A stretch of DNA of 64,000 bases from Mycobacterium gallinarum. GTDB lineage: Bacteria; Actinomycetota; Actinomycetes; Mycobacteriales; Mycobacteriaceae. Positions within the stretch are counted from its first letter, which is position 1. Each line of letters begins with the position of its first letter. Positions 1 through 64,000 of this stretch are shown here, piece after piece. The DNA lies in NCBI RefSeq assembly GCF_010726765.1, contig NZ_AP022601.1, forward strand, positions 124,001 through 188,000, in the 5' to 3' direction. The position numbers were made by a program, and so were the translations under genes. The notes beneath the pieces are model-generated. The model was not told the origin of the DNA. It saw only the letters and a program-made list of their open reading frames with translations, and searched no databases.

Positions 1-263
1 TTGGACTCGGGGTGGCTTCCGCCGACCCGATCATCGATACGACCTGCAGCTATCCGCAGGTCATGGCCGCGCTGAGCAGCGAGAATCCCGCGCTGGCGGA
101 GAAGTTCAATGCGAACCCGCTTGCGGGCGTCATGCTGAGCAATTTCCTGTCTGCGCCCCCCGGTGAACGGGTACAGCTCGTTCAGGAATACCAGGCCACG
201 CCGTGGGGGCAGAAGTACTTCGGCGCCATGGCGTCGATCGCCAACACCTGCAACAACTACTGA
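1..263 (+). CDS. hemophore-related protein, 5' truncated by window edge
   Basis: The reading frame is open to base 1. The first residues (GLGVASADP) look like the end of a Sec signal peptide with cleavage after ASA, so the true start lies upstream of the window. The mature part (about 77 aa) has a conserved Cys near each end and a helical pattern typical of the mycobacterial Rv0203/Rv1174c hemophore-related family: small secreted proteins, some of which bind haem outside the cell. A GTG at 12 is inside the signal peptide and is unlikely to be the start. Family assignment rests on general resemblance; haem binding is not shown by the sequence. Confidence 0.75.
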   Translation, partial: GLGVASADPIIDTTCSYPQVMAALSSENPALAEKFNANPLAGVMLSNFLSAPPGERVQLVQEYQATPWGQKYFGAMASIANTCNNY

Positions 264-282
264 CCCGAACTTGCTGAATACG

Positions 283-323
283 GCAGGTGCGGGGACCTCG
301 TCGGGTGGGGCCCCCGCACCTGC
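283..323 (+). terminator. hairpin after hemophore gene, probable terminator
   Basis: A perfect 12-bp inverted repeat (GCAGGTGCGGGG at 283-294, CCCCGCACCTGC at 312-323) with a 17-nt loop begins 19 bases after the stop codon. There is no T-tract, which is common for mycobacterial terminators. It also lies just beyond the 3' end of the convergent DUF1906 gene, so it may act in both directions. Confidence 0.6.
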
Positions 324-377
324 TGGCAGCAGCGTGGCGTTGAGGACTTGGAAAATTCTTGTATCGGCCGTGAAGTT

Positions 378-1184
378 CTATCTGGGCAGCGACCACTGCC
401 CGAAATCCGGTGCGAGGACCAGGTCCACATCCACGCTGGTCCCGCCCAGGATGACGCCCGGATCGGTGGGTGTGACGATCACGTCCTGATACAGGACGGC
501 GGCCGGCTCGCGCACGCCGTCAGACCATGCCCTCGTCTGCCACGCCCACGCGTGACCAGCCGTGGTCGAGGGTCCGATGACGCCGTCTTGGATCGCCCAC
601 GCACACGCATTCGCGTGACCGTACATGCCGGTGCGGGCTACGCCCAGGACGGAGTTGATTCCTCGATACCACTGCACCGCAACGCTGTTCCAGGTATCGA
701 GGTCGATGTCCTCGTCGACGCTGAAGAAGATCGGCGCGGAATCGGGTCCGCCGGCGGCGTTGTGCAACCGCATCGCCGTCTGTCCGTCGGCCACGCCACC
801 GTCGAAGCCGCGGGTGTAATCCGACGGCGCATTCGGCCAGTTGGGTTTTCCATACTGGTAGCAGCTGACGACCTCTAGGCCCGCCGCACGCAGGCCGTCG
901 GCATACTCACGCGTGACGGGTTTGAAGTCGAAGTCTGCGCCCGGCCGTAACTCGGACACGTAGACGAGGGCACCGTCGAAGCCCGCCTCCTTGATCAGAT
1001 CCGGCGCGACCTGCCGGTGCGTGAAATCGATCAACTTCGCGGGAGCGGCGGACGCCTCTGGCCCGCTCATTGTCGCCGCGGCGGACCCGGCAATCAGAAA
1101 AGCCGGTGCCGAGAGGGCGTATTTCAGGACGTCGCGACGTGTCGGCGCGACATCGCGACCGGGTGGCGCACTCGAGTCGACCAT
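378..1184 (-). CDS. DUF1906 (Rv2525c-like) Tat-exported glycoside-hydrolase-like protein
   Basis: The product is 268 aa. An N-terminal twin-arginine signal (RRDVLKYALS followed by a hydrophobic stretch and an Ala-rich cleavage region) predicts Tat export. The mature part is a TIM-barrel DUF1906 domain, recognisable from the opening LIDFTHRQ, the central FFSVDEDID and the later YQDVIV. It resembles M. tuberculosis Rv2525c, a Tat substrate of the glycoside hydrolase 25-like superfamily linked to the cell wall; its substrate is unknown. The ATG at 1184 was chosen because it precedes the Tat signal directly; longer frames to 1244 or 1436 would run into the divergent gene. Confidence 0.85.
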   Translation of the reverse strand: MVDSSAPPGRDVAPTRRDVLKYALSAPAFLIAGSAAATMSGPEASAAPAKLIDFTHRQVAPDLIKEAGFDGALVYVSELRPGADFDFKPVTREYADGLRAAGLEVVSCYQYGKPNWPNAPSDYTRGFDGGVADGQTAMRLHNAAGGPDSAPIFFSVDEDIDLDTWNSVAVQWYRGINSVLGVARTGMYGHANACAWAIQDGVIGPSTTAGHAWAWQTRAWSDGVREPAAVLYQDVIVTPTDPGVILGGTSVDVDLVLAPDFGQWSLPR

Positions 1185-1242
1185 GCGCGATGGTAACAAG
1201 GTGCTGACTACATATGCTGAGGGTTGATCCGACGAGGTGGTC

Positions 1243-2751
1243 ATGACAGCTTTGGGCAGGGCGTGCGCTGTCAGCGCTGTCCTGCTTGCGCTCGCAACGT
1301 CTTCGTGCGGCGAAGCGCGCCGGCCGGAGGCGCCTGAAAGCACGCAGGCTACGCAGATCAATCCGTCGCCCACGTCGTCGACATCACCAAAACCGTTCCC
1401 CAACAAGGAATTCAACACTGTCTCCACGCTCATCAACGACGCGATTGCGGCCCGCCAATTGCCGGGCGCGGTGGTCGTGGTGGGGCACGGCGGCGCGATC
1501 GTCTATGAGCAGGCGTTCGGATTGCGCAAGCTCGCCGGCGAACCAGGACCGGATGGGGCGCCCACACCCGAAGAGCCGATGACCGACGACACGATCTTCG
1601 ACTTGGCGTCGTTGACCAAATCACTCGCGACGGCGACGGCCGTCATGCAGCTCTACGAACAAGGCAAGGTGCAGTTCGACGACGCCGTCGAGAAATATCT
1701 CCCCGACTTCAACCCCGGACGTGATCCCCTGCGTGCGGACGTGACGGTTCGCATGTTGCTCACGCACACCTCGGGTTTGGTGGGAGAACTGGACCTGCGC
1801 GACCCATGGGGGCTGGATGGCCCCGACAAGGCGGAGGGGATCCGTCGTGCACTCACCAAGCCGCTGGAGGCGTCTCCCGGCGCCAGCTTCCGCTACTCCG
1901 ACGTGAACTTCATTCTGCTCGGCCTGATGGTGGAGAGGATCACCGGCCATCCGGAAGACGTCTATGTTCAGCAGAACGTCTTCGAGCCGCTCGGTATGGG
2001 AGACACCCGCTATCTCCCGCCAGCCAAAGCGTGTGGGCCGCAACAGATCAGGGGATCTGCGGTCGCGTTGACCGCGGGACCGCCAACCACATGCGGCGCG
2101 GGCGAATGGGACGCCGCACTGTTGTCGCGGGTAGCGCCGACCGCGCGGGACGAGGAAAGCCGGGCCGATCCGGGCGCCAACCCCGATCTCGACTTCCTGC
2201 TGCGAGGCACCGTGCACGACCCGACCGCGCGCCGTATGGGCGGGGTTGCCGGCAGCGCCGGCGTGTTCTCGACGGCCCACGACATGAGCATCTATGCGCA
2301 GGCGCTGCTGGACCGGCTGGCAGGCCGGGCGAGCACGTTTCCGCTCACACAATCGACTTTGCAACTGATGACGAGTCCCGAGCAGCCAGGGCACACGCCC
2401 GAACAAGTCGAAGCAGCGAATGCCGCGAACCGGGAAGCCATCGCGACGACGCCGAACGCCGAACATCCGCTGCTGGCTCCGCACTATCCGGCCGTCGCGG
2501 GCCAGAATCTGCGCGGTTTCGGCTGGGATATCGACACCGGCCACTCCAAGCCGCGAGGAATGGTGTTCCCGATCGGCAGCTTCGGTCACGTGGGGTTCAC
2601 CGGAACGTCGCTGTGGATCGATCCGGCCTCAGACACCTACGTCGTTCTTCTGACGAACGTGATCCATCTGCGCGGCAGCGCACCCATCACGAACCTGCAG
2701 GGCGAACTCGCTACGCTGGCCGCCCGGGCCCTGCATCTGTACGGAAGCTAG
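1243..2751 (+). CDS. exported serine hydrolase of the beta-lactamase/penicillin-binding family
   Basis: The product is 502 aa with a hydrophobic signal ending near Cys22 (LATSSC), a weak lipobox, so it may be a lipoprotein. The beta-lactamase class C/esterase fold shows the active-site SxxK motif as SLTK (residues 123-126) and a YSDVN motif in the position of YxN. A serine-activated esterase, peptidase or beta-lactamase-like enzyme acting outside the membrane is expected. Mycobacteria encode many paralogues, so the substrate cannot be read from sequence. A GTG two codons upstream (1237) is an alternative start. It is divergent from the DUF1906 gene with a 58-bp gap. Confidence 0.8.
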   Translation: MTALGRACAVSAVLLALATSSCGEARRPEAPESTQATQINPSPTSSTSPKPFPNKEFNTVSTLINDAIAARQLPGAVVVVGHGGAIVYEQAFGLRKLAGEPGPDGAPTPEEPMTDDTIFDLASLTKSLATATAVMQLYEQGKVQFDDAVEKYLPDFNPGRDPLRADVTVRMLLTHTSGLVGELDLRDPWGLDGPDKAEGIRRALTKPLEASPGASFRYSDVNFILLGLMVERITGHPEDVYVQQNVFEPLGMGDTRYLPPAKACGPQQIRGSAVALTAGPPTTCGAGEWDAALLSRVAPTARDEESRADPGANPDLDFLLRGTVHDPTARRMGGVAGSAGVFSTAHDMSIYAQALLDRLAGRASTFPLTQSTLQLMTSPEQPGHTPEQVEAANAANREAIATTPNAEHPLLAPHYPAVAGQNLRGFGWDIDTGHSKPRGMVFPIGSFGHVGFTGTSLWIDPASDTYVVLLTNVIHLRGSAPITNLQGELATLAARALHLYGS

Positions 2752-2810
2752 GACGCGGAGCGGCGCGTGCGGCACCGGCGCTGGCCAAGGTGCAGAAAGG
2801 TTGAACACCG

Positions 2811-3836
2811 ATGAAGAGCGTCGTGATCGACACGCCCGGGCAAGTACGTGTGGAGACACTGCCCGACCCGACCCTGCCCGGCTCTGACGGTGCGGTGATC
2901 CAGGTAGGTGCCGCAGCGATCTGCGGCTCGGATCTCCACTTCTATGAGGGCGATTACCCGCTCGGCGATCCAGTGGCGCTCGGGCACGAAGCGGTCGGCA
3001 CGATCGTCGAGATCGGTCCCGACGTTCGGACGTTTGCCGTCGGAGACGAAGTTCTCGTCTCGTCTGTCGCCGGATGCGGATCTTGTGCTGGGTGTGAAAC
3101 ACGTGATCCGGTGACCTGTGTCGGTGGGCCGCGGATCTTCGGCGCCGGTGTTCTCGGTGGGGCGCAATCGGAGCTGTTGGCGGTGCCCGCAGCGGACTTT
3201 CAGCTCTTGCGCCTGCCCGACGACCTCGACACCGAGGAAGCGCTGCTTCTGACCGACAACCTCGCCACTGGGTGGGCGGCCGCACAACGCGCCGACTTCC
3301 CGCCTGGCGGAACGATCGTCGTCCTCGGTCTGGGGGCCGTCGGCCTGTGCGCGGTGCAGAGCGCGCTGACCCTCGGCGCAGGCACCATCTTCGCCGTCGA
3401 CCCGGTCGAAGGTCGACGACTCCGGGCGGAACGTCTCGGCGCCACTCCCATAGAACCGCCCGCGCTGCAAGCGGTCCTGGACGCGACGGGCGGGCGAGGC
3501 GCCGCTTCGGTCATCGATGCAGTCGGCAGTGACAGGTCGATGTCGGACGCCCTCAATTTGGTCCGGGCGGGCGGCACCGTCTCGGTGGTCGGCGTGCACA
3601 ACCTCGATCCGTTCCCGTTTCCCGCCACGATCAGCCTGATTCGCAGCATCACGCTGAGGATGACGACCGCACCCGTACAGCGCACCTGGCCTGAACTGGT
3701 TCCGCTGCTCCAGTCGGGTCGGCTGGACGTCAGCGGCATCTTCACCGACAATATGCCGCTGTCCGACGCGTCGGCGGCATATGCCGCAGTGGCGGCACGG
3801 ACCGCGGACTGCGTCAAGGTCGCCTTGACGATTTGA
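2811..3836 (+). CDS. zinc-dependent medium-chain alcohol dehydrogenase
   Basis: The product is 341 aa, a standard MDR length. Catalytic zinc ligands are visible as C38 (CGSD) and H59-E60 (GHE). The structural zinc lobe is C89-C92-C95-C103 (CGSCAGC then VTC). A GLGAVG nucleotide-binding motif follows near residue 172. It should oxidise an alcohol or polyol with NAD(P); the CGSDLHFYEGD context resembles the threonine/sorbitol dehydrogenase branch. It starts 59 bp after the serine hydrolase on the same strand and may be co-transcribed. Substrate unknown. Confidence 0.87.
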   Translation: MKSVVIDTPGQVRVETLPDPTLPGSDGAVIQVGAAAICGSDLHFYEGDYPLGDPVALGHEAVGTIVEIGPDVRTFAVGDEVLVSSVAGCGSCAGCETRDPVTCVGGPRIFGAGVLGGAQSELLAVPAADFQLLRLPDDLDTEEALLLTDNLATGWAAAQRADFPPGGTIVVLGLGAVGLCAVQSALTLGAGTIFAVDPVEGRRLRAERLGATPIEPPALQAVLDATGGRGAASVIDAVGSDRSMSDALNLVRAGGTVSVVGVHNLDPFPFPATISLIRSITLRMTTAPVQRTWPELVPLLQSGRLDVSGIFTDNMPLSDASAAYAAVAARTADCVKVALTI

Positions 3837-3903
3837 GCCGCCGCGACATCAGTCGGCCTTCTGAACAACGACGTGGCCACGGGGGCCGAGTCGCGATAGG
3901 TCC

Positions 3904-4119
3904 TTAGACCCAGCTATTCCACCCCACGCAGATGCAGTGAACGGCTGAATTGAGGCCGGTCATGTGCTGGCACACGTATTCGCCTTGACCGTAGAGTCTG
4001 TGAGCGTCTTCCGGGCCGCCCCGAAAATCCAGATTGTGACTCTCTTTCGCGTGGCCACAGGTACGGCAGTACTCCGTCAGTGGTTCAACAACGTCTTGCG
4101 ATTCCATGCTGTCTGTCAT
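3904..4119 (-). CDS. small Cys/His-rich protein of unknown function
   Basis: The product is 71 aa. It carries CRTCGHAKESH near the start and CQH and CIC near the end, which could form one zinc site of the zinc-ribbon type. I do not recognise a named family. ATG 4119 gives MTDSMESQ. A DosR-like palindrome lies 61 bp upstream (4181-4194), so the gene may belong to the hypoxia regulon although it sits outside the main island. Zinc binding and regulation are inference. Confidence 0.6.
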   Translation of the reverse strand: MTDSMESQDVVEPLTEYCRTCGHAKESHNLDFRGGPEDAHRLYGQGEYVCQHMTGLNSAVHCICVGWNSWV

Positions 4120-4180
4120 GATCGTGCGCTCCTCAACGATTGATTACCGTCAGAATGTGCGCCGACAACGCTGGCATGTA

Positions 4181-4194
4181 GGGCCGATTGGCCC
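4181..4194 (-). promoter_or_regulatory. DosR-like box upstream of the small Cys-rich gene
   Basis: GGGCCGATTGGCCC is a near-perfect palindrome matching 10 of 14 positions of the DosR core GGGACTWWAGTCCC. It ends 61 bp before the start at 4119. Confidence 0.4.
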
Positions 4195-4246
4195 TCATTG
4201 GCAGTGGCATTGTGCTCACGCCAGCCATGAACAAGTACGTCTCCCG

Positions 4247-4648
4247 CTAGCGGTGTGAGACCGCGAGTGCTCCTGGTCCGATGAACATCAGAAGAAGGAA
4301 GACGAAGCAGTACAGGACCGCGGTCTCACCGCCGTTGATGCTGGGCCAGAAGCTATCTGGGAAGTGCATCCAGAAATAGGCGACCGCCATCATGCCAGAT
4401 GCGACGAAAGCCGCGGCCCGGGTGAAAAGGCCCAGCGCGATGAGTCCGCCGAGCACGACCTCGAGCGCGCCTGCCCACCACATCGGCCAGGCGCCCAGTG
4501 CGGCTGGGGCACCGGCGGGCCATCCGAACAGCTTGGCCGTCCCGTGTGTCATGAACAAGAGTCCCACCAACATACGGAAGGCACCGAGCGCGATCGCGGA
4601 CGCTTGCAGTGATTTCACCTTGGTATTGCGGGTTGACGTCGAGGTCAT
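4247..4648 (-). CDS. DoxX family membrane protein
   Basis: The product is 133 aa with four predicted transmembrane segments. The DoxX signature is visible in RMLVGLLFMTHGTAKLFGW and in the GALEVVLGGLIALGLFTR helix pair. DoxX proteins are small inner-membrane proteins; in mycobacteria one member is part of a membrane oxidoreductase complex linked to thiol and oxidative stress, but this copy has no such neighbours. The start at 4648 (MTSTSTRN) was preferred over 4672 because it directly precedes the homologous region. Confidence 0.85.
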   Translation of the reverse strand: MTSTSTRNTKVKSLQASAIALGAFRMLVGLLFMTHGTAKLFGWPAGAPAALGAWPMWWAGALEVVLGGLIALGLFTRAAAFVASGMMAVAYFWMHFPDSFWPSINGGETAVLYCFVFLLLMFIGPGALAVSHR

Positions 4649-4794
4649 CACTTCATCGTGCCTGAAGCGCACACCGACGTCACTTCACTCATAGACGATT
4701 CAAATCTTGTGTGTTCGGTACGAGCATCTGGTGGCGGTCCGTCGCGGACATACATTGGATGCACAAGCGGAACAACAACTTTGGAGGTTCTCCC

Positions 4795-5091
4795 ATGAAG
4801 CACGTCATCTTGATCGGCATTACCGCTAGTGCTCTGGCGATTTCGGCGCTCTCCGTCGTCGGCGCTGCCTCGGCGGCACCGACCGGTCCGTCCGATGTCG
4901 ACGAGACCGTACGGTCGCTCGAGGCAAGTGGTTACACCGTGATCATCAATCGGACCGGCGCCGCGCCGCTGTCGGGGTGCTCTGTCACATCGGTCCGTCC
5001 CGGGGTTACCCACCAGACGACTGACGTCCGAGGCAGCGACATCGAGCCGCTGATCGTCTCGGATACGGTCTATGTCGATGTGACGTGCTGA
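4795..5091 (+). CDS. small secreted protein of unknown function
   Basis: The product is 98 aa. A good ribosome binding site (GGAGG) stands 6 bases before ATG 4795. An N-terminal signal peptide ends at about ASA-AP (residue 27), leaving a mature protein of about 70 aa with two Cys residues, one in the middle (LSGCSV) and one at the C terminus (VDVTC), which could form a disulfide. Its 3' end overlaps the convergent histidine kinase gene by 22 bp. It resembles small exported mycobacterial proteins without known function. Confidence 0.75.
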   Translation: MKHVILIGITASALAISALSVVGAASAAPTGPSDVDETVRSLEASGYTVIINRTGAAPLSGCSVTSVRPGVTHQTTDVRGSDIEPLIVSDTVYVDVTC

Positions 5092-6581
5092 GCCACCGCC
5101 GCGACGGCCGGTATCCGGACGCTGAAAGTGGTTCTCCCTGAATCGGATTGGGCCTGTATCGTCCCGCCGTGTGCCTCCACGATCGAGGCGGCGATCGACA
5201 GGCCCAATCCGAAACTGCCGCCTTCCCGGGATCTCGACTTGTCGGCGCGCACGAACCGCTCGAACAGATGGGGGAGAAGTTCGGAATCAATCCCCGGCCC
5301 GTCGTCTGATACTGCCACTTCGGCGTAGGCCTTGCCGTCATCAGCTCGACCGGTCGCGACGATGGTTGTCACCGTCGTTCTTTCGGGTGTGTGCACCCGC
5401 GCGTTGGACAACAACACTGCCAGCATCTGATGCAGTCGGGCTCGGTCGCCACGAACCCACACCGCACCGTCGGGGACCTTGATCCGCCACTGATGGGTCG
5501 GTGCCGAAACCCTCGCATCGTTGACTGCGTCGGTCACCAACTCGGTGAGATCCACGTCGGCGTTGTCAAGATCGTGACCCTCGTCCAGACGCGCCAATAG
5601 CAGCAAGTCGGCAACCAGAGAACTCATTCGATGCGCCTCGGCCTCGATTCGTGCCAGCGAATACTCAGTGGTCTCGGGAAGTACCGAACTGTCCTGCCGG
5701 GTCAACTCGGCATAGCCGTGGATCGCAGCCAGCGGTGTGCGTAGTTCGTGACTGGCGTCGGTGATGAACTGACGCATGCGCCGATCCGACGCGGCGACAT
5801 CGGCGAGGGCGCGTTCGACATGATCGAGCAGACGGTTGAGCGTGTCGCCGACGAGCCCGACCTCGGTGCGGGGATCCGTGTCACGGGTTGGAACGCGCGG
5901 TGTGATGGCGTAATTGTCGCGGTCGAGCGGAAGGGTCGCCACCTCAGCTGCCGTCGACGACACACGCCGCAGTGGGCGCAGCGCGTACCGCACGATGGCC
6001 ACCGTGCTCAGCGCCGTGACCAGCAACGCGAGTGCGGTCATCGCGGACACGGTCACGGTTTCACGCACCATCGCGTTCCATGCCGGCGTGCGCGATACTC
6101 CGGTCACCAGTATCTCGTCGCCGTCACCGGGGCGGCTGACCATCCGGTACCAACCCAGCCCGGGTAATTCGACGGTGTGCGGTCCCACTCCGGCCGCAGA
6201 TGTCTCGGCGATCGCCCCGATTGCTATCTCCGGTGCGGGTCGTCCCTCGCCGTCGACGAAGTAGGCGGAATCGACGACCTTGCCATCCTGAATCAAAGCG
6301 ACGACGTTGCCCTCCGCCTGCCCGATGAGTTGCGTGAGTGGCTTCATCGCCCCTAGCGGTGGAACGTCACCTGTTGGCAGCGGCGTGACCCGGTATTTCG
6401 TCACCGATTGACTGAAACCGTCTGCGGCCCCAGATAGTTGGCTGTCGATGATGCCGAGTACCGAGGATCGCAGCGTCACCACCGACATGGTTCCCACGGT
6501 CACCAGGACGACCATGACCACGGCGGAAACACCGATGACCAGTTGTCGCAGCAGGCTCCACTGCCGCCACGCTTGCTTCAT
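5070..6581 (-). CDS. sensor histidine kinase, TrcS-like
   Basis: The product is 503 aa. Two transmembrane helices (about residues 12-35 and 177-197) flank an extracytoplasmic sensor domain. HAMP, HisKA and HATPase domains follow. The phospho-accepting His is H278 in TDASHELRTPL; ATP-site boxes are LLSNARVHTP (N), DDGPGI (G1) and FGLGLSI (G2). It overlaps the upstream response regulator by 4 bp, so the two form one operon and a cognate pair. Overall layout resembles M. tuberculosis TrcS (Rv1032c); the signal is unknown. Confidence 0.88.
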   Translation of the reverse strand: MKQAWRQWSLLRQLVIGVSAVVMVVLVTVGTMSVVTLRSSVLGIIDSQLSGAADGFSQSVTKYRVTPLPTGDVPPLGAMKPLTQLIGQAEGNVVALIQDGKVVDSAYFVDGEGRPAPEIAIGAIAETSAAGVGPHTVELPGLGWYRMVSRPGDGDEILVTGVSRTPAWNAMVRETVTVSAMTALALLVTALSTVAIVRYALRPLRRVSSTAAEVATLPLDRDNYAITPRVPTRDTDPRTEVGLVGDTLNRLLDHVERALADVAASDRRMRQFITDASHELRTPLAAIHGYAELTRQDSSVLPETTEYSLARIEAEAHRMSSLVADLLLLARLDEGHDLDNADVDLTELVTDAVNDARVSAPTHQWRIKVPDGAVWVRGDRARLHQMLAVLLSNARVHTPERTTVTTIVATGRADDGKAYAEVAVSDDGPGIDSELLPHLFERFVRADKSRSREGGSFGLGLSIAASIVEAHGGTIQAQSDSGRTTFSVRIPAVAAVAQHVTST

Positions 6582-7369
6582 TCCGGTTGCCGCAGCATGT
6601 ATCCCACGCCGCGTACGGTGTGCAGCATGGGTTCGTGGTTAGCGTCGATCTTCTTCCTCAGATACGACACGTACAGATCGACGATGCTCGATCGTCCGCC
6701 GAAGTCGTAGTTCCACACTCTTCGCAGAATCTCTTGACGAGTCACCGCTCGTCGCGGATTGCGCATGAGGAACCGCAGCAGCTCGAACTCGGTGGAGGTC
6801 AAGGAGATCGGCATACCGCCGCGGGTCACTTCGCGGCTGGCTACGTCGAGTTTGAGGTCACCCACCGTCAGCGTCTCGTCATCGGTGGGGGTGAGATAGG
6901 CAGATCGGCGCACCAGTCCGCGCAGCCGCGCGACGAGTTCCTCGAGTGAAAACGGCTTCGTCATGTAGTCGTCGCCGCCGGCGGTCAAACCGGAGACGCG
7001 GTCGGCGACCGAATCGCGTGCGGTCAGGAACAGGATCGGTGTGTAGGTGGCGGAGTCACGTATCTGCGCCAGCACACCCAGGCCGTCCATGTCCGGCAGC
7101 ATGATGTCGAGGACGATCACGTCGGGCGTGTTGGCGCGATACTTGTCGACAGCTTCGGCGGCGTCGTGTGCGACGTCGATCTTCCAGCCCTCGTATTGCA
7201 GGGCCATCCGCACAAGGTTGGTCAGCGCACGTTCGTCGTCGACCAGGAGCACACGAATAGCTGACCCGTCGGCGCGGTACATCCGGGGCAGTTGGCCGAG
7301 GACAGCGCGACGAGGCTCCCGGTTTCCGACTGGCGCAGACGTCACCCGACCATTCTCGCGGTCTCGCAT
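6578..7369 (-). CDS. OmpR-family response regulator, TrcR-like
   Basis: The product is 263 aa from ATG 7369. An N-terminal receiver domain has the acidic pair LLVDDE, the phospho-acceptor D88 in VIVLDIMLPD and the conserved Lys in MTKPFS. A winged-helix DNA-binding domain follows (ELLRFLMRNP to GYMLR at the C terminus). The first 38 residues are an extension before the receiver domain, so a shorter start (for example GTG 7345) is possible. It is the first gene of the pair with the kinase downstream. Resembles TrcR (Rv1033c), which is known to autoregulate. Confidence 0.88.
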   Translation of the reverse strand: MRDRENGRVTSAPVGNREPRRAVLGQLPRMYRADGSAIRVLLVDDERALTNLVRMALQYEGWKIDVAHDAAEAVDKYRANTPDVIVLDIMLPDMDGLGVLAQIRDSATYTPILFLTARDSVADRVSGLTAGGDDYMTKPFSLEELVARLRGLVRRSAYLTPTDDETLTVGDLKLDVASREVTRGGMPISLTSTEFELLRFLMRNPRRAVTRQEILRRVWNYDFGGRSSIVDLYVSYLRKKIDANHEPMLHTVRGVGYMLRQPE

Positions 7370-7521
7370 CGGGCCGTCACCGTCCTCATAGGAATTTCAC
7401 ATTTACGGTCGCACGGGCCATGGCCGATGCGGTTACTCGGTCGAAGATGGCGCCATGACCTGCAGTGACGCCGGCGCCGACGGTCCGCGGTGAGGGTCAG
7501 TGACATAAACCGCCACCACAT

Positions 7522-7535
7522 GGGACCTTCGGCCC
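7522..7535 (+). promoter_or_regulatory. DosR-like box before membrane protein gene
   Basis: GGGACCTTCGGCCC matches 11 of 14 DosR core positions and ends 78 bp before ATG 7614. It marks the left edge of the continuous dormancy island. Confidence 0.5.
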
Positions 7536-7613
7536 TGGGATACGGATTACGTGAGGGGTGGTATTGGGTCGAGATCGTCAGATCTCGTGAATCATCTTCG
7601 AATCGAGGAGATC

Positions 7614-8075
7614 ATGAGTATGCAAGTGCAACACCGCACCCGGATGTTCGCCCGTGTGCTGGGTCCATACTTTACGATCGTCGCCGTCATCGCCGCCTTG
7701 CGCGCCCCGGATATGCGGCAGCTTCTCTCCGAGTTCACCGCCAGCGATGTGTGGCCGTGGGTCATAGGGGCCTTCATCCTCATGGGTGGCGTCGCGATCG
7801 TCGCGTTTCATCAACTCTGGCGCGGCCCCGCCGCGATCATCGTGTCCATCCTCGGATGGCTGCTTGTGGCGCGCGGGGTTTTCCTTCTCGCCTTCCCCGA
7901 CACGTTCGCCTCCGTGGCCGACCGTGTCATCGGAGCGGCCGTCGTATGGCAGGTGGCATACCTCGTGTTCGCGGTGATCGGCCTGTATCTGACATATGTC
8001 GGGTGGAAACCCGTCGGAAAAGATCAGCGGGAGTCGAATCTCCACATCGGTATCGATTTTCCCAGCGCTGCCTGA
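7614..8075 (+). CDS. four-helix integral membrane protein, unknown function
   Basis: The product is 153 aa with four hydrophobic helices (about residues 14-32, 44-64, 72-92, 108-130) and short polar tails. An AGGAG ribosome binding site precedes ATG 7614. I do not recognise a named family. The DosR-like box upstream and the DosR-type genes downstream suggest expression under hypoxia. A membrane role is seen; anything more specific would be a guess. Confidence 0.75.
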   Translation: MSMQVQHRTRMFARVLGPYFTIVAVIAALRAPDMRQLLSEFTASDVWPWVIGAFILMGGVAIVAFHQLWRGPAAIIVSILGWLLVARGVFLLAFPDTFASVADRVIGAAVVWQVAYLVFAVIGLYLTYVGWKPVGKDQRESNLHIGIDFPSAA

Positions 8076-8161
8076 GGCGCTGACCGGTGGTGCACAGCAT
8101 TGCGCAACCTCGTCGTGCATTCGTCCGGGCAAGCATCGAAGTGACCCTAGCCGCCGGTTTC

Positions 8162-8175
8162 GGGACTTTGGTCCG
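8162..8175 (+). promoter_or_regulatory. DosR box, leaderless-type promoter
   Basis: GGGACTTTGGTCCG matches 12 of 14 core positions. It ends exactly 36 bp before ATG 8212, and CAGACT occupies -12 to -7 relative to that ATG, as expected if transcription starts at the start codon. Confidence 0.75.
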
Positions 8176-8211
8176 TAGAGGATTGGCACTTCTTCGACGC
8201 AGACTCTGGGG

Positions 8212-8511
8212 ATGACCACTTTCGCGGCACCGTTGGTGCACGACGAACTTGACAGCGTCGTGTCGACACTGTGCACTCGACTCCCCGGCCGCACGCGAAG
8301 TGAAGTCGAAGCGGTCGTGGCAGCGGTCTACGCCGAGTTGGCCGCCGGAGCCACTGTCACCGCCCATTTGATCCCGTTGACGCTCAATCGAAGTCGACGC
8401 CTTTTGAGCCCTAAGCCAAGAGAGACGTCGGATCTGCATTCGCCTGAACCGATTCTGATCGAGGCGAACAACGGAAGAAACCCTCAGGCGAATGAAGGGA
8501 ACCCGAAATGA
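8212..8511 (+). CDS. small protein with a three-helix-bundle dimerisation-type domain
   Basis: The product is 99 aa. The first 60 residues form a helical region ([21 protein letters not shown], then an Ala/Val-rich helix) that resembles short actinobacterial three-helix dimerisation domains; the C-terminal third is polar and probably disordered. It has no Shine-Dalgarno sequence and lies 36 bp after a DosR box, consistent with leaderless translation. Its last codons overlap the start of the USP gene (ATGA, 8508-8511), so the two are translationally coupled. Exact function unknown. Confidence 0.65.
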
Positions 8512-9410
8512 ACTCTGCCACAGGTTCTTCAGAGTCGAAGTATCACGGAATCGTCGTCGGCGTTGACGGCTCGACTGCCTCAGACGTGGCGACGGAGTGG
8601 GCCGCCCGGGACGCGGCACTACGTAACGTGCCGTTGACGATTGTTCACATTCTTCCGGCGACGTCTATCGGGCCGTGGGTGGACATGCCCATATCGGCGG
8701 ACTATTGGTCGGAGTGCGACCGACGCGCCGACCAGATAGTTGATGACGCGATGCGGGTGGTCGCCGAGGCCACCTCCGGCGCACCGGACCTCGTCACGGC
8801 GCGTCGCGTGGTTTCCGGATCTGCTGTGCCGACGCTCGTGGACATGTCGAAAGACGCGGAAATGGTGGTGGTCGGGCGCCGCGGTCTCGGCGGCGTGGCG
8901 AGGCTTCTGCTGGGCTCGGTCAGCTCCGGCCTGCTGCACCACGCGCACTGTCCGGTGGCGGTGATCCACGACGAAGAGCCGGTCACGGACTACTCCGTCG
9001 CGGCGCCCGTGCTCGTCGGCATCGACGGGTCGCCGGCCTCCGAGCAAGCCACTGCAATTGCCTTCGACGAAGCGTCGCGGCGTGGCGTAGAACTGATGGC
9101 GGTCCACACGTGGATGAACAACGCGGATTTCCCCCTCGATGTGCCCCCCGAGGGTGTGGCCGAGCAAGCCGATGAGGAACTCGCGCAACGGCTTGCGGGC
9201 TGGGGCGAGCGCTATCCGGATGTCGCCGTCCGGCGCGTCATCGGTCAGGACAACCCGGTCCATCGTCTGATCAAGGAATCCGAAAGTGCACAACTACTTG
9301 TGGTAGGCAGCCATGGACACGGGGGATTCGCCGGCCTTCTCTTGGGTTCGGTGAGCTCGGCCGTGGCGCAGGCGGCACGCATCCCGGTCATCGTGGCACG
9401 CCGGTCATAA
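8508..9410 (+). CDS. tandem-domain universal stress protein
   Basis: The product is 300 aa with two Usp domains (about 10-150 and 158-300). Both keep the ATP-binding signature G-x2-G-x9-[17 protein letters not shown] and [15 protein letters not shown]. Each domain opens with a VVGVDGS or VLVGIDGS strand. It resembles Rv2623/Rv2005c, cytosolic ATP-binding proteins of the DosR regulon that influence growth under hypoxia. It is the second gene of a DosR-box operon (start overlaps the 99-aa gene by 4 bp). Confidence 0.9.
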
Positions 9411-9445
9411 GACTACGATTTCGACTCCGCAAGTCATATGTGTCT

Positions 9446-9459
9446 GGGTCTTTAGACCC
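9446..9459 (+). promoter_or_regulatory. perfectly palindromic DosR-like box variant
   Basis: GGGTCTTTAGACCC matches 12 of 14 DosR core positions; the two mismatches are symmetric (A to T and T to A), so the palindrome is kept. It ends 70 bp before ATG 9530. A CACTCT at 9483-9488 could be the -10 element, giving a leader of about 35 nt. Confidence 0.65.
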
Positions 9460-9529
9460 TCTCGTGTTGACCCATACAGCGGCACTCTGGAAAGAACACA
9501 AGAACTTCTCCTATCGAGGTGGTGACGAG

Positions 9530-10522
9530 ATGAGCGCACATTTTCCAGATGCCGAGACCATCAGGTCGGCGTTGCTGCTGGCGCTTCGGGCGCCGTCGGT
9601 GCACAACTCGCAGCCGTGGCGTTGGGTGATCGGCGATCGAAGTCTGCATCTCTACGCGGACCGCGATCGGCAACTGCCGAACACCGACCCCGACGCCCGG
9701 GACCTGTTGCTGAGTTGTGGTGCCGCGCTCAATCACTGCGTGACCGCCTTCGCTGCACTGGGATGGGCGGCCAGGGTCCACCGGTTCCCCAACCCCGCCG
9801 ATGCTGACCACCTGGCTTCGATTGAGCTTCGCCGGCAGGCGCCGGCCGATCTCGACATCGCCCTGGCGGCGGCGATTCCACGCCGACGCACTGACCGCCG
9901 AAATTACAGTCACTGGCCGGTCGCGAAGGGCGATCTTTCGTTGGTGGGCGCGCGCGCTGCACGTGCGGGTGTGACCATGCGCCGGATCGACGACCTCTCA
10001 CATCTGAAGGTCATCGTGGCCGAGGCCGTTTCGCGCCATTCGGCCGACTTCGCTTATACGGCGGAATTGGCAGCGTGGAGCGGGAGGTACGCGTCGGAGG
10101 CCGGGGTTCCTGCTCGGAGCACGCCGGTGCCGGATTCGACAGCGGTGATTCCTGCGCGGTGGTTCGCTGGCCCAGCGCTCGCTCAACCGCCCGATCTGGA
10201 AGCAGCCGAGGACAACGCCACGGTTGTCGCCCTGGGCACCTCGAGTGACGACGACCTGTCGAGGTTGCGCGCCGGCGAAGCGACGAGCGTGGTACTCCTC
10301 ACGGCGACTGCGCTGGGCCTCGCCACTTGCCCGATCACCGAGCCGCTCGAGATTCCCGAAACCCGAGAAGCAGTCAGGGCGGACGTGTTCGGTGAGGAAG
10401 GCTATCCCCAGATGCTGTTGCGCATCGGCTGGGCTCCGGTCAACAGTGATCCGTTGCCCGCCACACCGCGCCGCGAACTGGCAGAAGTGGTTGCCAGGTT
10501 GGACAATTCACGGCTCGACTGA
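9530..10522 (+). CDS. Acg-family nitroreductase-fold protein, Rv3131-like
   Basis: The product is 330 aa. It starts MSAHFPDAETIR and has the Acg-family opening RAPSVHNSQPWRW, closely matching my recollection of M. tuberculosis Rv3131 along its length, including IPRRRTDRR and YPQMLLRIGWAP near the end. The family has a duplicated, swapped FMN nitroreductase fold. Members such as Acg bind FMN but appear to lack classical NAD(P)H nitroreductase activity and may sequester flavin. ATG 9530 is preceded by a GGTGGTGACGAG purine-rich site; the in-frame GTG at 9440 overlaps the DosR-like box and is rejected. Confidence 0.88.
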   Translation: MSAHFPDAETIRSALLLALRAPSVHNSQPWRWVIGDRSLHLYADRDRQLPNTDPDARDLLLSCGAALNHCVTAFAALGWAARVHRFPNPADADHLASIELRRQAPADLDIALAAAIPRRRTDRRNYSHWPVAKGDLSLVGARAARAGVTMRRIDDLSHLKVIVAEAVSRHSADFAYTAELAAWSGRYASEAGVPARSTPVPDSTAVIPARWFAGPALAQPPDLEAAEDNATVVALGTSSDDDLSRLRAGEATSVVLLTATALGLATCPITEPLEIPETREAVRADVFGEEGYPQMLLRIGWAPVNSDPLPATPRRELAEVVARLDNSRLD

Positions 10523-10638
10523 GCAGTGTGCCGTGAACGTACTTCGGTCACGTCGACTTCGACGTGTCGGGCAAGCCGGTTTGGTGGCGTCCGCACGGCC
10601 GGCACCCGGCCGCCGTTGAAAACCTGAAGAGAGACGTC

Positions 10639-11220
10639 ATGCAACAGTTCACGATCACGTGGGGTAGGTATTGGTTCAGCCGGATTGCGGGGCGCAATCC
10701 GCTGGTGCGGCGTGACGACCGAATTCAGGCTTGGCTAGTCCTTCTCGCTGCCCTCGTCACCGTTCTGGCATTGCCTGTCGCTGCTGCCATCGGAACATCG
10801 GTCTACGACGCCCGTAGCCGGTTGTATGCGGAAGAGGCCAAGCACCGACACGCGGTGACCGCCACTGCGCTCGAGAACAGCACGGTCGAGGTGGGTCCAG
10901 GCTCCGCGGATGTCTCCATATTTGTCCGGGCCTCGTGGACTTCGGCGGGTAGCGATCACGTCGACGTCGTCAAATGGGCTGACGAGGCGACGGTCGGAGA
11001 TCAAGCCGAAATCTGGGTTGACGACATCACCGGCGGACCCGTCGACGCGCCTGTACGGCCGAGTCGTGCAGCCGGCGATGCCGTGGGCGTTGCGTTGACC
11101 GTCTGGTTCGCCGTGCTGGCAATCACCGCCAGTACTGCGTATCTGACCCGGCTGCGAATCATTCACCAACGAGGCATCCAATGGGATCGCGAGCTGGAAG
11201 CGCTCAAGTACCAATCATGA
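10639..11220 (+). CDS. two-TM membrane protein, Rv1733c-like
   Basis: The product is 193 aa. One transmembrane helix lies at about residues 32-55 and a second at about 152-172, with an extracytoplasmic domain of about 95 aa between them and a short cytoplasmic tail. The opening with WGRYWFSRIAGRNPLVRRDDR is typical of Rv1733c, a DosR-regulon membrane protein and T-cell antigen of unknown biochemical role. A GAAGAGAG ribosome binding site supports ATG 10639. It follows the Rv3131-like gene by 116 bp with no clear DosR box between, so it may be in the same transcript. Confidence 0.82.
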   Translation: MQQFTITWGRYWFSRIAGRNPLVRRDDRIQAWLVLLAALVTVLALPVAAAIGTSVYDARSRLYAEEAKHRHAVTATALENSTVEVGPGSADVSIFVRASWTSAGSDHVDVVKWADEATVGDQAEIWVDDITGGPVDAPVRPSRAAGDAVGVALTVWFAVLAITASTAYLTRLRIIHQRGIQWDRELEALKYQS

Positions 11221-11228
11221 TCAAACAG

Positions 11229-11242
11229 AGGACCTTTGACCT
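11229..11242 (+). promoter_or_regulatory. weak DosR-like box before USP gene
   Basis: AGGACCTTTGACCT matches 9 of 14 core positions with a good left half. It is 103 bp before ATG 11346 and may be functional only together with other sites. Confidence 0.3.
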
Positions 11243-11345
11243 ACCGAGTAGGTGACCACCGCCCCCCGACTGGACTCATCGATGAACGTAGCGTCGTAGT
11301 CATTGTGGCCGAAGACGTCCGGCCCTGGGCAGAAGGAGTCTGCAA

Positions 11346-12236
11346 ATGTCAACCTCCCCTACTCATCACGGCATTCTTGTCGGCGTCGACGGTTCGCCTC
11401 CGTCGAAGGTCGCCGTTGACTGGGCAGCGCGGGAAGCCTCGATGCGCGGGGTTCCGCTGTCGATCATCCACGTCATTCAGTCACCCGCTGTCCGAATGTG
11501 GCCCGAGGTCCCCATGCCCCGCGAGGTCGTCGCGCGCATGGAGAGAGACGGCCAAGAGATGCTCAGTGACGCACGCAGAACCGCGGAAGAGGCGACCGCG
11601 GAAACCCGCCAGATCCATATCGAGACGGAGACCATCGCGGGCGGTGTCCTGCCCACACTGATCGATCTGTCCAAGGACGCGGAAATGATCGTCGTGGGAT
11701 GCCGCGGTACCGGGCCGATCAACCGGCGACTGCTCGGGTCGGTCAGCAGAGGTCTCATTCAGCACGCTCATGCCCCAGTCGCGGTCATACATGATGAGGT
11801 CCCGATGACGGCGTTCCCCGCCGCGGCGCCTGTCCTTGTCGGCATCGACGGTTCGCCGGTATCCGAGGCGGCTACCGCGGTCGCATTCGAAGAAGCTTCT
11901 CTCCGTCGCGTCGACCTCATTGCCTTGCACGTTTGGAGCGACTTCGCGCTGTTCGACGTGCCCGAAAACGAGTTGGCGGCTGTGCACCGGCGCGCGGACG
12001 AGACGCTGTCTGAGCGCCTGGCCGGCTGGCAGGAGCGTTATCCCGACGTGCACGTGCGGCCCGTCGTCGCCCTCAACCGTCCCGTGCATCAGTTGCTCGA
12101 GAGGTCCGAGGCGGCACAGCTGACCGTCGTCGGCAGCCACGGCCGAGGTGGGTTCGCAGGCATGCTGCTGGGTTCTGTCAGTCTGGCCGTGGCAGAGTCG
12201 GCGCGCATGCCGGTTCTGGTGGTACGCCCGACCTGA
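11346..12236 (+). CDS. tandem-domain universal stress protein
   Basis: The product is 296 aa with two Usp domains. ATP-binding loops are intact in both: GCRGTGPINRRLLGS and GSHGRGGFAGMLLGS. An AAGGAG ribosome binding site stands before ATG 11346. It is of the Rv2623/Rv2005c type and is close in sequence to the USP at 8508, suggesting local duplication. It converges on devR with only 18 bp between stop codons, so the devR transcript and this one may read into each other. Confidence 0.9.
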   Translation: MSTSPTHHGILVGVDGSPPSKVAVDWAAREASMRGVPLSIIHVIQSPAVRMWPEVPMPREVVARMERDGQEMLSDARRTAEEATAETRQIHIETETIAGGVLPTLIDLSKDAEMIVVGCRGTGPINRRLLGSVSRGLIQHAHAPVAVIHDEVPMTAFPAAAPVLVGIDGSPVSEAATAVAFEEASLRRVDLIALHVWSDFALFDVPENELAAVHRRADETLSERLAGWQERYPDVHVRPVVALNRPVHQLLERSEAAQLTVVGSHGRGGFAGMLLGSVSLAVAESARMPVLVVRPT

Positions 12237-12254
12237 GATTGCTCAGGCGGTGGC

Positions 12255-12905
12255 CTACTCCTCGGGGCGGCGCTGGGACTGATCGAGTTTCGACACGAAC
12301 ACCGCCGCCTGGGTGCGGCGTTCCATACCCAGTTTGGCCAGTAGTCGTGATACGTAGTTCTTGACCGTTTTCTCCGCCAGAAACATCCGGGCAGCGATCT
12401 GCTTGTTGGTCAGGCCCTCGCCCAGCAAATCGAGCAGTACCCGCTCTTGGTCGCTGAGGCCGGCCAAGGGATCGGACTTCTCTGCAGCTCCCCGGAGTTT
12501 GGCCATCAGCGCTGCCGCAGCCCGGTTGTCCAGAAGTGAACGGCCGGCCCCGACCTCTTTGATCGCCTGAGCGAGCTCCATGCCCTTGATGTCCTTGACG
12601 ACGTACCCGCTTGCACCGGCCAATATCGCATCCAACATCGCCTCGTCGGACGTGAACGACGTGAGCATCAGACAGCGCAGATCCGGTAGCCGAGACAACA
12701 GATCGCGGCACAGTTCGATGCCGTTGCCATCGGGGAGCCGCACGTCGAGGACTGCGACATCGGGCTGGAGGGCGGGAATACGCGCCAGCGCCTGGGCCGC
12801 AGATCCGGCCTCACCGATCACCTCCAGCTCCGGATCGGCGCTCAACAGGTCGATCAGCCCGCGCCGCACGACTTCGTGGTCGTCGACGAGAAAGACTTTC
12901 ACCAT
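12255..12905 (-). CDS. devR: hypoxia response regulator DevR/DosR (orphan or second copy)
   Basis: The product is 216 aa, NarL/LuxR class. It is nearly identical in layout to M. tuberculosis DosR: acidic pair D8-D9, phospho-acceptor D54 in [11 protein letters not shown]82, K104, and a C-terminal helix-turn-helix with the DNA-contact set EKTVKN (K179, K182, N183). T198, a PknH target in M. tuberculosis, is present; the T205 position is Ser. ATG 12905 (MVKVFLVDD) is chosen over 12935 because it matches the family start. The gene follows a Rv3134c-like USP, as in M. tuberculosis, but no devS follows: the convergent USP begins 18 bp beyond the stop. Some mycobacteria carry a second DevR, so this could be that paralogue. 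Confidence 0.93.
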
Positions 12906-12945
12906 GTGAAATCCCCTCTCCGGAATGGCAGCCACGACGCAAAAA

Positions 12946-13815
12946 TCACAATACGGCGTGTGGTTGACAGATCAGGACCGAACAGCCTGCTTCGTGCAAT
13001 GACGCGTAGCCGGGTGGCCCTACCAAATCCCTTATCCCGCGTGCGCGCTCACGACCGACGACCAGTAACTGGACTGAGTCGGCATGTTCCGTCAGGTAGT
13101 TGAGGGTGTTCCCGTGCACCACAACGGGCTCGACGTCGAGGTCGGGGTAGCGCTTCTTCCACTTCGCAAGTTGACGGTCCAGCTGCGCCTTGGCGCTCCT
13201 GTTGCCCTCGGCCACGGGGCGATTGTTGTACACGTCGGTGAACCGGGTCTGCCAGCTGGTCAACACCCGCAGCGGTGCCTGCCGAAGCCGTGCCTCCTCG
13301 GAGGCATGCTGCAGGATGCGGTTGCCGACGGGCGACCCCTCGATCTCGGCAACCACCCAGTCGCCACGCCGAGGGCGCGAGTTATGGCCGCGGACAATGG
13401 CCACGGGGCAACGGGCGGAGGCCGTGACTTCTGCGGCCGTGGAACCGATTCGGCCCTGCGCGCAGTGCTCTGGGCCCGTGTCTCCCAGGCACAGCATTGC
13501 GGCCGCCGCGGACGCATCGATCAGCGCCCGAGCCGGGCGGACCCGCAGGATTTCCATCTCGATCTTGACGGGCTTCGCGGTGGATTCGACGGCTGTGACC
13601 GCACAGCGAACCGTGGTCTCTGCGGCGGCAAGGTCCTCCGCCGCATCTCCCAGCTCAGAGCCGGAGGTGTGTTTGGGGTCGATCGCATAGACGAGGCGTA
13701 GGGGGATATCGCGGCTAACGGCTTCGTCAACGGCCCACAGTGCGGCATCGAGCGCTGAGTGCGTACCGTCCAGACCGACCACGACTGAGGCCGGCGAATG
13801 CGTCGGGTCTCGCAT
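12946..13815 (-). CDS. universal stress protein, Rv3134c-like
   Basis: The product is 289 aa with two Usp-like domains. Domain 1 keeps the ATP loop [15 protein letters not shown]. In domain 2 the loop is degenerate ([13 protein letters not shown]), as in the Rv3134c group. The opening [20 protein letters not shown] is characteristic of Rv3134c, which precedes devR in M. tuberculosis. Here too it lies 40 bp upstream of devR on the same strand. A GGAGCCACC site directly precedes ATG 13815. It starts 59 bp after acg, so acg-USP-devR may be one transcript. Confidence 0.9.
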
Positions 13816-13874
13816 GGTGGCTCCTTGGGCTTGGCGTTACGGCGGGAAATTCAGAAACGAAAGCCGCTGCCAGG

Positions 13875-14867
13875 TCAGAGATCCTTCGCCCGAACATCGA
13901 AGACTTCGTCGATCGGCCGCCGCGGCGTCGGCGGTGGCTTGTCGTCGATCTCCGGAGCTGATCCGACACGGATCAATACCTGGGGAGTGGTCGGCTGGTC
14001 GATCAACGATGCGACGATGTCCCGGCCCGGATAGAGCTCGGTGATATTCGTCAGCGTGCACGTGGCGAGGCCCGCCATCGTGGCCTCCAGCAACACCGCG
14101 GAGAGCATTTCGCCGCACTGCAGGACAGAAGTGCGGTCGATGTCGTAAGTCGAAAGCACAAGAATCTTCGCGTGGTCCCGGCCGACCTCGAAGCGCCGAT
14201 CTGTGTCGTGGGTGACTGGGAAGTTACGTCCGACACCGACACGGTCGCCTTCGGAGGCAGACACCAGCGAACTGTGGGGTATCCCGTCCGTCGCCTCGAA
14301 TGGTCCTGTCCACCATGATAATTCCGAGTGGTAGGACGAATCGTAGAGGCGCAGCGACTCGGTGAGCTTGGCCGCGCTCGCAAGTTCGGCACGTAATTCG
14401 TCGGCGATCACGTCGAGGCGGACTGCATCGGAGGTGACGTTACGGCGCAACTGTGATTCGGCCGTCGCCCAGTCTGGCGGCTCAGCGTAGGGGAGGCGAT
14501 CACTCCGCCGCAGCAGAATCGCGTCGGCACGACGGATGTGCCCCTCGGTGACGAACTCCATCGGGCTGAAATCGACCGACGCCAAATGCAAAGAGTTGTT
14601 GGGATTCGGATATCGGTCGACGTGAGAGGCCCACCCCGCCGCAGCCATGGCGACGCGAAAATGGTCGAGTACGGCACCACAGCCGATCAGGGCGTCACGG
14701 CCGGTGTGGTCGGTCGAATGCAGGACGCGTTCCTGGTCGAGGAACAGATGGACCGCTTTGCCTGCGGCGACCCAATGCCACGGTTGGCTGTTGTGCAGCG
14801 ATGGTGCGCGGCACGCCAATTGCACTGCATCCTTGATCACTTTGGTGTCGACCATGGTGTCACGCAT
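13875..14867 (-). CDS. acg: Acg, nitroreductase-fold DosR-regulon protein (Rv2032-like)
   Basis: The product is 330 aa. Start MRDTMVDTKVIKDAVQLAC and the following RAPSLHNSQPWHW match my recollection of M. tuberculosis Acg (Rv2032) closely; IPHSSLVSASEGDRV and TPRRPIDEVF are further shared blocks. Acg binds FMN and is needed for persistence in macrophages, but lacks known reductase activity; a flavin-storage role has been proposed. ATG 14867 is used because it corresponds to the Rv2032 start; 14897 adds unmatched residues. The DosR-like box at 14924-14937 stands 56 bp upstream. Confidence 0.9.
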   Translation of the reverse strand: MRDTMVDTKVIKDAVQLACRAPSLHNSQPWHWVAAGKAVHLFLDQERVLHSTDHTGRDALIGCGAVLDHFRVAMAAAGWASHVDRYPNPNNSLHLASVDFSPMEFVTEGHIRRADAILLRRSDRLPYAEPPDWATAESQLRRNVTSDAVRLDVIADELRAELASAAKLTESLRLYDSSYHSELSWWTGPFEATDGIPHSSLVSASEGDRVGVGRNFPVTHDTDRRFEVGRDHAKILVLSTYDIDRTSVLQCGEMLSAVLLEATMAGLATCTLTNITELYPGRDIVASLIDQPTTPQVLIRVGSAPEIDDKPPPTPRRPIDEVFDVRAKDL

Positions 14868-14923
14868 GTTTCTAGCTTGGGAGCTGGTTCCGCCCACAAC
14901 CAGGGTAAATGGTCCTTAAGCCT

Positions 14924-14937
14924 GGGCCTTAGGACCC
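14924..14937 (-). promoter_or_regulatory. DosR-like box between divergent acg and phosphotransferase genes
   Basis: GGGCCTTAGGACCC matches 11 of 14 DosR core positions and lies 56 bp before acg and 21 bp before the divergent gene at 14959. A weaker second palindrome (TGGTCCTTAAGCCT, from 14910) is adjacent. The pair could serve both directions. Confidence 0.6.
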
Positions 14938-14958
14938 TGGCCGACCGGACGCCGCGGG

Positions 14959-16476
14959 ATGAACCATCTGGGTATGGATGGCATGACGGCCGAAATGAGC
15001 GGCGTCGAAGCTCCCTGGACGATCGCGGGCAACCTGGACGCCCAGGTGCGCGAGACGCATACGGGTGTGGTCGTCCTTCTTGGTGACAAGGCGTACAAGG
15101 CAAAGAAGCCGATCGCCACCGAATTCCTCGACTTCACCACTACGCAACAGCGGGAGGCCGCCTGCGCGCGTGAGGTCACACTCAACAGCAGGCTCGCCCC
15201 GGGCAGCTACCTGGGGGTTGCGCACTTTGCCGGCCCGGGTGATGGCCCTGCCGAACCGGTGGTCGTGATGCGGCGCTACGCCGACTCGACGCGCCTGGCA
15301 TCGCTGGCCAGAGGTGGTCGCCCGGTCCACGATCACTTGGAAGAGATCGCGGACAAGCTGGCGCGTTTCCACGCCGAGGCGCTGAGAAGCGCCGCGATCG
15401 ACAGCTTTGGGACAGCCGAAGCAGTTTCAACGCGATGGCGGCAGAATCTCGTTGAACTGCAGCGGTATGCGGACACCGTAATTCCCAGCGAGCTGCTCGA
15501 TGAGGTCGAACGGTTGTCGGCGCAATTCATCGCAGGCCGGGGCGAACTGTTCGCCGAGCGCATCAGCAGCCGCCGAGTCGTCGACGGGCACGCGGATCTG
15601 TTGGCCGATGACATCTTCTGCACACCAGGGGAAACGGCCATCCTCGACTGCCTCGAGTTCGACGACAAACTGCGATATGTGGATTCCATCGACGACGCAG
15701 CATTTCTCGCGATGGACCTCGAATTTCTCGGTCGCCGTGACCTCGGCGAGTTCTTTCTCGAAGCGTACTGTCGCTCAGCTCGCGACCCCGCCCCAGATGC
15801 CCTCAAACACGCCTATGTCGCATACCGCGCACTGGTCCGCGCCAAAGTCGATTGCGTTCGCTTTGCGCAGGGTCATGAGGAGGCTTCTGCCGATGCGCGG
15901 CGGCATATCGACATCGCGCTCGATCATCTGCGGGCCGGTACGGTTCAACTCATCGTCATCGGGGGAGGTCCCGGTACTGGGAAGACAACTCTGTCACGTG
16001 GTTTGGCTGAACAGTGTGGGGCAGAGGTCATTTCAACCGATGATGTGCGCCGTGAGCTCGAGCAAACCGGCGTCATCGCCGGAGCGATCGGTGTTCTGGA
16101 CTCGGGTCTGTACACACGCGAAAACGTGAATGTCGTGTACGACGAGGTTCTTCGGCGGACGCGGATGTTGCTGGGCCATGGCGTGTCCGTGATTTTGGAC
16201 GGGACTTGGCGCGATCCCGGGCACCGTGCTCGCGCCCGGCGACTAGCCGGCGAAACGCATTCGCCGATAGTGGAACTCACGTGCACCGTACCTCTCGACG
16301 AGGCCTCGGAGAGAATCGAGAACCGGTCTGTGACATCCTCTGATGCGACGCCGGAGATCGCCACCGCGATGGCAGAACTCACCGGCGTTTCGAGCGATGG
16401 TCATCCCATCGACACCACTCGCCCGCTCGCCGACTCGATCGCCGAGGCCCGCCAAATCTGCTGTCTCGCGATTTGA
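14959..16476 (+). CDS. aminoglycoside-phosphotransferase-like / P-loop kinase fusion, Rv2004c-like
   Basis: The product is 505 aa. The N-terminal two thirds (about 20-325) is an aminoglycoside-phosphotransferase-like domain with the catalytic-loop block VDGHADLLADDIF and the metal-binding DCLEFDD. The C-terminal third (about 330-505) is a P-loop kinase with GGGPGTGKTTLS. This two-domain layout is that of Rv2004c, a DosR-regulon protein of unknown substrate. Alternative ATGs at 14974 and 14983 are possible; no strong ribosome binding site decides between them. It is followed by two USP genes in the same direction (29-bp gap). Confidence 0.87.
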   Translation: MNHLGMDGMTAEMSGVEAPWTIAGNLDAQVRETHTGVVVLLGDKAYKAKKPIATEFLDFTTTQQREAACAREVTLNSRLAPGSYLGVAHFAGPGDGPAEPVVVMRRYADSTRLASLARGGRPVHDHLEEIADKLARFHAEALRSAAIDSFGTAEAVSTRWRQNLVELQRYADTVIPSELLDEVERLSAQFIAGRGELFAERISSRRVVDGHADLLADDIFCTPGETAILDCLEFDDKLRYVDSIDDAAFLAMDLEFLGRRDLGEFFLEAYCRSARDPAPDALKHAYVAYRALVRAKVDCVRFAQGHEEASADARRHIDIALDHLRAGTVQLIVIGGGPGTGKTTLSRGLAEQCGAEVISTDDVRRELEQTGVIAGAIGVLDSGLYTRENVNVVYDEVLRRTRMLLGHGVSVILDGTWRDPGHRARARRLAGETHSPIVELTCTVPLDEASERIENRSVTSSDATPEIATAMAELTGVSSDGHPIDTTRPLADSIAEARQICCLAI

Positions 16477-16505
16477 CGACGCTGACCGGAGAAAGGCGAG
16501 ACATC

Positions 16506-17441
16506 ATGGAAAACAGCGTAAATCCCGTCGTCGTCGGAGTCGACGGCACGGACAACGCGATGCGCGCGGCCCGTTGGGCGGCGGGCGTCGCGCACAAGTT
16601 GGGGACCCCACTGCACATCGTGCATGCCCGGCCCTCTCCCGGTCACAATCCTTCAGATGTCATCGCCGCTGTGCGGGCCTGCGAGATGTCCGCGCAACAG
16701 GAAAGGGCCTCGGCCATTCTCGACGCTGCCAGCCGAGCGGTCCATGGCGATCACCCCGACCTGCGCATCACCACTGCACACGTGTCTGAAGCTGTCGATC
16801 GATTGCTGGTCGATTTGAGCCAGCATGCGAGGTTGATCGTCCTGGGCTGTGACGACCTCTCGGTCGCCGCGGCTGTCCTGATCGGCTCGACCACCGTTGC
16901 GGTGGCGGCGAACTCGATGTGCCCCGTGATCGCCTGGCGGGGAGACGCGACGGCGCCCACCGGTCAGCCGATCGTCGTAGGCGTCGACGATGACGACCCT
17001 AGCCGGGTGGCGATCACGTCAGCCTTCGAACTCGCCGATCGATTCGCGGTGAACATCGTCGCCGTCCATGCGTGGTCCACGCGTCGATCAGCCGGCGATG
17101 TCACTCTGCCGTTCATGATCGACTGGAATGCGGTCCACGCCGACCAACGCGAGCACCTCGTCGACGCATTGGCGCCGTGGACACGGCAATATCCAGACGT
17201 CGATGTGACGTACGTCGTCGATCAGGACAAGCCGAGTCGAGCCCTTCTGAATCACTCTGACGGTGCGCAGCTTGTGGTCATCGGCAGTCGTGGGCGCGGT
17301 CCGTTGGCGGGTGCGGTGTTGGGTTCGACAGGGCTCAACCTGCTCCACCACTCCTTGATTCCGACGATGATCTGCAGATCAATGGGCGCACGCGGTGACG
17401 TCTCATTCGAGCATCAATTCAGAGAAAGAGCTCAAGAATGA
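16506..17441 (+). CDS. universal stress protein with ATP site only in domain 2
   Basis: The product is 311 aa with two Usp domains. In domain 1 the ATP loop is degenerate (GCDDLSVAAAVLIGS: the second Gly is gone). In domain 2 it is intact (GSRGRGPLAGAVLGS). Strong ribosome binding site GGAGAAAGGCGAG before ATG 16506. Its closest relative in the window is the USP at 22578-23483, which has the same pattern and the shared CPVIAWRG block. It overlaps the next USP by 4 bp. Confidence 0.87.
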   Translation: MENSVNPVVVGVDGTDNAMRAARWAAGVAHKLGTPLHIVHARPSPGHNPSDVIAAVRACEMSAQQERASAILDAASRAVHGDHPDLRITTAHVSEAVDRLLVDLSQHARLIVLGCDDLSVAAAVLIGSTTVAVAANSMCPVIAWRGDATAPTGQPIVVGVDDDDPSRVAITSAFELADRFAVNIVAVHAWSTRRSAGDVTLPFMIDWNAVHADQREHLVDALAPWTRQYPDVDVTYVVDQDKPSRALLNHSDGAQLVVIGSRGRGPLAGAVLGSTGLNLLHHSLIPTMICRSMGARGDVSFEHQFRERAQE

Positions 17442-18259
17442 ACAATGCGGCGAGATTACCGGTGGTTGTCGGGATTGATGGCTCGAAACATGCAGTCCAC
17501 GCGGCACTTTGGGCAGTCGACGAAGCAATCGATCGAGACGTACCGATGCTACTGGCCTGCGTCGTCAACCCAGACGCAAAGGATCTCGAGCGCGAATACG
17601 CCTATGCCAGGCATGCGATACACGAGGCGTGGATCGCCGCTGAGGCCACCGGCCAGCCCGTCAAACTCGAGTCAACGATATTGCAGGGCGATGCCACCGA
17701 ACAACTCAGGGAGGCATCGCGATTGGGGCAGCTGATCTGCGTCGGATCACGAGGGACGGACGACTCACCCCACGATGAGCGCGGATCGACGGCCGCGGCA
17801 CTGGCGCAGGTCGCCTTCACCCCCGTAGCGATCGTCCGTCGCCGGCACCCCCACAAGCCATTGACCGACCCGCTCTGGATTGTGGCTGCGGTGGACGAAT
17901 CACCGGGCGGCAGCGCGGTGCTGCAAACGGCGATAAACGAAGCGACTCTGCGAAAGGCACCGGTGTTGGCGCTGACGCGATGGCGGTCGGCGGTGACAAC
18001 CGAACCCGACGACAAGCGCGATGTGCGCACGCGGCTCGCCCAGTACCTCGCTGAGGCGAGGGAAGACGACGACGCAGATGTCCAAATCCATGCGCTGCCG
18101 ATCTCGGATCACATCGGCGGGGTGTTGGCGCAGAGCGCCAACATCGATCAACTGGTGATAGTGGACGCAAATGACCCGGTGCTGACGGCTGAGGTCGTCG
18201 GTCCTGAAGCGCGAAAGGCGCTTCGCCACACCAACTGTTCTGTACTGGTTCTGCGCTGA
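17438..18259 (+). CDS. universal stress protein, Rv3134c-type
   Basis: The product is 273 aa. Domain 1 has an intact ATP loop (GSRGTDDSPHDERGS); domain 2 ends VDANDPVLTAEVVG with no loop. The [15 protein letters not shown] opening places it with Rv3134c and the USPs at 12946 and 31253. Its start overlaps the stop of the preceding USP (ATGA). Because the preceding protein has lost domain 1's site and this one domain 2's, the coupled pair together carries one full set of ATP loops; an assembly between them is a guess. Confidence 0.87.
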   Translation: MNNAARLPVVVGIDGSKHAVHAALWAVDEAIDRDVPMLLACVVNPDAKDLEREYAYARHAIHEAWIAAEATGQPVKLESTILQGDATEQLREASRLGQLICVGSRGTDDSPHDERGSTAAALAQVAFTPVAIVRRRHPHKPLTDPLWIVAAVDESPGGSAVLQTAINEATLRKAPVLALTRWRSAVTTEPDDKRDVRTRLAQYLAEAREDDDADVQIHALPISDHIGGVLAQSANIDQLVIVDANDPVLTAEVVGPEARKALRHTNCSVLVLR

Positions 18260-18374
18260 CTGACGAGGGGACGCACAATGGAGCGCTTGACGCGGTATGC
18301 CGAGTTGGTAGCGCTGTGCTGAGTCTCGTTGCCGATGCACGATTGGGTGGTGACGTACGAAAGGAGACAGTGTG

Positions 18375-18644
18375 ATGAAGGCAGAGGTCGGGGATTGGTT
18401 GGTGATGAAAGGCCTCACCATCGACCAACACGAACAGCGCGGACTGATCATGGAGGTGCATTCCACCGACGGGTCACCCCCGTATGTGGTCCATTGGCTG
18501 GATAACGACCACGTGGCGACCGTGTTTCCGGGCCCGGACGCACTCGTCGTGACGGCCGCGGAGCAACGGGCGGCCGACGAGCGCGCCGAGCGGCGCATCG
18601 CGGCGGTGCAGGCCGGCATCGATCATCAAGCCGACAGCAAATAG
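18375..18644 (+). CDS. DUF1918 domain protein (Rv0569 type)
   Basis: The product is 89 aa. The DUF1918 fold is recognisable from [32 protein letters not shown] and FPGPDALVV; it is an SH3-like beta barrel found in DosR-regulon proteins such as Rv0569. The C-terminal 25 residues are helical and charged. AAAGGAGACAG precedes the start; GTG 18372 directly before the ATG is an alternative. It overlaps the following USP by one base (stop TAG, then GTG). It opens a run DUF1918-USP-hydrolase-RafH. Confidence 0.85.
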
Positions 18645-19498
18645 TGGCCGATTCCGGGATCGTCGTCGGCACTGACGGGTCACCGACGGCAGACGCGGCA
18701 ATCCGCTGGGCCGCCGAGGATGCCGCGATCCGCAACGCTCACTTGACCATTGTGCATGCGATGCCGCCTGTCGTCGGGACGTCGCTTGCCACGCCGGTGC
18801 CGCCCGGTGTCTTGGAGTGGGAGCGTGAGAGCGGTCGACAGCTCCTCGACGACGCAACGGCTACGGCGAAAGCGGCTGCGGGAGAGCGCCTGTCGGTATC
18901 GACGGAAGTATTGGTCTCCGGGGCTGTTCCGGCGTTGGTAGAGCTCTCGCGAGAGGCGCAGCTGGTGGTCGTAGGCAGTCGAGGAAAAGGCATGCTCACC
19001 CGAACCGTACTCGGCTCCGTGAGCATGGGGTTGGTGCATCATGCGCGCAGCCCCGTGGCGGTCATCCGCGGCACCGAGCGACCCGCGGGCGATCAGCCGA
19101 TTCTGTTGGGATTCGACGGCTCTCGCGCTACGGATTCAGCTACCGCGCTCGCCTTCGACGAAGCCTCTCGACGCGGTGTCGGGCTGGTGGCGCTGCATGC
19201 CTGGTGGGGTTCTGGGGCGTTCGAATTCTCGCTGGACTGGGACGACCTGCGCGCCGACGTGGAGGACTCCATGGCCAAGCAATTGGCCGGGTGGCAGGAA
19301 CGCTATCCAAACGTGCCTGTCCGACAGATTGTTGTTCGGGATCAGCCGGCACGCAGGCTCGTCGACAACTCGAGCTCAGCCCAACTGATCGTGGTGGGCA
19401 GCCACCGCGCAGGAGGTTTCGCCAGCACCCTTCTGGGTTCGGTGAGCACCGCGGTGGTGCAAGCAGCCCAGATCCCGGTGATCGTCGCGCGGTCATAG
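18644..19498 (+). CDS. tandem-domain universal stress protein
   Basis: The product is 284 aa, starting at GTG 18644, which overlaps the DUF1918 stop codon. Domain 1 has an intact ATP loop ([15 protein letters not shown]). In domain 2 the second Gly of the loop is replaced by Arg ([15 protein letters not shown]), so nucleotide binding there may be weaker. Otherwise it is of the Rv2623/Rv2005c type, with [17 protein letters not shown] in domain 2. Confidence 0.88.
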
Positions 19499-19543
19499 AT
19501 TCGTATTCGCGTTGCGCTGAAATTCGGCCCGAAGAGGTGTGTA

Positions 19544-20542
19544 GTGACGAAAAGCTATGTCAAACAACGAGTCTCATTCGACTCGGAAGGATCTGTCATT
19601 GCCGGTGTGCTATACGTGCCTGACGGGGAAGCCGGGAATTGGCCATGTGTGGTGATGGCACACGGATTTTCCGGGACCATGGATTGGATAGTGCCTGATT
19701 TCGCCGACAGGTTCGCCGATGGCGGATTGGCGGTCTTGATCTTCGACTACCGATGCTCGGGTGAGAGCGAAGGTGAACCGCGACAGTGGATCGATGCTGG
19801 TCGCCAACGTGACGACCTGCGTCACGCCCTCGAGTTCGTGCGCTCCCGCAGGGACATCGATGCGAACCGAATCGCCCTGTGGGGCACGTCGCTTGGTGGG
19901 AGCCATGTGGTTCAGGTGGCGGCGGAGGACTCAAGAATTGCGGCTGTCGTCGCGAATGTCCCGGGTTTGGACCTGGTCGCCGGACTCCGTGGGCGCCACC
20001 GTCCGCCGGGTGCGCGATCGAGCCCATGGCAGATCGTGATGGCGACAGGAAACTTGCTGGGCGCAGCCATCCTCGATGCGGTCCGCGGTGTTGTCGGATT
20101 GCCGCCCCACTACATCGCCATCTACGGACGCGCTGGGCGAGCGGTCTTCAGCGGCCCGACCCTGGCCCCACTCTTCCGGAACGTGGAACAGAACGCGCCG
20201 TCGTGGCGCAATCAGGTGGCGCCACGGTTCTTCTTCCACGTACCCCGTTACCGGGAGGGCACGATCGAGCGCATCACTGCGCCGCTGATGGTCACGGTGG
20301 CCCGCGACGACGAAGTGATTTCGACTGCGTTCGTCGTGGAGAAGGCTTCGAGAGCCCGGCGTCACGAGATCCGCGAGTATCCGGTGAGGCATTTCGACAT
20401 GTACCACGGTGCTGTACGGGACCAGGTGGCCGCCGATCAGCTGGCGTTCCTCCAACACCACTTGGGAAGCGGGTTCTGCGACAACCAGACCGCGCATGGG
20501 CACTCGGCCACCGATGGGGGACCAAGGTCGCCATCCGCGTGA
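19544..20542 (+). CDS. alpha/beta hydrolase (dienelactone-hydrolase/esterase type)
   Basis: The product is 332 aa from GTG 19544. The oxyanion motif is HGFSG, the nucleophile elbow GTSLGG (Gly-x-Ser-x-Gly), and the likely acid and His follow in ARDDEV and HFDMY. It is a cytosolic serine hydrolase, probably an esterase; substrate unknown. It lies between a USP and the ribosome hibernation factor gene, whose GTG start overlaps its stop by 4 bp, so it is probably co-translated with them. I know of no fixed association of this hydrolase with RafH. Confidence 0.82.
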   Translation: MTKSYVKQRVSFDSEGSVIAGVLYVPDGEAGNWPCVVMAHGFSGTMDWIVPDFADRFADGGLAVLIFDYRCSGESEGEPRQWIDAGRQRDDLRHALEFVRSRRDIDANRIALWGTSLGGSHVVQVAAEDSRIAAVVANVPGLDLVAGLRGRHRPPGARSSPWQIVMATGNLLGAAILDAVRGVVGLPPHYIAIYGRAGRAVFSGPTLAPLFRNVEQNAPSWRNQVAPRFFFHVPRYREGTIERITAPLMVTVARDDEVISTAFVVEKASRARRHEIREYPVRHFDMYHGAVRDQVAADQLAFLQHHLGSGFCDNQTAHGHSATDGGPRSPSA

Positions 20543-21393
20543 CCGAAGACCCTCGTATCCGCACCGGCTTGCGGCGTATCAACGAGGTCATGACGCACAA
20601 CGTTGATTCGCCACCCGTCGACGTCGACGTGACGACGCACGGCGTACTTCCGGGCGCAGCCGATTACGCGCGGAGCAAGATCGGAGGGCTGGGCAAGTTC
20701 GCGCATCAACCCGTGTTGCACGCCCACGTGAAGCTGACAAGGCACCGCGATCCTGCGATCTTCCGCCCGGTTGTCGCACAGGCAAATCTAGATGTGCAAG
20801 GCCGGCTCGTCCGGGCGCAGGCCGAGGGTGTCACCGCGCGTGAAGCGATTGATCGCCTGGCGGCGAGGCTGCGTCACCAACTCGGGCACGCCGCCGAACA
20901 CTGGAAAGCGACACGGGGCGCGATTCGGCCGACGGCCGCCTATCCATGGCAGCACGGCTCGAGGCCGACTCGCCGGCCGAGCCACTTTCCACGCCCGGTG
21001 GACGAACGTCGTGTCATCCGACGCAAATCGTTCGCCATGGCCCCTTGCACGGTCGACGAGGCGGCCCTTGAAATGGACCTGCTGGACTACGACTTTCATC
21101 TGTTCAACGAGAAGGCTTCCGGGGTCGCCGGTGTCCTCTACCGCGGTGGCCCGACCGGGTATCGCCTGGCGCAGGTGGCGCCGCCCACCTCCCCGGACGT
21201 GCTCGCACCTTACGAGCTGCCACTGACGATCAGCCCCCATCCGGCCCCGTGCATCACCGTCGAGCAGGCCGCCGAGCGTCTCGGACTCCTCGGACTGCCA
21301 TTTCTGTTCTTCATCGATGCTCGCCAAGGCCGCGCCGCCGTGCTCTACCTCCGCTGCGACGGGCACTACGGATTCATCACTCCGGCCGGTTAA
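20539..21393 (+). CDS. ribosome hibernation factor RafH (Rv0079-like)
   Basis: The product is 284 aa from GTG 20539. The N-terminal S30AE/HPF domain (about residues 20-115) contains DVDVTTHGVLPGAADYARSK and VKLTRHRDP. Two C-terminal HPF-type segments follow (about 150-215, RVIRRKSFAMAPCTVDEAA, and 225-284, PHPAPCITVEQAAERL). This long form with a duplicated C-terminal domain matches Rv0079/RafH and its M. smegmatis relative, which bind the 30S subunit and stabilise 70S monomers during hypoxia. The start overlaps the hydrolase stop. Family assignment is strong; symbol withheld because long and short HPF forms coexist in mycobacteria. Confidence 0.88.
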   Translation: MTEDPRIRTGLRRINEVMTHNVDSPPVDVDVTTHGVLPGAADYARSKIGGLGKFAHQPVLHAHVKLTRHRDPAIFRPVVAQANLDVQGRLVRAQAEGVTAREAIDRLAARLRHQLGHAAEHWKATRGAIRPTAAYPWQHGSRPTRRPSHFPRPVDERRVIRRKSFAMAPCTVDEAALEMDLLDYDFHLFNEKASGVAGVLYRGGPTGYRLAQVAPPTSPDVLAPYELPLTISPHPAPCITVEQAAERLGLLGLPFLFFIDARQGRAAVLYLRCDGHYGFITPAG

Positions 21394-21513
21394 CGCCTGC
21401 TGTCCCGCCGGCGTACCCAAGATCAGGCGGCGCCGGACTTACCCCTAGCGGCTCCGGCGCCGCTGCCTGCGCTCGGCCGAAACCCGCGTCTGAGAATCCG
21501 ATTATTGCTTCGA

Positions 21514-21527
21514 GGGCCAAATGGCCG
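21514..21527 (+). promoter_or_regulatory. DosR-like palindrome before USP gene
   Basis: GGGCCAAATGGCCG matches 9 of 14 DosR core positions and lies 84 bp before ATG 21612. A left half-site CGGGAC follows at about 21535. The 218-bp gap 21394-21611 holds nothing else recognisable. Confidence 0.35.
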
Positions 21528-21611
21528 ATTCTTCCGGGACCAACGCCTCCTGCAAGCGGGCACGCGATGTTCGTAGCGTCACCTATGTTGGTCGATTCCC
21601 AGGGAGAACGA

Positions 21612-22511
21612 ATGTCCACGCGAATCGTGCATCACGGTGTGGTCTTCGGCGCGGACGGGTCTGCGGCATCCCGAGGGGCGGTCCGCTGGGCCGCGCGCGA
21701 GGCAGTGATGCGCCATACCCGCCTGGCGATCGTTCATGTTGCCGACTCCATCTCGGTCCCGGCATCGACGTTGGCGTGGCCAGGCGGCCGCGTCCCCGAC
21801 GAAATGTTCGAGATGCGGGAGAACGACGCCCGCAACGTCATCGCAGAGGCAATCAGCGCCGCGCAGGGCGCCGTTGCCGGCGAACGTCCGGAGATCGACA
21901 GCGAGCTGCTCTTCGGAAGACCTGTACCGTCTCTCGTGGACCTCTCCAAGGACGCCCAGATGGTGGTGGTCGGCCGCCGCGGACGCACCGGACGGCATCA
22001 GCGCCTACTCGGGTCGGTCAGTTCAGGCTTGATCCACCACGCCCACTGTCCCGTCGCGGTCATCAACGACGAGGATTCGTCGTTGTCGCCGTCCTCGGCC
22101 CGACTGCCGGTTCTGGTGGGGGTCGACGGTTCGCAGGATTCCGAGTCGGCCTTGGCGATGGCGTTCGACGAAGCTTCCTGGAGGGGAGTGGATCTGGTCG
22201 CACTGCGCGTCCTGTGGAATGCCGACGTTTCGCTATTCGGTATGGAATGGGCGGATCTGCGACGTGTGGCTGAGAAGACCCTCGCCGAAAGCATTGCCGC
22301 ATGGAAATGCCGGTACCCGGAGGTCAACGTGCGCGTGGTGGTCGAATTCGAGGACCCGGCGCGCCGTCTGCTCGAGCAGTCTGAAACAGCGCAACTGGTC
22401 GTGGTCGGCAACCGAGGCCGTGGCGCGGTCGCCGAGATGTTTCTCGGTTCGGTCAGCTCCGCTTTGGCGAAGGACGCACCTACTCCGGTTCTGGTCGCCC
22501 GTCAGCGCTGA
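21612..22511 (+). CDS. tandem-domain universal stress protein
   Basis: The product is 299 aa. Both ATP loops are intact: GRRGRTGRHQRLLGS and GNRGRGAVAEMFLGS. GGGAGAACG precedes ATG 21612; the frame is open far upstream but the homologous region starts here (MSTRIVHHGVVFGADGS). Note the unusual ADGS in place of VDGS in the first strand. It converges with the USP at 22578 (66 bp between stops). Confidence 0.88.
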   Translation: MSTRIVHHGVVFGADGSAASRGAVRWAAREAVMRHTRLAIVHVADSISVPASTLAWPGGRVPDEMFEMRENDARNVIAEAISAAQGAVAGERPEIDSELLFGRPVPSLVDLSKDAQMVVVGRRGRTGRHQRLLGSVSSGLIHHAHCPVAVINDEDSSLSPSSARLPVLVGVDGSQDSESALAMAFDEASWRGVDLVALRVLWNADVSLFGMEWADLRRVAEKTLAESIAAWKCRYPEVNVRVVVEFEDPARRLLEQSETAQLVVVGNRGRGAVAEMFLGSVSSALAKDAPTPVLVARQR

Positions 22512-22577
22512 CGAGAAGACAAGTCCGGCGCACCATTTTGGCGCAAACGCGCACACAACCCGAGGGCCGCCACGCTC

Positions 22578-23483
22578 CTATTGTTCCTCAGGTTCGTTGT
22601 GGCACAACATCACCGGTACAGGACAGTGGTGCAGCAGGTTCAGGCTGGTGGAGCCAAGGAGCGCACCCGCCAGGGCATTGCGACCTCGGCTGCCGACCAC
22701 GACGAGTTGTGCATCCACCACATGTTGCATGAGGGCCTTGCCGGCACCATCGGTCTCGACGAAGAGTGTCACCGCGACGTTCGGATACAACTCGGTCCAA
22801 GGGTCGAGCACGTTCAAGAGGCTCTGCCACCGGAGGCCCTCCAGAGCATCCCAGTCGACACCGTATGGGGTGATGGCGTCCACCGGTGGGCGAAACGCCG
22901 ACCATGCGTGCACGGCGTTGAGCCCCAACCCGAATCGGTCCGCGAACTCGAAGGCGGCCCTGAATGCTTTCGGCCCGGTGTGCTCACAGTCGACGCCGAG
23001 CACGACGGGCTGGTCGGTCGGCACCGCATTGCTCCCGCGCCACGCGATCACGGGACAGGCTGAATGTGCCGAGACGGCAAGCGTTGTCGATCCGATCATC
23101 AATGCGGCCGCTGGAGTCACATCCTCGGACCCGAGAACGACCAACCGCGCGTGACGGCTCCGCTCCGTCAGGAGAACGTCGGTGGGTTCGTCCGAAAGAA
23201 TGGTGGTGATGTCGAGCGAACGGAAGTCGCCGCGTATCTCCTCCTCGACGGATTTGAGCATTGATTCAGCGGACTCGCGCTGGGCGGTGACCGCTGCTGC
23301 CAACAGCGCTGCCGCCGCGTCGGTCAGTGGACGGCCCGTGGCGTGGCGCCCGTTGACGATCTCGAGAGGCGCGCCGAACTTCTCGGCGACCGCAGCCGCC
23401 CAGCGCGCCGCACCCCTCGATGCAGTCGTGCCGTCCACGCCGACGACGACGGGCGCTGTGACGGTAGGCATCTCGGGACTCAC
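22578..23483 (-). CDS. universal stress protein with ATP site only in domain 2
   Basis: The product is 301 aa from GTG 23483, which overlaps the upstream USP stop (GTGA). Domain 1's loop is degenerate (GSEDVTPAAALMIGS); domain 2's is intact (GSRGRNALAGALLGS). It is a paralogue of the USP at 16506, with the shared block CPVIAWRG. ATG 23471 is an alternative start but the 4-bp overlap favours the GTG. It forms a two-gene unit with the upstream USP. Confidence 0.87.
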   Translation of the reverse strand: MSPEMPTVTAPVVVGVDGTTASRGAARWAAAVAEKFGAPLEIVNGRHATGRPLTDAAAALLAAAVTAQRESAESMLKSVEEEIRGDFRSLDITTILSDEPTDVLLTERSRHARLVVLGSEDVTPAAALMIGSTTLAVSAHSACPVIAWRGSNAVPTDQPVVLGVDCEHTGPKAFRAAFEFADRFGLGLNAVHAWSAFRPPVDAITPYGVDWDALEGLRWQSLLNVLDPWTELYPNVAVTLFVETDGAGKALMQHVVDAQLVVVGSRGRNALAGALLGSTSLNLLHHCPVPVMLCHNEPEEQ

Positions 23484-24364
23484 CGGGACCGGACGACGAT
23501 CACCGGAGCGTGGGAGGCCTGGGCCACCTTCGAACCGACGGAGCCCAGCATCATCCCGCTGAAGCCGCCGCGCCCGTGGCTACCGACCACGACGAGCTGA
23601 GCCTCCTGTGATTCGTCTACCAGCCAACGCGCAGGTTGATCGCAAACGATTCGACGCTGGATGTGGACGTCTGGATACTGGTCCTGCCAACCGGCCAGCC
23701 GTTCGGCCAGTATCTCGTGTCCTTCATCCTCGTACCGGTGCCAGTCCATTCCGAGGACGGGGAGGACGCCCACGTCACTCCATGCATGCAGCGCCACAAG
23801 ATCCACACCTCGCCGTGATGCCTCGTCGAAGGCCAGTGCCGTCGCATCCTCCGAACTGGGCGATCCGTCGATGCCGAGTAAGACAGGAGAGTCATCGTCG
23901 GGCGCCTTGACGTCGTCGGCATGGATGATCGCGACCGGACCGTGCCCGTGGTGAACCAGACCGCTGCTGACTGAACCGAGCAAAGCGCGGCCCAGAGCGC
24001 CCATACCCCGGCTACCGACGACGGTCATGAACGCGTCGCGCGACCCGATGACCAACGCCGATGGGGCGTCCGTATGTCTCGTCTCCGTTCGGACAGGTGG
24101 CGGCTGCGATTCGCCCGCGCCCGCCTGAACTATCTTCTGCGCCTTCTCGATCACCTCACGGGCGCTTGCCTGTTGAGATTCGACGAAACTCGCCTCCAGA
24201 TAAGCCACCGGCCAGCTCACGCGTACGGGCGGGATGGCATGCATCAGTGTGAGGGGTTGGTCGCGCAAGACGGCTTCTTCGGTCGCCCAGCGTATGGCGG
24301 CTTCGGACTCCGGCGATCCGTCGACTCCTACCAAGATTCCGTATCGTGTTCTGTCCCGCGACAT
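23480..24364 (-). CDS. tandem-domain universal stress protein
   Basis: The product is 294 aa. Both ATP loops are intact: GSRGMGALGRALLGS and GSHGRGGFSGMMLGS. It is of the Rv2623 type ([20 protein letters not shown] in domain 2). ATG 24364. A DosR-like box lies 89 bp upstream. It is the first gene of a two-USP unit, paired with a partner whose domain 1 site is degenerate. Confidence 0.88.
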   Translation of the reverse strand: MSRDRTRYGILVGVDGSPESEAAIRWATEEAVLRDQPLTLMHAIPPVRVSWPVAYLEASFVESQQASAREVIEKAQKIVQAGAGESQPPPVRTETRHTDAPSALVIGSRDAFMTVVGSRGMGALGRALLGSVSSGLVHHGHGPVAIIHADDVKAPDDDSPVLLGIDGSPSSEDATALAFDEASRRGVDLVALHAWSDVGVLPVLGMDWHRYEDEGHEILAERLAGWQDQYPDVHIQRRIVCDQPARWLVDESQEAQLVVVGSHGRGGFSGMMLGSVGSKVAQASHAPVIVVRSR

Positions 24365-24453
24365 TGGTGTTCCCGTCTACTTGTTGGAGTAGCGACTGGT
24401 GAATTTCGGACGTGTCTGTTCTTGACGCTATGTCCGGTGTACTCGCATCAGCA

Positions 24454-24467
24454 GAGTCGTTGGTCCC
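24454..24467 (-). promoter_or_regulatory. DosR-like box upstream of USP pair
   Basis: GAGTCGTTGGTCCC matches 10 of 14 core positions, with a strong right half (GGTCCC). It ends 89 bp before the start at 24364. Confidence 0.4.
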
Positions 24468-24473
24468 TTGCCG

Positions 24474-24495
24474 GGTGCCGGAGGACCTCGGCACC
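24474..24495 (-). terminator. hairpin after the ACP gene, probable operon terminator
   Basis: GGTGCCG (24474-24480) and CGGCACC (24489-24495) form a 7-bp stem with an 8-nt loop, 12 bp beyond the stop of the ACP gene. No T-tract is present. Confidence 0.45.
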
Positions 24496-24506
24496 ACAGC
24501 CCGCGT

Positions 24507-24764
24507 TCAGCTCTGCTGGAACATGCGGGCTTCGACGTAACGCACTACGTCTGACAGGGTGCGAAGCGACGCATAGTCGCGCTCCGGGATGTCGACATTC
24601 AGTCGTTTATGCACGCCGACAAGGAAGTTCAGCCAGTCCATCGAGTCGAGATCGACCTGGTCCCGCAGCAGCGCGTCATCCGTGATGTCGCCGGCCTCGA
24701 CCTCGGGGGCGATCGTCGTCAACACCGACAGGATCTCCCCGCGGACATCAATCTCGATAGTCAT
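24507..24764 (-). CDS. acyl carrier protein
   Basis: The product is 85 aa from ATG 24764. The 4'-phosphopantetheine site is the Ser of VDLDSMDWLNF, and the surrounding four-helix ACP pattern is clear (ILSVLTTIAPEV, then DVVRYVEARMF). It is the last gene of an operon with three 2-oxoacid dehydrogenase subunits and an acyl-CoA synthetase (7-bp gap from E2). ACPs of this type carry acyl chains as thioesters. Which acyl group it carries here is not known; an ACP inside a 2-oxoacid dehydrogenase operon is unusual. Confidence 0.85.
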   Translation of the reverse strand: MTIEIDVRGEILSVLTTIAPEVEAGDITDDALLRDQVDLDSMDWLNFLVGVHKRLNVDIPERDYASLRTLSDVVRYVEARMFQQS

Positions 24765-24771
24765 GGGACGC

Positions 24772-26028
24772 TCACCTCTCCAATAGCTCCGGCTGTTGCA
24801 GCAATTCGTTGATCGCGGCGAGGAACAGCGCCCCGCGGTGCCCATCACTGGCCCGATGATCAGCCGCCAAGGTGACTTGCACTGTCGTGGCGATGCGGAT
24901 GCCGCCGTCGATCGCTATCACCCGTTGCGCCGGCTTGCCGAATCCCACCAGCGCGACCTGCGGCGGGTAGATCACCCCGAATACCGCGTCGACTCCCTGG
25001 TCGCCGAGGTTGGTCACGGTGATGGTGGGATCGGACATCTCCGAACTGCGCAGCGAGAACGTCCTGGCACGGGCCACTAGATCTGTGAGGTCGGCCATCA
25101 ACTCGTCGACCTTGTGGTCGGCGACGTCGTGTATCGCCGGGGCTACCAGACCACCGCCCCGAAGCGAGATCGCAACACCGACATGGACATTCGGCGCGGG
25201 TTCGAATCGCTCGCCTCGCCAGAAGCCGCTGAATTCGCCGAATCGTTGCGCTGCGAGGGCGACTGCCTTGAGCTGCAGCACTGCCGGCAGCACGCGCTCG
25301 GTGATGGGTCGCTGCGCGTTGCGGTCGGCCAGCCAGGCCAACGCCGGGTCCATCACGATCTCGTCGGCGAGGTAATAGTGCGGAATCTCTCGTTTGGATC
25401 GGCTCATCGCCGCCGCGATGGACCTACGCATCTCGGTGCCGCGTTTGATCGCAAGCTCTTTCGGCGACAGTGATGTCGTCGATGTCACGACGGTTTTCGG
25501 AGATTCGGGTGCGGCTGATTCGAGATGGGCGGCGGCATGCTCCACGTCGTTGATGATGACGGCCCCTTGCGGGCCGGTGCCGGTGACGTCATCGATATTG
25601 ACACCGAGCGATGCCGCGAGCCGACGGGCCGCGGGTGAGACCCATCGGCGCCGATGCTCGAAGGGCGGCGCCGGCGAGGGGACGGGATTCACTGGGGCGA
25701 TCGGCTCGAGTAGGGGTTCGACGGGCGCTGTCGGCGAAACTGGTTCGACAACCGCAGCGACAGCGGGCGGCGGTGTCGGTTCCACGGGCTCGCCCGGGGC
25801 CGCCAACCGCGCCAACGGCGTTCCGACCTGGACTGTTTGACCGACCGGCACCAGCAGCTCCGCGACGGTGCCTTCCTGCCAGCACTCCACCTCGACCGCA
25901 GCCTTGGTGGTCTCGACCACTGCGACCACCTGGCCACGGGTGACGGAGTCGCCGGGTTTGACGAGCCACTCGTTGAGGGTCCCCTCGTCCATGTCCGAGC
26001 CGAGGGCCGGCATCGTGAACTCGATCAT
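24772..26028 (-). CDS. 2-oxoacid dehydrogenase E2 (dihydrolipoamide acyltransferase)
   Basis: The product is 418 aa. One N-terminal lipoyl domain (about 1-75) has the lipoyl-lysine K42 in [12 protein letters not shown] Pro/Ala-rich linker follows, then a peripheral E3/E1-binding domain (about 130-165, [13 protein letters not shown]) and a C-terminal acyltransferase domain with the catalytic block [11 protein letters not shown]. It transfers the acyl group from E1-bound TPP to CoA. The start at 26028 overlaps the E1-beta stop (ATGA) and opens directly on the lipoyl domain. No E3 gene is nearby, so a shared dihydrolipoamide dehydrogenase is presumably used. Confidence 0.9.
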
Positions 26029-27005
26029 GAGGATTGGCCGAACAGCGATTTCACTGCCGCGACGATCTTGTCCTTCTGCGGCAGCGCAGCCTCTTCCAGA
26101 TGCTTGGGGTAGGGAATCGGCACTTCCTCGGTACACACGCGAGCGATCGGCGCGTCAAGGTCATAGAACGCGTTCTCCACGATGCGTGCGCTGATCTCAC
26201 CGGCCAGGCTCCCGGTGTGCCAGGCTTCGTCGACCACAACGACCCGGTGAGTCTCGCGCACCGAGGCGAGCATCGTGTCGTCGTCGAGGGGGCGCAGCAC
26301 CCGTAAATCGATTACTTCACAGTCGATTCCGGCCAGTGACAGTTCGTCGGCGGCGTCGAGGGCCTTGGGTACGCAACCGCCGTATGCGATCACCGTGACG
26401 TCCTTACCGGCCCGCCGAACCGCGGCACGCTCGATGTCGGTGGGCGTAAGAGTGTCGACGTCTATCGAGGTGTTGTACAACTGCACGTGCTCGAAGATGA
26501 CCACGGGGTCTGGATCGGCCAGCGCGGTGGGCAGCATCCCGTAGGCGTCGGCCACCGTCGCCGGGGCCACCACCTTGATTCCCGGAATATGGGCATACCA
26601 GGCCTCCAGGCTGTGAGAGTGCTGCGCCGCCAGCTGGCGTCCGGCTCCCGTCGCCATCCGGACCACCAGCGGCACGGAGAACTGGCCGCCGGACATATGC
26701 CGCAGCGCCGCAGCGGTATTCACGATCTGGTCCAGCGCCAGCAGGCTGAAGTTGACCGTCATCACCTCCACGATCGGGCGTAAACCGCCCAACGCGGCGC
26801 CGATACCCACACCGACGAAGCCCAGCTCCGACAGCGGGGTGTCGCGGATCCGGTCGGGTCCGAACTCCTGCAGGAGACCCTTCGACGCGGCGTAGGTGCC
26901 ACCGTAGGCGCCGACGTCCTCGCCCATCAGCACCACCCGCGGATCGGCGAGCATGGCGTCACGAATCGAGTCGTGGACCGCAGTGCGGTATGCCGTCTTG
27001 CTCAT
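26025..27005 (-). CDS. 2-oxoacid dehydrogenase E1 component, beta subunit
   Basis: The product is 326 aa, typical length. Conserved blocks include [29 protein letters not shown] and the C-terminal [15 protein letters not shown]. It forms an alpha2-beta2 E1 with the upstream gene and decarboxylates a 2-oxo acid with TPP. Pyruvate, acetoin and branched-chain enzymes share this architecture; the sequence does not decide the substrate. It overlaps both neighbours by 4 bp. Confidence 0.9.
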
Positions 27006-27982
27006 CGAAGGGCCTCCGCCGTCGCAGGTGTCATCACGTCACGGCCGAGATCCTCCACAGGCTCCCAGGTCCCGGCCTCAGCATAGGCAACCGCCTCGGC
27101 CAGTTCCTCATCGGCGGAACGGCGGATTGCGGCGATGTCATCGTCGGTGAGCGCGCCGTCGGCCAGGCATCGTTCGGTGAAGGTGCGGATCGGGTCACGC
27201 TCCTTCCAGTGTTCGACTTCGTCCTTGCTGCGGTACAACTCGGGATCGAACATCGAATGCGGGCGGAACCGATATGTGCGGAATTCCAGGAAGAACGGAC
27301 CGCCGCCGTTGCGGACGTTGTACACGGCCTCCTGGGCGGCGGTTTGGCAAGCCAGCACGTCCATGCCGTCGACCGCCAGCGCCGGTATCCGGTACGACGC
27401 CGCCTTGGCGGTCATGTCGGTCTGCGACTGCTCCACCGCGATGGCCGTCCCCATCGCATAGAGGTTGTTCTCGCAGCAGAACAGCACCGGCAACTGCCAG
27501 AGTTCGGCGAGGTTCAGCGATTCGTGGAAGGCACCTTCGGCTACCGCACCTTCGCCGAAGTAGCAGGCGGTGACCCGTGGTTTGCCCAGTTGCTTATCGG
27601 CCAGCGCGAGACCTACCGCCAGCGGGAGGCCGCTGCCAACGATGGCGTTGCCGCCGAAAAAGCGGGTGCGCGCATCGAACAGGTGCATCGAGCCGCCGCG
27701 CCCGCGGGAGCAACCCTCCTGCTTGCCGAACATCTCGGCCATGATTCTGGTCATCGGGACACCCCGGAGCAGGGCGTGCGCGTGATCGCGGTAGGTGGCC
27801 ACCACCGCATCCTCGGCTTCCAGCATCCGCAGCGACCCGGCGGCCACCGCTTCCTCACCGACGTAAAGGTGTAGGAATCCGCGGATCTTGGCCGCGCTGT
27901 AGAGCTCAGCGCACTTCTCTTCCATCAGGCGCACCCGCACCATGTCCGACAGCAGCGATGTCGCCGTGTCGTGGTCGATCAT
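27002..27982 (-). CDS. 2-oxoacid dehydrogenase E1 component, alpha subunit
   Basis: The product is 326 aa. The TPP/Mg motif reads [16 protein letters not shown] and ends FCCENN; the usual GDG is GEG here, a conservative change at the metal-ligand position that I believe recurs in some actinobacterial homologues. [15 protein letters not shown] and [10 protein letters not shown] are typical of the pyruvate/acetoin branch. It overlaps the acyl-CoA synthetase stop by 4 bp. Together with E1-beta and E2 it could make acetyl-CoA (from pyruvate or acetoin) or another acyl-CoA. Confidence 0.9.
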
Positions 27983-29760
27983 GACGACACCCCCTGATGA
28001 TGCACGACCGGCGCTTCGACAGTTGACGTGTCACCTTCGGGCAATCCGAGTTCGCGGGCTTTGAGCAGGCGCCGCATGATCTTGCCGCTGCGGGTGTGCG
28101 GTAGGGCGTCGACGAACTCGATCTCCTTGGGTGCCACCGCTGCTCCCAGCCGTTTGCGCGCGTGACCCAACACTTCCAGCCGTAACGCCTCGTCTGCGGC
28201 GAACCCGTCTTTGAGGGTGACGAACGCCTTCACCAGCTCGCCGACTGTTGGGTCGGGTTTCCCGATCACGGCGGCCTCGGCCACCGCCGGGTGGTCGGTC
28301 AGCGCGTTCTCCACCTCGAAGGGCCCGATCAGGTGTCCGGCGGACTTGATCACGTCGTCGGCGCGGCCGACGAACCAGAAGTAGCCGTCCGCGTCGCGCT
28401 TGACCAGATCCCCGCTCAGGTACAGGTCGTCGACGAAGCACTTCCGGTAGCGCTCTTCCTGATTGAGGTAGGCGCGGAACATCGAAGGCCATCCCGGTTT
28501 GAGTGCCAACTCGCCCTCGACGTCGGGTTCTTCGATCACCGAGACGGTGCCGTCGTCGCCATGCCTGACCACATATGCGTCGACGCCTGGCAATGGCCGC
28601 CCCATCGAACCTGGTTTGATGTCGAAGGCCGGGGTGTTGGCAATCATGATGCCGCCAGTCTCGGTCTGCCACCAGTTGTCGTGTATCGGCAAGCCCAGCA
28701 CGCGTTTTCCCCACCAGACCGCTTCGGCGTTGAGCGGCTCGCCCACACTGGCGATGAATCGCAGATTCGGAAAGCAGTATCGCTGCGCGACTTCCGGTCC
28801 AGCCTTGATCAGCATTCTGATCGCGGTGGGGGCGGTGTACCACACAGTGACGCCTTCGTCCTGCAGGATGCGGTACCAGCGTTCGGCGTCGAACTCGGCT
28901 TCGTCGATGATCGAGGTGATCCCGTGGAGAAGTGGCGCGATGATGCCATAGGACGTGCCGGTGACCCACCCGGGATCGGCTGTGCACCAATAGATGTCAT
29001 TGGGATGGATGTCCAACGCGTAGAGGCCGGTGAGGTAATGCATGGTGACCGCGCCGTGCACGTGCCGTGCCCCCTTGGGCGTGCCGGTGGTGCCGCTGGT
29101 GAAGTGCAGTAGCGACGGGTCATCAGCGTTGGTGGCTTCGATCGGAGCGTCCTCGGAGGCCTCGGCCATCAGCTGGGCCAGGTTCAGCGTGCCGGGCTCG
29201 TCGCCGTCGACCAGTAACACGTGGCGTACCGATGTCAGTTCGTCGCGCACCTTGGCGATCTTGCGTTTGTACAGCGCCTTCGTCGTCACCAGTACGGTTG
29301 CCTCGCCGATGGCGACACGGGTGGCGATGGGTTCGGGCCCGAACGCCGAAAACAGTGGCGACACCACACTGCCGTTGCGCAGCGCACCCAGCATCGCGAC
29401 GTACAGCTCGGGGATGCGGCCCATGATCAGAAACACCCGGTCGCCCTTGCCGACGCCGAGCCCACGCAGCACATTCGTGAACCGGCGGGTGCGGCGGCCC
29501 AGCTCGGCGTAGCTCAGGTCGGTGGCGACCAATTCGCCCTCCGAGCCGACGTCGGTGATGAACCGCAGCGCGGTGCGATCCGCTTGGGGACCGTCGGCGT
29601 GCCGGTCGACCGCCGCATACGCGATGTTGCAGCCGCCGGATGGCATACCGGCGCACGGGTCCGGCACCGTCGACCAGTCGAACGCCGCGCGCGTCTGCTC
29701 GTAGTCGGCGAAATTCGGGGCGACTTTCCAGTCCTCGGCGGCCTTGCGAATGATGGTCAC
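27979..29760 (-). CDS. AMP-forming acyl-CoA synthetase (acetyl-CoA synthetase-like)
   Basis: The product is 593 aa from GTG 29760, which overlaps the upstream stop by 4 bp. The adenylate-forming P-loop is [12 protein letters not shown]; the acetyl-CoA-synthetase type blocks [10 protein letters not shown] and [11 protein letters not shown] follow; the catalytic Lys lies in TRSGKIMRR. It activates a short-chain carboxylate (acetate, propionate or similar) with ATP and CoA, or could work in reverse. Upstream in-frame sequence to 29970 is out of keeping with the family and is excluded. Confidence 0.87.
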
Positions 29761-30023
29761 GGCAGGTCCGATGAGCCCGGTGTCGGAAGGACACCGTCGC
29801 GGACGGCTGGACCGATATTGGCCATCACGTGTTCCAGCAGGAGGTTGTAGGAAGAGCCGTCGGTCAGGAACGCAGAGTCCTCGTGATGCCGAAGATAGGC
29901 TTCGATCCGTCGGTCGATCGGCCAGTCGGAATAGATCTGACTGGCGAATTCGGATCGCAGGAACCGACAAGCGACGGCGTCGACGTTCTCGGCAATCCGC
30001 TCAGCAGGCTCGGTCGGCGTCAT
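29757..30023 (-). CDS. small protein of unknown function in the 2-oxoacid dehydrogenase operon
   Basis: The product is 88 aa from ATG 30023, six bases after GGAGG; the ATG two codons upstream (30029) abuts that site and is less likely. Distinctive blocks are [20 protein letters not shown] and [15 protein letters not shown]. It is helical and acidic with no membrane segment. I do not recognise a family. Its stop overlaps the synthetase start, so it belongs to the operon and may be a regulatory or adaptor subunit, which is a guess. Confidence 0.65.
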
Positions 30024-30050
30024 GTGCATCCTCCGGTCGTGTTCGCGTCC

Positions 30051-30161
30051 TCATCTTTTGCGAGCCGTCTTCGCGACACTAGAGACGAAAGTCACCAACG
30101 CCACGTCGATTTCGCCGCCGAGGAGACGGTTCCGCACCGCGCGCGGGAGTTCATATGCCAT
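30051..30161 (-). CDS. possible 36-aa leader gene of the operon
   Basis: ATG 30161 opens a 36-codon frame (MAYELPRAVRNRLLGGEID and so on) with a GCGAGGACTT ribosome binding site, ending 27 bp before the next gene's start. Codon choice is GC-rich at third positions in most codons. It has a hydrophobic core and a basic C terminus (TARKR). A longer frame to 30371 would overlap the divergent gene and is rejected. Short length keeps this uncertain. Confidence 0.4.
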   Translation of the reverse strand: MAYELPRAVRNRLLGGEIDVALVTFVSSVAKTARKR

Positions 30162-30227
30162 AAGTCCTCGCGTGATTGATCCGGTCGGCCCTTTTGACGA
30201 GGTGAGGCGGGAGACGAATATCGGGAC

Positions 30228-30632
30228 ATGCTCACCGATACGCCACTCATCAGGGGCGTAGTGCGCCGCTTCAACAAGCACGCGCTGAATCCAGCGATGA
30301 TGCACCTGGCAGGCCGCAGGCATTGGTATGCCGCAGTCATGCGGCATACCGGGCGTCGGTCGGGGCGGCACTACGCGACGCCGGTGGTGGCCGACCGGGT
30401 GGCGAATGGCTTCATCGTGCCTCTGCCATACGGAACAGATGTCGATTGGCTGCGCAATGTGCAGGCCTCCGGGGCGGCCGCCGTCTCAGTAGGCGGCCAC
30501 ACCTATGACGTTGTCGAACCCGAAATCATCGATGCGGCAACGGCAGGTCCTCAACTGTCGCCGCGTCGTCGACGAGTCTTCCAGGCCTTCGGCATCAAGC
30601 GGTTCGTCAAACTGAAAATGGACAGGAGCTGA
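30228..30632 (+). CDS. F420/deazaflavin-dependent nitroreductase family protein (Ddn-like)
   Basis: The product is 134 aa. The family blocks are HTGRRSGRHYATPVV and GFIVPLPYGTDVDWLRNVQASG, as in mycobacterial deazaflavin-dependent (Ddn/FDOR-A) split-barrel proteins that use reduced F420 or bind related cofactors. It starts at ATG 30228, 66 bp from the divergent operon start. It would reduce a quinone, lipid or xenobiotic substrate; which one is unknown. Confidence 0.82.
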   Translation: MLTDTPLIRGVVRRFNKHALNPAMMHLAGRRHWYAAVMRHTGRRSGRHYATPVVADRVANGFIVPLPYGTDVDWLRNVQASGAAAVSVGGHTYDVVEPEIIDAATAGPQLSPRRRRVFQAFGIKRFVKLKMDRS

Positions 30633-30636
30633 CATC

Positions 30637-31239
30637 GTGGTGGAATGTCCTCAGGGTCACCCCAACCCGGCCGGGTGGCAGTTGTGCGGAGAATGCGGTA
30701 GCCCGATCGAGGTGACGCCGGACCTTTCCCGTGACGTCTGGTATCGCGCCAAATGGGCGATCGTAGGAGCGAGTGTTCTTGCAGTCATTGCGCTCTCGGC
30801 TGCGATCGTCGCTATCCTGGCCACGGGTGGCTATGGGCAACCCGGTCCTCCAGCCGAGGCATCGACCGACAAGGCGAACATTCTGGAATGGTGGTCGCAG
30901 GCACGCGCACCCTTCACCGATCTTCAGGGGTCGCTTTCTGACGCGCAGCGTGCACTGGCCACTGTCGACCGCACGGCGATGGATGAGGCGTGCCGGCAGA
31001 TGCACGACAACGCGGCGGTCGACCTTCGGGCACATCTGCCGGCGCCAACCCCAGAACTGACCAGCGAACTGGAGGCCGCGACCGAGGATGCGCATGCGGC
31101 CGCCCACATGTGCCGGTCGGTTTTGGCAAGGTCTACGAACAGTTATGACGGCGAGTTTCCCGTCGGCGTCGAGGAGGCGGAGGAGCACCTGCTAGCGGCC
31201 CAGGAACTGGTTCGCCAGGCGCTGGTCGGAGCACCCTAG
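30637..31239 (+). CDS. membrane-anchored protein with N-terminal zinc ribbon
   Basis: The product is 200 aa from GTG 30637 (4 bp after the preceding stop). The N terminus has a zinc-ribbon pattern: C4, then CGECG. One transmembrane helix spans about residues 45-67. The C-terminal 130 residues are exported and helical with two Cys (DEACRQM, AAHMCRS), possibly disulfide-linked. Zinc-ribbon plus single helix plus exported domain is common among actinobacterial proteins of unknown role. Confidence 0.7.
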   Translation: MVECPQGHPNPAGWQLCGECGSPIEVTPDLSRDVWYRAKWAIVGASVLAVIALSAAIVAILATGGYGQPGPPAEASTDKANILEWWSQARAPFTDLQGSLSDAQRALATVDRTAMDEACRQMHDNAAVDLRAHLPAPTPELTSELEAATEDAHAAAHMCRSVLARSTNSYDGEFPVGVEEAEEHLLAAQELVRQALVGAP

Positions 31240-31252
31240 GCCGCCGCGATCG

Positions 31253-32053
31253 TCAATGCCGCACTATCAGCACCGAAGCCGCTCTGCGGTGAAACAGAGG
31301 GTGCCCCCGGGGGCCGAGAATCTGCATGACCTGATCCGCGTGCGAACCGCCGATCACGGCGAGTTGGACCCATTCGTCATGCTTCTTGAGAAATCGGGCG
31401 ACATCGGCCCCATCGGATACGGGGTAGACGTGGACGTCGGGATAGCGTTCCTTCCATTGCTGGTCAACGTCGTCCAGGCCGTCCGAACCGTCCCGACCGC
31501 CGAGCATCAGAACCGGCGTTCGACGTAACCGCGCTTCGCCCATCGCCCCCTCGATCACCGACTCGTTGTCGATCTCGGCGGTCACCGCGACGACTATCCA
31601 GCGAATGTCGACCTCGTCGCGTGGTATCTCGTCCTGAGGACGGATGATCGCGACCGGACACTGCGCCTTCTCGGCGAGCTCGGTGGCGACCGACCCCAGT
31701 ATCGCCCGCGCGGACCGGCCGATGCCGACCGAGCCGACACAGATCAAGTCGGCAGATTCCGACTCTTCGATCAGGTTGAAAGCCGGTAACCCTGAGAGGA
31801 TTGCGGTCTCTACCTTGACGGGCCGACCCGTGGCCTCGACAGCATCCTGCGCCGCACGAATCGAGGCTTCGGCATGGTGCTTGTCCGCGTAGTAATCCTC
31901 CGCAGAGGGGTGCTTAGCCTTCATCACGCACACGAGGCGCAATGGCACGCTTCGGGCGATCGCTTCGTCAACCGCCCACAGCGCGGCGTTGATCGCTGTG
32001 CCCGAGCCGTCGATCGCGGCGACAACCGGCTTGGGGGAGGCGCTTTCAGTCAT
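31253..32053 (-). CDS. universal stress protein, Rv3134c/Rv2028c-type
   Basis: The product is 266 aa from ATG 32053 (TTGGAG ten bases upstream). Domain 1 keeps the ATP loop GSVGIGRSARAILGS; domain 2 has a broken loop (GGSHADQVMQILG). [20 protein letters not shown] marks the Rv3134c group. It has two DosR-like boxes upstream, shared with the divergent magnesium transporter gene. Confidence 0.87.
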   Translation of the reverse strand: MTESASPKPVVAAIDGSGTAINAALWAVDEAIARSVPLRLVCVMKAKHPSAEDYYADKHHAEASIRAAQDAVEATGRPVKVETAILSGLPAFNLIEESESADLICVGSVGIGRSARAILGSVATELAEKAQCPVAIIRPQDEIPRDEVDIRWIVVAVTAEIDNESVIEGAMGEARLRRTPVLMLGGRDGSDGLDDVDQQWKERYPDVHVYPVSDGADVARFLKKHDEWVQLAVIGGSHADQVMQILGPRGHPLFHRRAASVLIVRH

Positions 32054-32113
32054 CGTGCACTCCAATTTGCAGTTGATGTATCGACGCTATTGAGTTCCAC
32101 CACCCGACCGGTG

Positions 32114-32127
32114 GGGCACTAGGTCCC
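32114..32127. promoter_or_regulatory. DosR-like box 1 between USP and MgtE genes
   Basis: GGGCACTAGGTCCC matches 10 of 14 core positions, with a perfect GTCCC right half. It is 60 bp before the USP start at 32053. Confidence 0.5.
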
Positions 32128-32134
32128 TCAGTGT

Positions 32135-32148
32135 TGGACATTGGTCCT
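32135..32148. promoter_or_regulatory. DosR-like box 2 between USP and MgtE genes
   Basis: TGGACATTGGTCCT, flanked by CAA on the right, matches 10 of 14 core and 14 of 20 full-box positions. It ends 54 bp before ATG 32203. Its spacing from box 1 is 21 bp centre to centre, about two helical turns. Confidence 0.55.
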
Positions 32149-32202
32149 CAACACGGCTGCCAGGCAGTCCGGGGGCGACATCGGTCTGTAGCGTCTGCTG
32201 CC

Positions 32203-33186
32203 ATGGTCACTGATGTCACAACCTATTTCGGCGGTCTGCCGGAGACGGCGTTGTCGCACGCCTATACGGAGGTACCGAAGGCGTCGCCGGACGATCTGGT
32301 GGGCACCACGCTGGAACGAATGCGGGGCCGGCGCTTCGACAGCGCTGCCGCCGTGGCGGTCCTTGACGGGGATCGTCTCGTGGGTGTCGCGACCATTGAG
32401 CAGATGTTTGCGGCAGACAGCGACGCGATGTTGCGTGATGTCATGGACCGGCAGCCGCCCGTGGTGACGCCGGACACCGACCAGGAGCGCGCCGCCTGGC
32501 AGGCGGTGCAGGATAAGGAGCCCGGTCTCGCGGTGGTCGACGACCAGGGCCGGTTCTACGGGCTGATTGCCCCCCAGCAGCTGCTCGCTGTCCTACTACA
32601 TGAACACGACGAAGACATGGCACGACTGGGCGGGTTTCTGCACACAGTCGAGTCGACGAGAAGGACAACACTCGAGACTGTGACCAGGCGGCTGTGGCAC
32701 CGCCTGCCATGGTTGGTGGTCGGGTTGATCGGTGCGATGGTGTCGGCGGGGTTGATGGCGGCCTTCGAAGACCAACTCAGCGCCGTGCTGGCGGTTGCGT
32801 ATTTCGTGCCGGGGATCGTCTATTTGGCTGATGCCGTTGGCACGCAAACGGAAACGGTCGCGATCCGCGGTCTGTCGGTGGGTGTGGGCATTCGCCGCAT
32901 CCTGGCTCCGGAAAGCCTGACTGGGCTGATCGTCGGTTTGTTGCTGGGCCTGCTCATGCTGCCGGTGGTGGCCCTCATGACGAACGACTGGAGGCTGGCG
33001 ACGGCAGTTGCGCTCGCGGTGCTGGCGGCGAGCACGATCGCCACGGTGGTGGCGCTGATACTGCCTTGGTTGCTGCAGGCGCTGGACAAGGACCCCGCGT
33101 TCGGTTCCGGTCCGTTGGCCACCGTGATCCAAGATCTGTTGTCGATCGCGATCTACCTCGCAGCGGTGTCCCTGTTGCTCGGTTGA
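32203..33186 (+). CDS. MgtE-family magnesium transporter, short form
   Basis: The product is 327 aa. A CBS-domain pair (about 30-150, with VGVATIEQMF and YGLIAPQQLLAVL) is followed by the MgtE membrane domain of five helices (about 170-327), including YFVPGIVYLADAVGTQTET, the conserved selectivity region. Typical MgtE proteins are about 450 aa with an N-terminal superhelical domain; that domain is missing here. Expected role is Mg2+ (or Co2+) transport gated by intracellular Mg2+. The start at 32203 avoids overlap with the DosR-like box. Confidence 0.85.
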   Translation: MVTDVTTYFGGLPETALSHAYTEVPKASPDDLVGTTLERMRGRRFDSAAAVAVLDGDRLVGVATIEQMFAADSDAMLRDVMDRQPPVVTPDTDQERAAWQAVQDKEPGLAVVDDQGRFYGLIAPQQLLAVLLHEHDEDMARLGGFLHTVESTRRTTLETVTRRLWHRLPWLVVGLIGAMVSAGLMAAFEDQLSAVLAVAYFVPGIVYLADAVGTQTETVAIRGLSVGVGIRRILAPESLTGLIVGLLLGLLMLPVVALMTNDWRLATAVALAVLAASTIATVVALILPWLLQALDKDPAFGSGPLATVIQDLLSIAIYLAAVSLLLG

Positions 33187-33264
33187 CAGCGCCCGCCGGG
33201 AAGGCTGAAGCGCGCGCGACGATGGAGGCGGTGCTCGCGTCAGAGGCCAACGCCTCCCCGCCGC

Positions 33265-33278
33265 GGGACTTCGGTCCC
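33265..33278 (+). promoter_or_regulatory. DosR box upstream of pfkB
   Basis: GGGACTTCGGTCCC matches 12 of 14 core positions and has both half-sites perfect. It ends 62 bp before ATG 33341, which has its own GAGGAGG ribosome binding site, so a leadered mRNA is expected. Confidence 0.75.
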
Positions 33279-33340
33279 TACCGTCACGATCCGCGATGTA
33301 GTCGGATCAGAGTCGGCGTCTGAAGCGAGGAGGCTGTGCC

Positions 33341-34294
33341 ATGGATTCAATCGTCACCCTGACGATGAACCCGGCGCTCGACATCACCGTTGCGGCAGAG
33401 GCCGTGCGTCCTACCAGCAAGATCCGCTGCTCACGCGCTCGATACGACGCCGGCGGCGGAGGGATCAACGTGGCAAAGATCGCCCACGTCCTGGGCGCGC
33501 CGGTATCGGCCGTTTTCCCTGCTGGAGGTGCCAGCGGCGATCTCGTCAGCCGGCTCGTAGTCGAGGCGGGTGTGCCATTTCGACGGATCGACATTGCCGA
33601 GCCCACGCGGGAGAGCCTCACCGTCGATGAGACCGCCACTGGTCTGCAGTACCGCTTCGTGCTGCCGGGTCCTCGGCTGACTCCGTCCGAACAGGCCCGG
33701 TGCGTGACTCAGCTGCTTGTTGAGGCGAGCTCGGCACAATTCGTTGTCGCCAGCGGGAGTTTGCCTCCGGGTGTGCCTGCGGACTTCTACCAGCGAATCG
33801 CGGACGTGTGCGGTGAGGCAGGGGTCAGATTTGTCTTGGACGCCTCGGGCGCCGGTCTACAACACGTCAATCGTGGTGTGTTTGTGCTCAAGGCAAGCGA
33901 GCGCGAACTCCGCGAATGCGTGGGACGTGACCTGACGAGTGAATCCGAACAGCTGGACGCCGCGCACGAACTTGTCGAATCCGGCCGCGCCGAGGCCGTT
34001 GTGGTGTCGCGAGGAGCTCAGGGCGCATTGCTGGCTACCCGGACCGAAAGCTGCCGATTCACCGCCATTCCGATGCGTGCGGTAAGCGGCGTTGGGGCCG
34101 GGGACGCGATGGTCGCCGGCATCACCGTGGGTCTGACTCGCGGATGGCCGTTGAGCACGGCGGTTCGTTTCGGCATGGCCGCCGGCGCGGCAATGCTGAT
34201 GACCCCCGGTACCGCCCCGTGCACGCGCGCCGACACCGAGCGGCTCTTCGAAATCGCTGAAGAGCCAGTAGAAGTCGCTGTCGTTTGCGGATGA
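33341..34294 (+). CDS. pfkB: phosphofructokinase B (Rv2029c-like)
   Basis: The product is 317 aa, ribokinase/PfkB family. The opening TLTMNPALDITV, the DAGGGGINVAKI sugar-binding block and the C-terminal GVGAGDAMVAG with catalytic Asp (about 255) are diagnostic. It phosphorylates fructose-6-phosphate, tagatose-6-phosphate or fructose-1-phosphate in the cytosol. In M. tuberculosis Rv2029c is a DosR-regulon gene beside Rv2028c and Rv2030c. The strong DosR box upstream fits that. Confidence 0.9.
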   Translation: MDSIVTLTMNPALDITVAAEAVRPTSKIRCSRARYDAGGGGINVAKIAHVLGAPVSAVFPAGGASGDLVSRLVVEAGVPFRRIDIAEPTRESLTVDETATGLQYRFVLPGPRLTPSEQARCVTQLLVEASSAQFVVASGSLPPGVPADFYQRIADVCGEAGVRFVLDASGAGLQHVNRGVFVLKASERELRECVGRDLTSESEQLDAAHELVESGRAEAVVVSRGAQGALLATRTESCRFTAIPMRAVSGVGAGDAMVAGITVGLTRGWPLSTAVRFGMAAGAAMLMTPGTAPCTRADTERLFEIAEEPVEVAVVCG

Positions 34295-34495
34295 ACCTGA
34301 CGATCCTCGATTGCGCGGCGTGATTGTTTCGACCTCGACGGATTGATCACCGAAACCGCGTCATTGACACGCCTGATGTCGGCGATCGCATGGCGTTGTC
34401 GCCAAATTGGCCGAATCGCTTGGTGCACTCGGCCTTTTCGATCCGCTGCCGCGGGCACCACATGTATGTACGGGTCAGCGGAAAAGGGCGCGAGG

Positions 34496-35377
34496 CTACG
34501 GTTGTCGCGCGATGATCACCGGCATGCGCGCCGACTGAACCACCGCGGCGCTGACCGAGCCGAGGAGCATGCCGGCGAAGCCGCCACGGCCGTGGCTTCC
34601 GACGACAACCAGCTGGGCCTGTTCCGAGTGCTCGACGAGCGTACGAGCGGGGTGATCGCAGACCACGATCCGCCGGACCGTCACGTCCGGGTAGTTTTCC
34701 TGCCATCCAGCCAGTCGCTCAGCGAGCGCTGCATCCTCCGACGACTTCATTTCCAGCCAGTTCATGCCGAGAAAATCGCCCACCCCGAATTCGGTCCATG
34801 CGTGCAGGGCGATGAGGTCAACGCCTCTGCGGGACGCCTCATCGAACGCGATCGCGGTGGCCAGCTCGGACGCGGGGGAGCCGTCGATCCCGACCAGGAC
34901 CGGTGCTTGCGCCGGATGAGGCATCAACGGATCTTCGTCGTGAATGACCGCCACCGGGCAGTGTGCGTGCTGTACGACGCCGGCGCTGACCGAACCAAGC
35001 AGATTGCCGATTGCTCCGTGGCCGCGACTGCCAACCACGACCATCCCTGCCCCCTTCGACATGTCGACCAGCGTGGGAACGGCGGACGAGTAGTAGATGT
35101 CAGTCCGGACTTCCAGCGGTCCGACGTCTCGCTGTACCGATGCGACGACACCCATTGCCTCGTCGATGGCTTCGTGGGCCTTCTGCTGTTGCCATTTACC
35201 GATGCCGGTCGGCAGGGGCGTGTGGGACAACGAGCCGAGGACACTGCTGACGACATGGACCAGGGTGAGCGTTGCGCCGCGTTGCGCGGCGTCGCGTGCC
35301 GCCCAATCGACGGCAACGTTGGCCGCGGGTGACCCGTCGACGCCTACCACGATTTCCGGAGGAGCAATCGAAGACAT
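34496..35377 (-). CDS. tandem-domain universal stress protein, Rv2623 (TB31.7)-like
   Basis: The product is 293 aa. Domain 2's ATP loop is intact (GSHGRGGFAGMLLGS). Domain 1's loop (GSRGHGAIGNLLGS) is one residue shorter than the usual G-x2-G-x9-[22 protein letters not shown] and [17 protein letters not shown] closely match Rv2623. ATG 35377 lies 35 bp after a DosR box with TAACGT at -11 to -6 and no Shine-Dalgarno, so a leaderless mRNA is likely. Confidence 0.9.
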   Translation of the reverse strand: MSSIAPPEIVVGVDGSPAANVAVDWAARDAAQRGATLTLVHVVSSVLGSLSHTPLPTGIGKWQQQKAHEAIDEAMGVVASVQRDVGPLEVRTDIYYSSAVPTLVDMSKGAGMVVVGSRGHGAIGNLLGSVSAGVVQHAHCPVAVIHDEDPLMPHPAQAPVLVGIDGSPASELATAIAFDEASRRGVDLIALHAWTEFGVGDFLGMNWLEMKSSEDAALAERLAGWQENYPDVTVRRIVVCDHPARTLVEHSEQAQLVVVGSHGRGGFAGMLLGSVSAAVVQSARMPVIIARQP

Positions 35378-35412
35378 ACGGCACGTTAAGGCAGCAGCGC
35401 CGATCCAGGCGT

Positions 35413-35426
35413 GAGTCTTTAGTCCC
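35413..35426 (-). promoter_or_regulatory. DosR box, leaderless-type promoter for Rv2623-like gene
   Basis: GAGTCTTTAGTCCC matches 12 of 14 core positions. It is 35 bp before the start at 35377; the -10-like TAACGT is correspondingly one base closer to the ATG than in the other members of this class. Confidence 0.72.
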
Positions 35427-35434
35427 CACCCGTT

Positions 35435-35448
35435 CGGCCAAAGGGCCC
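35435..35448. promoter_or_regulatory. second DosR-like palindrome
   Basis: CGGCCAAAGGGCCC matches 9 of 14 core positions, 22 bp from the neighbouring box. It could serve the divergent 35565 gene (116 bp away) or strengthen the first site. Confidence 0.35.
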
Positions 35449-35564
35449 CGCCCGACGCCCGGAGCCCAGGCCCAAAGCACCGCGGGGACTGTGCCTTTGC
35501 CCCTTCGCCGGCAAAGTCGCCGGGTGGTCTGATCACAGAGTCGCAGCCAACGAGGAGGCCACCC

Positions 35565-35795
35565 ATGAACCCACAGAGGGTGAAAACCTATCAGCTCACC
35601 GACCGTCTGCACGCAGGTCGGATTGCCCGCGTATCCGCTGATGACATCGTGCCCACGGTATCGGCATGGTTGGCCGAGTTGGACACCAGCAGTCCGTTGG
35701 TCGACGACCTTGCCTGCATGCTGCGCACAGGCGATTGGACTGCTGCCCACGCCATCGCTGAAATCCTGTCGGTCGACGTGACCGTCACCGCGTAG
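35565..35795 (+). CDS. small protein of unknown function, first gene of a WS/DGAT unit
   Basis: The product is 76 aa; ACGAGGAGG stands a few bases before ATG 35565. It is mostly helical and soluble, with blocks SADDIVPTVSAWLAEL and DWTAAHAIAEILSVDV. I do not recognise a family. Its stop lies 2 bp before the ATG of the WS/DGAT gene, so the two are co-transcribed and probably coupled. A helper role for lipid synthesis would be a guess. Confidence 0.7.
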   Translation: MNPQRVKTYQLTDRLHAGRIARVSADDIVPTVSAWLAELDTSSPLVDDLACMLRTGDWTAAHAIAEILSVDVTVTA

Positions 35796-35797
35796 CC

Positions 35798-37162
35798 ATG
35801 GCCGAATTCCTCAGCAACACCGACACTTTCACCTGGTCGATGGAGAGTGACCCTCGACTGCGGTCGACCATCGTCTCGCTTGTCCTCCTGGACCGGACCC
35901 CGAATTGGGAGCAGCTCGTCGAGCGGTTCGATCTTCTCAGTAGGAGCATGCCCATCTTCCGGAAACGGGTCACGGCGTCGCCGGCGCCTGCGCCGCCTCG
36001 ATGGACGCTTGATCCCGACTTCGATCTCGCATTCCATGTCCGCCGCGTTACCGCACCGCAACCGGGCACGATGGACACCCTTCTGGACATGGCGCGGGTG
36101 GCCGCAATGGCAGATTTCGACCGCGCCCGCCCCCTATGGGAGGTCACCTTGATCGACGGGCTGGCCGATGGGGGTGCCGCGTTGCTGTGCAAGCTGCACC
36201 ATGCGCTGACCGACGGTATCGGCGCGATTCAGGTCGCGATGACCCTTTTCGACCGCACCCAGGAGCGCGATGACCGTCGCCCCATGCCGAGCGTGCCGAT
36301 ACCAACTGCTGCCGGACTGCTGAGTGGCGTTCGGGACATGGTGTCCTACGACACCGAATTGGCCACGACGATCCTGACCGCTTCGTTGAAGGCCGCGCCC
36401 GCGCTGCTGGTCAACGGTATTCGACGGCCAGCGCAGACGCTGTCGGCGGTCGGCTCGGCCATGGCGTCCATCTATCGAACGGTTCGCCCGATCAGCCAGC
36501 CCGGATCGCCGATCATGCGCGATCGTGGCAAGATTCGTCGGCTCGCGGCGCTCAACGTATCGACCGACGCCCTTCATCGGGCAGGCACCGTTGCCGGTGG
36601 ATCGTTGAACGATGCCTTCATCGCCGCCATCACCGGTGGGCTGCGGCGCTATCACGAGAAGCACGGCACGGCGGTCGGAGACCTGTCGGTGTCGATGCCG
36701 ATCAGCCTGCGCACCGACGACGACCCTGTCGGCGGAAACCGCGTGACTCTGTTGCGGTTCGATCTGCCTTCGGCCGTCGCCGATCCTGGCGAGCGCATCC
36801 GGGCCATCCACGAACTCACTGTCAAGATGCGCAACGAGAAGTCGCTCTCTTACACCCAAGCCATCGCCGGAGTCCTCAATCTAATGCCGCGCTGGTACAT
36901 CGGGTCGGCGTTGAGGAACGTCGACTTCGTCGCCAGCGACGTCCCCGGCATTCCGATACCGGTCTTTCTCGCCGGTGCCGCGGTGCGGATGCAGTATGCG
37001 TTCGCGCCCACCATAGGAGCGGCGTTGAACGTCACGTTGTTGTCGTACGTCGACACCTGCGCGATCGGGATCAACATGGATACCAGTGCCATCCCGGACC
37101 CCGAGGTTCTCTACGACTGTCTCGTCGCCGGCTTCGACGACGTGCTCGCCGTCGCGAATTAG
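35798..37162 (+). CDS. WS/DGAT family acyltransferase (wax ester / triacylglycerol synthase)
   Basis: The product is 454 aa. The catalytic HHxxxDG motif is HHALTDG at about residue 134. The C-terminal WS/DGAT domain (DUF1298) includes GGSLNDAFIAAITGGLRRY and ASDVPGIPIPVF. It esterifies diacylglycerol or a fatty alcohol with acyl-CoA to make storage lipid at the membrane. It is a close paralogue of the gene at 56879 (same MESDPRLRSTIV opening) but distinct from tgs1 at 55485. Confidence 0.88.
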   Translation: MAEFLSNTDTFTWSMESDPRLRSTIVSLVLLDRTPNWEQLVERFDLLSRSMPIFRKRVTASPAPAPPRWTLDPDFDLAFHVRRVTAPQPGTMDTLLDMARVAAMADFDRARPLWEVTLIDGLADGGAALLCKLHHALTDGIGAIQVAMTLFDRTQERDDRRPMPSVPIPTAAGLLSGVRDMVSYDTELATTILTASLKAAPALLVNGIRRPAQTLSAVGSAMASIYRTVRPISQPGSPIMRDRGKIRRLAALNVSTDALHRAGTVAGGSLNDAFIAAITGGLRRYHEKHGTAVGDLSVSMPISLRTDDDPVGGNRVTLLRFDLPSAVADPGERIRAIHELTVKMRNEKSLSYTQAIAGVLNLMPRWYIGSALRNVDFVASDVPGIPIPVFLAGAAVRMQYAFAPTIGAALNVTLLSYVDTCAIGINMDTSAIPDPEVLYDCLVAGFDDVLAVAN

Positions 37163-37179
37163 TTTGCTTCTCACAAAAA

Positions 37180-37244
37180 CTGCCCGAAGGCGGATGCCAG
37201 GTCCTGAGTCCCCCACTCAGCAATGGCTTCCGGCCTTCGGGCAG
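37180..37244. repeat. long nested hairpin between convergent genes
   Basis: CTGCCCGAAGGC (37180-37191) is perfectly complementary to GCCTTCGGGCAG (37233-37244). Inside, GGATGCCA pairs with TGGCTTCC with one mismatch, and CTGAGT pairs with ACTCAG around a CCCCC loop. This gives about 26 base pairs in 65 nt. It starts 17 bp after the WS/DGAT stop and faces the convergent arcC gene. A bidirectional terminator is the simplest reading, but there is no T-tract on either side. The remainder of the gap to 37438 holds nothing recognisable. Confidence 0.7.
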
Positions 37245-37438
37245 ATCGCCGGTTGCCCGGCACCACCAACTATCGCACCGTCGGCGTATCCGACCGGAGG
37301 GCCGAAGGGCCCCTGTCGACGGTCGAAAGTCATATCAGTGTTGGCGGTGAATTGAACTCGTCGACGTCGAGGACTCGTCAGCTGGGTACCGGCCGTTGCC
37401 GCACGCAGCGGTCGCGTCTTCAGGACAAGCGGTAATGG

Positions 37439-38344
37439 TCACGTTCTCACCCGGGTGCCGGCGTCCCCGGCGACTATTTTGGCGATGTCAGTGAGCGAAC
37501 CTATGACAGCTTCGTTGCCGGTGCTTTGCGCGAAGTCGCACGCGGCCTGAACTTTCGGCCCCATCGACCCGGCGGGCAGGTCCAGGCCGAGAAGCTCAGC
37601 CGGCGCGACTCGCCCGAGCTGCGCCTGTCGCGGCGTGCCCCAGTCGGTGTAGACACCGTCGACGTCGGTGGCGATGACCAAGAGCTGGGCGTCGAGTTGT
37701 TCGGCCAGCAGGGCCGAGGCGAGGTCCTTGTCGATGACCGCCTCCACGCCGTGTAGCAGGCCGGCCTCGTCATACACCGTCGGTATTCCGCCGCCGCCCG
37801 CACAGATCACGATAGTGCCCCGTTCCACCAGGCTACGAATCGCCCGAATCTCGAATATCCTCTTTGGTTTTGGGCTCGCGACGACTCTCCGGAAGTTGTC
37901 GCCATCCGGTGCGATGGCCCAGCCTCTGGCGGCTTTGAGGCGCTCCGCTGTCTCCTGGTCGTAGATCGGCCCGATTGGTTTGGTGGGGCTGGCGAACGCC
38001 GGATCGTTACGGTCGACCTCGATCATCGTCAACAGCGTGGCGAGCGATTGATCGGAGGGCAGTAGGTTGCCCAGTTCCTGTTCGATGACGTAGCCGATCA
38101 TCGCCTCGGTCTGCGCCCCGAGCACATCTAGGGGATACGGCGCGACCTCGTGATAGGCCGCCGCCTGCAGCGCCAACAACCCCACCTGCGGGCCGTTGCC
38201 ATGCGCTACGACGATCTCGTTCCCCGGCACCACTTGAGCTATGGACTCAGCCGCGGCACGGATGTTCGCCCGCTGATTCTCCGCGGTCATCGGCTGCCCT
38301 CGTCGCAGCAGCGCGTTGCCGCCCAGGGCGATCACAATTCGCAC
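37439..38344 (-). CDS. arcC: carbamate kinase
   Basis: The product is 301 aa, amino-acid-kinase fold. [27 protein letters not shown] and [15 protein letters not shown] are diagnostic of carbamate kinase. It converts carbamoyl phosphate and ADP to ATP, CO2 and ammonia, the ATP-yielding step of the arginine deiminase pathway. GTG 38344 is preceded by AAAGGGAG; the frame upstream is arcB and insertion-sequence DNA. It is the last gene of arcDABC, and the insertion in arcB may reduce its transcription. Confidence 0.92.
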
Positions 38345-38361
38345 TGCAGCTCCCTTTGCGC

Positions 38362-38439
38362 TCAGGCCAGCGCGGACACGAGGACCGCCTTGATCGTATG
38401 CATGCGGTTTTCGGCCTGCTCGAACGCGATGTTCGCGGC
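38362..38439 (-). pseudogene. arcB: 3' remnant of arcB (last 25 codons)
   Basis: On the minus strand this segment encodes [20 protein letters not shown] and a few more residues, then TGA: the conserved C terminus of ornithine carbamoyltransferase. It is separated from the rest of arcB by the insertion sequence. Removing the element plus one copy of the 5-bp duplication restores an open frame reading ...[16 protein letters not shown].... The stop lies 17 bp before arcC. Confidence 0.9.
38435..38439. repeat. target-site duplication, left copy
   Basis: GCGGC at 38435-38439 is repeated at 39762-39766. Removing one copy with the element restores the arcB frame, which supports a 5-bp duplication, though a 4-bp reading cannot be fully excluded. 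Confidence 0.7.
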
Positions 38440-38441
38440 CG

Positions 38442-38502
38442 CGTTGACTCATCAGAAATGCGCGCGAAACGGTGATTCGTTGCCTCATCAGAAATGCGCG
38501 CG
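38442..38502 (+). repeat. duplicated IS-end motif, left end
   Basis: A 25-bp motif (CGTTGMCTCATCAGAAATGC plus GCGCG) occurs at 38442-38466 and 38478-38502, differing at one base (A or C), with starts 36 bp apart. These are probably transposase-binding sites. Confidence 0.8.
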
Positions 38503-38514
38503 TAGGCCCAGTGG

Positions 38515-39747
38515 ATGGGGTTGACGTTGGCACAGCGCAGAGCAATCACCGATGTGACCGCGATCCGCTACCAGGTGGCGGGTAAGCGCGGTAAGAGTCG
38601 GATCCTCGACGAGTTGTGTGCCAATACCGGCTGGCACCGTAACCACGCCCGCAGGGCGCTCAAGGCGGGGCTGCAGCCGAAGGTCATCAGCGCGCGTCGT
38701 CCCCGGCCAGTGACCTACGGGCCTGATGTCATCGCGGCGCTGACGGTCTGCTGGACAGTGCTGGGAATGCCGGCCGGTAAACGGCTGGCGCCGATGCTCA
38801 CCGAGCTGGTGGCCGTGTTGCGGCACTTCGGGGAGCTGGCGATCAGCGACGACACCGCGGCCCTGTTGGTAACGATGTCGGCGGCCACCATCGATCGCCG
38901 ACTTGCTGATGAGCGAGCCAAATACAAGATCAGAGGTCGGGTGGGCACCAAGCCGGGGTCGATACTCAAAAGCCAGATCCCGGTACGCACCTGGGCCGAA
39001 TGGGACGACGCGGTGCCCGGCTTCGTCGAGATCGACACGGTCTTTCACGACGGCGGCAGCCGTGGTGGAGGCCATGCCTTCACGCTGACGGTCACCGACA
39101 TCGCTACCGGCTGGACCGAGAGCCACTCACTACCTGACAGGGCGGCCAAACACATACTGGCAGCCCTCAATCACATCGCCGCCGCCATGCCGTTCCCGAT
39201 CCTCGGGGTCGACTGTGACAACGGGTCGGAATTCATCAACGACGACCTGCTGGCATGGTGCCGAGATCGTCAGATCACGTTCACCCGGTCACGGCCGGGC
39301 AATAAGAACGACGGCTGCCACGTCGAGCAGAAGAACTGGACGGTCGTACGCACCGTGGTGGGCTACTACCGCTACGACACCGCCTCAGAACTGTTGCTCC
39401 TCAACGAGATCTGGCAATTGCAGTCCAAGCTGACCAACTACTTCTACCCGCAACAGAAATTGATCACCAAAGTCCGCACCGGGGCCAAGGTATCCAAGAA
39501 ACACGACAAAGCCACCACCCCATTCCACCGCGCGACCGCCCACCCGACCATGACCGTCGACCGCATCGTGGGCCTGACCCGGACCTACTCGCTGATCAAT
39601 CCAGCCGCCGCTCAACGCCAGATTCAGGCGTTGACCGCACAGCTCTTCACTCTGGCCACCAGCAAAGCCGGCGACGGCGCCCCACCTCCAGTGACAAAGC
39701 GCGCACGTTTACGTGAGGCAACGAATGCCCCCACGCGCGCATCTTGA
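38515..39747 (+). CDS. IS transposase, integrase-core (DD35E)
   Basis: The product is 410 aa. An N-terminal helix-turn-helix region (about 1-110) contains [20 protein letters not shown]. The catalytic core has D in [12 protein letters not shown] in VDCDNGSEF and E in [10 protein letters not shown]; the last D and E are separated by 35 residues. The frame is intact, so the enzyme is probably active. Its C terminus (APTRAS, stop at 39747) runs into the right terminal repeat. Confidence 0.9.
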
Positions 39748-39759
39748 CGTGAGGCAACA
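39699..39759 (-). repeat. duplicated IS-end motif, right end
   Basis: On the minus strand two related copies of the end motif occur: TGTTGCCTCACGTCAAGATG with GCGCGCG (39734-39759) and CGTTGCCTCACGTAAACGTG with GCGCG (39699-39723). They mirror the two left-end copies in inverted orientation; the inner copy overlaps the transposase coding end. Confidence 0.75.
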
Positions 39760-39761
39760 GG

Positions 39762-39766
39762 GCGGC
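39762..39766. repeat. target-site duplication, right copy
   Basis: GCGGC, matching 38435-38439; see the left copy. Confidence 0.7.
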
Positions 39767-40693
39767 AGACTCGAAGACGTCCTCGGTGACCTCGATGCCA
39801 TCGGCCAACTGGGGGTACTGCGAGGCGATTTGCGCGCCCACGCCGGTCTCGGAGTTGTGGAAGGCCGGCAGGCAGTGCATGAACTTCACCCGCGGATTGG
39901 CCGCCGCCGCCATCAACTTGGCGTTGACCTGAAAGGGCAGCAGCAGGTCTATCCGATCTCCCCACGTCTCCATCGGCTCGCCCATGGACACCCACACATC
40001 TGTGTAGATGAAGTCGACACCGCTCACCGCCTTGAGCGGATCGTCGGTGACCGTGATCCGAGCTCCGGATGCGGCGCCGAACTCCCGACACTGCGTCACC
40101 AGGTCATCGCTCGGCCACAGGTCCTGTGGCGCACCGATGCGCACGTCCATACCGAGCTTGGCGGCCACGAGCAGGAGCGAATTGGCGACGTTGTTGCGAC
40201 CGTCCCCGACGAACGTGAAAGCGATGTCGGTCAACGGTTTTGGACAGTGCTCGGTCATCGTGAGGATGTCGGCGAGCATCTGGGTGGGATGGAACTCGTC
40301 GGTGAGCCCGTTGAACACCGGCACCCCTGCGTACTCCGCCAGCTCCTCGACGATCTGCTGTCCCGCGCCTCGGTACTCGATCGCGTCGTACATCCGTCCC
40401 AGGACGCGGGCAGTGTCCTTCATCGACTCCTTGTGCCCGATCTGCGACGATGCGGGATCGATGTACGTCACGTGGGCGCCCTCGTCGTATGCCGCCACCT
40501 CGAACGCGCAGCGGGTGCGCGTCGAACTCTTCTCGAAGATCAAGGCGATGTTCTTGCCCTCCAGGCTGGTCCGACGGGCGCCGGAGTACTTGGCGCGTTT
40601 GAGGTCTCGCGACAGGTCCAGCAAGTAGAGCAGATCGCGATCGGTGTGGTGGACGAGGCTCAGCAGACTGCGGTTGCGGATGTTGAAAGCCAT
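39767..40693 (-). pseudogene. arcB: ornithine carbamoyltransferase, interrupted by insertion sequence (5' part)
   Basis: The frame starts at ATG 40693 (AAGGAAC upstream). The carbamoyl-phosphate motif is [10 protein letters not shown] and the ornithine-site loop is [12 protein letters not shown], so both substrate sites remain. The insertion replaces the last 25 residues with about 36 residues read from the element (stop at 39647). The lost C-terminal helix is conserved in the family and packs against the fold, so the chimera is probably inactive or unstable. In the ADI pathway ArcB makes ornithine and carbamoyl phosphate from citrulline. A separate biosynthetic argF might compensate. Confidence 0.9.
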
Positions 40694-40714
40694 GGTGAGT
40701 TCCTTCGGGTGTGG

Positions 40715-41974
40715 TCACGTATACAGGGGGTCGCGCAGGATCGGGCAGGTCATGCAACGGCCACCACCGCGGCCGCGGCCCAACTCGCTGGCGTCGATGG
40801 TGACGACCTCCACGCCCGCCTTCCGCAGCGCTGTGTTGGTCAGCGTGTTGCGGTCATATCCGATGACGACACCCGGTTCGAGCGCGACCACGTTGTTGCC
40901 GTCGTCCCACTGCTCACGCTGGATGCCGTAGACGTCGCCGGCCGTTGTGACGACCCGGAAGTCCACGCCGACCGCGTCGCCGATCGTTGCGATCAAGTTT
41001 TTCGGTTCGCGACGGACATCCAGGCCCGACGGTGACTTCTCGTCGGGTCGCAGGCTGATCGGTACGATCCCGTCGACGACCGGGGCGTAGGCCGTCACCA
41101 GGTCTCGGTCGCAGAACGTGAACACCGTGTCCAGGTGCATCGCAGAGCGGGTCTTCGGCAGGCTGGCGATGATGACTCGGTCGGCCGCCTCGGCCGCGAA
41201 CAGGTTGCGTGCTACTTGGGTGATCGCCTGATGCGATGACCGCTCGCCCATACCGATCACGACGAGTCCCTTTCCGATCGGCATCACATCCCCGCCCTCG
41301 AGGCTTGCCATGCCGTGGTCGGTGGGTGATCCGTCGGGATCGCCCAGCCACACGTCGTACTCCTCGCCCGCGAACGCCGGATGGAACTTGTAGACGGCTG
41401 TGGTCAACAGCGTTTCCTGACGTCGCGCCGGCCAGTACATCGGGTTCAGTGTCACGCCGCCGAAGATCCACGCCGAGTTGTCACGCATGAACTGTGTGTT
41501 GGGCAGTGGCCGGATGACGAAGCCCGCGGGGTCCAGCTCGTTGAACAACGAGAGGAATCCGCAGTCCAGCTCGTCGACGACGTCCTGGTACGCGACTCCG
41601 CCAATCAGCAACTCGGCCAGGCGATCCGGGGCCAGTGCCGTCAGCCAGTCCCGGATGTCGTGAGTGAGTCCCGGTCCCACCAGGTCATCGGTGAGCTTTC
41701 GATCCAACACCCAGTCGCGGGCATCGGGTTTCGCGACCACGTCGGCGAGCAGGTCCTGCAGTTCCAAGACCTCGACGCCACGATCGACCATCTTGGCGAC
41801 GAAGTCGAAGTGATCGCGGCGAGCCTGCTGCAGCCAGATCACGTCGTCGAATAGCAGCTCGTGGCAGTTGTCGGGGGTAAGACGCTGATGAGCCAGGCCG
41901 GGTGCACACACCATCACTCGCCGCAACCGGCCCGCTTCCGACCACACGCCGAGCCGGGACGCGTCGGCGCTCAC
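40715..41974 (-). CDS. arcA: arginine deiminase
   Basis: The product is 419 aa from GTG 41974, which overlaps the arcD stop by 4 bp. [27 protein letters not shown] and the C-terminal catalytic Cys in [11 protein letters not shown] are diagnostic. It hydrolyses arginine to citrulline and ammonia in the cytosol. It is the first enzyme of the operon, 21 bp before arcB. With a DosR-like promoter upstream of arcD, the pathway would supply ATP and ammonia under hypoxia. Confidence 0.93.
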
Positions 41975-43449
41975 AGGACCGCGAGGTGGCCGGTGGCCAT
42001 CATCACGACGGCCGCAACGGACGTCACTGCCACCACTGCGACGATGATCCGCTCAGGCTTCGTGAAGACCTGGAGGTGGTCCTCCCTGCGGGCCCAGACG
42101 AACATCGCGGTGCCAACGAGGTAGAACAATGCCGCGATCAGCAGGTACTCGAGGCCGCCCGCGTAGACCAACCAGACGGCGTACACCAACCCGATCAGCC
42201 CGACGACCAGGTCGCGCGTCCGCCCATGTCCCGACTCGTAGGTCTCACCGCGCACGGCCAACAGAAGCTGATATGCGGCAGACCACAGGTAGGGGAGCAG
42301 GATCAGCGACGTCGCGAGCAGGATCAGGTTCAGGTAGGTGCTCTCGTTCGCCAGTGTCCACAGCAGCATCGCCTGGACGCACAGGTTGGTCAGCCACAAC
42401 GCGTTGGCGGGAGCACCATGCGCGTTCTCTTTGGCCAGGGCTTTGGGCATCACGTTTTCGATCGCGGGCAGGCGCAGGATCTCGACGCACAGCATCACCC
42501 ACGCAATCAGCGCGCCAAGGAGCGAAACGATCAGTCCGATGGAGATGAACGCCGCACCCCAACTGCCGACCTGTTGTTCGAGCAGACCCGCCATCGACGG
42601 GTCGGGCACACCGGCGAGCTCCGCCTGGGTCATCAGGCCATACGAGAGCAGGTTGACCAGAAGCAGCAGCGCCAGCACGCCGGCGAATCCGAGCACTGTG
42701 GCGCGGCCGACGTCGCGGCGCTTGGCGGCCCGCTGCGAATAGACGGCGGCGCCTTCGATTCCGATGAACACCCAGACGGTCACCAACATCATGTTCTTGA
42801 CCTGAGACATCGTGTCGCCCAGCGGCACACCGTCGATGTCTGTGGTGCGACCCCAGAAGTCCGCTGTGAAAAGTCCAGCCTTGAACCCGACAGCCGCGAT
42901 GGCGATGAATGTCAGAATCGGGACCACCTTCGCGATCGTCACCACGACGTTGACGAACGCTGCGGTCTGGATGCCGCGTAGCGTCATGCCGTGGACGATC
43001 CAGAGCAGGATCGACGCGCCGATGATCGCGGGCAGCGTCGCGCCACCTTCGAACGCCGGGAAGAAGTAGCCCAGCGTCGAGAACAGCAGCACGAGGTAAG
43101 CGACGTTGCCGACCCACGCCGAGACCCAGTATCCGAACGCCGACGTGAAGCCGATGTAGTTGCCGAAACCCGCACGGGCGTAGCCGTAGACGCCGCCGTC
43201 GACGTCCGGCTTGCGGGCGGCCAGGGTCTGGAAGACGAATGCGAGCATCAGCATCCCGACGCCCGTGATCACCCACCCGATGAGGAGCGGACCGGGTGCG
43301 GCGCTGCCCGCCATCTGCGATGGCAGCGCAAAGATACCGCTCCCGATCATCGATCCGACCACGATGGCCGTCAGTGCAGCCATGCTCAGCCCGGGTTTGA
43401 CACCACCCGGATCGGCCGTGGGGGGCTTGTGCATGAGGTCTTCTGACAT
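41971..43449 (-). CDS. arcD: arginine/ornithine antiporter (APC family)
   Basis: The product is 492 aa with about 12 transmembrane helices. The APC signature [16 protein letters not shown] and the central [17 protein letters not shown] fit the basic amino acid/polyamine antiporter group to which ArcD belongs. It would import arginine and export ornithine (or citrulline, if ArcB is lost). ATG 43449 follows TTGGAGCG; the TTG 12 bases upstream lies in that site and is rejected. It is the first gene of arcDABC. Confidence 0.88.
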
Positions 43450-43530
43450 TTTTCGCTCCAAGCGCCGTTTACCGGGGGCGTGAAATCGCCTCTACTCACC
43501 GAGGCTATGGACGAGACTCACGGTGCTGAG

Positions 43531-43544
43531 GAGGCTTTGGTCCT
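43531..43544 (-). promoter_or_regulatory. DosR-like box 1, arcD/hoxF region
   Basis: GAGGCTTTGGTCCT matches 10 of 14 core positions, 81 bp before arcD. Confidence 0.5.
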
Positions 43545-43551
43545 TGATCAT

Positions 43552-43565
43552 GAGCCTTAAGTCCC
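43552..43565 (-). promoter_or_regulatory. DosR box 2, arcD/hoxF region
   Basis: GAGCCTTAAGTCCC matches 12 of 14 core positions, with a perfect right half. It is 21 bp centre to centre from box 1, the same spacing as the pair at 32114/32135. Confidence 0.7.
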
Positions 43566-43579
43566 ACTACAGCCGGGAT

Positions 43580-43593
43580 GGGACCTTTGGATG
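43580..43593. promoter_or_regulatory. DosR half-site 3, arcD/hoxF region
   Basis: GGGACCTTTGGATG has a perfect left GGGAC half but no right half (8 of 14). It may serve the hoxF direction or be accessory. Confidence 0.3.
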
Positions 43594-43674
43594 GCGTATA
43601 GGGCCCAACGGCCTCATCGAGCCGGCTCCTGTAGTGGATAGATTCGAACCCGCCCCGACCGCGAGGAACGCGAA

Positions 43675-43833
43675 ATGTCCCGACGTGCAGACCATCTGAA
43701 AGTGCGTCCTGGTGTCGGGCCGTACGTGGTCCGGCGCGGACTGTTCGGGGTCGCGGCCTCCCGCTCGGTGCCGTTCGCCGCGACGACGACCGATCCTGCT
43801 GTCCAATGCACTGTGGGCGAGCAGCGAGTTTAG
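43675..43833 (+). CDS. possible 52-aa protein upstream of hoxF
   Basis: ATG 43675 is preceded by GCGAGGAACGCGAA, a good ribosome binding site. The product has a basic start (MSRRADHLKV), a mid-section GLFGVAASRSVPFA and one Cys. Codons are GC-rich at third positions in the second half. It lies 82-95 bp downstream of DosR-like sites and 51 bp before hoxF. No family recognised; it may be a chance frame. Confidence 0.35.
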   Translation: MSRRADHLKVRPGVGPYVVRRGLFGVAASRSVPFAATTTDPAVQCTVGEQRV

Positions 43834-43884
43834 AGTGAGAGGTGTAGTGATTCGGCATTGTGGGCGGTGTGATCAGCGGGGTCG

Positions 43885-45765
43885 ATGGACCGGTTCGACG
43901 GGTTCACCGATGACGTTTGCTGCACCGGATGTGCAGCCTCGGACCGATGCGGGATGAATACAGACGTCGAGACGGTCCTGCGGCGTTACCGCTACGACGG
44001 AACGCGGCTGATCGACATCCTGTGGGATATCCAGCGCTGGTACGGCTACATCCCCGCGGAGCATCTGCCGCAGATGGCGGCCGCGCTGAATCGGACTCCT
44101 CTGGACATCGTGGAAACAGCCTCCTTTTATCACTTCTTCCACGGCACGCCAACCGGACGCCACCGGATTTACTTGAGTAACACCGTGATTGCCAAGATGA
44201 ACGGGTATCAAGAGGTGTACGAGGCGCTCGAGCGACAGACCGGGGCGCGCTTCGGGGAAACCGACGCGGATGGGATCTTCGGTCTGTTCGAGACACCGTG
44301 CATCGGGCTCAGCGACCAGGAGCCCGCGATGATGATCGACGACGTGGTGTTCACGCGACTGACGCCGGATACCGTCGCGAACATCATCACGCAGTTGAAG
44401 GCGGGGAAGGTCGCCGCCGACATCGCGAACCCGGCGGGGCTGCCCGATGATGACATCGCGTACGTCGAGGCCCTCGTGGAGTCCAATGTCCACACGCGGG
44501 GGCCCGTGTTCTTCCGCGGCGAGCCGGATTACCAAACGTTGCTCAAGAACTGCCTCGCCCATACGCCCGAGCAGACGATCGGCGTCGTCACTGAATCCGG
44601 GCTGCGGGGATACGGCGGTGCAGGGTTTCGAACCGGGTTGAAGTGGCAGTTGTGCAGGGACGCACCCGGCGACGAGAAGTACGTCATCTGCAACGCCGAT
44701 GAGGGCGAACCGGGCACGTTCAAAGACCGCGCACTCCTGACCCGATCGCCGAAGGACGTTTTCATGGGGATGGTCATCGCGGCCTACGCGATCGGCAGCT
44801 CCCACGGGATCGTCTATCTCCGTGCTGAATACGTGTATCTCAAGCGCTATTTGGAAGGCCAGCTTCAGCAACTCCGGGACGACGGGTTGCTCGGACCCAG
44901 TGTCGGCGGACGATCGGGATTCGACTTCGACATCCGCATCCAGATGGGTGCCGGTTCCTACGTCTGTGGTGAAGAGTCCGCGCTGATCGAGTCTTGCGAA
45001 GGCAAACGGGGCACACCCCGGCTGAAACCGCCCTTCCCCGTTCGAGAGGGCTACCTCGGCAAACCGACCAGCGTCAACAACGTCGAGACTTTGGCTGCCG
45101 CAACCCGCGTCATGGAAGAAGGCGCCGAATGGTTCCGCCGCATGGGTACCCCCGACTCGGCGGGCGCCCGCCTGTTGAGCGTCGCCGGGGACTGCAATCG
45201 TCCGGGAGTTTATGAGGTCGAGTGGGGCATCACCCTCGATGAGGTGCTGAGAATGGTCGGTGCGGCCGACGCCCGCGCGGTCCAGATCAGTGGGCCATCG
45301 GGGGAGTGCGTGTCGGTAGCGGCGGACGGCCGACGCCGTATCGCGTACGAGGACATCCCGTGCAACGGGGCTGTCACCATCTTCAACAGCACCCGCGATC
45401 TACTGGCCTGCGTCAGGGATTACACCAAGTTCTTCGCCGACGAATCATGCGGCATCTGTGTCCCTTGTCGGGCGGGCACCGCCGATCTGCACGACAAAGT
45501 AAGACTCGTCATCGCAGGCAACGCGGTACCAAAGGATCTCGACGAGGTCGCCCGGTGGGGTGCCGTGGTGCACGCGACCAGTCGGTGCGGTCTCGGTGCG
45601 ACTGCGGCCAATCCCATCCTGACCACACTCGAGAAGTTCCCCGAGATCTATCGGCAAAGGTTACGCACCCAGGAACACACCCTGTTGGCATCGTTCGACC
45701 TTGACGCCGCGCTGGCCGGGTATGAGAAGGCACGGACCGAACTGCAGACGGGTGAAACGACATGA
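43885..45765 (+). CDS. hoxF: NAD-reducing hydrogenase diaphorase subunit HoxF
   Basis: The product is 626 aa, a NuoE-NuoF fusion. The NuoE-like part (about 24-185) retains one recognisable cluster Cys (TPCIGLSDQEP), so its [2Fe-2S] site looks lost. The NuoF part has FMN/NAD blocks (RGYGGAGFRTGLKW, GAGSYVCGEESALIE) and the [4Fe-4S] motif CGICVPC with a later SRCGLG. It passes electrons between NAD(H) and the hydrogenase. It matches my recollection of Ralstonia eutropha HoxF closely. The first 23 residues hold a Cys cluster (VCCTGC...DRC) absent there; ATG 43954 (MNTDVETVLRRYR) would match the usual start. Confidence 0.9.
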   Translation: MDRFDGFTDDVCCTGCAASDRCGMNTDVETVLRRYRYDGTRLIDILWDIQRWYGYIPAEHLPQMAAALNRTPLDIVETASFYHFFHGTPTGRHRIYLSNTVIAKMNGYQEVYEALERQTGARFGETDADGIFGLFETPCIGLSDQEPAMMIDDVVFTRLTPDTVANIITQLKAGKVAADIANPAGLPDDDIAYVEALVESNVHTRGPVFFRGEPDYQTLLKNCLAHTPEQTIGVVTESGLRGYGGAGFRTGLKWQLCRDAPGDEKYVICNADEGEPGTFKDRALLTRSPKDVFMGMVIAAYAIGSSHGIVYLRAEYVYLKRYLEGQLQQLRDDGLLGPSVGGRSGFDFDIRIQMGAGSYVCGEESALIESCEGKRGTPRLKPPFPVREGYLGKPTSVNNVETLAAATRVMEEGAEWFRRMGTPDSAGARLLSVAGDCNRPGVYEVEWGITLDEVLRMVGAADARAVQISGPSGECVSVAADGRRRIAYEDIPCNGAVTIFNSTRDLLACVRDYTKFFADESCGICVPCRAGTADLHDKVRLVIAGNAVPKDLDEVARWGAVVHATSRCGLGATAANPILTTLEKFPEIYRQRLRTQEHTLLASFDLDAALAGYEKARTELQTGETT

Positions 45766-46478
45766 CCATCCGAATCGAGATCGATGGAATATCGGTGTCG
45801 ACCGAGGAGGGCGCAACGCTGGTCGATGTCGCCGCGGACGCCGGTGTGTACATCCCGACACTGTGCTATCTCAGAGACAAGCCGTGCCTGGGGACATGCC
45901 GGGTGTGCTCGGTCAAAGTGAACGGCGCCGTGGTCGCGGCGTGTACGGTCGCCGTCTCGGACGGGATGACGGTCGAGGTCGATGAACCGGAAACCGCCGA
46001 TATGCGAAAGGCGCTGGTAGAACTGCTGTTCACCGAAGGCAACCACAACTGTCCGAGTTGTGAGAAGAGCGGGCGCTGCACGCTGCAGGCGGTCGGTTAT
46101 GAGGTGGGCATGCTGGTGTCTCGCTTCCCGTACCGGTTCCCGGTTCGAGAGCGTGAACATGCGTCCGAACGGATCTGGCTCGAGCGGGATCGTTGCATCT
46201 TCTGCCAACGCTGCGTCGAATTCGTCCGCGACGAAGCAACCGGACAGAAGATCTTCAGCATCAGCCACCGCGGCGCCGAATCCCGGATCGAAGTCGATGC
46301 CGAACGTGCCAACGCGATGCCGGTCGAGCAGGTCCGCTATGCCGTCGAGATCTGTCCCGTCGGTGCCATCCTCGAGAAGCGGGTGGGATTCGACGTCCCG
46401 ATCGGCCGACGCAAGTATGAAGTGAAATCCGTCCGCGACCGGGCACTCGACCAGGCAGACGGATCGGACGCACCGTGA
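45762..46478 (+). CDS. hoxU: hydrogenase diaphorase subunit HoxU
   Basis: The product is 238 aa. An N-terminal [2Fe-2S] ferredoxin domain has CYLRDKPCLGTCRVC; a His-Cys3 [4Fe-4S] site is HNCPSCEKSGRC; further cluster ligands are CIFCQRC and ICPVG. This is the NuoG-like electron relay that links HoxF to HoxY. It overlaps hoxF and hoxY by 4 bp each, so the subunits are translationally coupled. Confidence 0.92.
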   Translation: MTIRIEIDGISVSTEEGATLVDVAADAGVYIPTLCYLRDKPCLGTCRVCSVKVNGAVVAACTVAVSDGMTVEVDEPETADMRKALVELLFTEGNHNCPSCEKSGRCTLQAVGYEVGMLVSRFPYRFPVREREHASERIWLERDRCIFCQRCVEFVRDEATGQKIFSISHRGAESRIEVDAERANAMPVEQVRYAVEICPVGAILEKRVGFDVPIGRRKYEVKSVRDRALDQADGSDAP

Positions 46479-47092
46479 CTGACGAGACCAGATCGGACGA
46501 ACTCCCCTCAACGCCAGCAGATCCGGCGTTATCGGCGGGGCGCGAGGGCAAGATCAACGTGGCGATGATCGGCTTGTGTGGCTGCTGGGGATGCACGCTG
46601 TCCTTTCTGGACATGGATGAGCGGATCGTTCCGCTCTTGACGAAGGTCTCCATCCACCGGTCCTCGCTCACCGACATCAAAAGAATCACCGAGCGCTGCG
46701 CAATCGGCTTCATCGAAGGTGGTGTCGCGAATGAGGAGAACATCGAAACGCTGCGACATTTCCGAAACAACTGCGACATCCTGATCTCCGTCGGAGCCTG
46801 CGCCGTCTGGGGCGGGGTGCCGGCGATGCGCAACGTCTTCGAGCTGAAGGATTGCTTGGCTGAGGCGTATGTCAACTCGCCGACCGCCGTTCCCGGTGCC
46901 GATCCCGTCATCCCCTGCCACCCGGACATCCCCCGAATCACCACCAAGGTCCACCCCTGCCACGAAGTGGTGAAGATGGACTACTTCATCCCTGGCTGTC
47001 CACCGGATGCGGATGCCATTCTTACCGTGCTCGAGGATCTGATCCATCGTCGTCCAGTCACGCTGCCCCGCTCGCTCAATCACTACGACTGA
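46475..47092 (+). CDS. hoxY: [NiFe] hydrogenase small subunit HoxY
   Basis: The product is 205 aa from GTG 46475. The proximal-cluster ligands are visible in GLCGCWGCTLSFLD, SVGACAVWGG and FIPGCPPDAD. The short length (no medial/distal cluster domain) is typical of soluble bidirectional (group 3d) hydrogenases, unlike longer membrane-type small subunits. It transfers electrons from the NiFe site to HoxU/HoxF. The first 28 residues are polar and probably flexible. Confidence 0.92.
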   Translation: MTDETRSDELPSTPADPALSAGREGKINVAMIGLCGCWGCTLSFLDMDERIVPLLTKVSIHRSSLTDIKRITERCAIGFIEGGVANEENIETLRHFRNNCDILISVGACAVWGGVPAMRNVFELKDCLAEAYVNSPTAVPGADPVIPCHPDIPRITTKVHPCHEVVKMDYFIPGCPPDADAILTVLEDLIHRRPVTLPRSLNHYD

Positions 47093-47107
47093 TCTCGGAG
47101 GCTTCGC

Positions 47108-48589
47108 GTGAGCAGAAAGCTCGTCATCGACCCCGTTACCCGCATCGAGGGCCACGGCAAGGTGACCGTGAACCTCGACGACGACGGCAACGTCGTCGAC
47201 GCCAGACTGCATGTCGTCGAGTTCCGCGGTTTCGAGAAATTCGTTCAGGGCCACCCGTTCTGGGAGGCGCCGATGCTGATGCAGCGCATCTGCGGAATCT
47301 GCTTTGTCAGTCACCACCTGGCTGGCGCCAAAGTGCTCGATGACATGATCGGCGCTGGCGTGAACTCAGACTTCAAAATAACGCGGACAGCGGAGAAGAT
47401 CCGTCGGCTCGGCCATTACGCGCAGATGCTGCAGTCTCATGCGACGGCATACTTCTACTTGGTGGTCCCCGAGATGATGTTCGGGATGGATGCCGCGCCA
47501 GAGCAACGTAATCTTCTCGGCCTCATTGAGGCTGACCCGGCGTTGATGCGAAGAGTGATCATGCTGCGCAAGTGGGGCCAGGAGGTCATCAAGACCGTCT
47601 TCGGCAGGAGGATGCACGGCATCAACTCGGTGCCCGGAGGCGTCGACAAGAACTTGAGTCGCGCCGAATGTGACCGTCTGCTCAACGGTGAGGAGGGACT
47701 CCCGTCGGTCGACGAGATCATCGACTACGCGCAGGACGGACTTCGACTCTTCTACGACTTCCATGAAAAGAACCGAAGCGCGGTGGACGGGTTCGCCAAC
47801 GTTCCCGCGCTCAACATGTCCCTGGTCGACGCCGACGGCAACGTGGACTACTACCACGGCGCCCTGCGCATCGTCGACGAGAACAAGCGCACCGTCAGAG
47901 AATTCGATTATCACGACTACCTCGCTCACTTTTCGGAAGCCGTCGAAGAGTGGAGCTACATGAAGTTCCCCTTCCTCAAGGAGCTCGGCAGGGAGAAGGG
48001 CTCGGTCCGGGTGGGACCGCTCGCGCGGATGAACGTGACCAAGACGCTGTCGACCCCGCGCGCTCAGGAGGCGCTGGAGCGGTTCCACGCCTACACCGGC
48101 GGCGCACCCAACAACATGACGCTGCACACCAACTGGGCGAGGACCATCGAGGTGCTCCACGCCGCGGAACTGATCGAAGAGTTGCTGCGCGACCCCGATC
48201 TGCAGGACGAGGACCTCGTCGTCACACCCGCAGCGGGCGCATGGGTCGGCGAGGGCGTCGGTGTCGTCGAAGCGCCTCGCGGCACGTTGCTTCATCACTA
48301 CCGCGCCGGTCCGGACGGGGACATCACCTTCGCCAATCTCATTGTGGCCACGACACACAACAATCAAGTTCTGAACCGCACAGTGCGCTCGGTGGCCGGG
48401 GACTACCTGGTGGGTCGCGGCGAGATCACCGAAGGGATGATGAACGCGATCGAGGTCGGAATCCGTGCCTTCGATCCCTGCCTGAGTTGTGCGACACATG
48501 CCTTCGGCCAGATGCCGCTGATCGTGACGGTCCGCGATCCGGCGGGAACAGTGATCAACGAACGCGTCCGTTCGGCATCCGGTTCATGA
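47108..48589 (+). CDS. hoxH: [NiFe] hydrogenase large subunit HoxH
   Basis: The product is 493 aa from GTG 47108 (CGGAGG upstream). Nickel ligands are in RICGICFVSHH (about residue 62) and DPCLSCATH (about 456). About 30 residues follow the second motif and should be removed by the maturation protease encoded next. The catalytic subunit takes up or evolves H2. It is the fourth gene of hoxFUYHW. No hyp cofactor-assembly genes are in the window, so these must lie elsewhere. Confidence 0.94.
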   Translation: MSRKLVIDPVTRIEGHGKVTVNLDDDGNVVDARLHVVEFRGFEKFVQGHPFWEAPMLMQRICGICFVSHHLAGAKVLDDMIGAGVNSDFKITRTAEKIRRLGHYAQMLQSHATAYFYLVVPEMMFGMDAAPEQRNLLGLIEADPALMRRVIMLRKWGQEVIKTVFGRRMHGINSVPGGVDKNLSRAECDRLLNGEEGLPSVDEIIDYAQDGLRLFYDFHEKNRSAVDGFANVPALNMSLVDADGNVDYYHGALRIVDENKRTVREFDYHDYLAHFSEAVEEWSYMKFPFLKELGREKGSVRVGPLARMNVTKTLSTPRAQEALERFHAYTGGAPNNMTLHTNWARTIEVLHAAELIEELLRDPDLQDEDLVVTPAAGAWVGEGVGVVEAPRGTLLHHYRAGPDGDITFANLIVATTHNNQVLNRTVRSVAGDYLVGRGEITEGMMNAIEVGIRAFDPCLSCATHAFGQMPLIVTVRDPAGTVINERVRSASGS

Positions 48590-49053
48590 GACTCAGCGAC
48601 CTCGACGACGATTCTTGCCTGATCTATGGCATCGGCAACGTGGGTCGCCAAGACGACGGCTTGGGCTGGGCATTCGTGGATTGGCTTCAAGCGGAAGGTC
48701 TTTGCCCGAGAGCGGAGATGCAGCGCGGTTATCAACTTCTGCTCGAGGACGCTGAACTGATCAGCAACATGGAACGGGTGTTGTTCGTCGATGCCACCAA
48801 AGAGGCTTCGGTGGAATCATTCACCTTGGGTCGCGCGACGCCTCGAATGGACTTCACCTTCACATCGCACGCCATCTCGATCCCCGCCATCATGGCGACC
48901 TGCCAGCAGTGCTTTCAGCGCCTGCCGGAGGTGCACGTCCTCGCGATCAGGGGATTCGAGTTCGAACTCGCAATGGGGTTGACGCCGGCGGCGCAGCGCA
49001 ACCTGGATGGTGCAACAGCCCATCTTCTCGGGGAGCATCGTCGGCAGGCGTGA
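48586..49053 (+). CDS. hoxW: hydrogenase maturation protease HoxW
   Basis: The product is 155 aa from ATG 48586, overlapping the hoxH stop by 4 bp. The HyaD/HoxW-type motif GIGNVGRQDDGLGWAFVDWL includes a nickel-sensing acidic residue, and VLFVDATKE carries the second. The enzyme clips the C terminus of HoxH after nickel insertion. It ends 18 bp before the convergent otsB1 gene. Confidence 0.9.
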   Translation: MRLSDLDDDSCLIYGIGNVGRQDDGLGWAFVDWLQAEGLCPRAEMQRGYQLLLEDAELISNMERVLFVDATKEASVESFTLGRATPRMDFTFTSHAISIPAIMATCQQCFQRLPEVHVLAIRGFEFELAMGLTPAAQRNLDGATAHLLGEHRRQA

Positions 49054-49071
49054 TGTCTCTGAAATTAGCCA

Positions 49072-52000
49072 TCAGCCGGGGAATCGGACGGTGGTGCCGG
49101 GCATCAGCTCGACAACCTTGCCGTGGCACTCCACTTCGATCCCGGCGGCGTTTCGCGGATCAACGCTGATGATCACGCCCTTCCCGCTGACCCGCAGATG
49201 CAGGTGCAGGCCGCGGTAGAGGATCGGTATCGCCAGCACGCCAAGGCTTTCCGGCCAATGTGGCGAGAGGATGATGCGGTTGGACCGTGTTTCCAGCCCG
49301 GTGAAACACCGCTGCATCAGGTCGACGGTTCCAGCCATGGCCGCCAGATGAATGCCTTCGGATGTGGTGCCGCCCTGGATGTCGGAGACGTCGGCCTTCA
49401 GCGCCTGGGTGAAGAACTCCATGGCCCGGTCGCGGTTGGCTCTGGCCAGCACCCAGGTGTGCACGACACCACTGAGCGTCGATCCGTGCGAGGTGCGGGC
49501 CAGGTAGTAGTCCACCATCTTCGGTACCTGTTCCGGGGCGAAGCGATAACCGAGCCGGGTGAGCAGCTCACGCAGCTCGTCTGCCGACAGCAGGTAAAGC
49601 AGCATCAGCGCGTCGGCTTGCTTGGACGCCTTGTAGCGGTTCACGTCGTCGTGCTCGGCCTCCAGGATGCGGTCCAGCCGTTGGATGTTGCCGTACTGGC
49701 TGCGGAGCCGGTCCCAATCCAGATCCGCCAAGTCGCCATAGCCCTCGAACTGGCTGATCACACCGTCGTGGAACGGGACGAACATCCGCCGGCTGACGTC
49801 GTTCCAGTGCGCGAGCTCGGCACTGCTGAGGCCCAGCGTCTCCATCAGGTCCAGACGGTTCGGCAGCGGCAGCAGGTTCAGTGCGTCGATGGCGCGCATG
49901 ATGACCCAGACCGCCATGACGTTGGTATACGCGTTGTTGTCGATGCCGTCGTAGGGAGCGTCGGGATAGCCGGAATGGAACTCGTCGGGGCCGATGACGC
50001 CCTTGATGCTGAAGCGTGCGCGCTCGTCGTCGTAGGTGGCCAAGCTGACGAAGAACCGCGCGATCTCGGCGAGCAGTTCCGCGCCGTAGTCGATCAGGTA
50101 GGCGAGGTCGCCGGTGACCTGATAGAACTTCCACGCGTTGTAGCCGACCGCGATACCGATGTGGTGCGCGCGGGCGCTGGCGTCGGGGTTCCAGTGGCCG
50201 CTGCGCGGATTCAGGTGCAGCCGTTGACTTTCCTCGCGACCGTCGCTGCCGGACTGCCAGGGAAACATCGCGCCGGTATGGCCTGCCGCGCGGGCGGCGT
50301 GCCTGGCTTCCGGCAAGCGCCGGTAGCGGTAGCCGAGCAGGGACCGGGTGATCGTCGGAATCCGCAGGTTGAGCACCGGGAAGATGAACAATTCGTCCCA
50401 GAAGATGTGGCCGCGATACGCCTCACCATGCAGGCCGCGGGCCGGCACTCCGACGTCGAGGTCGGCGGTGTTCGGTGACACCGTCTGTAGCAGGTGCAGC
50501 AGGTGCAACCGCAGAATCCGCACTTCGTCGGTGAAGTCGTCGAATTCGATGGACAACCGCTCCCACAGATGCGTCCAGGCGGTTCGATGCCCGTCGAGCA
50601 GTTCGGCGAACCCGCCGAGCCTGCCTACCCAACGCTGCGCGTCGACGCCGGGTTCCGAGGTGGCCACGTCCCGGCCCGTGTAGACGGTCACGACCTTCTC
50701 GATCGTCACCGACTCTCCGGCCGACAGTCGAACAGCGATGTCATGACCGATCTCGGCGTCCAGGTTGAACAGCCGAATTGTCGCGGGGACCGGTTCACCG
50801 TCGCGCAGCGCGGTGTTTCGCGCGGCCATCGCGACGGGGATGTGGGACTGGTTGGTCTGGACCGTCAGCAGGACTGAGTTGTTCGAGATTTCGCGGGTGA
50901 CCGGCGACCCGAGATGCTCGCTGGCCAGGTCCCGATATCGCTCGACGAGGGAGTTCGTCACGTTGCCGTCCACCGTCGAGCGGAATTCGATTGTCCCGGA
51001 CCAGTCCTCGGCGAGGATCTTCGTCTCGAGAGCGCCGACGTGGGGCAGGTGCATCGCCACGAACCGTCGTTGCCTCAGGGAGCTCGTCCGGCCTGCGTCG
51101 TCGCGGAAGCGCACCTCCCGATGCAGTACCGCCTCGCGAAGATCGAGCGTCTGCCGGTACGACAACACGGTGACCGCATCGATGTCGAACCAACTGCCGC
51201 CGTCGATGCGGAAGGTCAACGACAGCCAGTTGGGCAGATTGACCAGGCTCTCGTTGTCGATCTCGGTTCCCGACACGTCGTCGACGAGCCGGTTGAACAC
51301 CCCGGCCGCGTAGGTGCCCGGGTAGTGCACCTGCCCGGCCTTCGACTCGGGTGCTGCTCCCCGGGTGGCGAAGTAGCCGTTCCCCAAGGTGCACAGAGCC
51401 TCACGGAGCTTTTCGTTCGTCGGGTCGTAGCCGTCGAAGACGTAATCCCACGCCTCACCTGAGACCTGGTGCTTGTAGGCCAGCCACTGGGACCCACGCT
51501 GCATGAACTCGCGCACCTGATCGGGACTCTGCAGGGTGAAGTGGGCAGCCGTCTTGCGGTCGCCGTCCTCATCGTGTCCGACGACGATCCCGATGCCGTC
51601 GAACTTGACCGCGTCGAACGCGTCCTCGTCGGTGAGGTCATCGCCGATGTAGATCGGCAGCAGCGAGCCGGAGGCGTCGATATGGTCGCGGATCCACGCC
51701 AATGTGGTGCCCTTGTCCCAGTCGAGGTCGGGCCGCAACTCCACGAGCATCCGCCCACCGGTCACCCGCAGGCCCGCCCTCGCCCCGACTTGATGGGCTG
51801 CAGAGACGATCTCACCGACTCGATCCGGCTCCACCTCTCGGTAGTGGACCGCGACGGCAAAACGCTTGTGCTCGACGCGTACTCCCGGAATCTTTTCCAG
51901 GTTCTGGCTCAGTTCCGCGGCAGCGTGTTCAAGGAGAGGGACGAACTCGGCAGCCGCGTCGTTGCAGTGGTAGGCGCCATCGGGCGACGTCAACTCGAAG

Positions 52001-52749
52001 CCGTGGCTGCCTGCGTACCAGACGCCGGGAACGCCCACTCGGCTACGGACGTCCGCGAGGTCGCGACCGCTCAGTATGGCCACGGGACATACCTTGGCGA
52101 CGAGCTCCAACGCCTCGGCGGCGCCGTCGACGAGCCTGGCCGCAGCGGGATCCGAGACGATGGGGGACAGCGTGCCGTCGTAGTCCAGGAACAGCATCGA
52201 CTCGCGTGCGCTCGTGATGCCGATCAACTGACCGTAGGACGTCAGCGCATTCGGGAGTTCGGAGATCCGCTTGTCACCGGCTCGTACGGCGACGTCGTCC
52301 AGGTCAGCGAGCACGACGTCGGCGCCGCGGTGGGCCAATTCATCGGCGCGTCCGGTGCCGTCGATACCGATGACGAGCGCGAAGCCCCCATCGCGTCCTG
52401 CGGCCACGCCTTCGGCGGAACTCTCGACGACGACACACCGTTGAGGTCGCACACCGAGTCGACGCGCAGACTCCAAAAGAACCGTGGGATCGGGGTTCTC
52501 CGCCGTCCCGCGTTCGCCTGCGACGCCGTCGATGCAGACCTCGAACAGATCGTCGACCCCGGCGGCCTTCAGCGCCCGTTGGCATTGCGGGCTCGACGAA
52601 TAGGCCGCCGTGGCCATGCCGATGTCCTGCAATTTGCGCGCCAGGTCCACCGTTGCCCCGAAGAGCGGCGCGTCGGTGGTCAGCGCACCGTCGAGGTCGA
52701 AGAGGACCGCGTCGTGACGACGCGGGTCGATGGTGATCGGCAGCTTCAT
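49072..52749 (-). CDS. otsB1: OtsB1-type fusion: HAD, trehalose-phosphatase-like and GH65 domains (Rv2006-like)
   Basis: The product is 1225 aa. Domain 1 (1-235) is a HAD phosphatase/phosphoglucomutase-like domain with FDLDGALT. Domain 2 (about 183-430) is trehalose-6-phosphatase-like, with FLDYDGTLSPIV at about 187-198 and YIGDDLTDEDAFD. Domain 3 (about 435-1225) is glycoside hydrolase family 65 with the general acid Glu in GVIGPDEFHSG. The layout is that of M. tuberculosis Rv2006 (DosR regulon). It probably acts on trehalose or maltose phosphates in the cytosol; activity of the M. tuberculosis protein is disputed. ATG 52749 overlaps the ppsA stop by 4 bp. Confidence 0.9.
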   Translation of the reverse strand: MKLPITIDPRRHDAVLFDLDGALTTDAPLFGATVDLARKLQDIGMATAAYSSSPQCQRALKAAGVDDLFEVCIDGVAGERGTAENPDPTVLLESARRLGVRPQRCVVVESSAEGVAAGRDGGFALVIGIDGTGRADELAHRGADVVLADLDDVAVRAGDKRISELPNALTSYGQLIGITSARESMLFLDYDGTLSPIVSDPAAARLVDGAAEALELVAKVCPVAILSGRDLADVRSRVGVPGVWYAGSHGFELTSPDGAYHCNDAAAEFVPLLEHAAAELSQNLEKIPGVRVEHKRFAVAVHYREVEPDRVGEIVSAAHQVGARAGLRVTGGRMLVELRPDLDWDKGTTLAWIRDHIDASGSLLPIYIGDDLTDEDAFDAVKFDGIGIVVGHDEDGDRKTAAHFTLQSPDQVREFMQRGSQWLAYKHQVSGEAWDYVFDGYDPTNEKLREALCTLGNGYFATRGAAPESKAGQVHYPGTYAAGVFNRLVDDVSGTEIDNESLVNLPNWLSLTFRIDGGSWFDIDAVTVLSYRQTLDLREAVLHREVRFRDDAGRTSSLRQRRFVAMHLPHVGALETKILAEDWSGTIEFRSTVDGNVTNSLVERYRDLASEHLGSPVTREISNNSVLLTVQTNQSHIPVAMAARNTALRDGEPVPATIRLFNLDAEIGHDIAVRLSAGESVTIEKVVTVYTGRDVATSEPGVDAQRWVGRLGGFAELLDGHRTAWTHLWERLSIEFDDFTDEVRILRLHLLHLLQTVSPNTADLDVGVPARGLHGEAYRGHIFWDELFIFPVLNLRIPTITRSLLGYRYRRLPEARHAARAAGHTGAMFPWQSGSDGREESQRLHLNPRSGHWNPDASARAHHIGIAVGYNAWKFYQVTGDLAYLIDYGAELLAEIARFFVSLATYDDERARFSIKGVIGPDEFHSGYPDAPYDGIDNNAYTNVMAVWVIMRAIDALNLLPLPNRLDLMETLGLSSAELAHWNDVSRRMFVPFHDGVISQFEGYGDLADLDWDRLRSQYGNIQRLDRILEAEHDDVNRYKASKQADALMLLYLLSADELRELLTRLGYRFAPEQVPKMVDYYLARTSHGSTLSGVVHTWVLARANRDRAMEFFTQALKADVSDIQGGTTSEGIHLAAMAGTVDLMQRCFTGLETRSNRIILSPHWPESLGVLAIPILYRGLHLHLRVSGKGVIISVDPRNAAGIEVECHGKVVELMPGTTVRFPG

Positions 52750-55142
52750 GGCGCGGGGACCAGCTGTCGTTCCAACTCCAGGACCCGGCGGGTGGTCTTC
52801 ACCACGGTGTCGGGATTCAGGCTCATCGAGTCGATACCGATCCGGACCAGGAAGTCGGCCATGTCCGGATAATCCGAGGGGGCCTGTCCGCACAGCCCGG
52901 AGTGAATTCCGTTGCGGCGGCAACCATCGACGGCCAACCGGATCATCTCCTTGACGCCCTCGTCGCGTTCGTCGTAGTCGAAGGCGACCATCTCGCTGTC
53001 CCGGTCGACGCCGAGCGTCAACTGGGTCAGGTCGTTGGAGCCGATGGAGAAGCCGTCGAAGCGCTTGGCGAATTCGTCGATCAGGATCACGTTGTTCGGG
53101 ATCTCGCACATCGCGTACACCTTGAGCCCGTTCTCGCCTCGCCGCAGGCCCAGTTCCGCCATCGTCTGCAGGACCAGGTCGGCCTCGGCGAGCCGGCGGA
53201 CAAACGGAAGCATGAGGATGACATTGGTCAAGCCCATGTCATCGCGAACCCGCTGCATTGCACGGCATTCCAGTGCAAATCCCTCGGCGTAGGCCGGATG
53301 CGCATAGCGGGAGGCGCCGCGGAAGCCGATCATCGGGTTGCTTTCCGACGGCTCGAAGCTCTGCCCGCCGATGAGGCTGGCGTATTCGTTGGACTTGAAG
53401 TCCGACATCCGCACTACGACGGGCTTGGGCCAGAAGGCGGCGGCGATGGTGCCGATTCCCTCGGAGAGCCGCTCGACGAAGAACGCACTGCCATCGGTAT
53501 AACTCTGAGTGAGTTGATCGATGGTCTGGCGTGCGTCCAGGTCGTCCACTTTCTCCGGGTGCAGTAGGGCGAGCGGGTGAACCCGGATGTACTCGCTGAT
53601 GATGAACTCCATGCGGGCGAGTCCCACGCCGTCGTTCGGTAGGAACGACGTTTTGAACGCGAGGTCGGGGTTGCCGAGGTTGAGCATGATCTGCGTCCGG
53701 GGCCGCGCCAGGTCGCCGACTTCCGTGCGGTCCACGTGGAAACCCACAGCGCCCTCGTATACCCGGCCGGTATCGCCCTCGGCGCAGGACACCGTCACCA
53801 CCTGGCCGTCGGGTACGGAGGTGGTCGCGTCACCGGTGCCCACCACAGCGGGGATGCCGAGTTCGCGGGCGATGATCGATGCGTGGCAGGTGCGGCCGCC
53901 GCGGTTGGTGACGATCGCCGCGGCCGTCTTCATGACCGGCTCCCAATCGGGCGTGGTGGTGTCGGCAATCAGCACCTCGCCGGGCTTGAATGCCGTTAGC
54001 TGCGTTAGGTTCTCGACCCTTCTTGCCGCCCCCGAGGCGATCCTTTCACCCACCGATCGGCCCTCGGTGATGATCTCGCCCTTGCCCTCGAGCACGTAGG
54101 TTTCCAGTGCGGTCACGCTGTGCTGCGAGGCCACCGTCTCAGGTCGGGCCTGGACGATGTAGAGCCTTCCGTCGAGACCGTCCTTGGCCCACTCGATGTC
54201 CATCGGCCTGCCGTAGTGCGCCTCGATGGAGCAGGCATAGCCGGCCAGCTCCAACACGTCGGCATCGGTGAGGCAGAACCGGGTGCGGTCGGCCTTGGGG
54301 GTCGGGATGTTCCTCGTGGTGTTCTTGGTCTCGCCATCGACGAGGATCATCTTCACGGCCTTGTCGCCGAGCAGGCGCCGGAGCACGGTGCGGTGGCCGG
54401 CGAGATACGTCGGCTTGTGGACGTAGAACTCGTCTGGGTCGACGGCGCCCTGAACGACGTTCTCGCCGAGGCCGTAGGCACCGGTGATGAAGACGGTGTC
54501 GCGGAATCCCGATTCGGTGTCCAGTGAGAACATCACACCGGATGACGCGATGTCGGAGCGCACCATCTTCATCACGCCGATCGACAGCGAGACCTTGAAA
54601 TGGTCGAAGCCCTGGTCGATTCGGTAGTGAATCGCCCGGTCGGTGAACAGGCTGGCGAAACACCGTCGACAGGTGTCGAGGAGACTCTCTTCGCCCTTGA
54701 TGTTGAGATACGAATCCTGCTGTCCAGCGAAGCTGGCGGTTGGTAGGTCCTCGGCAGTCGCCGAACTGCGTACCGCAAGGCTGACCTCGTCGCCGTATTC
54801 CCGCTGCAGAGCGCGGTATCCGTCAAGAATCGCGGCGGCCAGATCGTCGGGTAGTCCGGCGCCGTAGACGATCTCTCGGGCGCGCTTGGCTTTACGCGCC
54901 AGCGCGGCGACGTCGGCAGGGTCGATGTCGTCGAGTTCGGCATGCAGGCGGCCCCACGCCCCGGCCTCGTCCAGCATGTGGCGATAGGCGGCAGCGGTTA
55001 TGGCGAATCCGTGCGGAACGCGCACGCCCTGAGCGGAGAGCTTCTGGAACATCTCGCCGAGTGAGGCATTCTTGCCGCCGACGAGCGGCACATCATTGAT
55101 TCCCATGTCTTCGAAAAAGCGAACGTATTCAGATGTACCCAT
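52746..55142 (-). CDS. ppsA: phosphoenolpyruvate synthase
   Basis: The product is 798 aa. The N-terminal ATP-grasp part has LVGGKNASLGEMF; the phospho-His domain has the catalytic His in GGRTCHASIIARELGIPAV; the C-terminal PEP/pyruvate barrel has GSNDLTQLTLGVDRDS and a Cys in GLCGQAPSDYP. It converts pyruvate and ATP to PEP, AMP and Pi. ATG 55142 (AGAGGACACG upstream) is chosen over 55229 because the family begins here. With otsB1 it forms a two-gene operon toward gluconeogenesis and trehalose/maltose metabolism. Confidence 0.93.
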   Translation of the reverse strand: MGTSEYVRFFEDMGINDVPLVGGKNASLGEMFQKLSAQGVRVPHGFAITAAAYRHMLDEAGAWGRLHAELDDIDPADVAALARKAKRAREIVYGAGLPDDLAAAILDGYRALQREYGDEVSLAVRSSATAEDLPTASFAGQQDSYLNIKGEESLLDTCRRCFASLFTDRAIHYRIDQGFDHFKVSLSIGVMKMVRSDIASSGVMFSLDTESGFRDTVFITGAYGLGENVVQGAVDPDEFYVHKPTYLAGHRTVLRRLLGDKAVKMILVDGETKNTTRNIPTPKADRTRFCLTDADVLELAGYACSIEAHYGRPMDIEWAKDGLDGRLYIVQARPETVASQHSVTALETYVLEGKGEIITEGRSVGERIASGAARRVENLTQLTAFKPGEVLIADTTTPDWEPVMKTAAAIVTNRGGRTCHASIIARELGIPAVVGTGDATTSVPDGQVVTVSCAEGDTGRVYEGAVGFHVDRTEVGDLARPRTQIMLNLGNPDLAFKTSFLPNDGVGLARMEFIISEYIRVHPLALLHPEKVDDLDARQTIDQLTQSYTDGSAFFVERLSEGIGTIAAAFWPKPVVVRMSDFKSNEYASLIGGQSFEPSESNPMIGFRGASRYAHPAYAEGFALECRAMQRVRDDMGLTNVILMLPFVRRLAEADLVLQTMAELGLRRGENGLKVYAMCEIPNNVILIDEFAKRFDGFSIGSNDLTQLTLGVDRDSEMVAFDYDERDEGVKEMIRLAVDGCRRNGIHSGLCGQAPSDYPDMADFLVRIGIDSMSLNPDTVVKTTRRVLELERQLVPAP

Positions 55143-55215
55143 GACGTGTCCTCTCGTCGCACGGCACCACAGCCGCCCACGTGCCCAACCTCCCACTTCG
55201 GTAGGTGGGGACACA

Positions 55216-55229
55216 GGGCCGAAGGTCAC
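55216..55229 (-). promoter_or_regulatory. DosR-like box upstream of ppsA
   Basis: GGGCCGAAGGTCAC matches 10 of 14 core positions, 73 bp before ATG 55142. Confidence 0.45.
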
Positions 55230-55434
55230 TCGAATGGGTGACGAGCCGACCTGACGCGACCCCCAAAGTCCGACCGCGGATCACCGGTCTGGGTCGAGTT
55301 CGACTGTCACAGAGCGCGTTGCGACCGGTATCGCGTCATCCACAAACCGGTACGGTCGTGATGGGCATCAGTCACCGCGACTACGACGGACGGCGACGCA
55401 CCGCGAGTGGTAACGACATTGTCCCCACGGGTTG

Positions 55435-55448
55435 AGGACTTGCGACCC
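55435..55448 (+). promoter_or_regulatory. DosR-like box upstream of tgs1, leaderless-type
   Basis: AGGACTTGCGACCC matches 9 of 14 core positions but ends exactly 36 bp before ATG 55485, with CAAGGT at -12 to -7, the same geometry as four stronger boxes in the window. Confidence 0.5.
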
Positions 55449-55484
55449 TGCCGCGGCAACCGCCGCACCGCGCAAGGTCGACGC

Positions 55485-56882
55485 ATGGAGCACCTCACGA
55501 CGCTGGATGCGAGCTTCCTGCAGGCCGAGGATTCCGATTCCCACGTGAGCCTGGCGGTCGGCGGCGTGTCGATCGTGGAAGGACCGCCGCCCGACTACGG
55601 CGATCTGGTGTCGGCGTTCGCCGCTCGAGCGCAGGCCATCCCGCGCTGCACCCAAGTGCTGCGCACGCACCCGTTCGACCTCGGCGCACCGGAATGGGTG
55701 CACGACCCCAACTTCGATGTTGCGCATCACCTCCACCGAATCGCGTTGCCTCATCCGGGGGATGACTCCGCGCTGTTCGGGGCGATCGCCGGCATCATGG
55801 AACAACGGCTGGACCGCGACCGCCCGCTGTGGGAGTGCTGGATCATCGAGGGACTCACCGACGATAGGTGGGCGCTGTTGATGAAGATCCACCACTGCAT
55901 AGCCGACGGCATCGCCACCACGCAGATGCTGGCAAAGCTCAGCGACGGTGGCGCTCAGGAGACCTTCGCGACCAGTATCCGCGCAGCGCGGGAGTCCGGC
56001 GAATCCATCCTCGATCTGCTGCGGCCGAGGCTGAACCCGCTGAACTGGATGGGCGGCATTTGGCAGGCGACGCTCGCAGCGACCAGCGCCGCCGAACACG
56101 CCGTGGTCGGGGCGGCCGAACTAACGGCTCGTGTGCTCACCACCGCGCAGGACTCTTCACTGAACGGACCCATCACGAAGATGCGTCGCTACAGCGCCGC
56201 GCGCGTCGACCTGGCCGTGATGAAGCAGGTGTGCCGGGATTTCGACGTCACGCTCAACGACGTGGCGCTGGCGGCAATCACCAGCGGTTACCGGACGATC
56301 TTGCTTGACCGCGGCGAAACGCCGGGACCCCATGCACTGCGCACGCTGGTCCCCGTCTCGATGCGTTCGGTGGACGACTTCGATGTGACTGACAACCGGG
56401 TGTCGGCGATGCTGCCCCTCTTGCCCGTCGATGAACCCGATCCCGTCAAGCAGTTGGAGATCGTCCACCAGCGACTGGTCGAGGCCAAGGGAAGCGGTCA
56501 ACGGGAGGGCGGCAGCGCCGTTCTCGCCGTGACGGGAAGCATTCCATTTGCATTCTCGGCGTGGGCGATTCGACTGCTGACCCGCCTGCCGCAGAAGTCG
56601 GTATCCGCGTTGGCGACGAACGTGCCGGGACCCCGCACCCGGCAGCGGTTGATGGGTCGGGACGTGTTGGAGATCCTGCCGGTGCCGCCGATTGCCCTTC
56701 ACCTGCGCACCGGTATCGCGATGCTCAGCTACGCCGACCGCTTCTTCTTCGGCATCACCGCAGATTTTGACAACGCACCCGACGTCGACGCGCTCGCCCG
56801 GGGGATCGAGGACGCCGTAGGACACTTGGCGACGCTCGGTGGCTCGCGAGGACAGACACGAGCTGTCGGTGACCACAAATGA
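55485..56882 (+). CDS. tgs1: triacylglycerol synthase Tgs1 (Rv3130c-like)
   Basis: The product is 465 aa. MEHLTTLDASFLQAEDSDSH matches my recollection of the start of M. tuberculosis Tgs1. The catalytic motif is HHCIADG at about residue 135; ATNVPGPRTRQRLMGR is the conserved C-terminal block. Tgs1 makes triacylglycerol from diacylglycerol and acyl-CoA under hypoxia and is a core DosR-regulon gene. ATG 55485 is used; the frame to 55407 would overlap the DosR-like box. It overlaps the next WS/DGAT gene by 4 bp. Confidence 0.92.
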   Translation: MEHLTTLDASFLQAEDSDSHVSLAVGGVSIVEGPPPDYGDLVSAFAARAQAIPRCTQVLRTHPFDLGAPEWVHDPNFDVAHHLHRIALPHPGDDSALFGAIAGIMEQRLDRDRPLWECWIIEGLTDDRWALLMKIHHCIADGIATTQMLAKLSDGGAQETFATSIRAARESGESILDLLRPRLNPLNWMGGIWQATLAATSAAEHAVVGAAELTARVLTTAQDSSLNGPITKMRRYSAARVDLAVMKQVCRDFDVTLNDVALAAITSGYRTILLDRGETPGPHALRTLVPVSMRSVDDFDVTDNRVSAMLPLLPVDEPDPVKQLEIVHQRLVEAKGSGQREGGSAVLAVTGSIPFAFSAWAIRLLTRLPQKSVSALATNVPGPRTRQRLMGRDVLEILPVPPIALHLRTGIAMLSYADRFFFGITADFDNAPDVDALARGIEDAVGHLATLGGSRGQTRAVGDHK

Positions 56883-58252
56883 CCGAATTCATGCGAAGCA
56901 GTGATGCTTTCACCTGGGCGATGGAAAGCGATCCTCGGTTGCGATCCACGGTGGTCACGGTGATCATGCTCGACCGATCGCCGGATTGGAACGAAGTGCG
57001 CGATCGCTTCGACGTCATTTCGCGCATGGTGCCGATGGTGCGCCAGCGTGTCGTTCCATCGCCGCCGCCCGCACCGCCGAGGTGGGAGCACGCCCCAGAC
57101 TTCGACCTCGACTTCCACATGCGCCGAGTGACGGCACCCTCGCCCGGCACCATCGACACGGTGCTGGAGATGGCGCGGGTCGCGGCCATGGAGGACTTCG
57201 ACCGGGCCCGCCCCCTGTGGGAGGCCACGTTGATCGATGGACTCGAAAACGGCGGCGCGGCAATGCTGCTCAAGTTCCACCATGCGCTGACCGACGGAGT
57301 CGGAGGCATCCAGATCGGAATGATCCTCTTCGATCTGTCCGAGGTTCCCGATAAACACGGTTCGGTCGCGGCACTGCCCGAGGAGCCGCCGCCGCCGTGG
57401 CTACGCAGCTACCGTGACACCGCTCGATACGGCGCCGGCTTGGTGACGGAGGCGGTGACGGGCGCTCTGAGGACGGCTCCGAAGCTGATTGCCAACGGCA
57501 TTCTGAACCCGGTGGAAACCGTTTCGTCGGCAGCCGAGTTGGCCGCCTCGGTCTACCGCACCATGCGCCCGGTCAGCCGGACCGGCTCGTCGCTGATGAA
57601 CAACCGCAGCCTTGTCCGCAGGCTCGGCGTGCTCGAAGTCCCGTTCGGACAGCTCAGGGCCGCCGCGCACCAGGGCGGCGGTGCGTTGAACGACGCGTTC
57701 GTCGCCGGCGTCGCCGGGGGACTGCGCCTCTACCACGAAAAGCACGGCGTCACGGTCGGCGACCTTCACCTGACGATGCCCATGAGTCTGCGCGAAGAGG
57801 GCGACGACATGGGCGGCAACCGAATCACCATCATGCGGTTCGACGTGCCGGTCGGCACCGCCGATCCCGAGGAGCGAATCCGCCAGATCCACGACAGAAC
57901 CGGAAAGGTGCGTCACGAGAAGTCGCTGCCGTACACGCAGTGGATCGCCGGCGCTCTGAACATGATGCCGCGCTGGTACATCGGCTCGATCCTGCGCAAT
58001 GTCGACTTCCTGTGCAGCGACGTGCCGGGGATACCGGTGCCCGTGTTCCTTGGTGGCGCCAAGGTGTTGACGCAGTACGCATTCGGCCCGACGATCGGCT
58101 CGGCGGTCAATGTCACGTTGTTGACATACGTGGACGTGTGCACTCTCGGCATCGACGTGGACACCGGCGCGATTCCCGACCACGACGTATTCATGGATAG
58201 CCTCGTCGCCGGTTTCGACGAGGTGTTGGCGCTTGGCTTGGGCCATGTCTAG
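56879..58252 (+). CDS. second WS/DGAT family acyltransferase in the tgs1 operon
   Basis: The product is 457 aa with HHALTDG at about residue 134 and the C-terminal blocks GGGALNDAFVAGVAGGLRLY and CSDVPGIPVPVFLGG. It is a close paralogue of the enzyme at 35798 (same SDAFTWAMESDPRLRSTVV opening) and only distantly like Tgs1. ATG 56879 overlaps the tgs1 stop. Two different WS/DGAT enzymes in one operon may use different acceptors (diacylglycerol versus fatty alcohol or another lipid), which is inference. Confidence 0.88.
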   Translation: MTEFMRSSDAFTWAMESDPRLRSTVVTVIMLDRSPDWNEVRDRFDVISRMVPMVRQRVVPSPPPAPPRWEHAPDFDLDFHMRRVTAPSPGTIDTVLEMARVAAMEDFDRARPLWEATLIDGLENGGAAMLLKFHHALTDGVGGIQIGMILFDLSEVPDKHGSVAALPEEPPPPWLRSYRDTARYGAGLVTEAVTGALRTAPKLIANGILNPVETVSSAAELAASVYRTMRPVSRTGSSLMNNRSLVRRLGVLEVPFGQLRAAAHQGGGALNDAFVAGVAGGLRLYHEKHGVTVGDLHLTMPMSLREEGDDMGGNRITIMRFDVPVGTADPEERIRQIHDRTGKVRHEKSLPYTQWIAGALNMMPRWYIGSILRNVDFLCSDVPGIPVPVFLGGAKVLTQYAFGPTIGSAVNVTLLTYVDVCTLGIDVDTGAIPDHDVFMDSLVAGFDEVLALGLGHV

Positions 58253-58706
58253 GAGGAACGGTCGAGGCATCGCGGTCGCCGGCATCGTCGGCGCCGCCGG
58301 CCTCGCGATGCTCGTGCTCGTGCCGGGGTTGCGCCTCGGCACGGACGTGCCGTGGTTGGGTGCCCTGGTGATTCTCGCTCCCACGGCGACGTTGTTGGCC
58401 GCTACGGGATTCCGGCACTATGGGCTTGGAACCGCGGTGGCCGTCGCGGCCGTGGTCGCGGTCGTCGCAGGCGGCGTCAGCTGGCTCGTCGCGGTCTTCA
58501 CGTTGGTGAAGGCGCTGAGCGGGGTGGGCGTCGGGCTCGCCTGGGCGATACTGCTGTTCCTCACTCCTGCGGTGTCGGTGCTCGCACTCGGTGCGCTGGC
58601 ATTGCGCGTTGTTCCAGGGCGGTCGGCGCCGGGCGAGCCGTCTGACGCGGTACAGCAGCCAGGGGCGTCGGCGCGCGTGAACCGACGTCACGATGTACCG
58701 GGATGA
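58245..58706 (+). CDS. membrane protein of unknown function in the tgs1 operon
   Basis: The product is 153 aa with four hydrophobic helices (about 9-30, 38-54, 61-85, 98-122) and a polar C-terminal tail. ATG 58245 overlaps the WS/DGAT stop by 8 bp, supporting co-translation. No family recognised. Its position between storage-lipid enzymes and a PlsC-like acyltransferase hints at a role in lipid handling at the membrane. Confidence 0.65.
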   Translation: MSRRNGRGIAVAGIVGAAGLAMLVLVPGLRLGTDVPWLGALVILAPTATLLAATGFRHYGLGTAVAVAAVVAVVAGGVSWLVAVFTLVKALSGVGVGLAWAILLFLTPAVSVLALGALALRVVPGRSAPGEPSDAVQQPGASARVNRRHDVPG

Positions 58707-58802
58707 CGAACGAAACGGGCTGTCAGCGACGTCGACGCGTAAGCCGCTCGATCGGCTCAACGCGCCGCGCCCGCTCCGGCGCCGACTGACGGAGTGGGAC
58801 GA

Positions 58803-59612
58803 ATGGCCGACGAACCTTCGGTAGTGGCGAAGTGGGACCGGGGTCTCACCCGACGCGTCGTTGACCTGCACCGCCCGATCGTGAAGAGCTACTTCCGTTC
58901 TCAGGTACTCGGATTGGAAAACATTCCGCGTGGGCCGGCGCTGATGGTGGCGAATCACTCGGGTGGGCTCATCACAGTCGACCTGTCGGTACTGGCCGTC
59001 GACTACTACAAGACCTTCGGATACGAGCGGCCGCTCTACGCGCTGGCCCACGACAACATGTTTCGCGGACCGGTGGCCGGGTTTCTCGAGCGCACCGGTG
59101 TCATCCGAGCCACCCCCGAGCACGCCGCCGAGGCGCTGGCGACCGGTGGCCTGGTGCTCGTCTTCCCTGGTGGGGACTACGACGTCTACCGGCCCACCCG
59201 GCGGGAGAACGTCATCGATTTCGGCGGGCGTACCGGGTACGTGACGACGGCGATCGAGGCCGGCGTCCCCATCGTTCCCGCGGTATCGATCGGCGGCCAG
59301 GAGAACCAGTTCTACCTGACCAGAGGACGGTGGTTGGCACGTGCGCTGCGGCTGACGACGTTCGAGCGCAATCTCTTTCGGACCAACATCCTTCCGATAA
59401 CCATCGGATTCCCGTTCGGCGTCAGCGTGGTGTTGCCGATCAACATGCCGCTGCCGACAAAGATCGTCACGCAAGTGTTGCCGGCGATCGACGTCGCCGC
59501 GGAGTTCGGGGACCAACCCGATGTGCACAGGGTCGACGCCCACGTGCGCGCGGTGATGCAGCACGCCCTGGTCGCATTGGCGCGCAAGCGTCGGCTGCCC
59601 ATCATCGGGTGA
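58803..59612 (+). CDS. PlsC-like lysophospholipid/glycerol-phosphate acyltransferase
   Basis: The product is 269 aa from ATG 58803 (GGAG 8 bases upstream; GTG 58794 lies in that site). The LPLAT/PlsC acceptor motif is NHSGGLITVD, a longer-spaced variant of HxxxxD, followed by FPGGDYDVYRPT in place of the usual FPEGTRS. This variant is typical of the diacylglycerol-acyltransferase-like/MGAT branch rather than classical PlsC. It would acylate lysophosphatidate or another lipid precursor and so feed Tgs1. Confidence 0.82.
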   Translation: MADEPSVVAKWDRGLTRRVVDLHRPIVKSYFRSQVLGLENIPRGPALMVANHSGGLITVDLSVLAVDYYKTFGYERPLYALAHDNMFRGPVAGFLERTGVIRATPEHAAEALATGGLVLVFPGGDYDVYRPTRRENVIDFGGRTGYVTTAIEAGVPIVPAVSIGGQENQFYLTRGRWLARALRLTTFERNLFRTNILPITIGFPFGVSVVLPINMPLPTKIVTQVLPAIDVAAEFGDQPDVHRVDAHVRAVMQHALVALARKRRLPIIG

Positions 59613-59743
59613 CTCGTGACCTGCGAGCTGCCGCAACTGCCATCCGCTCGAGGAGCGTTCGATACGAAGTCGTGGTTAGGCGGGCTGTAAGGGTGTCATT
59701 CCGGCGCTGCCAGATGTCCACGTCCTTTGAGTCCTGAATTTGT

Positions 59744-59757
59744 GGGACTTTTGGCCG
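59744..59757 (+). promoter_or_regulatory. DosR box, leaderless-type promoter for Rv3129-like gene
   Basis: GGGACTTTTGGCCG matches 11 of 14 core positions, ends exactly 36 bp before ATG 59794, and is followed by TAACGT at -13 to -8. A second right half-site (GAGTCCTGAA) sits at about 59729-59738. Confidence 0.72.
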
Positions 59758-59793
59758 CATTCTCGGGCACAGACGTTCGGTAACGTTGCGGCC

Positions 59794-60228
59794 ATGACCA
59801 CACCGACTCAACCGATCTCCATCCTGTCGGAGACGGAATGCTGGAGCCTCATGTCTAGTGTCTCCCTGGGACGGCTTGTCACGAGCGTCGACGGTCAGCC
59901 GGACATCTTTCCCGTCAACTTCGCCGTCCAGCACAAGACGGTGTTGTTTCGCACAGCTGAGGGCACCAAATTGGTCAGCTCGGCCATCAACAACAACGTG
60001 CTGTTCGAAGTCGACGACCACAACGCCGTCGAGGGCTGGAGCGTCATCGTCAAGGGGATAGCACGGTCAATGCGTACCGATGCCGAGATCGACGAGGCCG
60101 AACGGGCACAGCTGCTCCCGTGGACCGCCACGGTCAAGCAGCACTACGTGCGCATCCGCCCGCTGAGCATCAGCGGCCGGCGCTTCACCTTCGGCTCTGA
60201 GCCGGACCGCGAGTTCACCATCGCTTGA
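59794..60228 (+). CDS. pyridoxamine 5'-phosphate oxidase-fold protein, Rv3129-like
   Basis: The product is 144 aa, split-barrel flavin-binding fold. VLFRTAEGTKL, VEGWSVIVKGIAR and AERAQLLPWTATVKQH match my recollection of M. tuberculosis Rv3129, a DosR-regulon gene adjacent to tgs1 there. FMN or F420 binding is likely for the fold; the reaction is unknown. The Rv3129 sequence I remember starts later, so this longer N terminus (MTTPTQPISILSETECW) may represent the complete domain. No Shine-Dalgarno is present; a leaderless mRNA is likely. Confidence 0.85.
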   Translation: MTTPTQPISILSETECWSLMSSVSLGRLVTSVDGQPDIFPVNFAVQHKTVLFRTAEGTKLVSSAINNNVLFEVDDHNAVEGWSVIVKGIARSMRTDAEIDEAERAQLLPWTATVKQHYVRIRPLSISGRRFTFGSEPDREFTIA

Positions 60229-60248
60229 GTCGCCGCGCCCACGCCCAC

Positions 60249-60935
60249 CTAGACGATCCGGTGTAGGTCGTCGCTCGCTTTGGCAGCCGCGGTTTCAGCC
60301 TGGACCTGTTGTTGCACCCTGCGTTTGATGCCGAGCAAGATCCCCCGCGTCACAAAAGCCGTTACCGGCCCAGCGAGCTCGGTGACCAACGCCTGGCCGG
60401 GACGACGCAACGGTGATCGGATGCGAATGAGAAGCCGGCAGCGATCATCCCAATGCGGAATGACATGGAACGACCACACCACGTTCCATTCGCGGTCAGT
60501 TCCTCGGCCCGCAGAAGCTCGCAACACGATGGATTGCTGATCGGCGACCTCCACCACCTCGAGCACGAACCCTTCGCGTAACCCCATCCAGCCCTTGGGA
60601 ACAAGCCTGATCGTGTCACCCGGCGCGAGGTGTTGCCATTCGGGATGAATGCGGTCTGCGTTGACGTACCGCAACCCGGCGAAGTTCTCCAACTTCTCGA
60701 AGGTGTAGAGCCCGCCGCGATCTTGGCCCATCTGAACCAGCCACGGCCAGATCGCATCGGGCGGACCGTCAATCCACACCGCTTCGGTGCTCCGCACACC
60801 GGGTCCGGCGATGAGGTCATCGCCGTCGAGGAACATCTGGCACTCTTCCTTCGTGGTGCCCCAGTTGCGGTAGTACCGCCGCGCTGCGTACAGGAACGCC
60901 AGTGTTCCGGCGAGCCGCAGTCCGTTTTTGATCAT
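60249..60935 (-). CDS. SRPBCC-fold protein with N-terminal membrane anchor
   Basis: The product is 228 aa. A short hydrophobic start (about 5-20) precedes a SRPBCC (START/Bet v 1-like) ligand-binding domain, recognised from STEAVWIDGPPDAIWPWLVQ and VWSFHVIPHWDDRCRLLIRI. Such domains bind hydrophobic ligands. The C terminus is helical and charged. A DosR box ends exactly 36 bp upstream with CACCCT at -12 to -7, so regulation with its neighbours is likely. Ligand unknown. Confidence 0.8.
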   Translation of the reverse strand: MIKNGLRLAGTLAFLYAARRYYRNWGTTKEECQMFLDGDDLIAGPGVRSTEAVWIDGPPDAIWPWLVQMGQDRGGLYTFEKLENFAGLRYVNADRIHPEWQHLAPGDTIRLVPKGWMGLREGFVLEVVEVADQQSIVLRASAGRGTDREWNVVWSFHVIPHWDDRCRLLIRIRSPLRRPGQALVTELAGPVTAFVTRGILLGIKRRVQQQVQAETAAAKASDDLHRIV

Positions 60936-60971
60936 GACCTAAGGGTGCGCTGGCCGGGTACAACCCGGCTA

Positions 60972-60985
60972 GGGTCGCTAGTCCC
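60972..60985 (-). promoter_or_regulatory. DosR box, leaderless-type promoter for SRPBCC gene
   Basis: GGGTCGCTAGTCCC matches 11 of 14 core positions, 36 bp before the start at 60935. Confidence 0.68.
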
Positions 60986-61114
60986 TGATCCGATCGACGT
61001 TTCGCCGCAGCACTTCTTCGCACGTCGGCGACGACGACGCCGGCCGTCGAGACACGCAGGGTCACTCCGTCGACCGATGGATGTGCGTGTGGCCTCCGAA
61101 CGGCCCGCTGGGCG

Positions 61115-61128
61115 GGGTCTTCAGGCCC
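61115..61128 (+). promoter_or_regulatory. DosR-like box before DUF1876/Rv2030c-like unit
   Basis: GGGTCTTCAGGCCC matches 11 of 14 core positions and ends 66 bp before ATG 61195, which has an AAGGAG ribosome binding site. Confidence 0.6.
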
Positions 61129-61194
61129 TACCGGGACCCGTCGTCGGGTGGTCGGATGCATGTTGGGAGTGACGTTGTGAAGGAGATGACTGCG

Positions 61195-61479
61195 ATGACT
61201 GGCGAACGATCGGATGTCGTGGAGAAGAACTGGACTGTCGACGTGTCGATCGACGAGCACATGGGACTCACCAGAGCCAAGGCGCGGCTGCGCTGGCGCG
61301 AAAAAGAAGAAGTCGGTATCGGTACCGCGAGGCTCAATCCCGATGACCGGGATATCGCCGAGATCGGTGACGAACTCGCCGTCGGACGTGCCTTGTCGGA
61401 TCTGGGGAGGCGGTTGATGGCGGTGGCTGCACACGACATCGAGTCCGTTACCCATCAACCGGCGAATTTGCTGTACTGA
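61195..61479 (+). CDS. DUF1876 protein (Rv1738/Rv2632c-type)
   Basis: The product is 94 aa from ATG 61195; GTG 61165 and ATG 61186 upstream are less likely given the AAGGAG position. [22 protein letters not shown] and the C-terminal [13 protein letters not shown] are typical of DUF1876. The fold of Rv1738 resembles ribosome hibernation factors, and the gene is among the strongest DosR targets in M. tuberculosis. A role in shutting down translation is therefore plausible but unproven. It precedes the Rv2030c-like gene by 25 bp. Confidence 0.87.
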
Positions 61480-61504
61480 CAATTATTGACGACGGAGGGC
61501 CGAA

Positions 61505-63550
61505 ATGACGCGTGCCTCAGAGGTTTTGAATAGCAAACCCAGACGCGTCTTTCGCGATCGTCGCGAAGCTGGTCGTGTGCTGGCCGGCATGCTCGGCGCA
61601 TACCGTGGACGCGAAGGTGTCATTGTGCTCGGCTTGCCTCGCGGCGGCATTCCCGTCGCATGGGAAGTCGCGGCGGCCTTGGCTGCGCCCCTTGACGCCT
61701 TCGTGGTGCGGAAGCTCGGTGCGCCGGGTCATGAGGAGTTCGCCGTCGGCGCCTTGGCCAGCGGCGGGCGCGTCGTCGTCAATGACGACGTACTGCGGGC
61801 GCTACGAGTCACGCCGCAACAGCTGCGGGATGTCGCCGAACGCGAGGGCCGAGAGCTCATCCGGCGTGAGACCGCCTACCGCGGCGGTCGGCCGCCGTTG
61901 GATCTCACGAACAAGACCGTGATCCTCGTCGACGATGGTCTTGCGACCGGCGCCAGCATGTTCGCTGCAGTGCAGGCCCTGCGGGAGATGGAACCTGCCG
62001 AAATCGTGATCGCGGTTCCGGCTGCCCCTGAATCGACTTGCCGCGAGTTTTCAGCGATCGTCGACGACGTCGTCTGTGCAACGATGCCGACGCCATTTCT
62101 TGCGGTCGGAGAGTCGTTCTGGGATTTCCGGCAGGTGAGCGACCAAGAGGTGCGTGACTTACTCGCCACTCCGACAATCGGTTTCGCTACCGTTGGTATA
62201 CGCATCGAGGAGACCGCCGCGGAAGTGATCGGTCGCGTTGCGATTGACGCGCCCGGCGGCGTTCCGCCGTTTGAAGTGCTCGACGAAGTCATCGGAGACG
62301 CCCGGATCGTACTGATCGGCGAAAGCTCGCACGGCACAGACGAGTTCTACCGGGCGCGTGCCGAGATCACCAGATGGCTGATCGAAGAAAAAGGCTTCAG
62401 CGGCGTTGCCGCCGAAGCCGACTGGCCCGACGCATATCGGGTCAACCGATACGTACACGGTTTAGGCACAGATCAGTCCGCAGACGAGGCATTGCGAGGC
62501 TTCGAGAGGTTTCCCGCGTGGATGTGGCGCAACGTGGTGGTGCGTGATTTTGTCGACTGGCTGTACGACCATAACGAGCGCAATCGGACGGTCGGCGGAC
62601 ACCAGGCGGGTTTCTACGGCCTTGACCTCTACAGCCTGCATCGGTCAATGCAAGAAGTGATCGCCTATCTCGACACTGTCGACCCGCAGGCAGCGGCGCG
62701 TGCGAGGGCCAGATACGCCTGCTTCGACCACGCATCGGCGGATGACGGTCAGGCGTACGGATTCGCGGCGGCGTTCGGCGCCGGTCTGTCGTGTGAGCGC
62801 GAAGCGGTCGAGCAATTGGTTGAGATGAAGCGCGCCGCGTTGGAATACGCGCAGCGTGACGGACTGCTAGCCGAGGATGAGGCGTTCTACGCCCAGCAGA
62901 ACGCGCAGACTGTGAGGGACGCAGAGGTCTACTACCGAGCCATGTTCAGCGGCAGAGTCACGTCCTGGAATCTTCGGGATCGGCATATGGCCCATACTCT
63001 GAACGCTCTGGTGGCCCACCTGGACCGCCGTCACGACCAGCAGTCCACCCGAATCGTCGTGTGGGCCCACAATTCGCATGTCGGCGATGCCAGAGCCACC
63101 GAAGCGGGCAGCGACGGGCAGCTCACACTCGGCCAGCTCGTGCGTGAGCGGTATGGACAGGGTTCCCGGTTGATCGGGTTCACAACGTATTCGGGCACGG
63201 TCACTGCCGCCAGTGAGTGGGGTGGCATCGCCGAACGCAAGTATGTCCGGCCTGCCCTCAACGGCAGCGTCGAGGAACTGTTCCATGAGACGGAGCGTTC
63301 CGAATTCTTGGTTTCGTCGTCTATCAGCCGCGCCGCGGCCGATCCTCTGGACGTCGTCCGGCTGGGACGGGCTATCGGCGTCATCTATCTCCCGGCGACT
63401 GAACGACAGAGCCATTACTACCATGTCCGCCCAGGCGAGCAGTTCGACGCGATCATCCACATCGACAGAACGAGAGCACTTGAGCCGCTTGAGGTCACAA
63501 GTCTGTGGACGGCGGGCGAAACGCCGGAGACATATCCCACCGGGTTGTAG
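61505..63550 (+). CDS. phosphoribosyltransferase / erythromycin-esterase-like fusion, Rv2030c-like
   Basis: The product is 681 aa, the length I recall for M. tuberculosis Rv2030c. The N-terminal phosphoribosyltransferase domain (about 15-215) has the PRPP loop [14 protein letters not shown]. The C-terminal erythromycin-esterase-like domain (about 260-670) has [25 protein letters not shown] and [10 protein letters not shown]. Both domains look intact. The function in dormancy is unknown. ATG 61505 has GACGGAGGGCC upstream. In M. tuberculosis this gene precedes hspX; here hspX is absent and an Acg-like gene converges. Confidence 0.88.
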
Positions 63551-63616
63551 TGACTTCGGTCGCGTGCGCGCTACTTCGCGAGACATACTCCTCTATGGGA
63601 ACTTTCGCCCATGTGC

Positions 63617-63643
63617 GAACCCGTGCTCGGTACCTCCGGGTTC
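63617..63643. terminator. possible bidirectional hairpin between Rv2030c-like and acg-like genes
   Basis: GAACCCG (63617-63623) pairs with CGGGTTC (63637-63643) around a 13-nt loop, between convergent genes. The right arm runs into the stop codon of the acg-like gene. Confidence 0.3.
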
Positions 63644-64000
63644 ATTCACGTCGTTCAAGCACATCGGCCAGCGGCCTGCGCGGTGTAGCGGCCAATGCCG
63701 CATCGGCAGGCCGGGAGTATCCGATCCTGATCAGCAGCTGGGGCGTACCCCGTTGACCAGTTAATTCACGGACGATCTCGCGGCTTTGAGCTAGTTCGGT
63801 CATATGGGTGAGGGTGCACGTCGCCAGCCCACTCGCCGTGCACCGGAGCAAAACCGCCGATAGTGCCTCTCCACACCGCAACACGTCCAACCGGGCATCT
63901 TCGTGATGAGTGGACAAAACCACGATTTTGGACCGGTCGACTTCGGCGTGCTCGGTGCGGGGGGAGGCGTAAGGGGTGGGAAAATGACGGCCGGCATCGA
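63642..64000 (-). CDS. second Acg-like nitroreductase-fold protein, N terminus beyond window
   Basis: The frame is open to the window edge and gives 118 C-terminal residues. VDRSKIVVLSTHHEDARL, RCGEALSAVLL, ASGLATCTLTHMTEL and TPRRPLADVLE match Acg (Rv2032) and the acg gene at 13875. It is a distinct paralogue: the identity to the first copy is partial. In M. tuberculosis acg is divergent from the hspX-Rv2030c unit; here the second copy is convergent with the Rv2030c-like gene. Confidence 0.85.
   Translation of the reverse strand, partial: DAGRHFPTPYASPRTEHAEVDRSKIVVLSTHHEDARLDVLRCGEALSAVLLRCTASGLATCTLTHMTELAQSREIVRELTGQRGTPQLLIRIGYSRPADAALAATPRRPLADVLERRE

Follow-up and report, generated by a model that had tools for sequence, protein, structure and literature searches.

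Could the dormancy regulon of mycobacteria exist as one bounded block on a chromosome and, if so, was such a block assembled or moved as a unit? The DosR regulon of M. tuberculosis comprises roughly 50 genes in dispersed loci, and the dormancy regulon has usually been studied there, where it is scattered, or in M. smegmatis. Here, we analyzed a 64,000-nucleotide stretch of chromosome (the window) from an environmental species, a close relative of Mycolicibacterium tusciae. The original prediction for this DNA was a dormancy island in 7.4-64 kb, and such an island has been found, with DosR, 11 genes with a universal stress protein (Usp) domain in the window, Acg, the Rv1733c family, PfkB, OtsB-GH65 and WS/DGAT (Table 1). 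We consider it probable that these genes form a discrete 64.7-kb DosR regulon island, switched by DosR under low oxygen, which has been assembled or moved as a unit with exchange of modules.

Table 1. Features of the DosR island in the window.
Feature	Position	Strand	Evidence or remark
DosR island, in-window part	7403..64000		51 called genes inside, 7 called beyond
Rv1733c family protein	10564..11220	+	NF050032 134 bits, cut-off 80
DosR/DevR response regulator	12255..12905	-	PDB 3c3w DevR, 7e-115, 385 bits, residues 1-211
Usp immediately upstream of DosR (Rv3134c position)	12946..13815	-	PF00582
Acg family FMN oxidoreductase, leads acg-Usp-dosR run	13875..14867	-	NF047509 323 bits, cut-off 199
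DosR box between acg and AAA_33 gene	14923..14938		PWM 16.6; centre 63 bp upstream of acg
S30AE/ribosome-hibernation-type protein (Rv0079 of the original prediction)	20539..21393	+	PF16321, PF02482
2-oxoacid dehydrogenase module	24507..30023	-	acyl carrier protein, E2, E1beta, E1alpha, acetate-CoA ligase-like, small protein
DosR box of 2-oxoacid dehydrogenase module	30081-30096		own PWM and cross-species motif
DosR box of PfkB gene	33264-33279		own PWM and cross-species motif
PfkB-family sugar kinase	33341..34294	+	PF00294
Arginine deiminase module	37439..43449	-	NCBIfam
arcC	37439-38344	-	above NCBIfam cut-off
arcC-arcB gap with IS-like insertion	38345..39646		rve-type ORF 38515-39747(+), PF00665 1.6e-12
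arcB	39647-40693	-	PRK01713, TIGR00658 above cut-off
arcA	40715-41974	-	486.5 bits, just below TIGR01078 cut-off 489.1; above PRK01388
arcD, arginine-ornithine antiporter	41971-43449	-	above NCBIfam cut-off
DosR box, divergent promoter common to arcD and hoxF	43551..43566		PWM 16.5; cross-species support
HoxF-HoxU-HoxY-HoxH-HoxW, NAD-reducing [NiFe] hydrogenase (predicted) and maturation protease	43885..49053	+	domains
HAD-trehalose-phosphatase-GH65 fusion and phosphoenolpyruvate (PEP) synthase	49072..55142	-	TIGR00685, PRK06464
T6PP+GH65 (OtsB-GH65) gene	49072-52749
DosR box of PEP synthase/OtsB-GH65 pair	55215-55230
Two WS/DGAT acyltransferases, small gene, PlsC-type acyltransferase	55485..59612	+	triacylglycerol/wax-ester storage
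PPOX protein, unknown gene, Rv2632c-like, phosphoribosyltransferase-erythromycin-esterase protein	59851..63550		boxes at 60971, 61114
PPOX	59851-60228
Rv2632c-like protein	61195-61479
Phosphoribosyltransferase and erythromycin-esterase protein	61505-63550

Extent and edges of the island

Based on two related species with an empty site (G222 and G185), the island measures 64.7 kb in total, from position 7403 of the window to C1:196,095 (L008:8095). The span proposed originally, 7500..64000, needed only a small correction on the left, but its right end did not hold, as the block continues 8,095 bp past the window end. In place of the 64.7 kb, the two relatives have 33 and 47 bp, and these short junctions are nearly identical. 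The block is thus discrete and absent from the same site in relatives, as a genomic island is.

One internal IS-like ORF aside, no integrase or conjugation gene was found among the scanned block proteins, the window and the 20 kb to its left and right contain no tRNA, and the longest exact word common to both edges (200 bp each way) is 9 bp. Consequently, the block has no known mobility mechanism, and the features of an integrase-type island or ICE (integrase, conjugation, tRNA/att) were not found in the parts scanned. Its base composition is only mildly atypical, with a GC content of 63.9% vs. 65.6% (sd 1.2) across 34 chromosomal stretches. The sharp edges had no place in the original prediction, and neither had a kinase 4.6 kb past the window, the type of the hydrogenase or its conflict with the rpoB tree.

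Regulator, kinase and DosR boxes

The response regulator is the sole close copy in its own genome, where the next best match is 40% identical, and is identified as the DosR orthologue of a DosR (DevRS/DosRST) regulon. The box preceding acg is likely to be autoregulatory for DosR; of 12 genomes, this one among them, 11 have a box scoring at least 10 upstream of their best acg match, and some of the 12 also trained the matrices. A kinase gene at L008:4564-6273, about 4.6 kb beyond the window end, encodes two GAF (GAF_2), HisKA_3 and HATPase domains. Its best PDB match is the GAF domain 2vzw (1.5e-75), followed by DevS chains, and its core also matches DosT 3zxq and DevS 3zxo; 2y8h and 2w3d are further M. 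tuberculosis structures matched by DosR or the kinase. It is thus a two-GAF kinase of the DosS/DosT type, with predicted haem binding.

An unseeded search recovered the palindrome AGGGACTTAAGTCCCT with a log-likelihood of 65, vs. 29-51 in 12 null sets. With a position weight matrix (PWM) trained on the island itself, 18 sites scoring at least 12 were found in 56.7 kb of island vs. 5 in 720 kb from elsewhere in this genome, so that the equal background density which would speak against an island was not seen. At a score of at least 11 the counts are 20 and 9, in line with the roughly 20 DosR-like palindromes of the original prediction; most of these predicted boxes are located in promoters. The background consists of 36 stretches, 34 chromosomal and 2 from the second contig, and one of the 36 (L035) was chosen around a DosR paralogue. 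Since this PWM is island-trained, the fair test is the one with a motif from six other species' islands, which occurs in 13/23 island promoters vs. 7/299 controls (Fisher p 1.4e-12). DosR boxes thus appear in the island promoters above background, as would be expected of a regulon. The cross-species motif is absent from 10/23 island promoters, and even the island-trained PWM finds no box of at least 10 in 7/23. One direction of a split-half test found 7/12 held-out promoters, while from the other half a different motif emerged (1/11 held-out promoters).

The strict 20-bp M. tuberculosis consensus used for this comparison fails here, with 0 matches at up to three mismatches in window and genome. 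The available text of one study gives the box as NNNGGGHCNWWNGNCCCBNN (PMC2947987), whose 14-bp core at up to one mismatch occurs at 30 sites in 64.7 kb vs. 5.6 expected from the 720-kb rate; at up to two mismatches the excess falls to 1.3-fold.

Gene modules

The gene labels proposed originally stand as families; Rv2004c, Rv0079, Rv2623, Rv3129 and Rv2030c are domain-level matches only, their Rv numbers being putative. To call the programme near-complete was an overstatement, as Hsp20/HspX, NarK2 (nitrate transporter), CtpF (P-type ATPase) and FdxA, all members of the M. tuberculosis regulon, have no Pfam match among the scanned block proteins. The three WS/DGAT genes in the window start at 35798, 55485 and 56879, and the acetate-CoA ligase-like enzyme of the 2-oxoacid module reaches 914 bits with PRK04319 (cut-off 729). 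A box of at least 10 precedes the best PpsA match in 8 of 9 genomes, although in five cases this match is a homologue of only 37-40% identity.

The hydrogenase, rightly counted as part of the island, proved to be of the NAD-reducing Hox type, known as group 3d, with subunits named HoxF, HoxU, HoxY and HoxH. HoxH matches PDB 5xf9_D (6e-134), is 79% identical to HoxH of Cupriavidus necator over 488 aa and contains the Ni-binding CxxC as the motif DPCLSC, and the maturation protease matches TIGR00072. With HoxF, U, Y and H and this motif, the activity of an NAD-reducing [NiFe] hydrogenase is predicted, and, since HypD is encoded elsewhere in the genome, the enzyme could be matured. Selenocysteine was considered and rejected: an in-match TGA was flagged in 14/20 relatives, but it is the ordinary terminal stop, and DPCxSC is kept in all 18 relatives read (18/20 in total; 12/14 flagged).

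The hydrogenase and the arginine deiminase genes have one boxed divergent promoter in common, in which the box sits 109 bp from arcD and about 327 bp from hoxF. All four genes of the arginine deiminase pathway (arcDABC) are present, as the inclusion of arginine catabolism in the original prediction implied, but the set does not appear intact. The ArcB C-terminus, beside the IS-like insertion, is unlike that of four relatives, so arcB looks damaged by the insertion and the pathway looks broken in this genome.

Comparison across genomes

DosR-type gene clusters are widespread and often shuffled in order. A set of 80 named DosR loci, in which some species occur more than once, includes 30 with at least 8 matches to island genes within at most 10 kb on each side, counts that include DosR and repeat matches. 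Genome G325 carries a near-colinear island away from the flanking genes found here, as does G319 as far as its sequence was covered; in G325 the copy of the left-flank kinase is about 1.9 Mb from the island, so that the association of island and flank is not general. In G222 and G185, a Hox-DosS block is located 46-48 kb from the empty site, whereas DosR sits in a separate block, at a distance of about 285 and 428 kb (DosR to site). The right flank directly adjoins the left-flank kinase in 0/19 other genomes (stretches around the kinase), and G225 has an MmpL-MmpS pair (74%, 62%) about 9 kb off on the opposite side of this kinase.

The identities of DosR, DosS, pfkB, the Rv2030c-like protein and DGAT52 track the species (rpoB) order, so that the bulk of the core regulon seems to have been inherited vertically. 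Other parts of the block, the hydrogenase for instance, appear to have been exchanged among lineages. The rpoB tree unites the host with G266, G310, G222 and G185 (SH-aLRT 100), whereas the HoxH data reject this clade with p-AU 0.026, a value that is optimistic because HoxH was chosen after its odd identity pattern had been noticed; HoxH of G222 and G185 does not group with that of the island. The island's type of PpsA (84-85% nucleotide identity) and that of OtsB-GH65 (81-82%) occur in five distant genomes each, vs. 52% and 69-70% in the closer G222 and G185. The distant genomes G285, G223 and G225 also have only a low-identity PpsA, so a choice among paralogues is possible.

Plasmid records with DosR (E<=1e-50) number 36, that is, Rhodococcus 16, Streptomyces 14 and five other genera 6, with no mycobacterial plasmid among them; nor is there one among the 4 records with HoxH (E<=1e-80). 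ArcC gave 364 plasmid records and OtsB-GH65 gave 56; among the ten largest genera and the top matches listed, Escherichia and rhizobia dominate for ArcC, with the best match at 70% in Paraburkholderia, and Rhodococcus accounts for 18 of the OtsB-GH65 records.

Relation to known systems

The island resembles the M. tuberculosis regulon in its DosR, DosS/DosT-type kinase, Usp, Acg, PfkB, WS/DGAT, Rv1733c and Rv2632c families and box type, but M. tuberculosis is not known to have a HoxFUYH or ArcDABC set controlled by DosR. The Hyd3/Hyh hydrogenase of M. smegmatis is presumably of group 3b. According to the available text on that species, msmeg_3926-3955 (31 genes) and msmeg_5241-5246 (6 genes) are chromosomal DosR clusters beside devR/devS that include a [NiFe] hydrogenase and PEP synthase, as here, the low-oxygen induction being that of M. 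smegmatis (PMC2799521). The present block differs in holding about 58 genes in one piece, one close DosR rather than two DevR copies, and HoxFUYH rather than Hyd3/Hyh, and the word "arginine" is absent from the main text of the paper (PMC2799521). The OsdR/OsdK region SCO0167-SCO0219 of S. coelicolor, with the 16-bp palindrome AGGGCCGATCGGCCCT, likewise has a DosR-type regulator next to numerous Usp genes, a pyruvate phosphate dikinase and a gene of the nitroreductase family; it belongs to a different family, and its description, in the text available, names nitrate reductase but no hydrogenase or arginine genes and gives no empty-site evidence (PMC5069765). As these clusters are published, consolidated DosR-type clusters are already known in M. 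smegmatis and Streptomyces, and the novelty of consolidation is limited. The prior art on DosR clustering may be larger than cited here. Gerasimova 2011 and Chen 2013 are said to be the closest comparative-genomics works.

Rhodococcus megaplasmids (pDK2, pYLL1 and the AQ5-07 plasmid) carry DosR (71-77% identical) and a GAF kinase (51-60%) in the same 40 kb with Usp, and an OtsB/GH65-like fusion occurs in two stretches (L128 and L129), as in the island. These regions are plasmid-borne with other cargo (in pDK2, chaperones and encapsulin), and Hox or Arc proteins had no match in the three plasmid stretches. On a Cupriavidus necator plasmid, HoxH is followed by the maturation protease, as here, and we take the subunit set, HoxFUYHW, to be the same; in the island, by contrast, a DosR-type box precedes the genes of this putative NAD-linked enzyme.

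Origin and function of the island

How did the block come to its site? The empty site and the near-colinear island elsewhere suggest movement as a unit, and insertion and loss both fit. Of the transfer or co-regulation as a unit proposed originally, co-regulation is plausible, and relocation or exchange has evidence. That the island was ancestral at the site and was cleanly lost by the G222/G185 lineage, leaving two remnant blocks elsewhere with no insertion involved, seems rather unlikely to us. The Hox-DosS and DosR blocks kept by both species would agree with it, and the split and whole forms are unorderable without an outgroup bearing both flanks, which adjoin in none of the 19 stretches; yet the near-identical short junction in both species, the colinearity in G325 with the left-flank kinase far away, and the placement of the G222/G185 HoxH all argue against it.

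Stepwise growth in place by selection for co-regulation, with the G325 order due to common descent and its flanks rearranged, would explain the rpoB-ordered core identities, the widespread, shuffled clusters and the lack of mobility genes among the scanned proteins. We hold it to be unlikely in view of the sharp empty site, the HoxH conflict with rpoB, and own-type PpsA and OtsB-GH65 in distant genomes but not in the closer G222 and G185, with the reservation about paralogues for PpsA. A generic stress-gene cluster with chance palindromes in GC-rich DNA is most improbable: its many Usp-like genes and the failure of the strict consensus would suit it, but the cross-species motif test and the box density contradict it, and DosR and the kinase were identified via structure-bearing homologues.

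In the favored reading, a DosR-switched island, the haem GAF kinase would sense oxygen loss (or NO/CO) and phosphorylate DosR, which would turn on most of the block and, via the acg promoter, its own gene. The NAD-linked Hox hydrogenase would then balance redox in the non-growing cell, the S30AE, Acg and PPOX proteins would restrain ribosomes and flavins, pyruvate would be routed toward PEP and trehalose, and carbon would be stored as triacylglycerol. The block itself would have been assembled or moved as a unit, its modules being exchanged with other lineages. More tentatively, it may draw on a shared modular pool: regulator, kinase and box grammar would be the constant part, whereas anaerobic energy modules (HoxFUYH, ArcDABC and PEP synthase-OtsB) would come under DosR boxes by capture and travel from one mycobacterial lineage to another, the Rhodococcus megaplasmids being a related reservoir.

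Because the island has clear borders and its empty site is known, its effect and history are testable as a single entity. Through the divergent arcD-hoxF promoter and its box, arginine fermentation and NAD-linked hydrogen metabolism are predicted to be tied to the loss of oxygen, a link that a narrow search of the open-licence literature did not find. If energy modules are indeed captured from such a pool under DosR boxes, an obligate aerobe could gain fermentative options in one step.

Boundaries of the island

The original prediction placed a near-complete DosR-type dormancy programme in one block. This DosR island is real and bounded, extends beyond the window and carries its own kinase, but such clustering is not new, since DosR-type gene clusters are already known in Mycobacterium smegmatis (PMC2799521) and Streptomyces (PMC5069765). 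On the chromosome (C1), the alignment of the right flank (TetR-MmpS-MmpL) to the related species G222 stops at 196,096; it restarts at 131,402 with the left flank, which encodes an OmpR-type regulator and a kinase, and in G222 the two flanks are 47 bp apart. For G185, another related species, the breakpoints are 196,082 and 131,402, with 33 bp between them, and the left-flank regulator and kinase genes are retained only in part. Because the flank alignments nearly meet there, 64.7 kb (window 7,403 to position 8,095 of L008, the stretch directly beyond the window) is missing at this site in both species. They hold part of the regulon elsewhere, namely a Hox-DosS block 46-48 kb from the site and a DosR block about 285 kb (G222) and 428 kb (G185) from it. 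The closest genome, G266, has the block at the same site, colinear except for lost arc genes, while in G310 the right edge is at the same place, the block is divided over two contigs and the left-flank genes g4-g7 are absent from this location.

Gene content and sensor kinase

A custom codon-based caller, which differs from standard gene finders, called 58 genes in the window and missed an IS-like ORF. Families were assigned with Pfam and NCBIfam; other Rv labels are putative, some of them taken from the original prediction. Mycolicibacterium tusciae DSM 44338 has an identical DosR protein, and the 21-gene run recurs at the named locus L047 with 87-100% protein identity, which makes the host closely related to M. 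tusciae. The host chromosome is 6.09 Mb long, of which the window takes up positions 124,001-188,000, and a second contig has 212 kb.

Features of the island
Feature	Location	Basis
DosR with Usp gene upstream; Acg-family enzyme	window	Pfam/NCBIfam
Second nitroreductase-family gene	window	Pfam/NCBIfam
Rv1733c family protein; AAA_33 protein	window	Pfam/NCBIfam
Usp genes (11 in total)	window	Pfam/NCBIfam
S30AE protein	window	Pfam/NCBIfam
2-oxoacid dehydrogenase E1alpha, E1beta, E2; acetate-CoA ligase-like enzyme; acyl carrier protein	window	Pfam/NCBIfam
PfkB; three WS/DGAT	window	Pfam/NCBIfam
Arginine deiminase genes; hydrogenase	window	Pfam/NCBIfam
Trehalose phosphatase-GH65; PEP synthase	window	Pfam/NCBIfam
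PPOX protein; Rv2632c-like protein	window	Pfam/NCBIfam
Phosphoribosyltransferase-erythromycin-esterase protein	window	Pfam/NCBIfam
IS-like insertion between arcC and arcB	window 38345-39646	rve-type ORF
Genes with no convincing Pfam match	window 30637-31239, 58245-58706, 60249-60935	Pfam; NCBIfam also searched
Gene with no convincing Pfam match	L008:3780-4478	Pfam
Gene spanning the right window edge	L008:2-631	weak, sub-threshold nitroreductase (Acg-like) match
DosS-type kinase	C1:192,564-194,273 = L008:4564-6273	two GAF, HisKA_3, HATPase

Homologues of the genes with no convincing Pfam match recur in at least some islands of other species. Although DosR is present, DosS is absent among the genes of the 64-kb window. 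A genome search returned six HisKA_3 kinases, and a DosS-type kinase lies 4.6 kb beyond the window end, within the same block as DosR; its first GAF domain matches PDB 2vzw (1.5e-75) and DevS chains.

DosR boxes

On 23 promoter regions of the island, a palindromic 16-bp model fitted by expectation maximization (EM) from random starts gave AGGGACTTAAGTCCCT with a log-likelihood of 65, compared with 29 to 51 for 12 random sets of control promoters. The density of DosR boxes was predicted to exceed that in the rest of the genome, and it does: window 7,253-64,000 has 18 sites with a matrix score of at least 12, whereas 36 control stretches of this genome, 720 kb in total, have 5. Scores of at least 10 occur in 16/23 island promoters, on which the matrix was trained, versus 9/299 control promoters. 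An independent EM motif, learnt on 120 promoters from the islands of six other genomes (G325, G231, G285, G223, G225 and G183), was AGGGACCATGGTCCCT, which scores at least 10 in 13/23 island promoters versus 7/299 controls (p 1.4e-12). With at most one mismatch, the 14-bp core of a published box consensus has 30 sites in the 64.7 kb versus 5.6 expected. Some results point the other way: a strict 20-mer box consensus has zero matches, in a split-half test one half of two did not recover the motif, and two strong box-like palindromes lie outside the block, in a convergent intergenic region within the first 7 kb of the window (window 4180-4195, score 14.2; 3897-3912, score 11.2), although these may be terminator-like chance matches. 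A DosR-core-like site is also found on the second contig (L026:1239).

Hydrogenase and arginine modules

HoxH is closest to NAD-reducing hydrogenases (5xf9_D, 6e-134) and 79% identical to that of Cupriavidus necator. Because its subunit set is HoxFUYHW, the island hydrogenase is of another type than the Hyh enzyme of M. smegmatis. HypD is located at C1:872,125. A second HoxH type (74-75% identity) was seen in four fetched stretches (L138, L140, L141 and L148), with few or no island genes nearby.

The genes arcD and hoxF are transcribed divergently from a common promoter region, which has a box at 43,551. In the genomes compared, arcD has an upstream box scoring at least 10 in 13/21 cases, and in 7/14 of those whose islands were outside the matrix training; the control rate is 1.3% of 393 upstream regions, which were at most 250 bp long. 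For hoxF the figure is 5/7, with no such box in G325 and G231. Arginine catabolism had been proposed as an addition to the island, and the arc genes are indeed present, but the module looks damaged in two ways in two close genomes: M. gallinarum has the IS-like insertion and an ArcB C-terminus unlike that of four relatives, and in G266 (L142/L143) arcD and arcA are missing along with the beginning of arcB. Intact-looking copies are present in other genomes. Two further arginine deiminase homologues are encoded at C1:5511600-5512823 (57% identity) and C1:3425769-3426974 (41%) of the M. gallinarum genome.

Distribution

Among the 198 genus genomes, M. gallinarum included, DosR is found in 177 (E<=1e-85), HoxH in 21 (E<=1e-60) and ArcC in 24 at 74% identity or more (39 at E<=1e-30). 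DosR lies within 60 kb of ArcC on the same contig in at least 10 of these 24, M. gallinarum among them, a lower bound counted among the DosR matches listed, with many assemblies fragmented. In some other ArcC genomes, such as G208, G315 and G322, the 13-20 kb fetched contains arc genes but no neighbouring island genes. In G325 the island is near-colinear from DosR to DosS, while that genome's copy of the left-flank kinase is about 1.9 Mb away, and G319 is consistent with the G325 arrangement across the stretch fetched. Large versions in G231, G285, G223, G225 and G183 are shuffled. At least eight island-gene matches (DosR and repeats counted) occur at 30/80 named DosR loci, covered to at most 10 kb per side and with several species represented twice.

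DosR was found on 36 plasmid records, 16 from Rhodococcus and 0 mycobacterial, and the three Rhodococcus plasmid regions inspected (L127, L128 and L129) each combine DosR with a GAF kinase and Usp genes. Plasmids in a related family thus do carry stress regions of the DosR type, which does not establish a plasmid origin for the island. On the Rhodococcus megaplasmid pDK2, DosR is present in two copies, together with chaperone genes and an encapsulin-Dyp peroxidase pair.

Exchange versus vertical descent

In the rpoB tree of 18 genomes, M. gallinarum, G266, G310, G222 and G185 form one clade (SH-aLRT 100). HoxH, the one island module put to a tree test, rejects this clade (log-likelihood difference 38.4, p-AU 0.026, a value that is optimistic because HoxH was selected after the identity pattern was seen). 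Its nucleotide identity is 86-87% to G324, G300 and G325 versus 82-83% to G222 and G185, the order opposite to that of rpoB. PpsA and OtsB-GH65 exhibit the same pattern more strongly, but for these genes G222 and G185 may carry another paralogue, which is the case in G285 and G223 for both genes and in G225 for PpsA. The identities of DosR, DosS, pfkB, the Rv2030c-like gene and the WS/DGAT gene DGAT52 follow the rpoB order; by acg and by the AAA_33 gene, the G222/G185 pair cannot be told apart from distant genomes. The regulation and metabolic roles of the island are predicted from homology and boxes, and we read its regulatory core as probably inherited mainly vertically, with metabolic modules that would have been exchanged.
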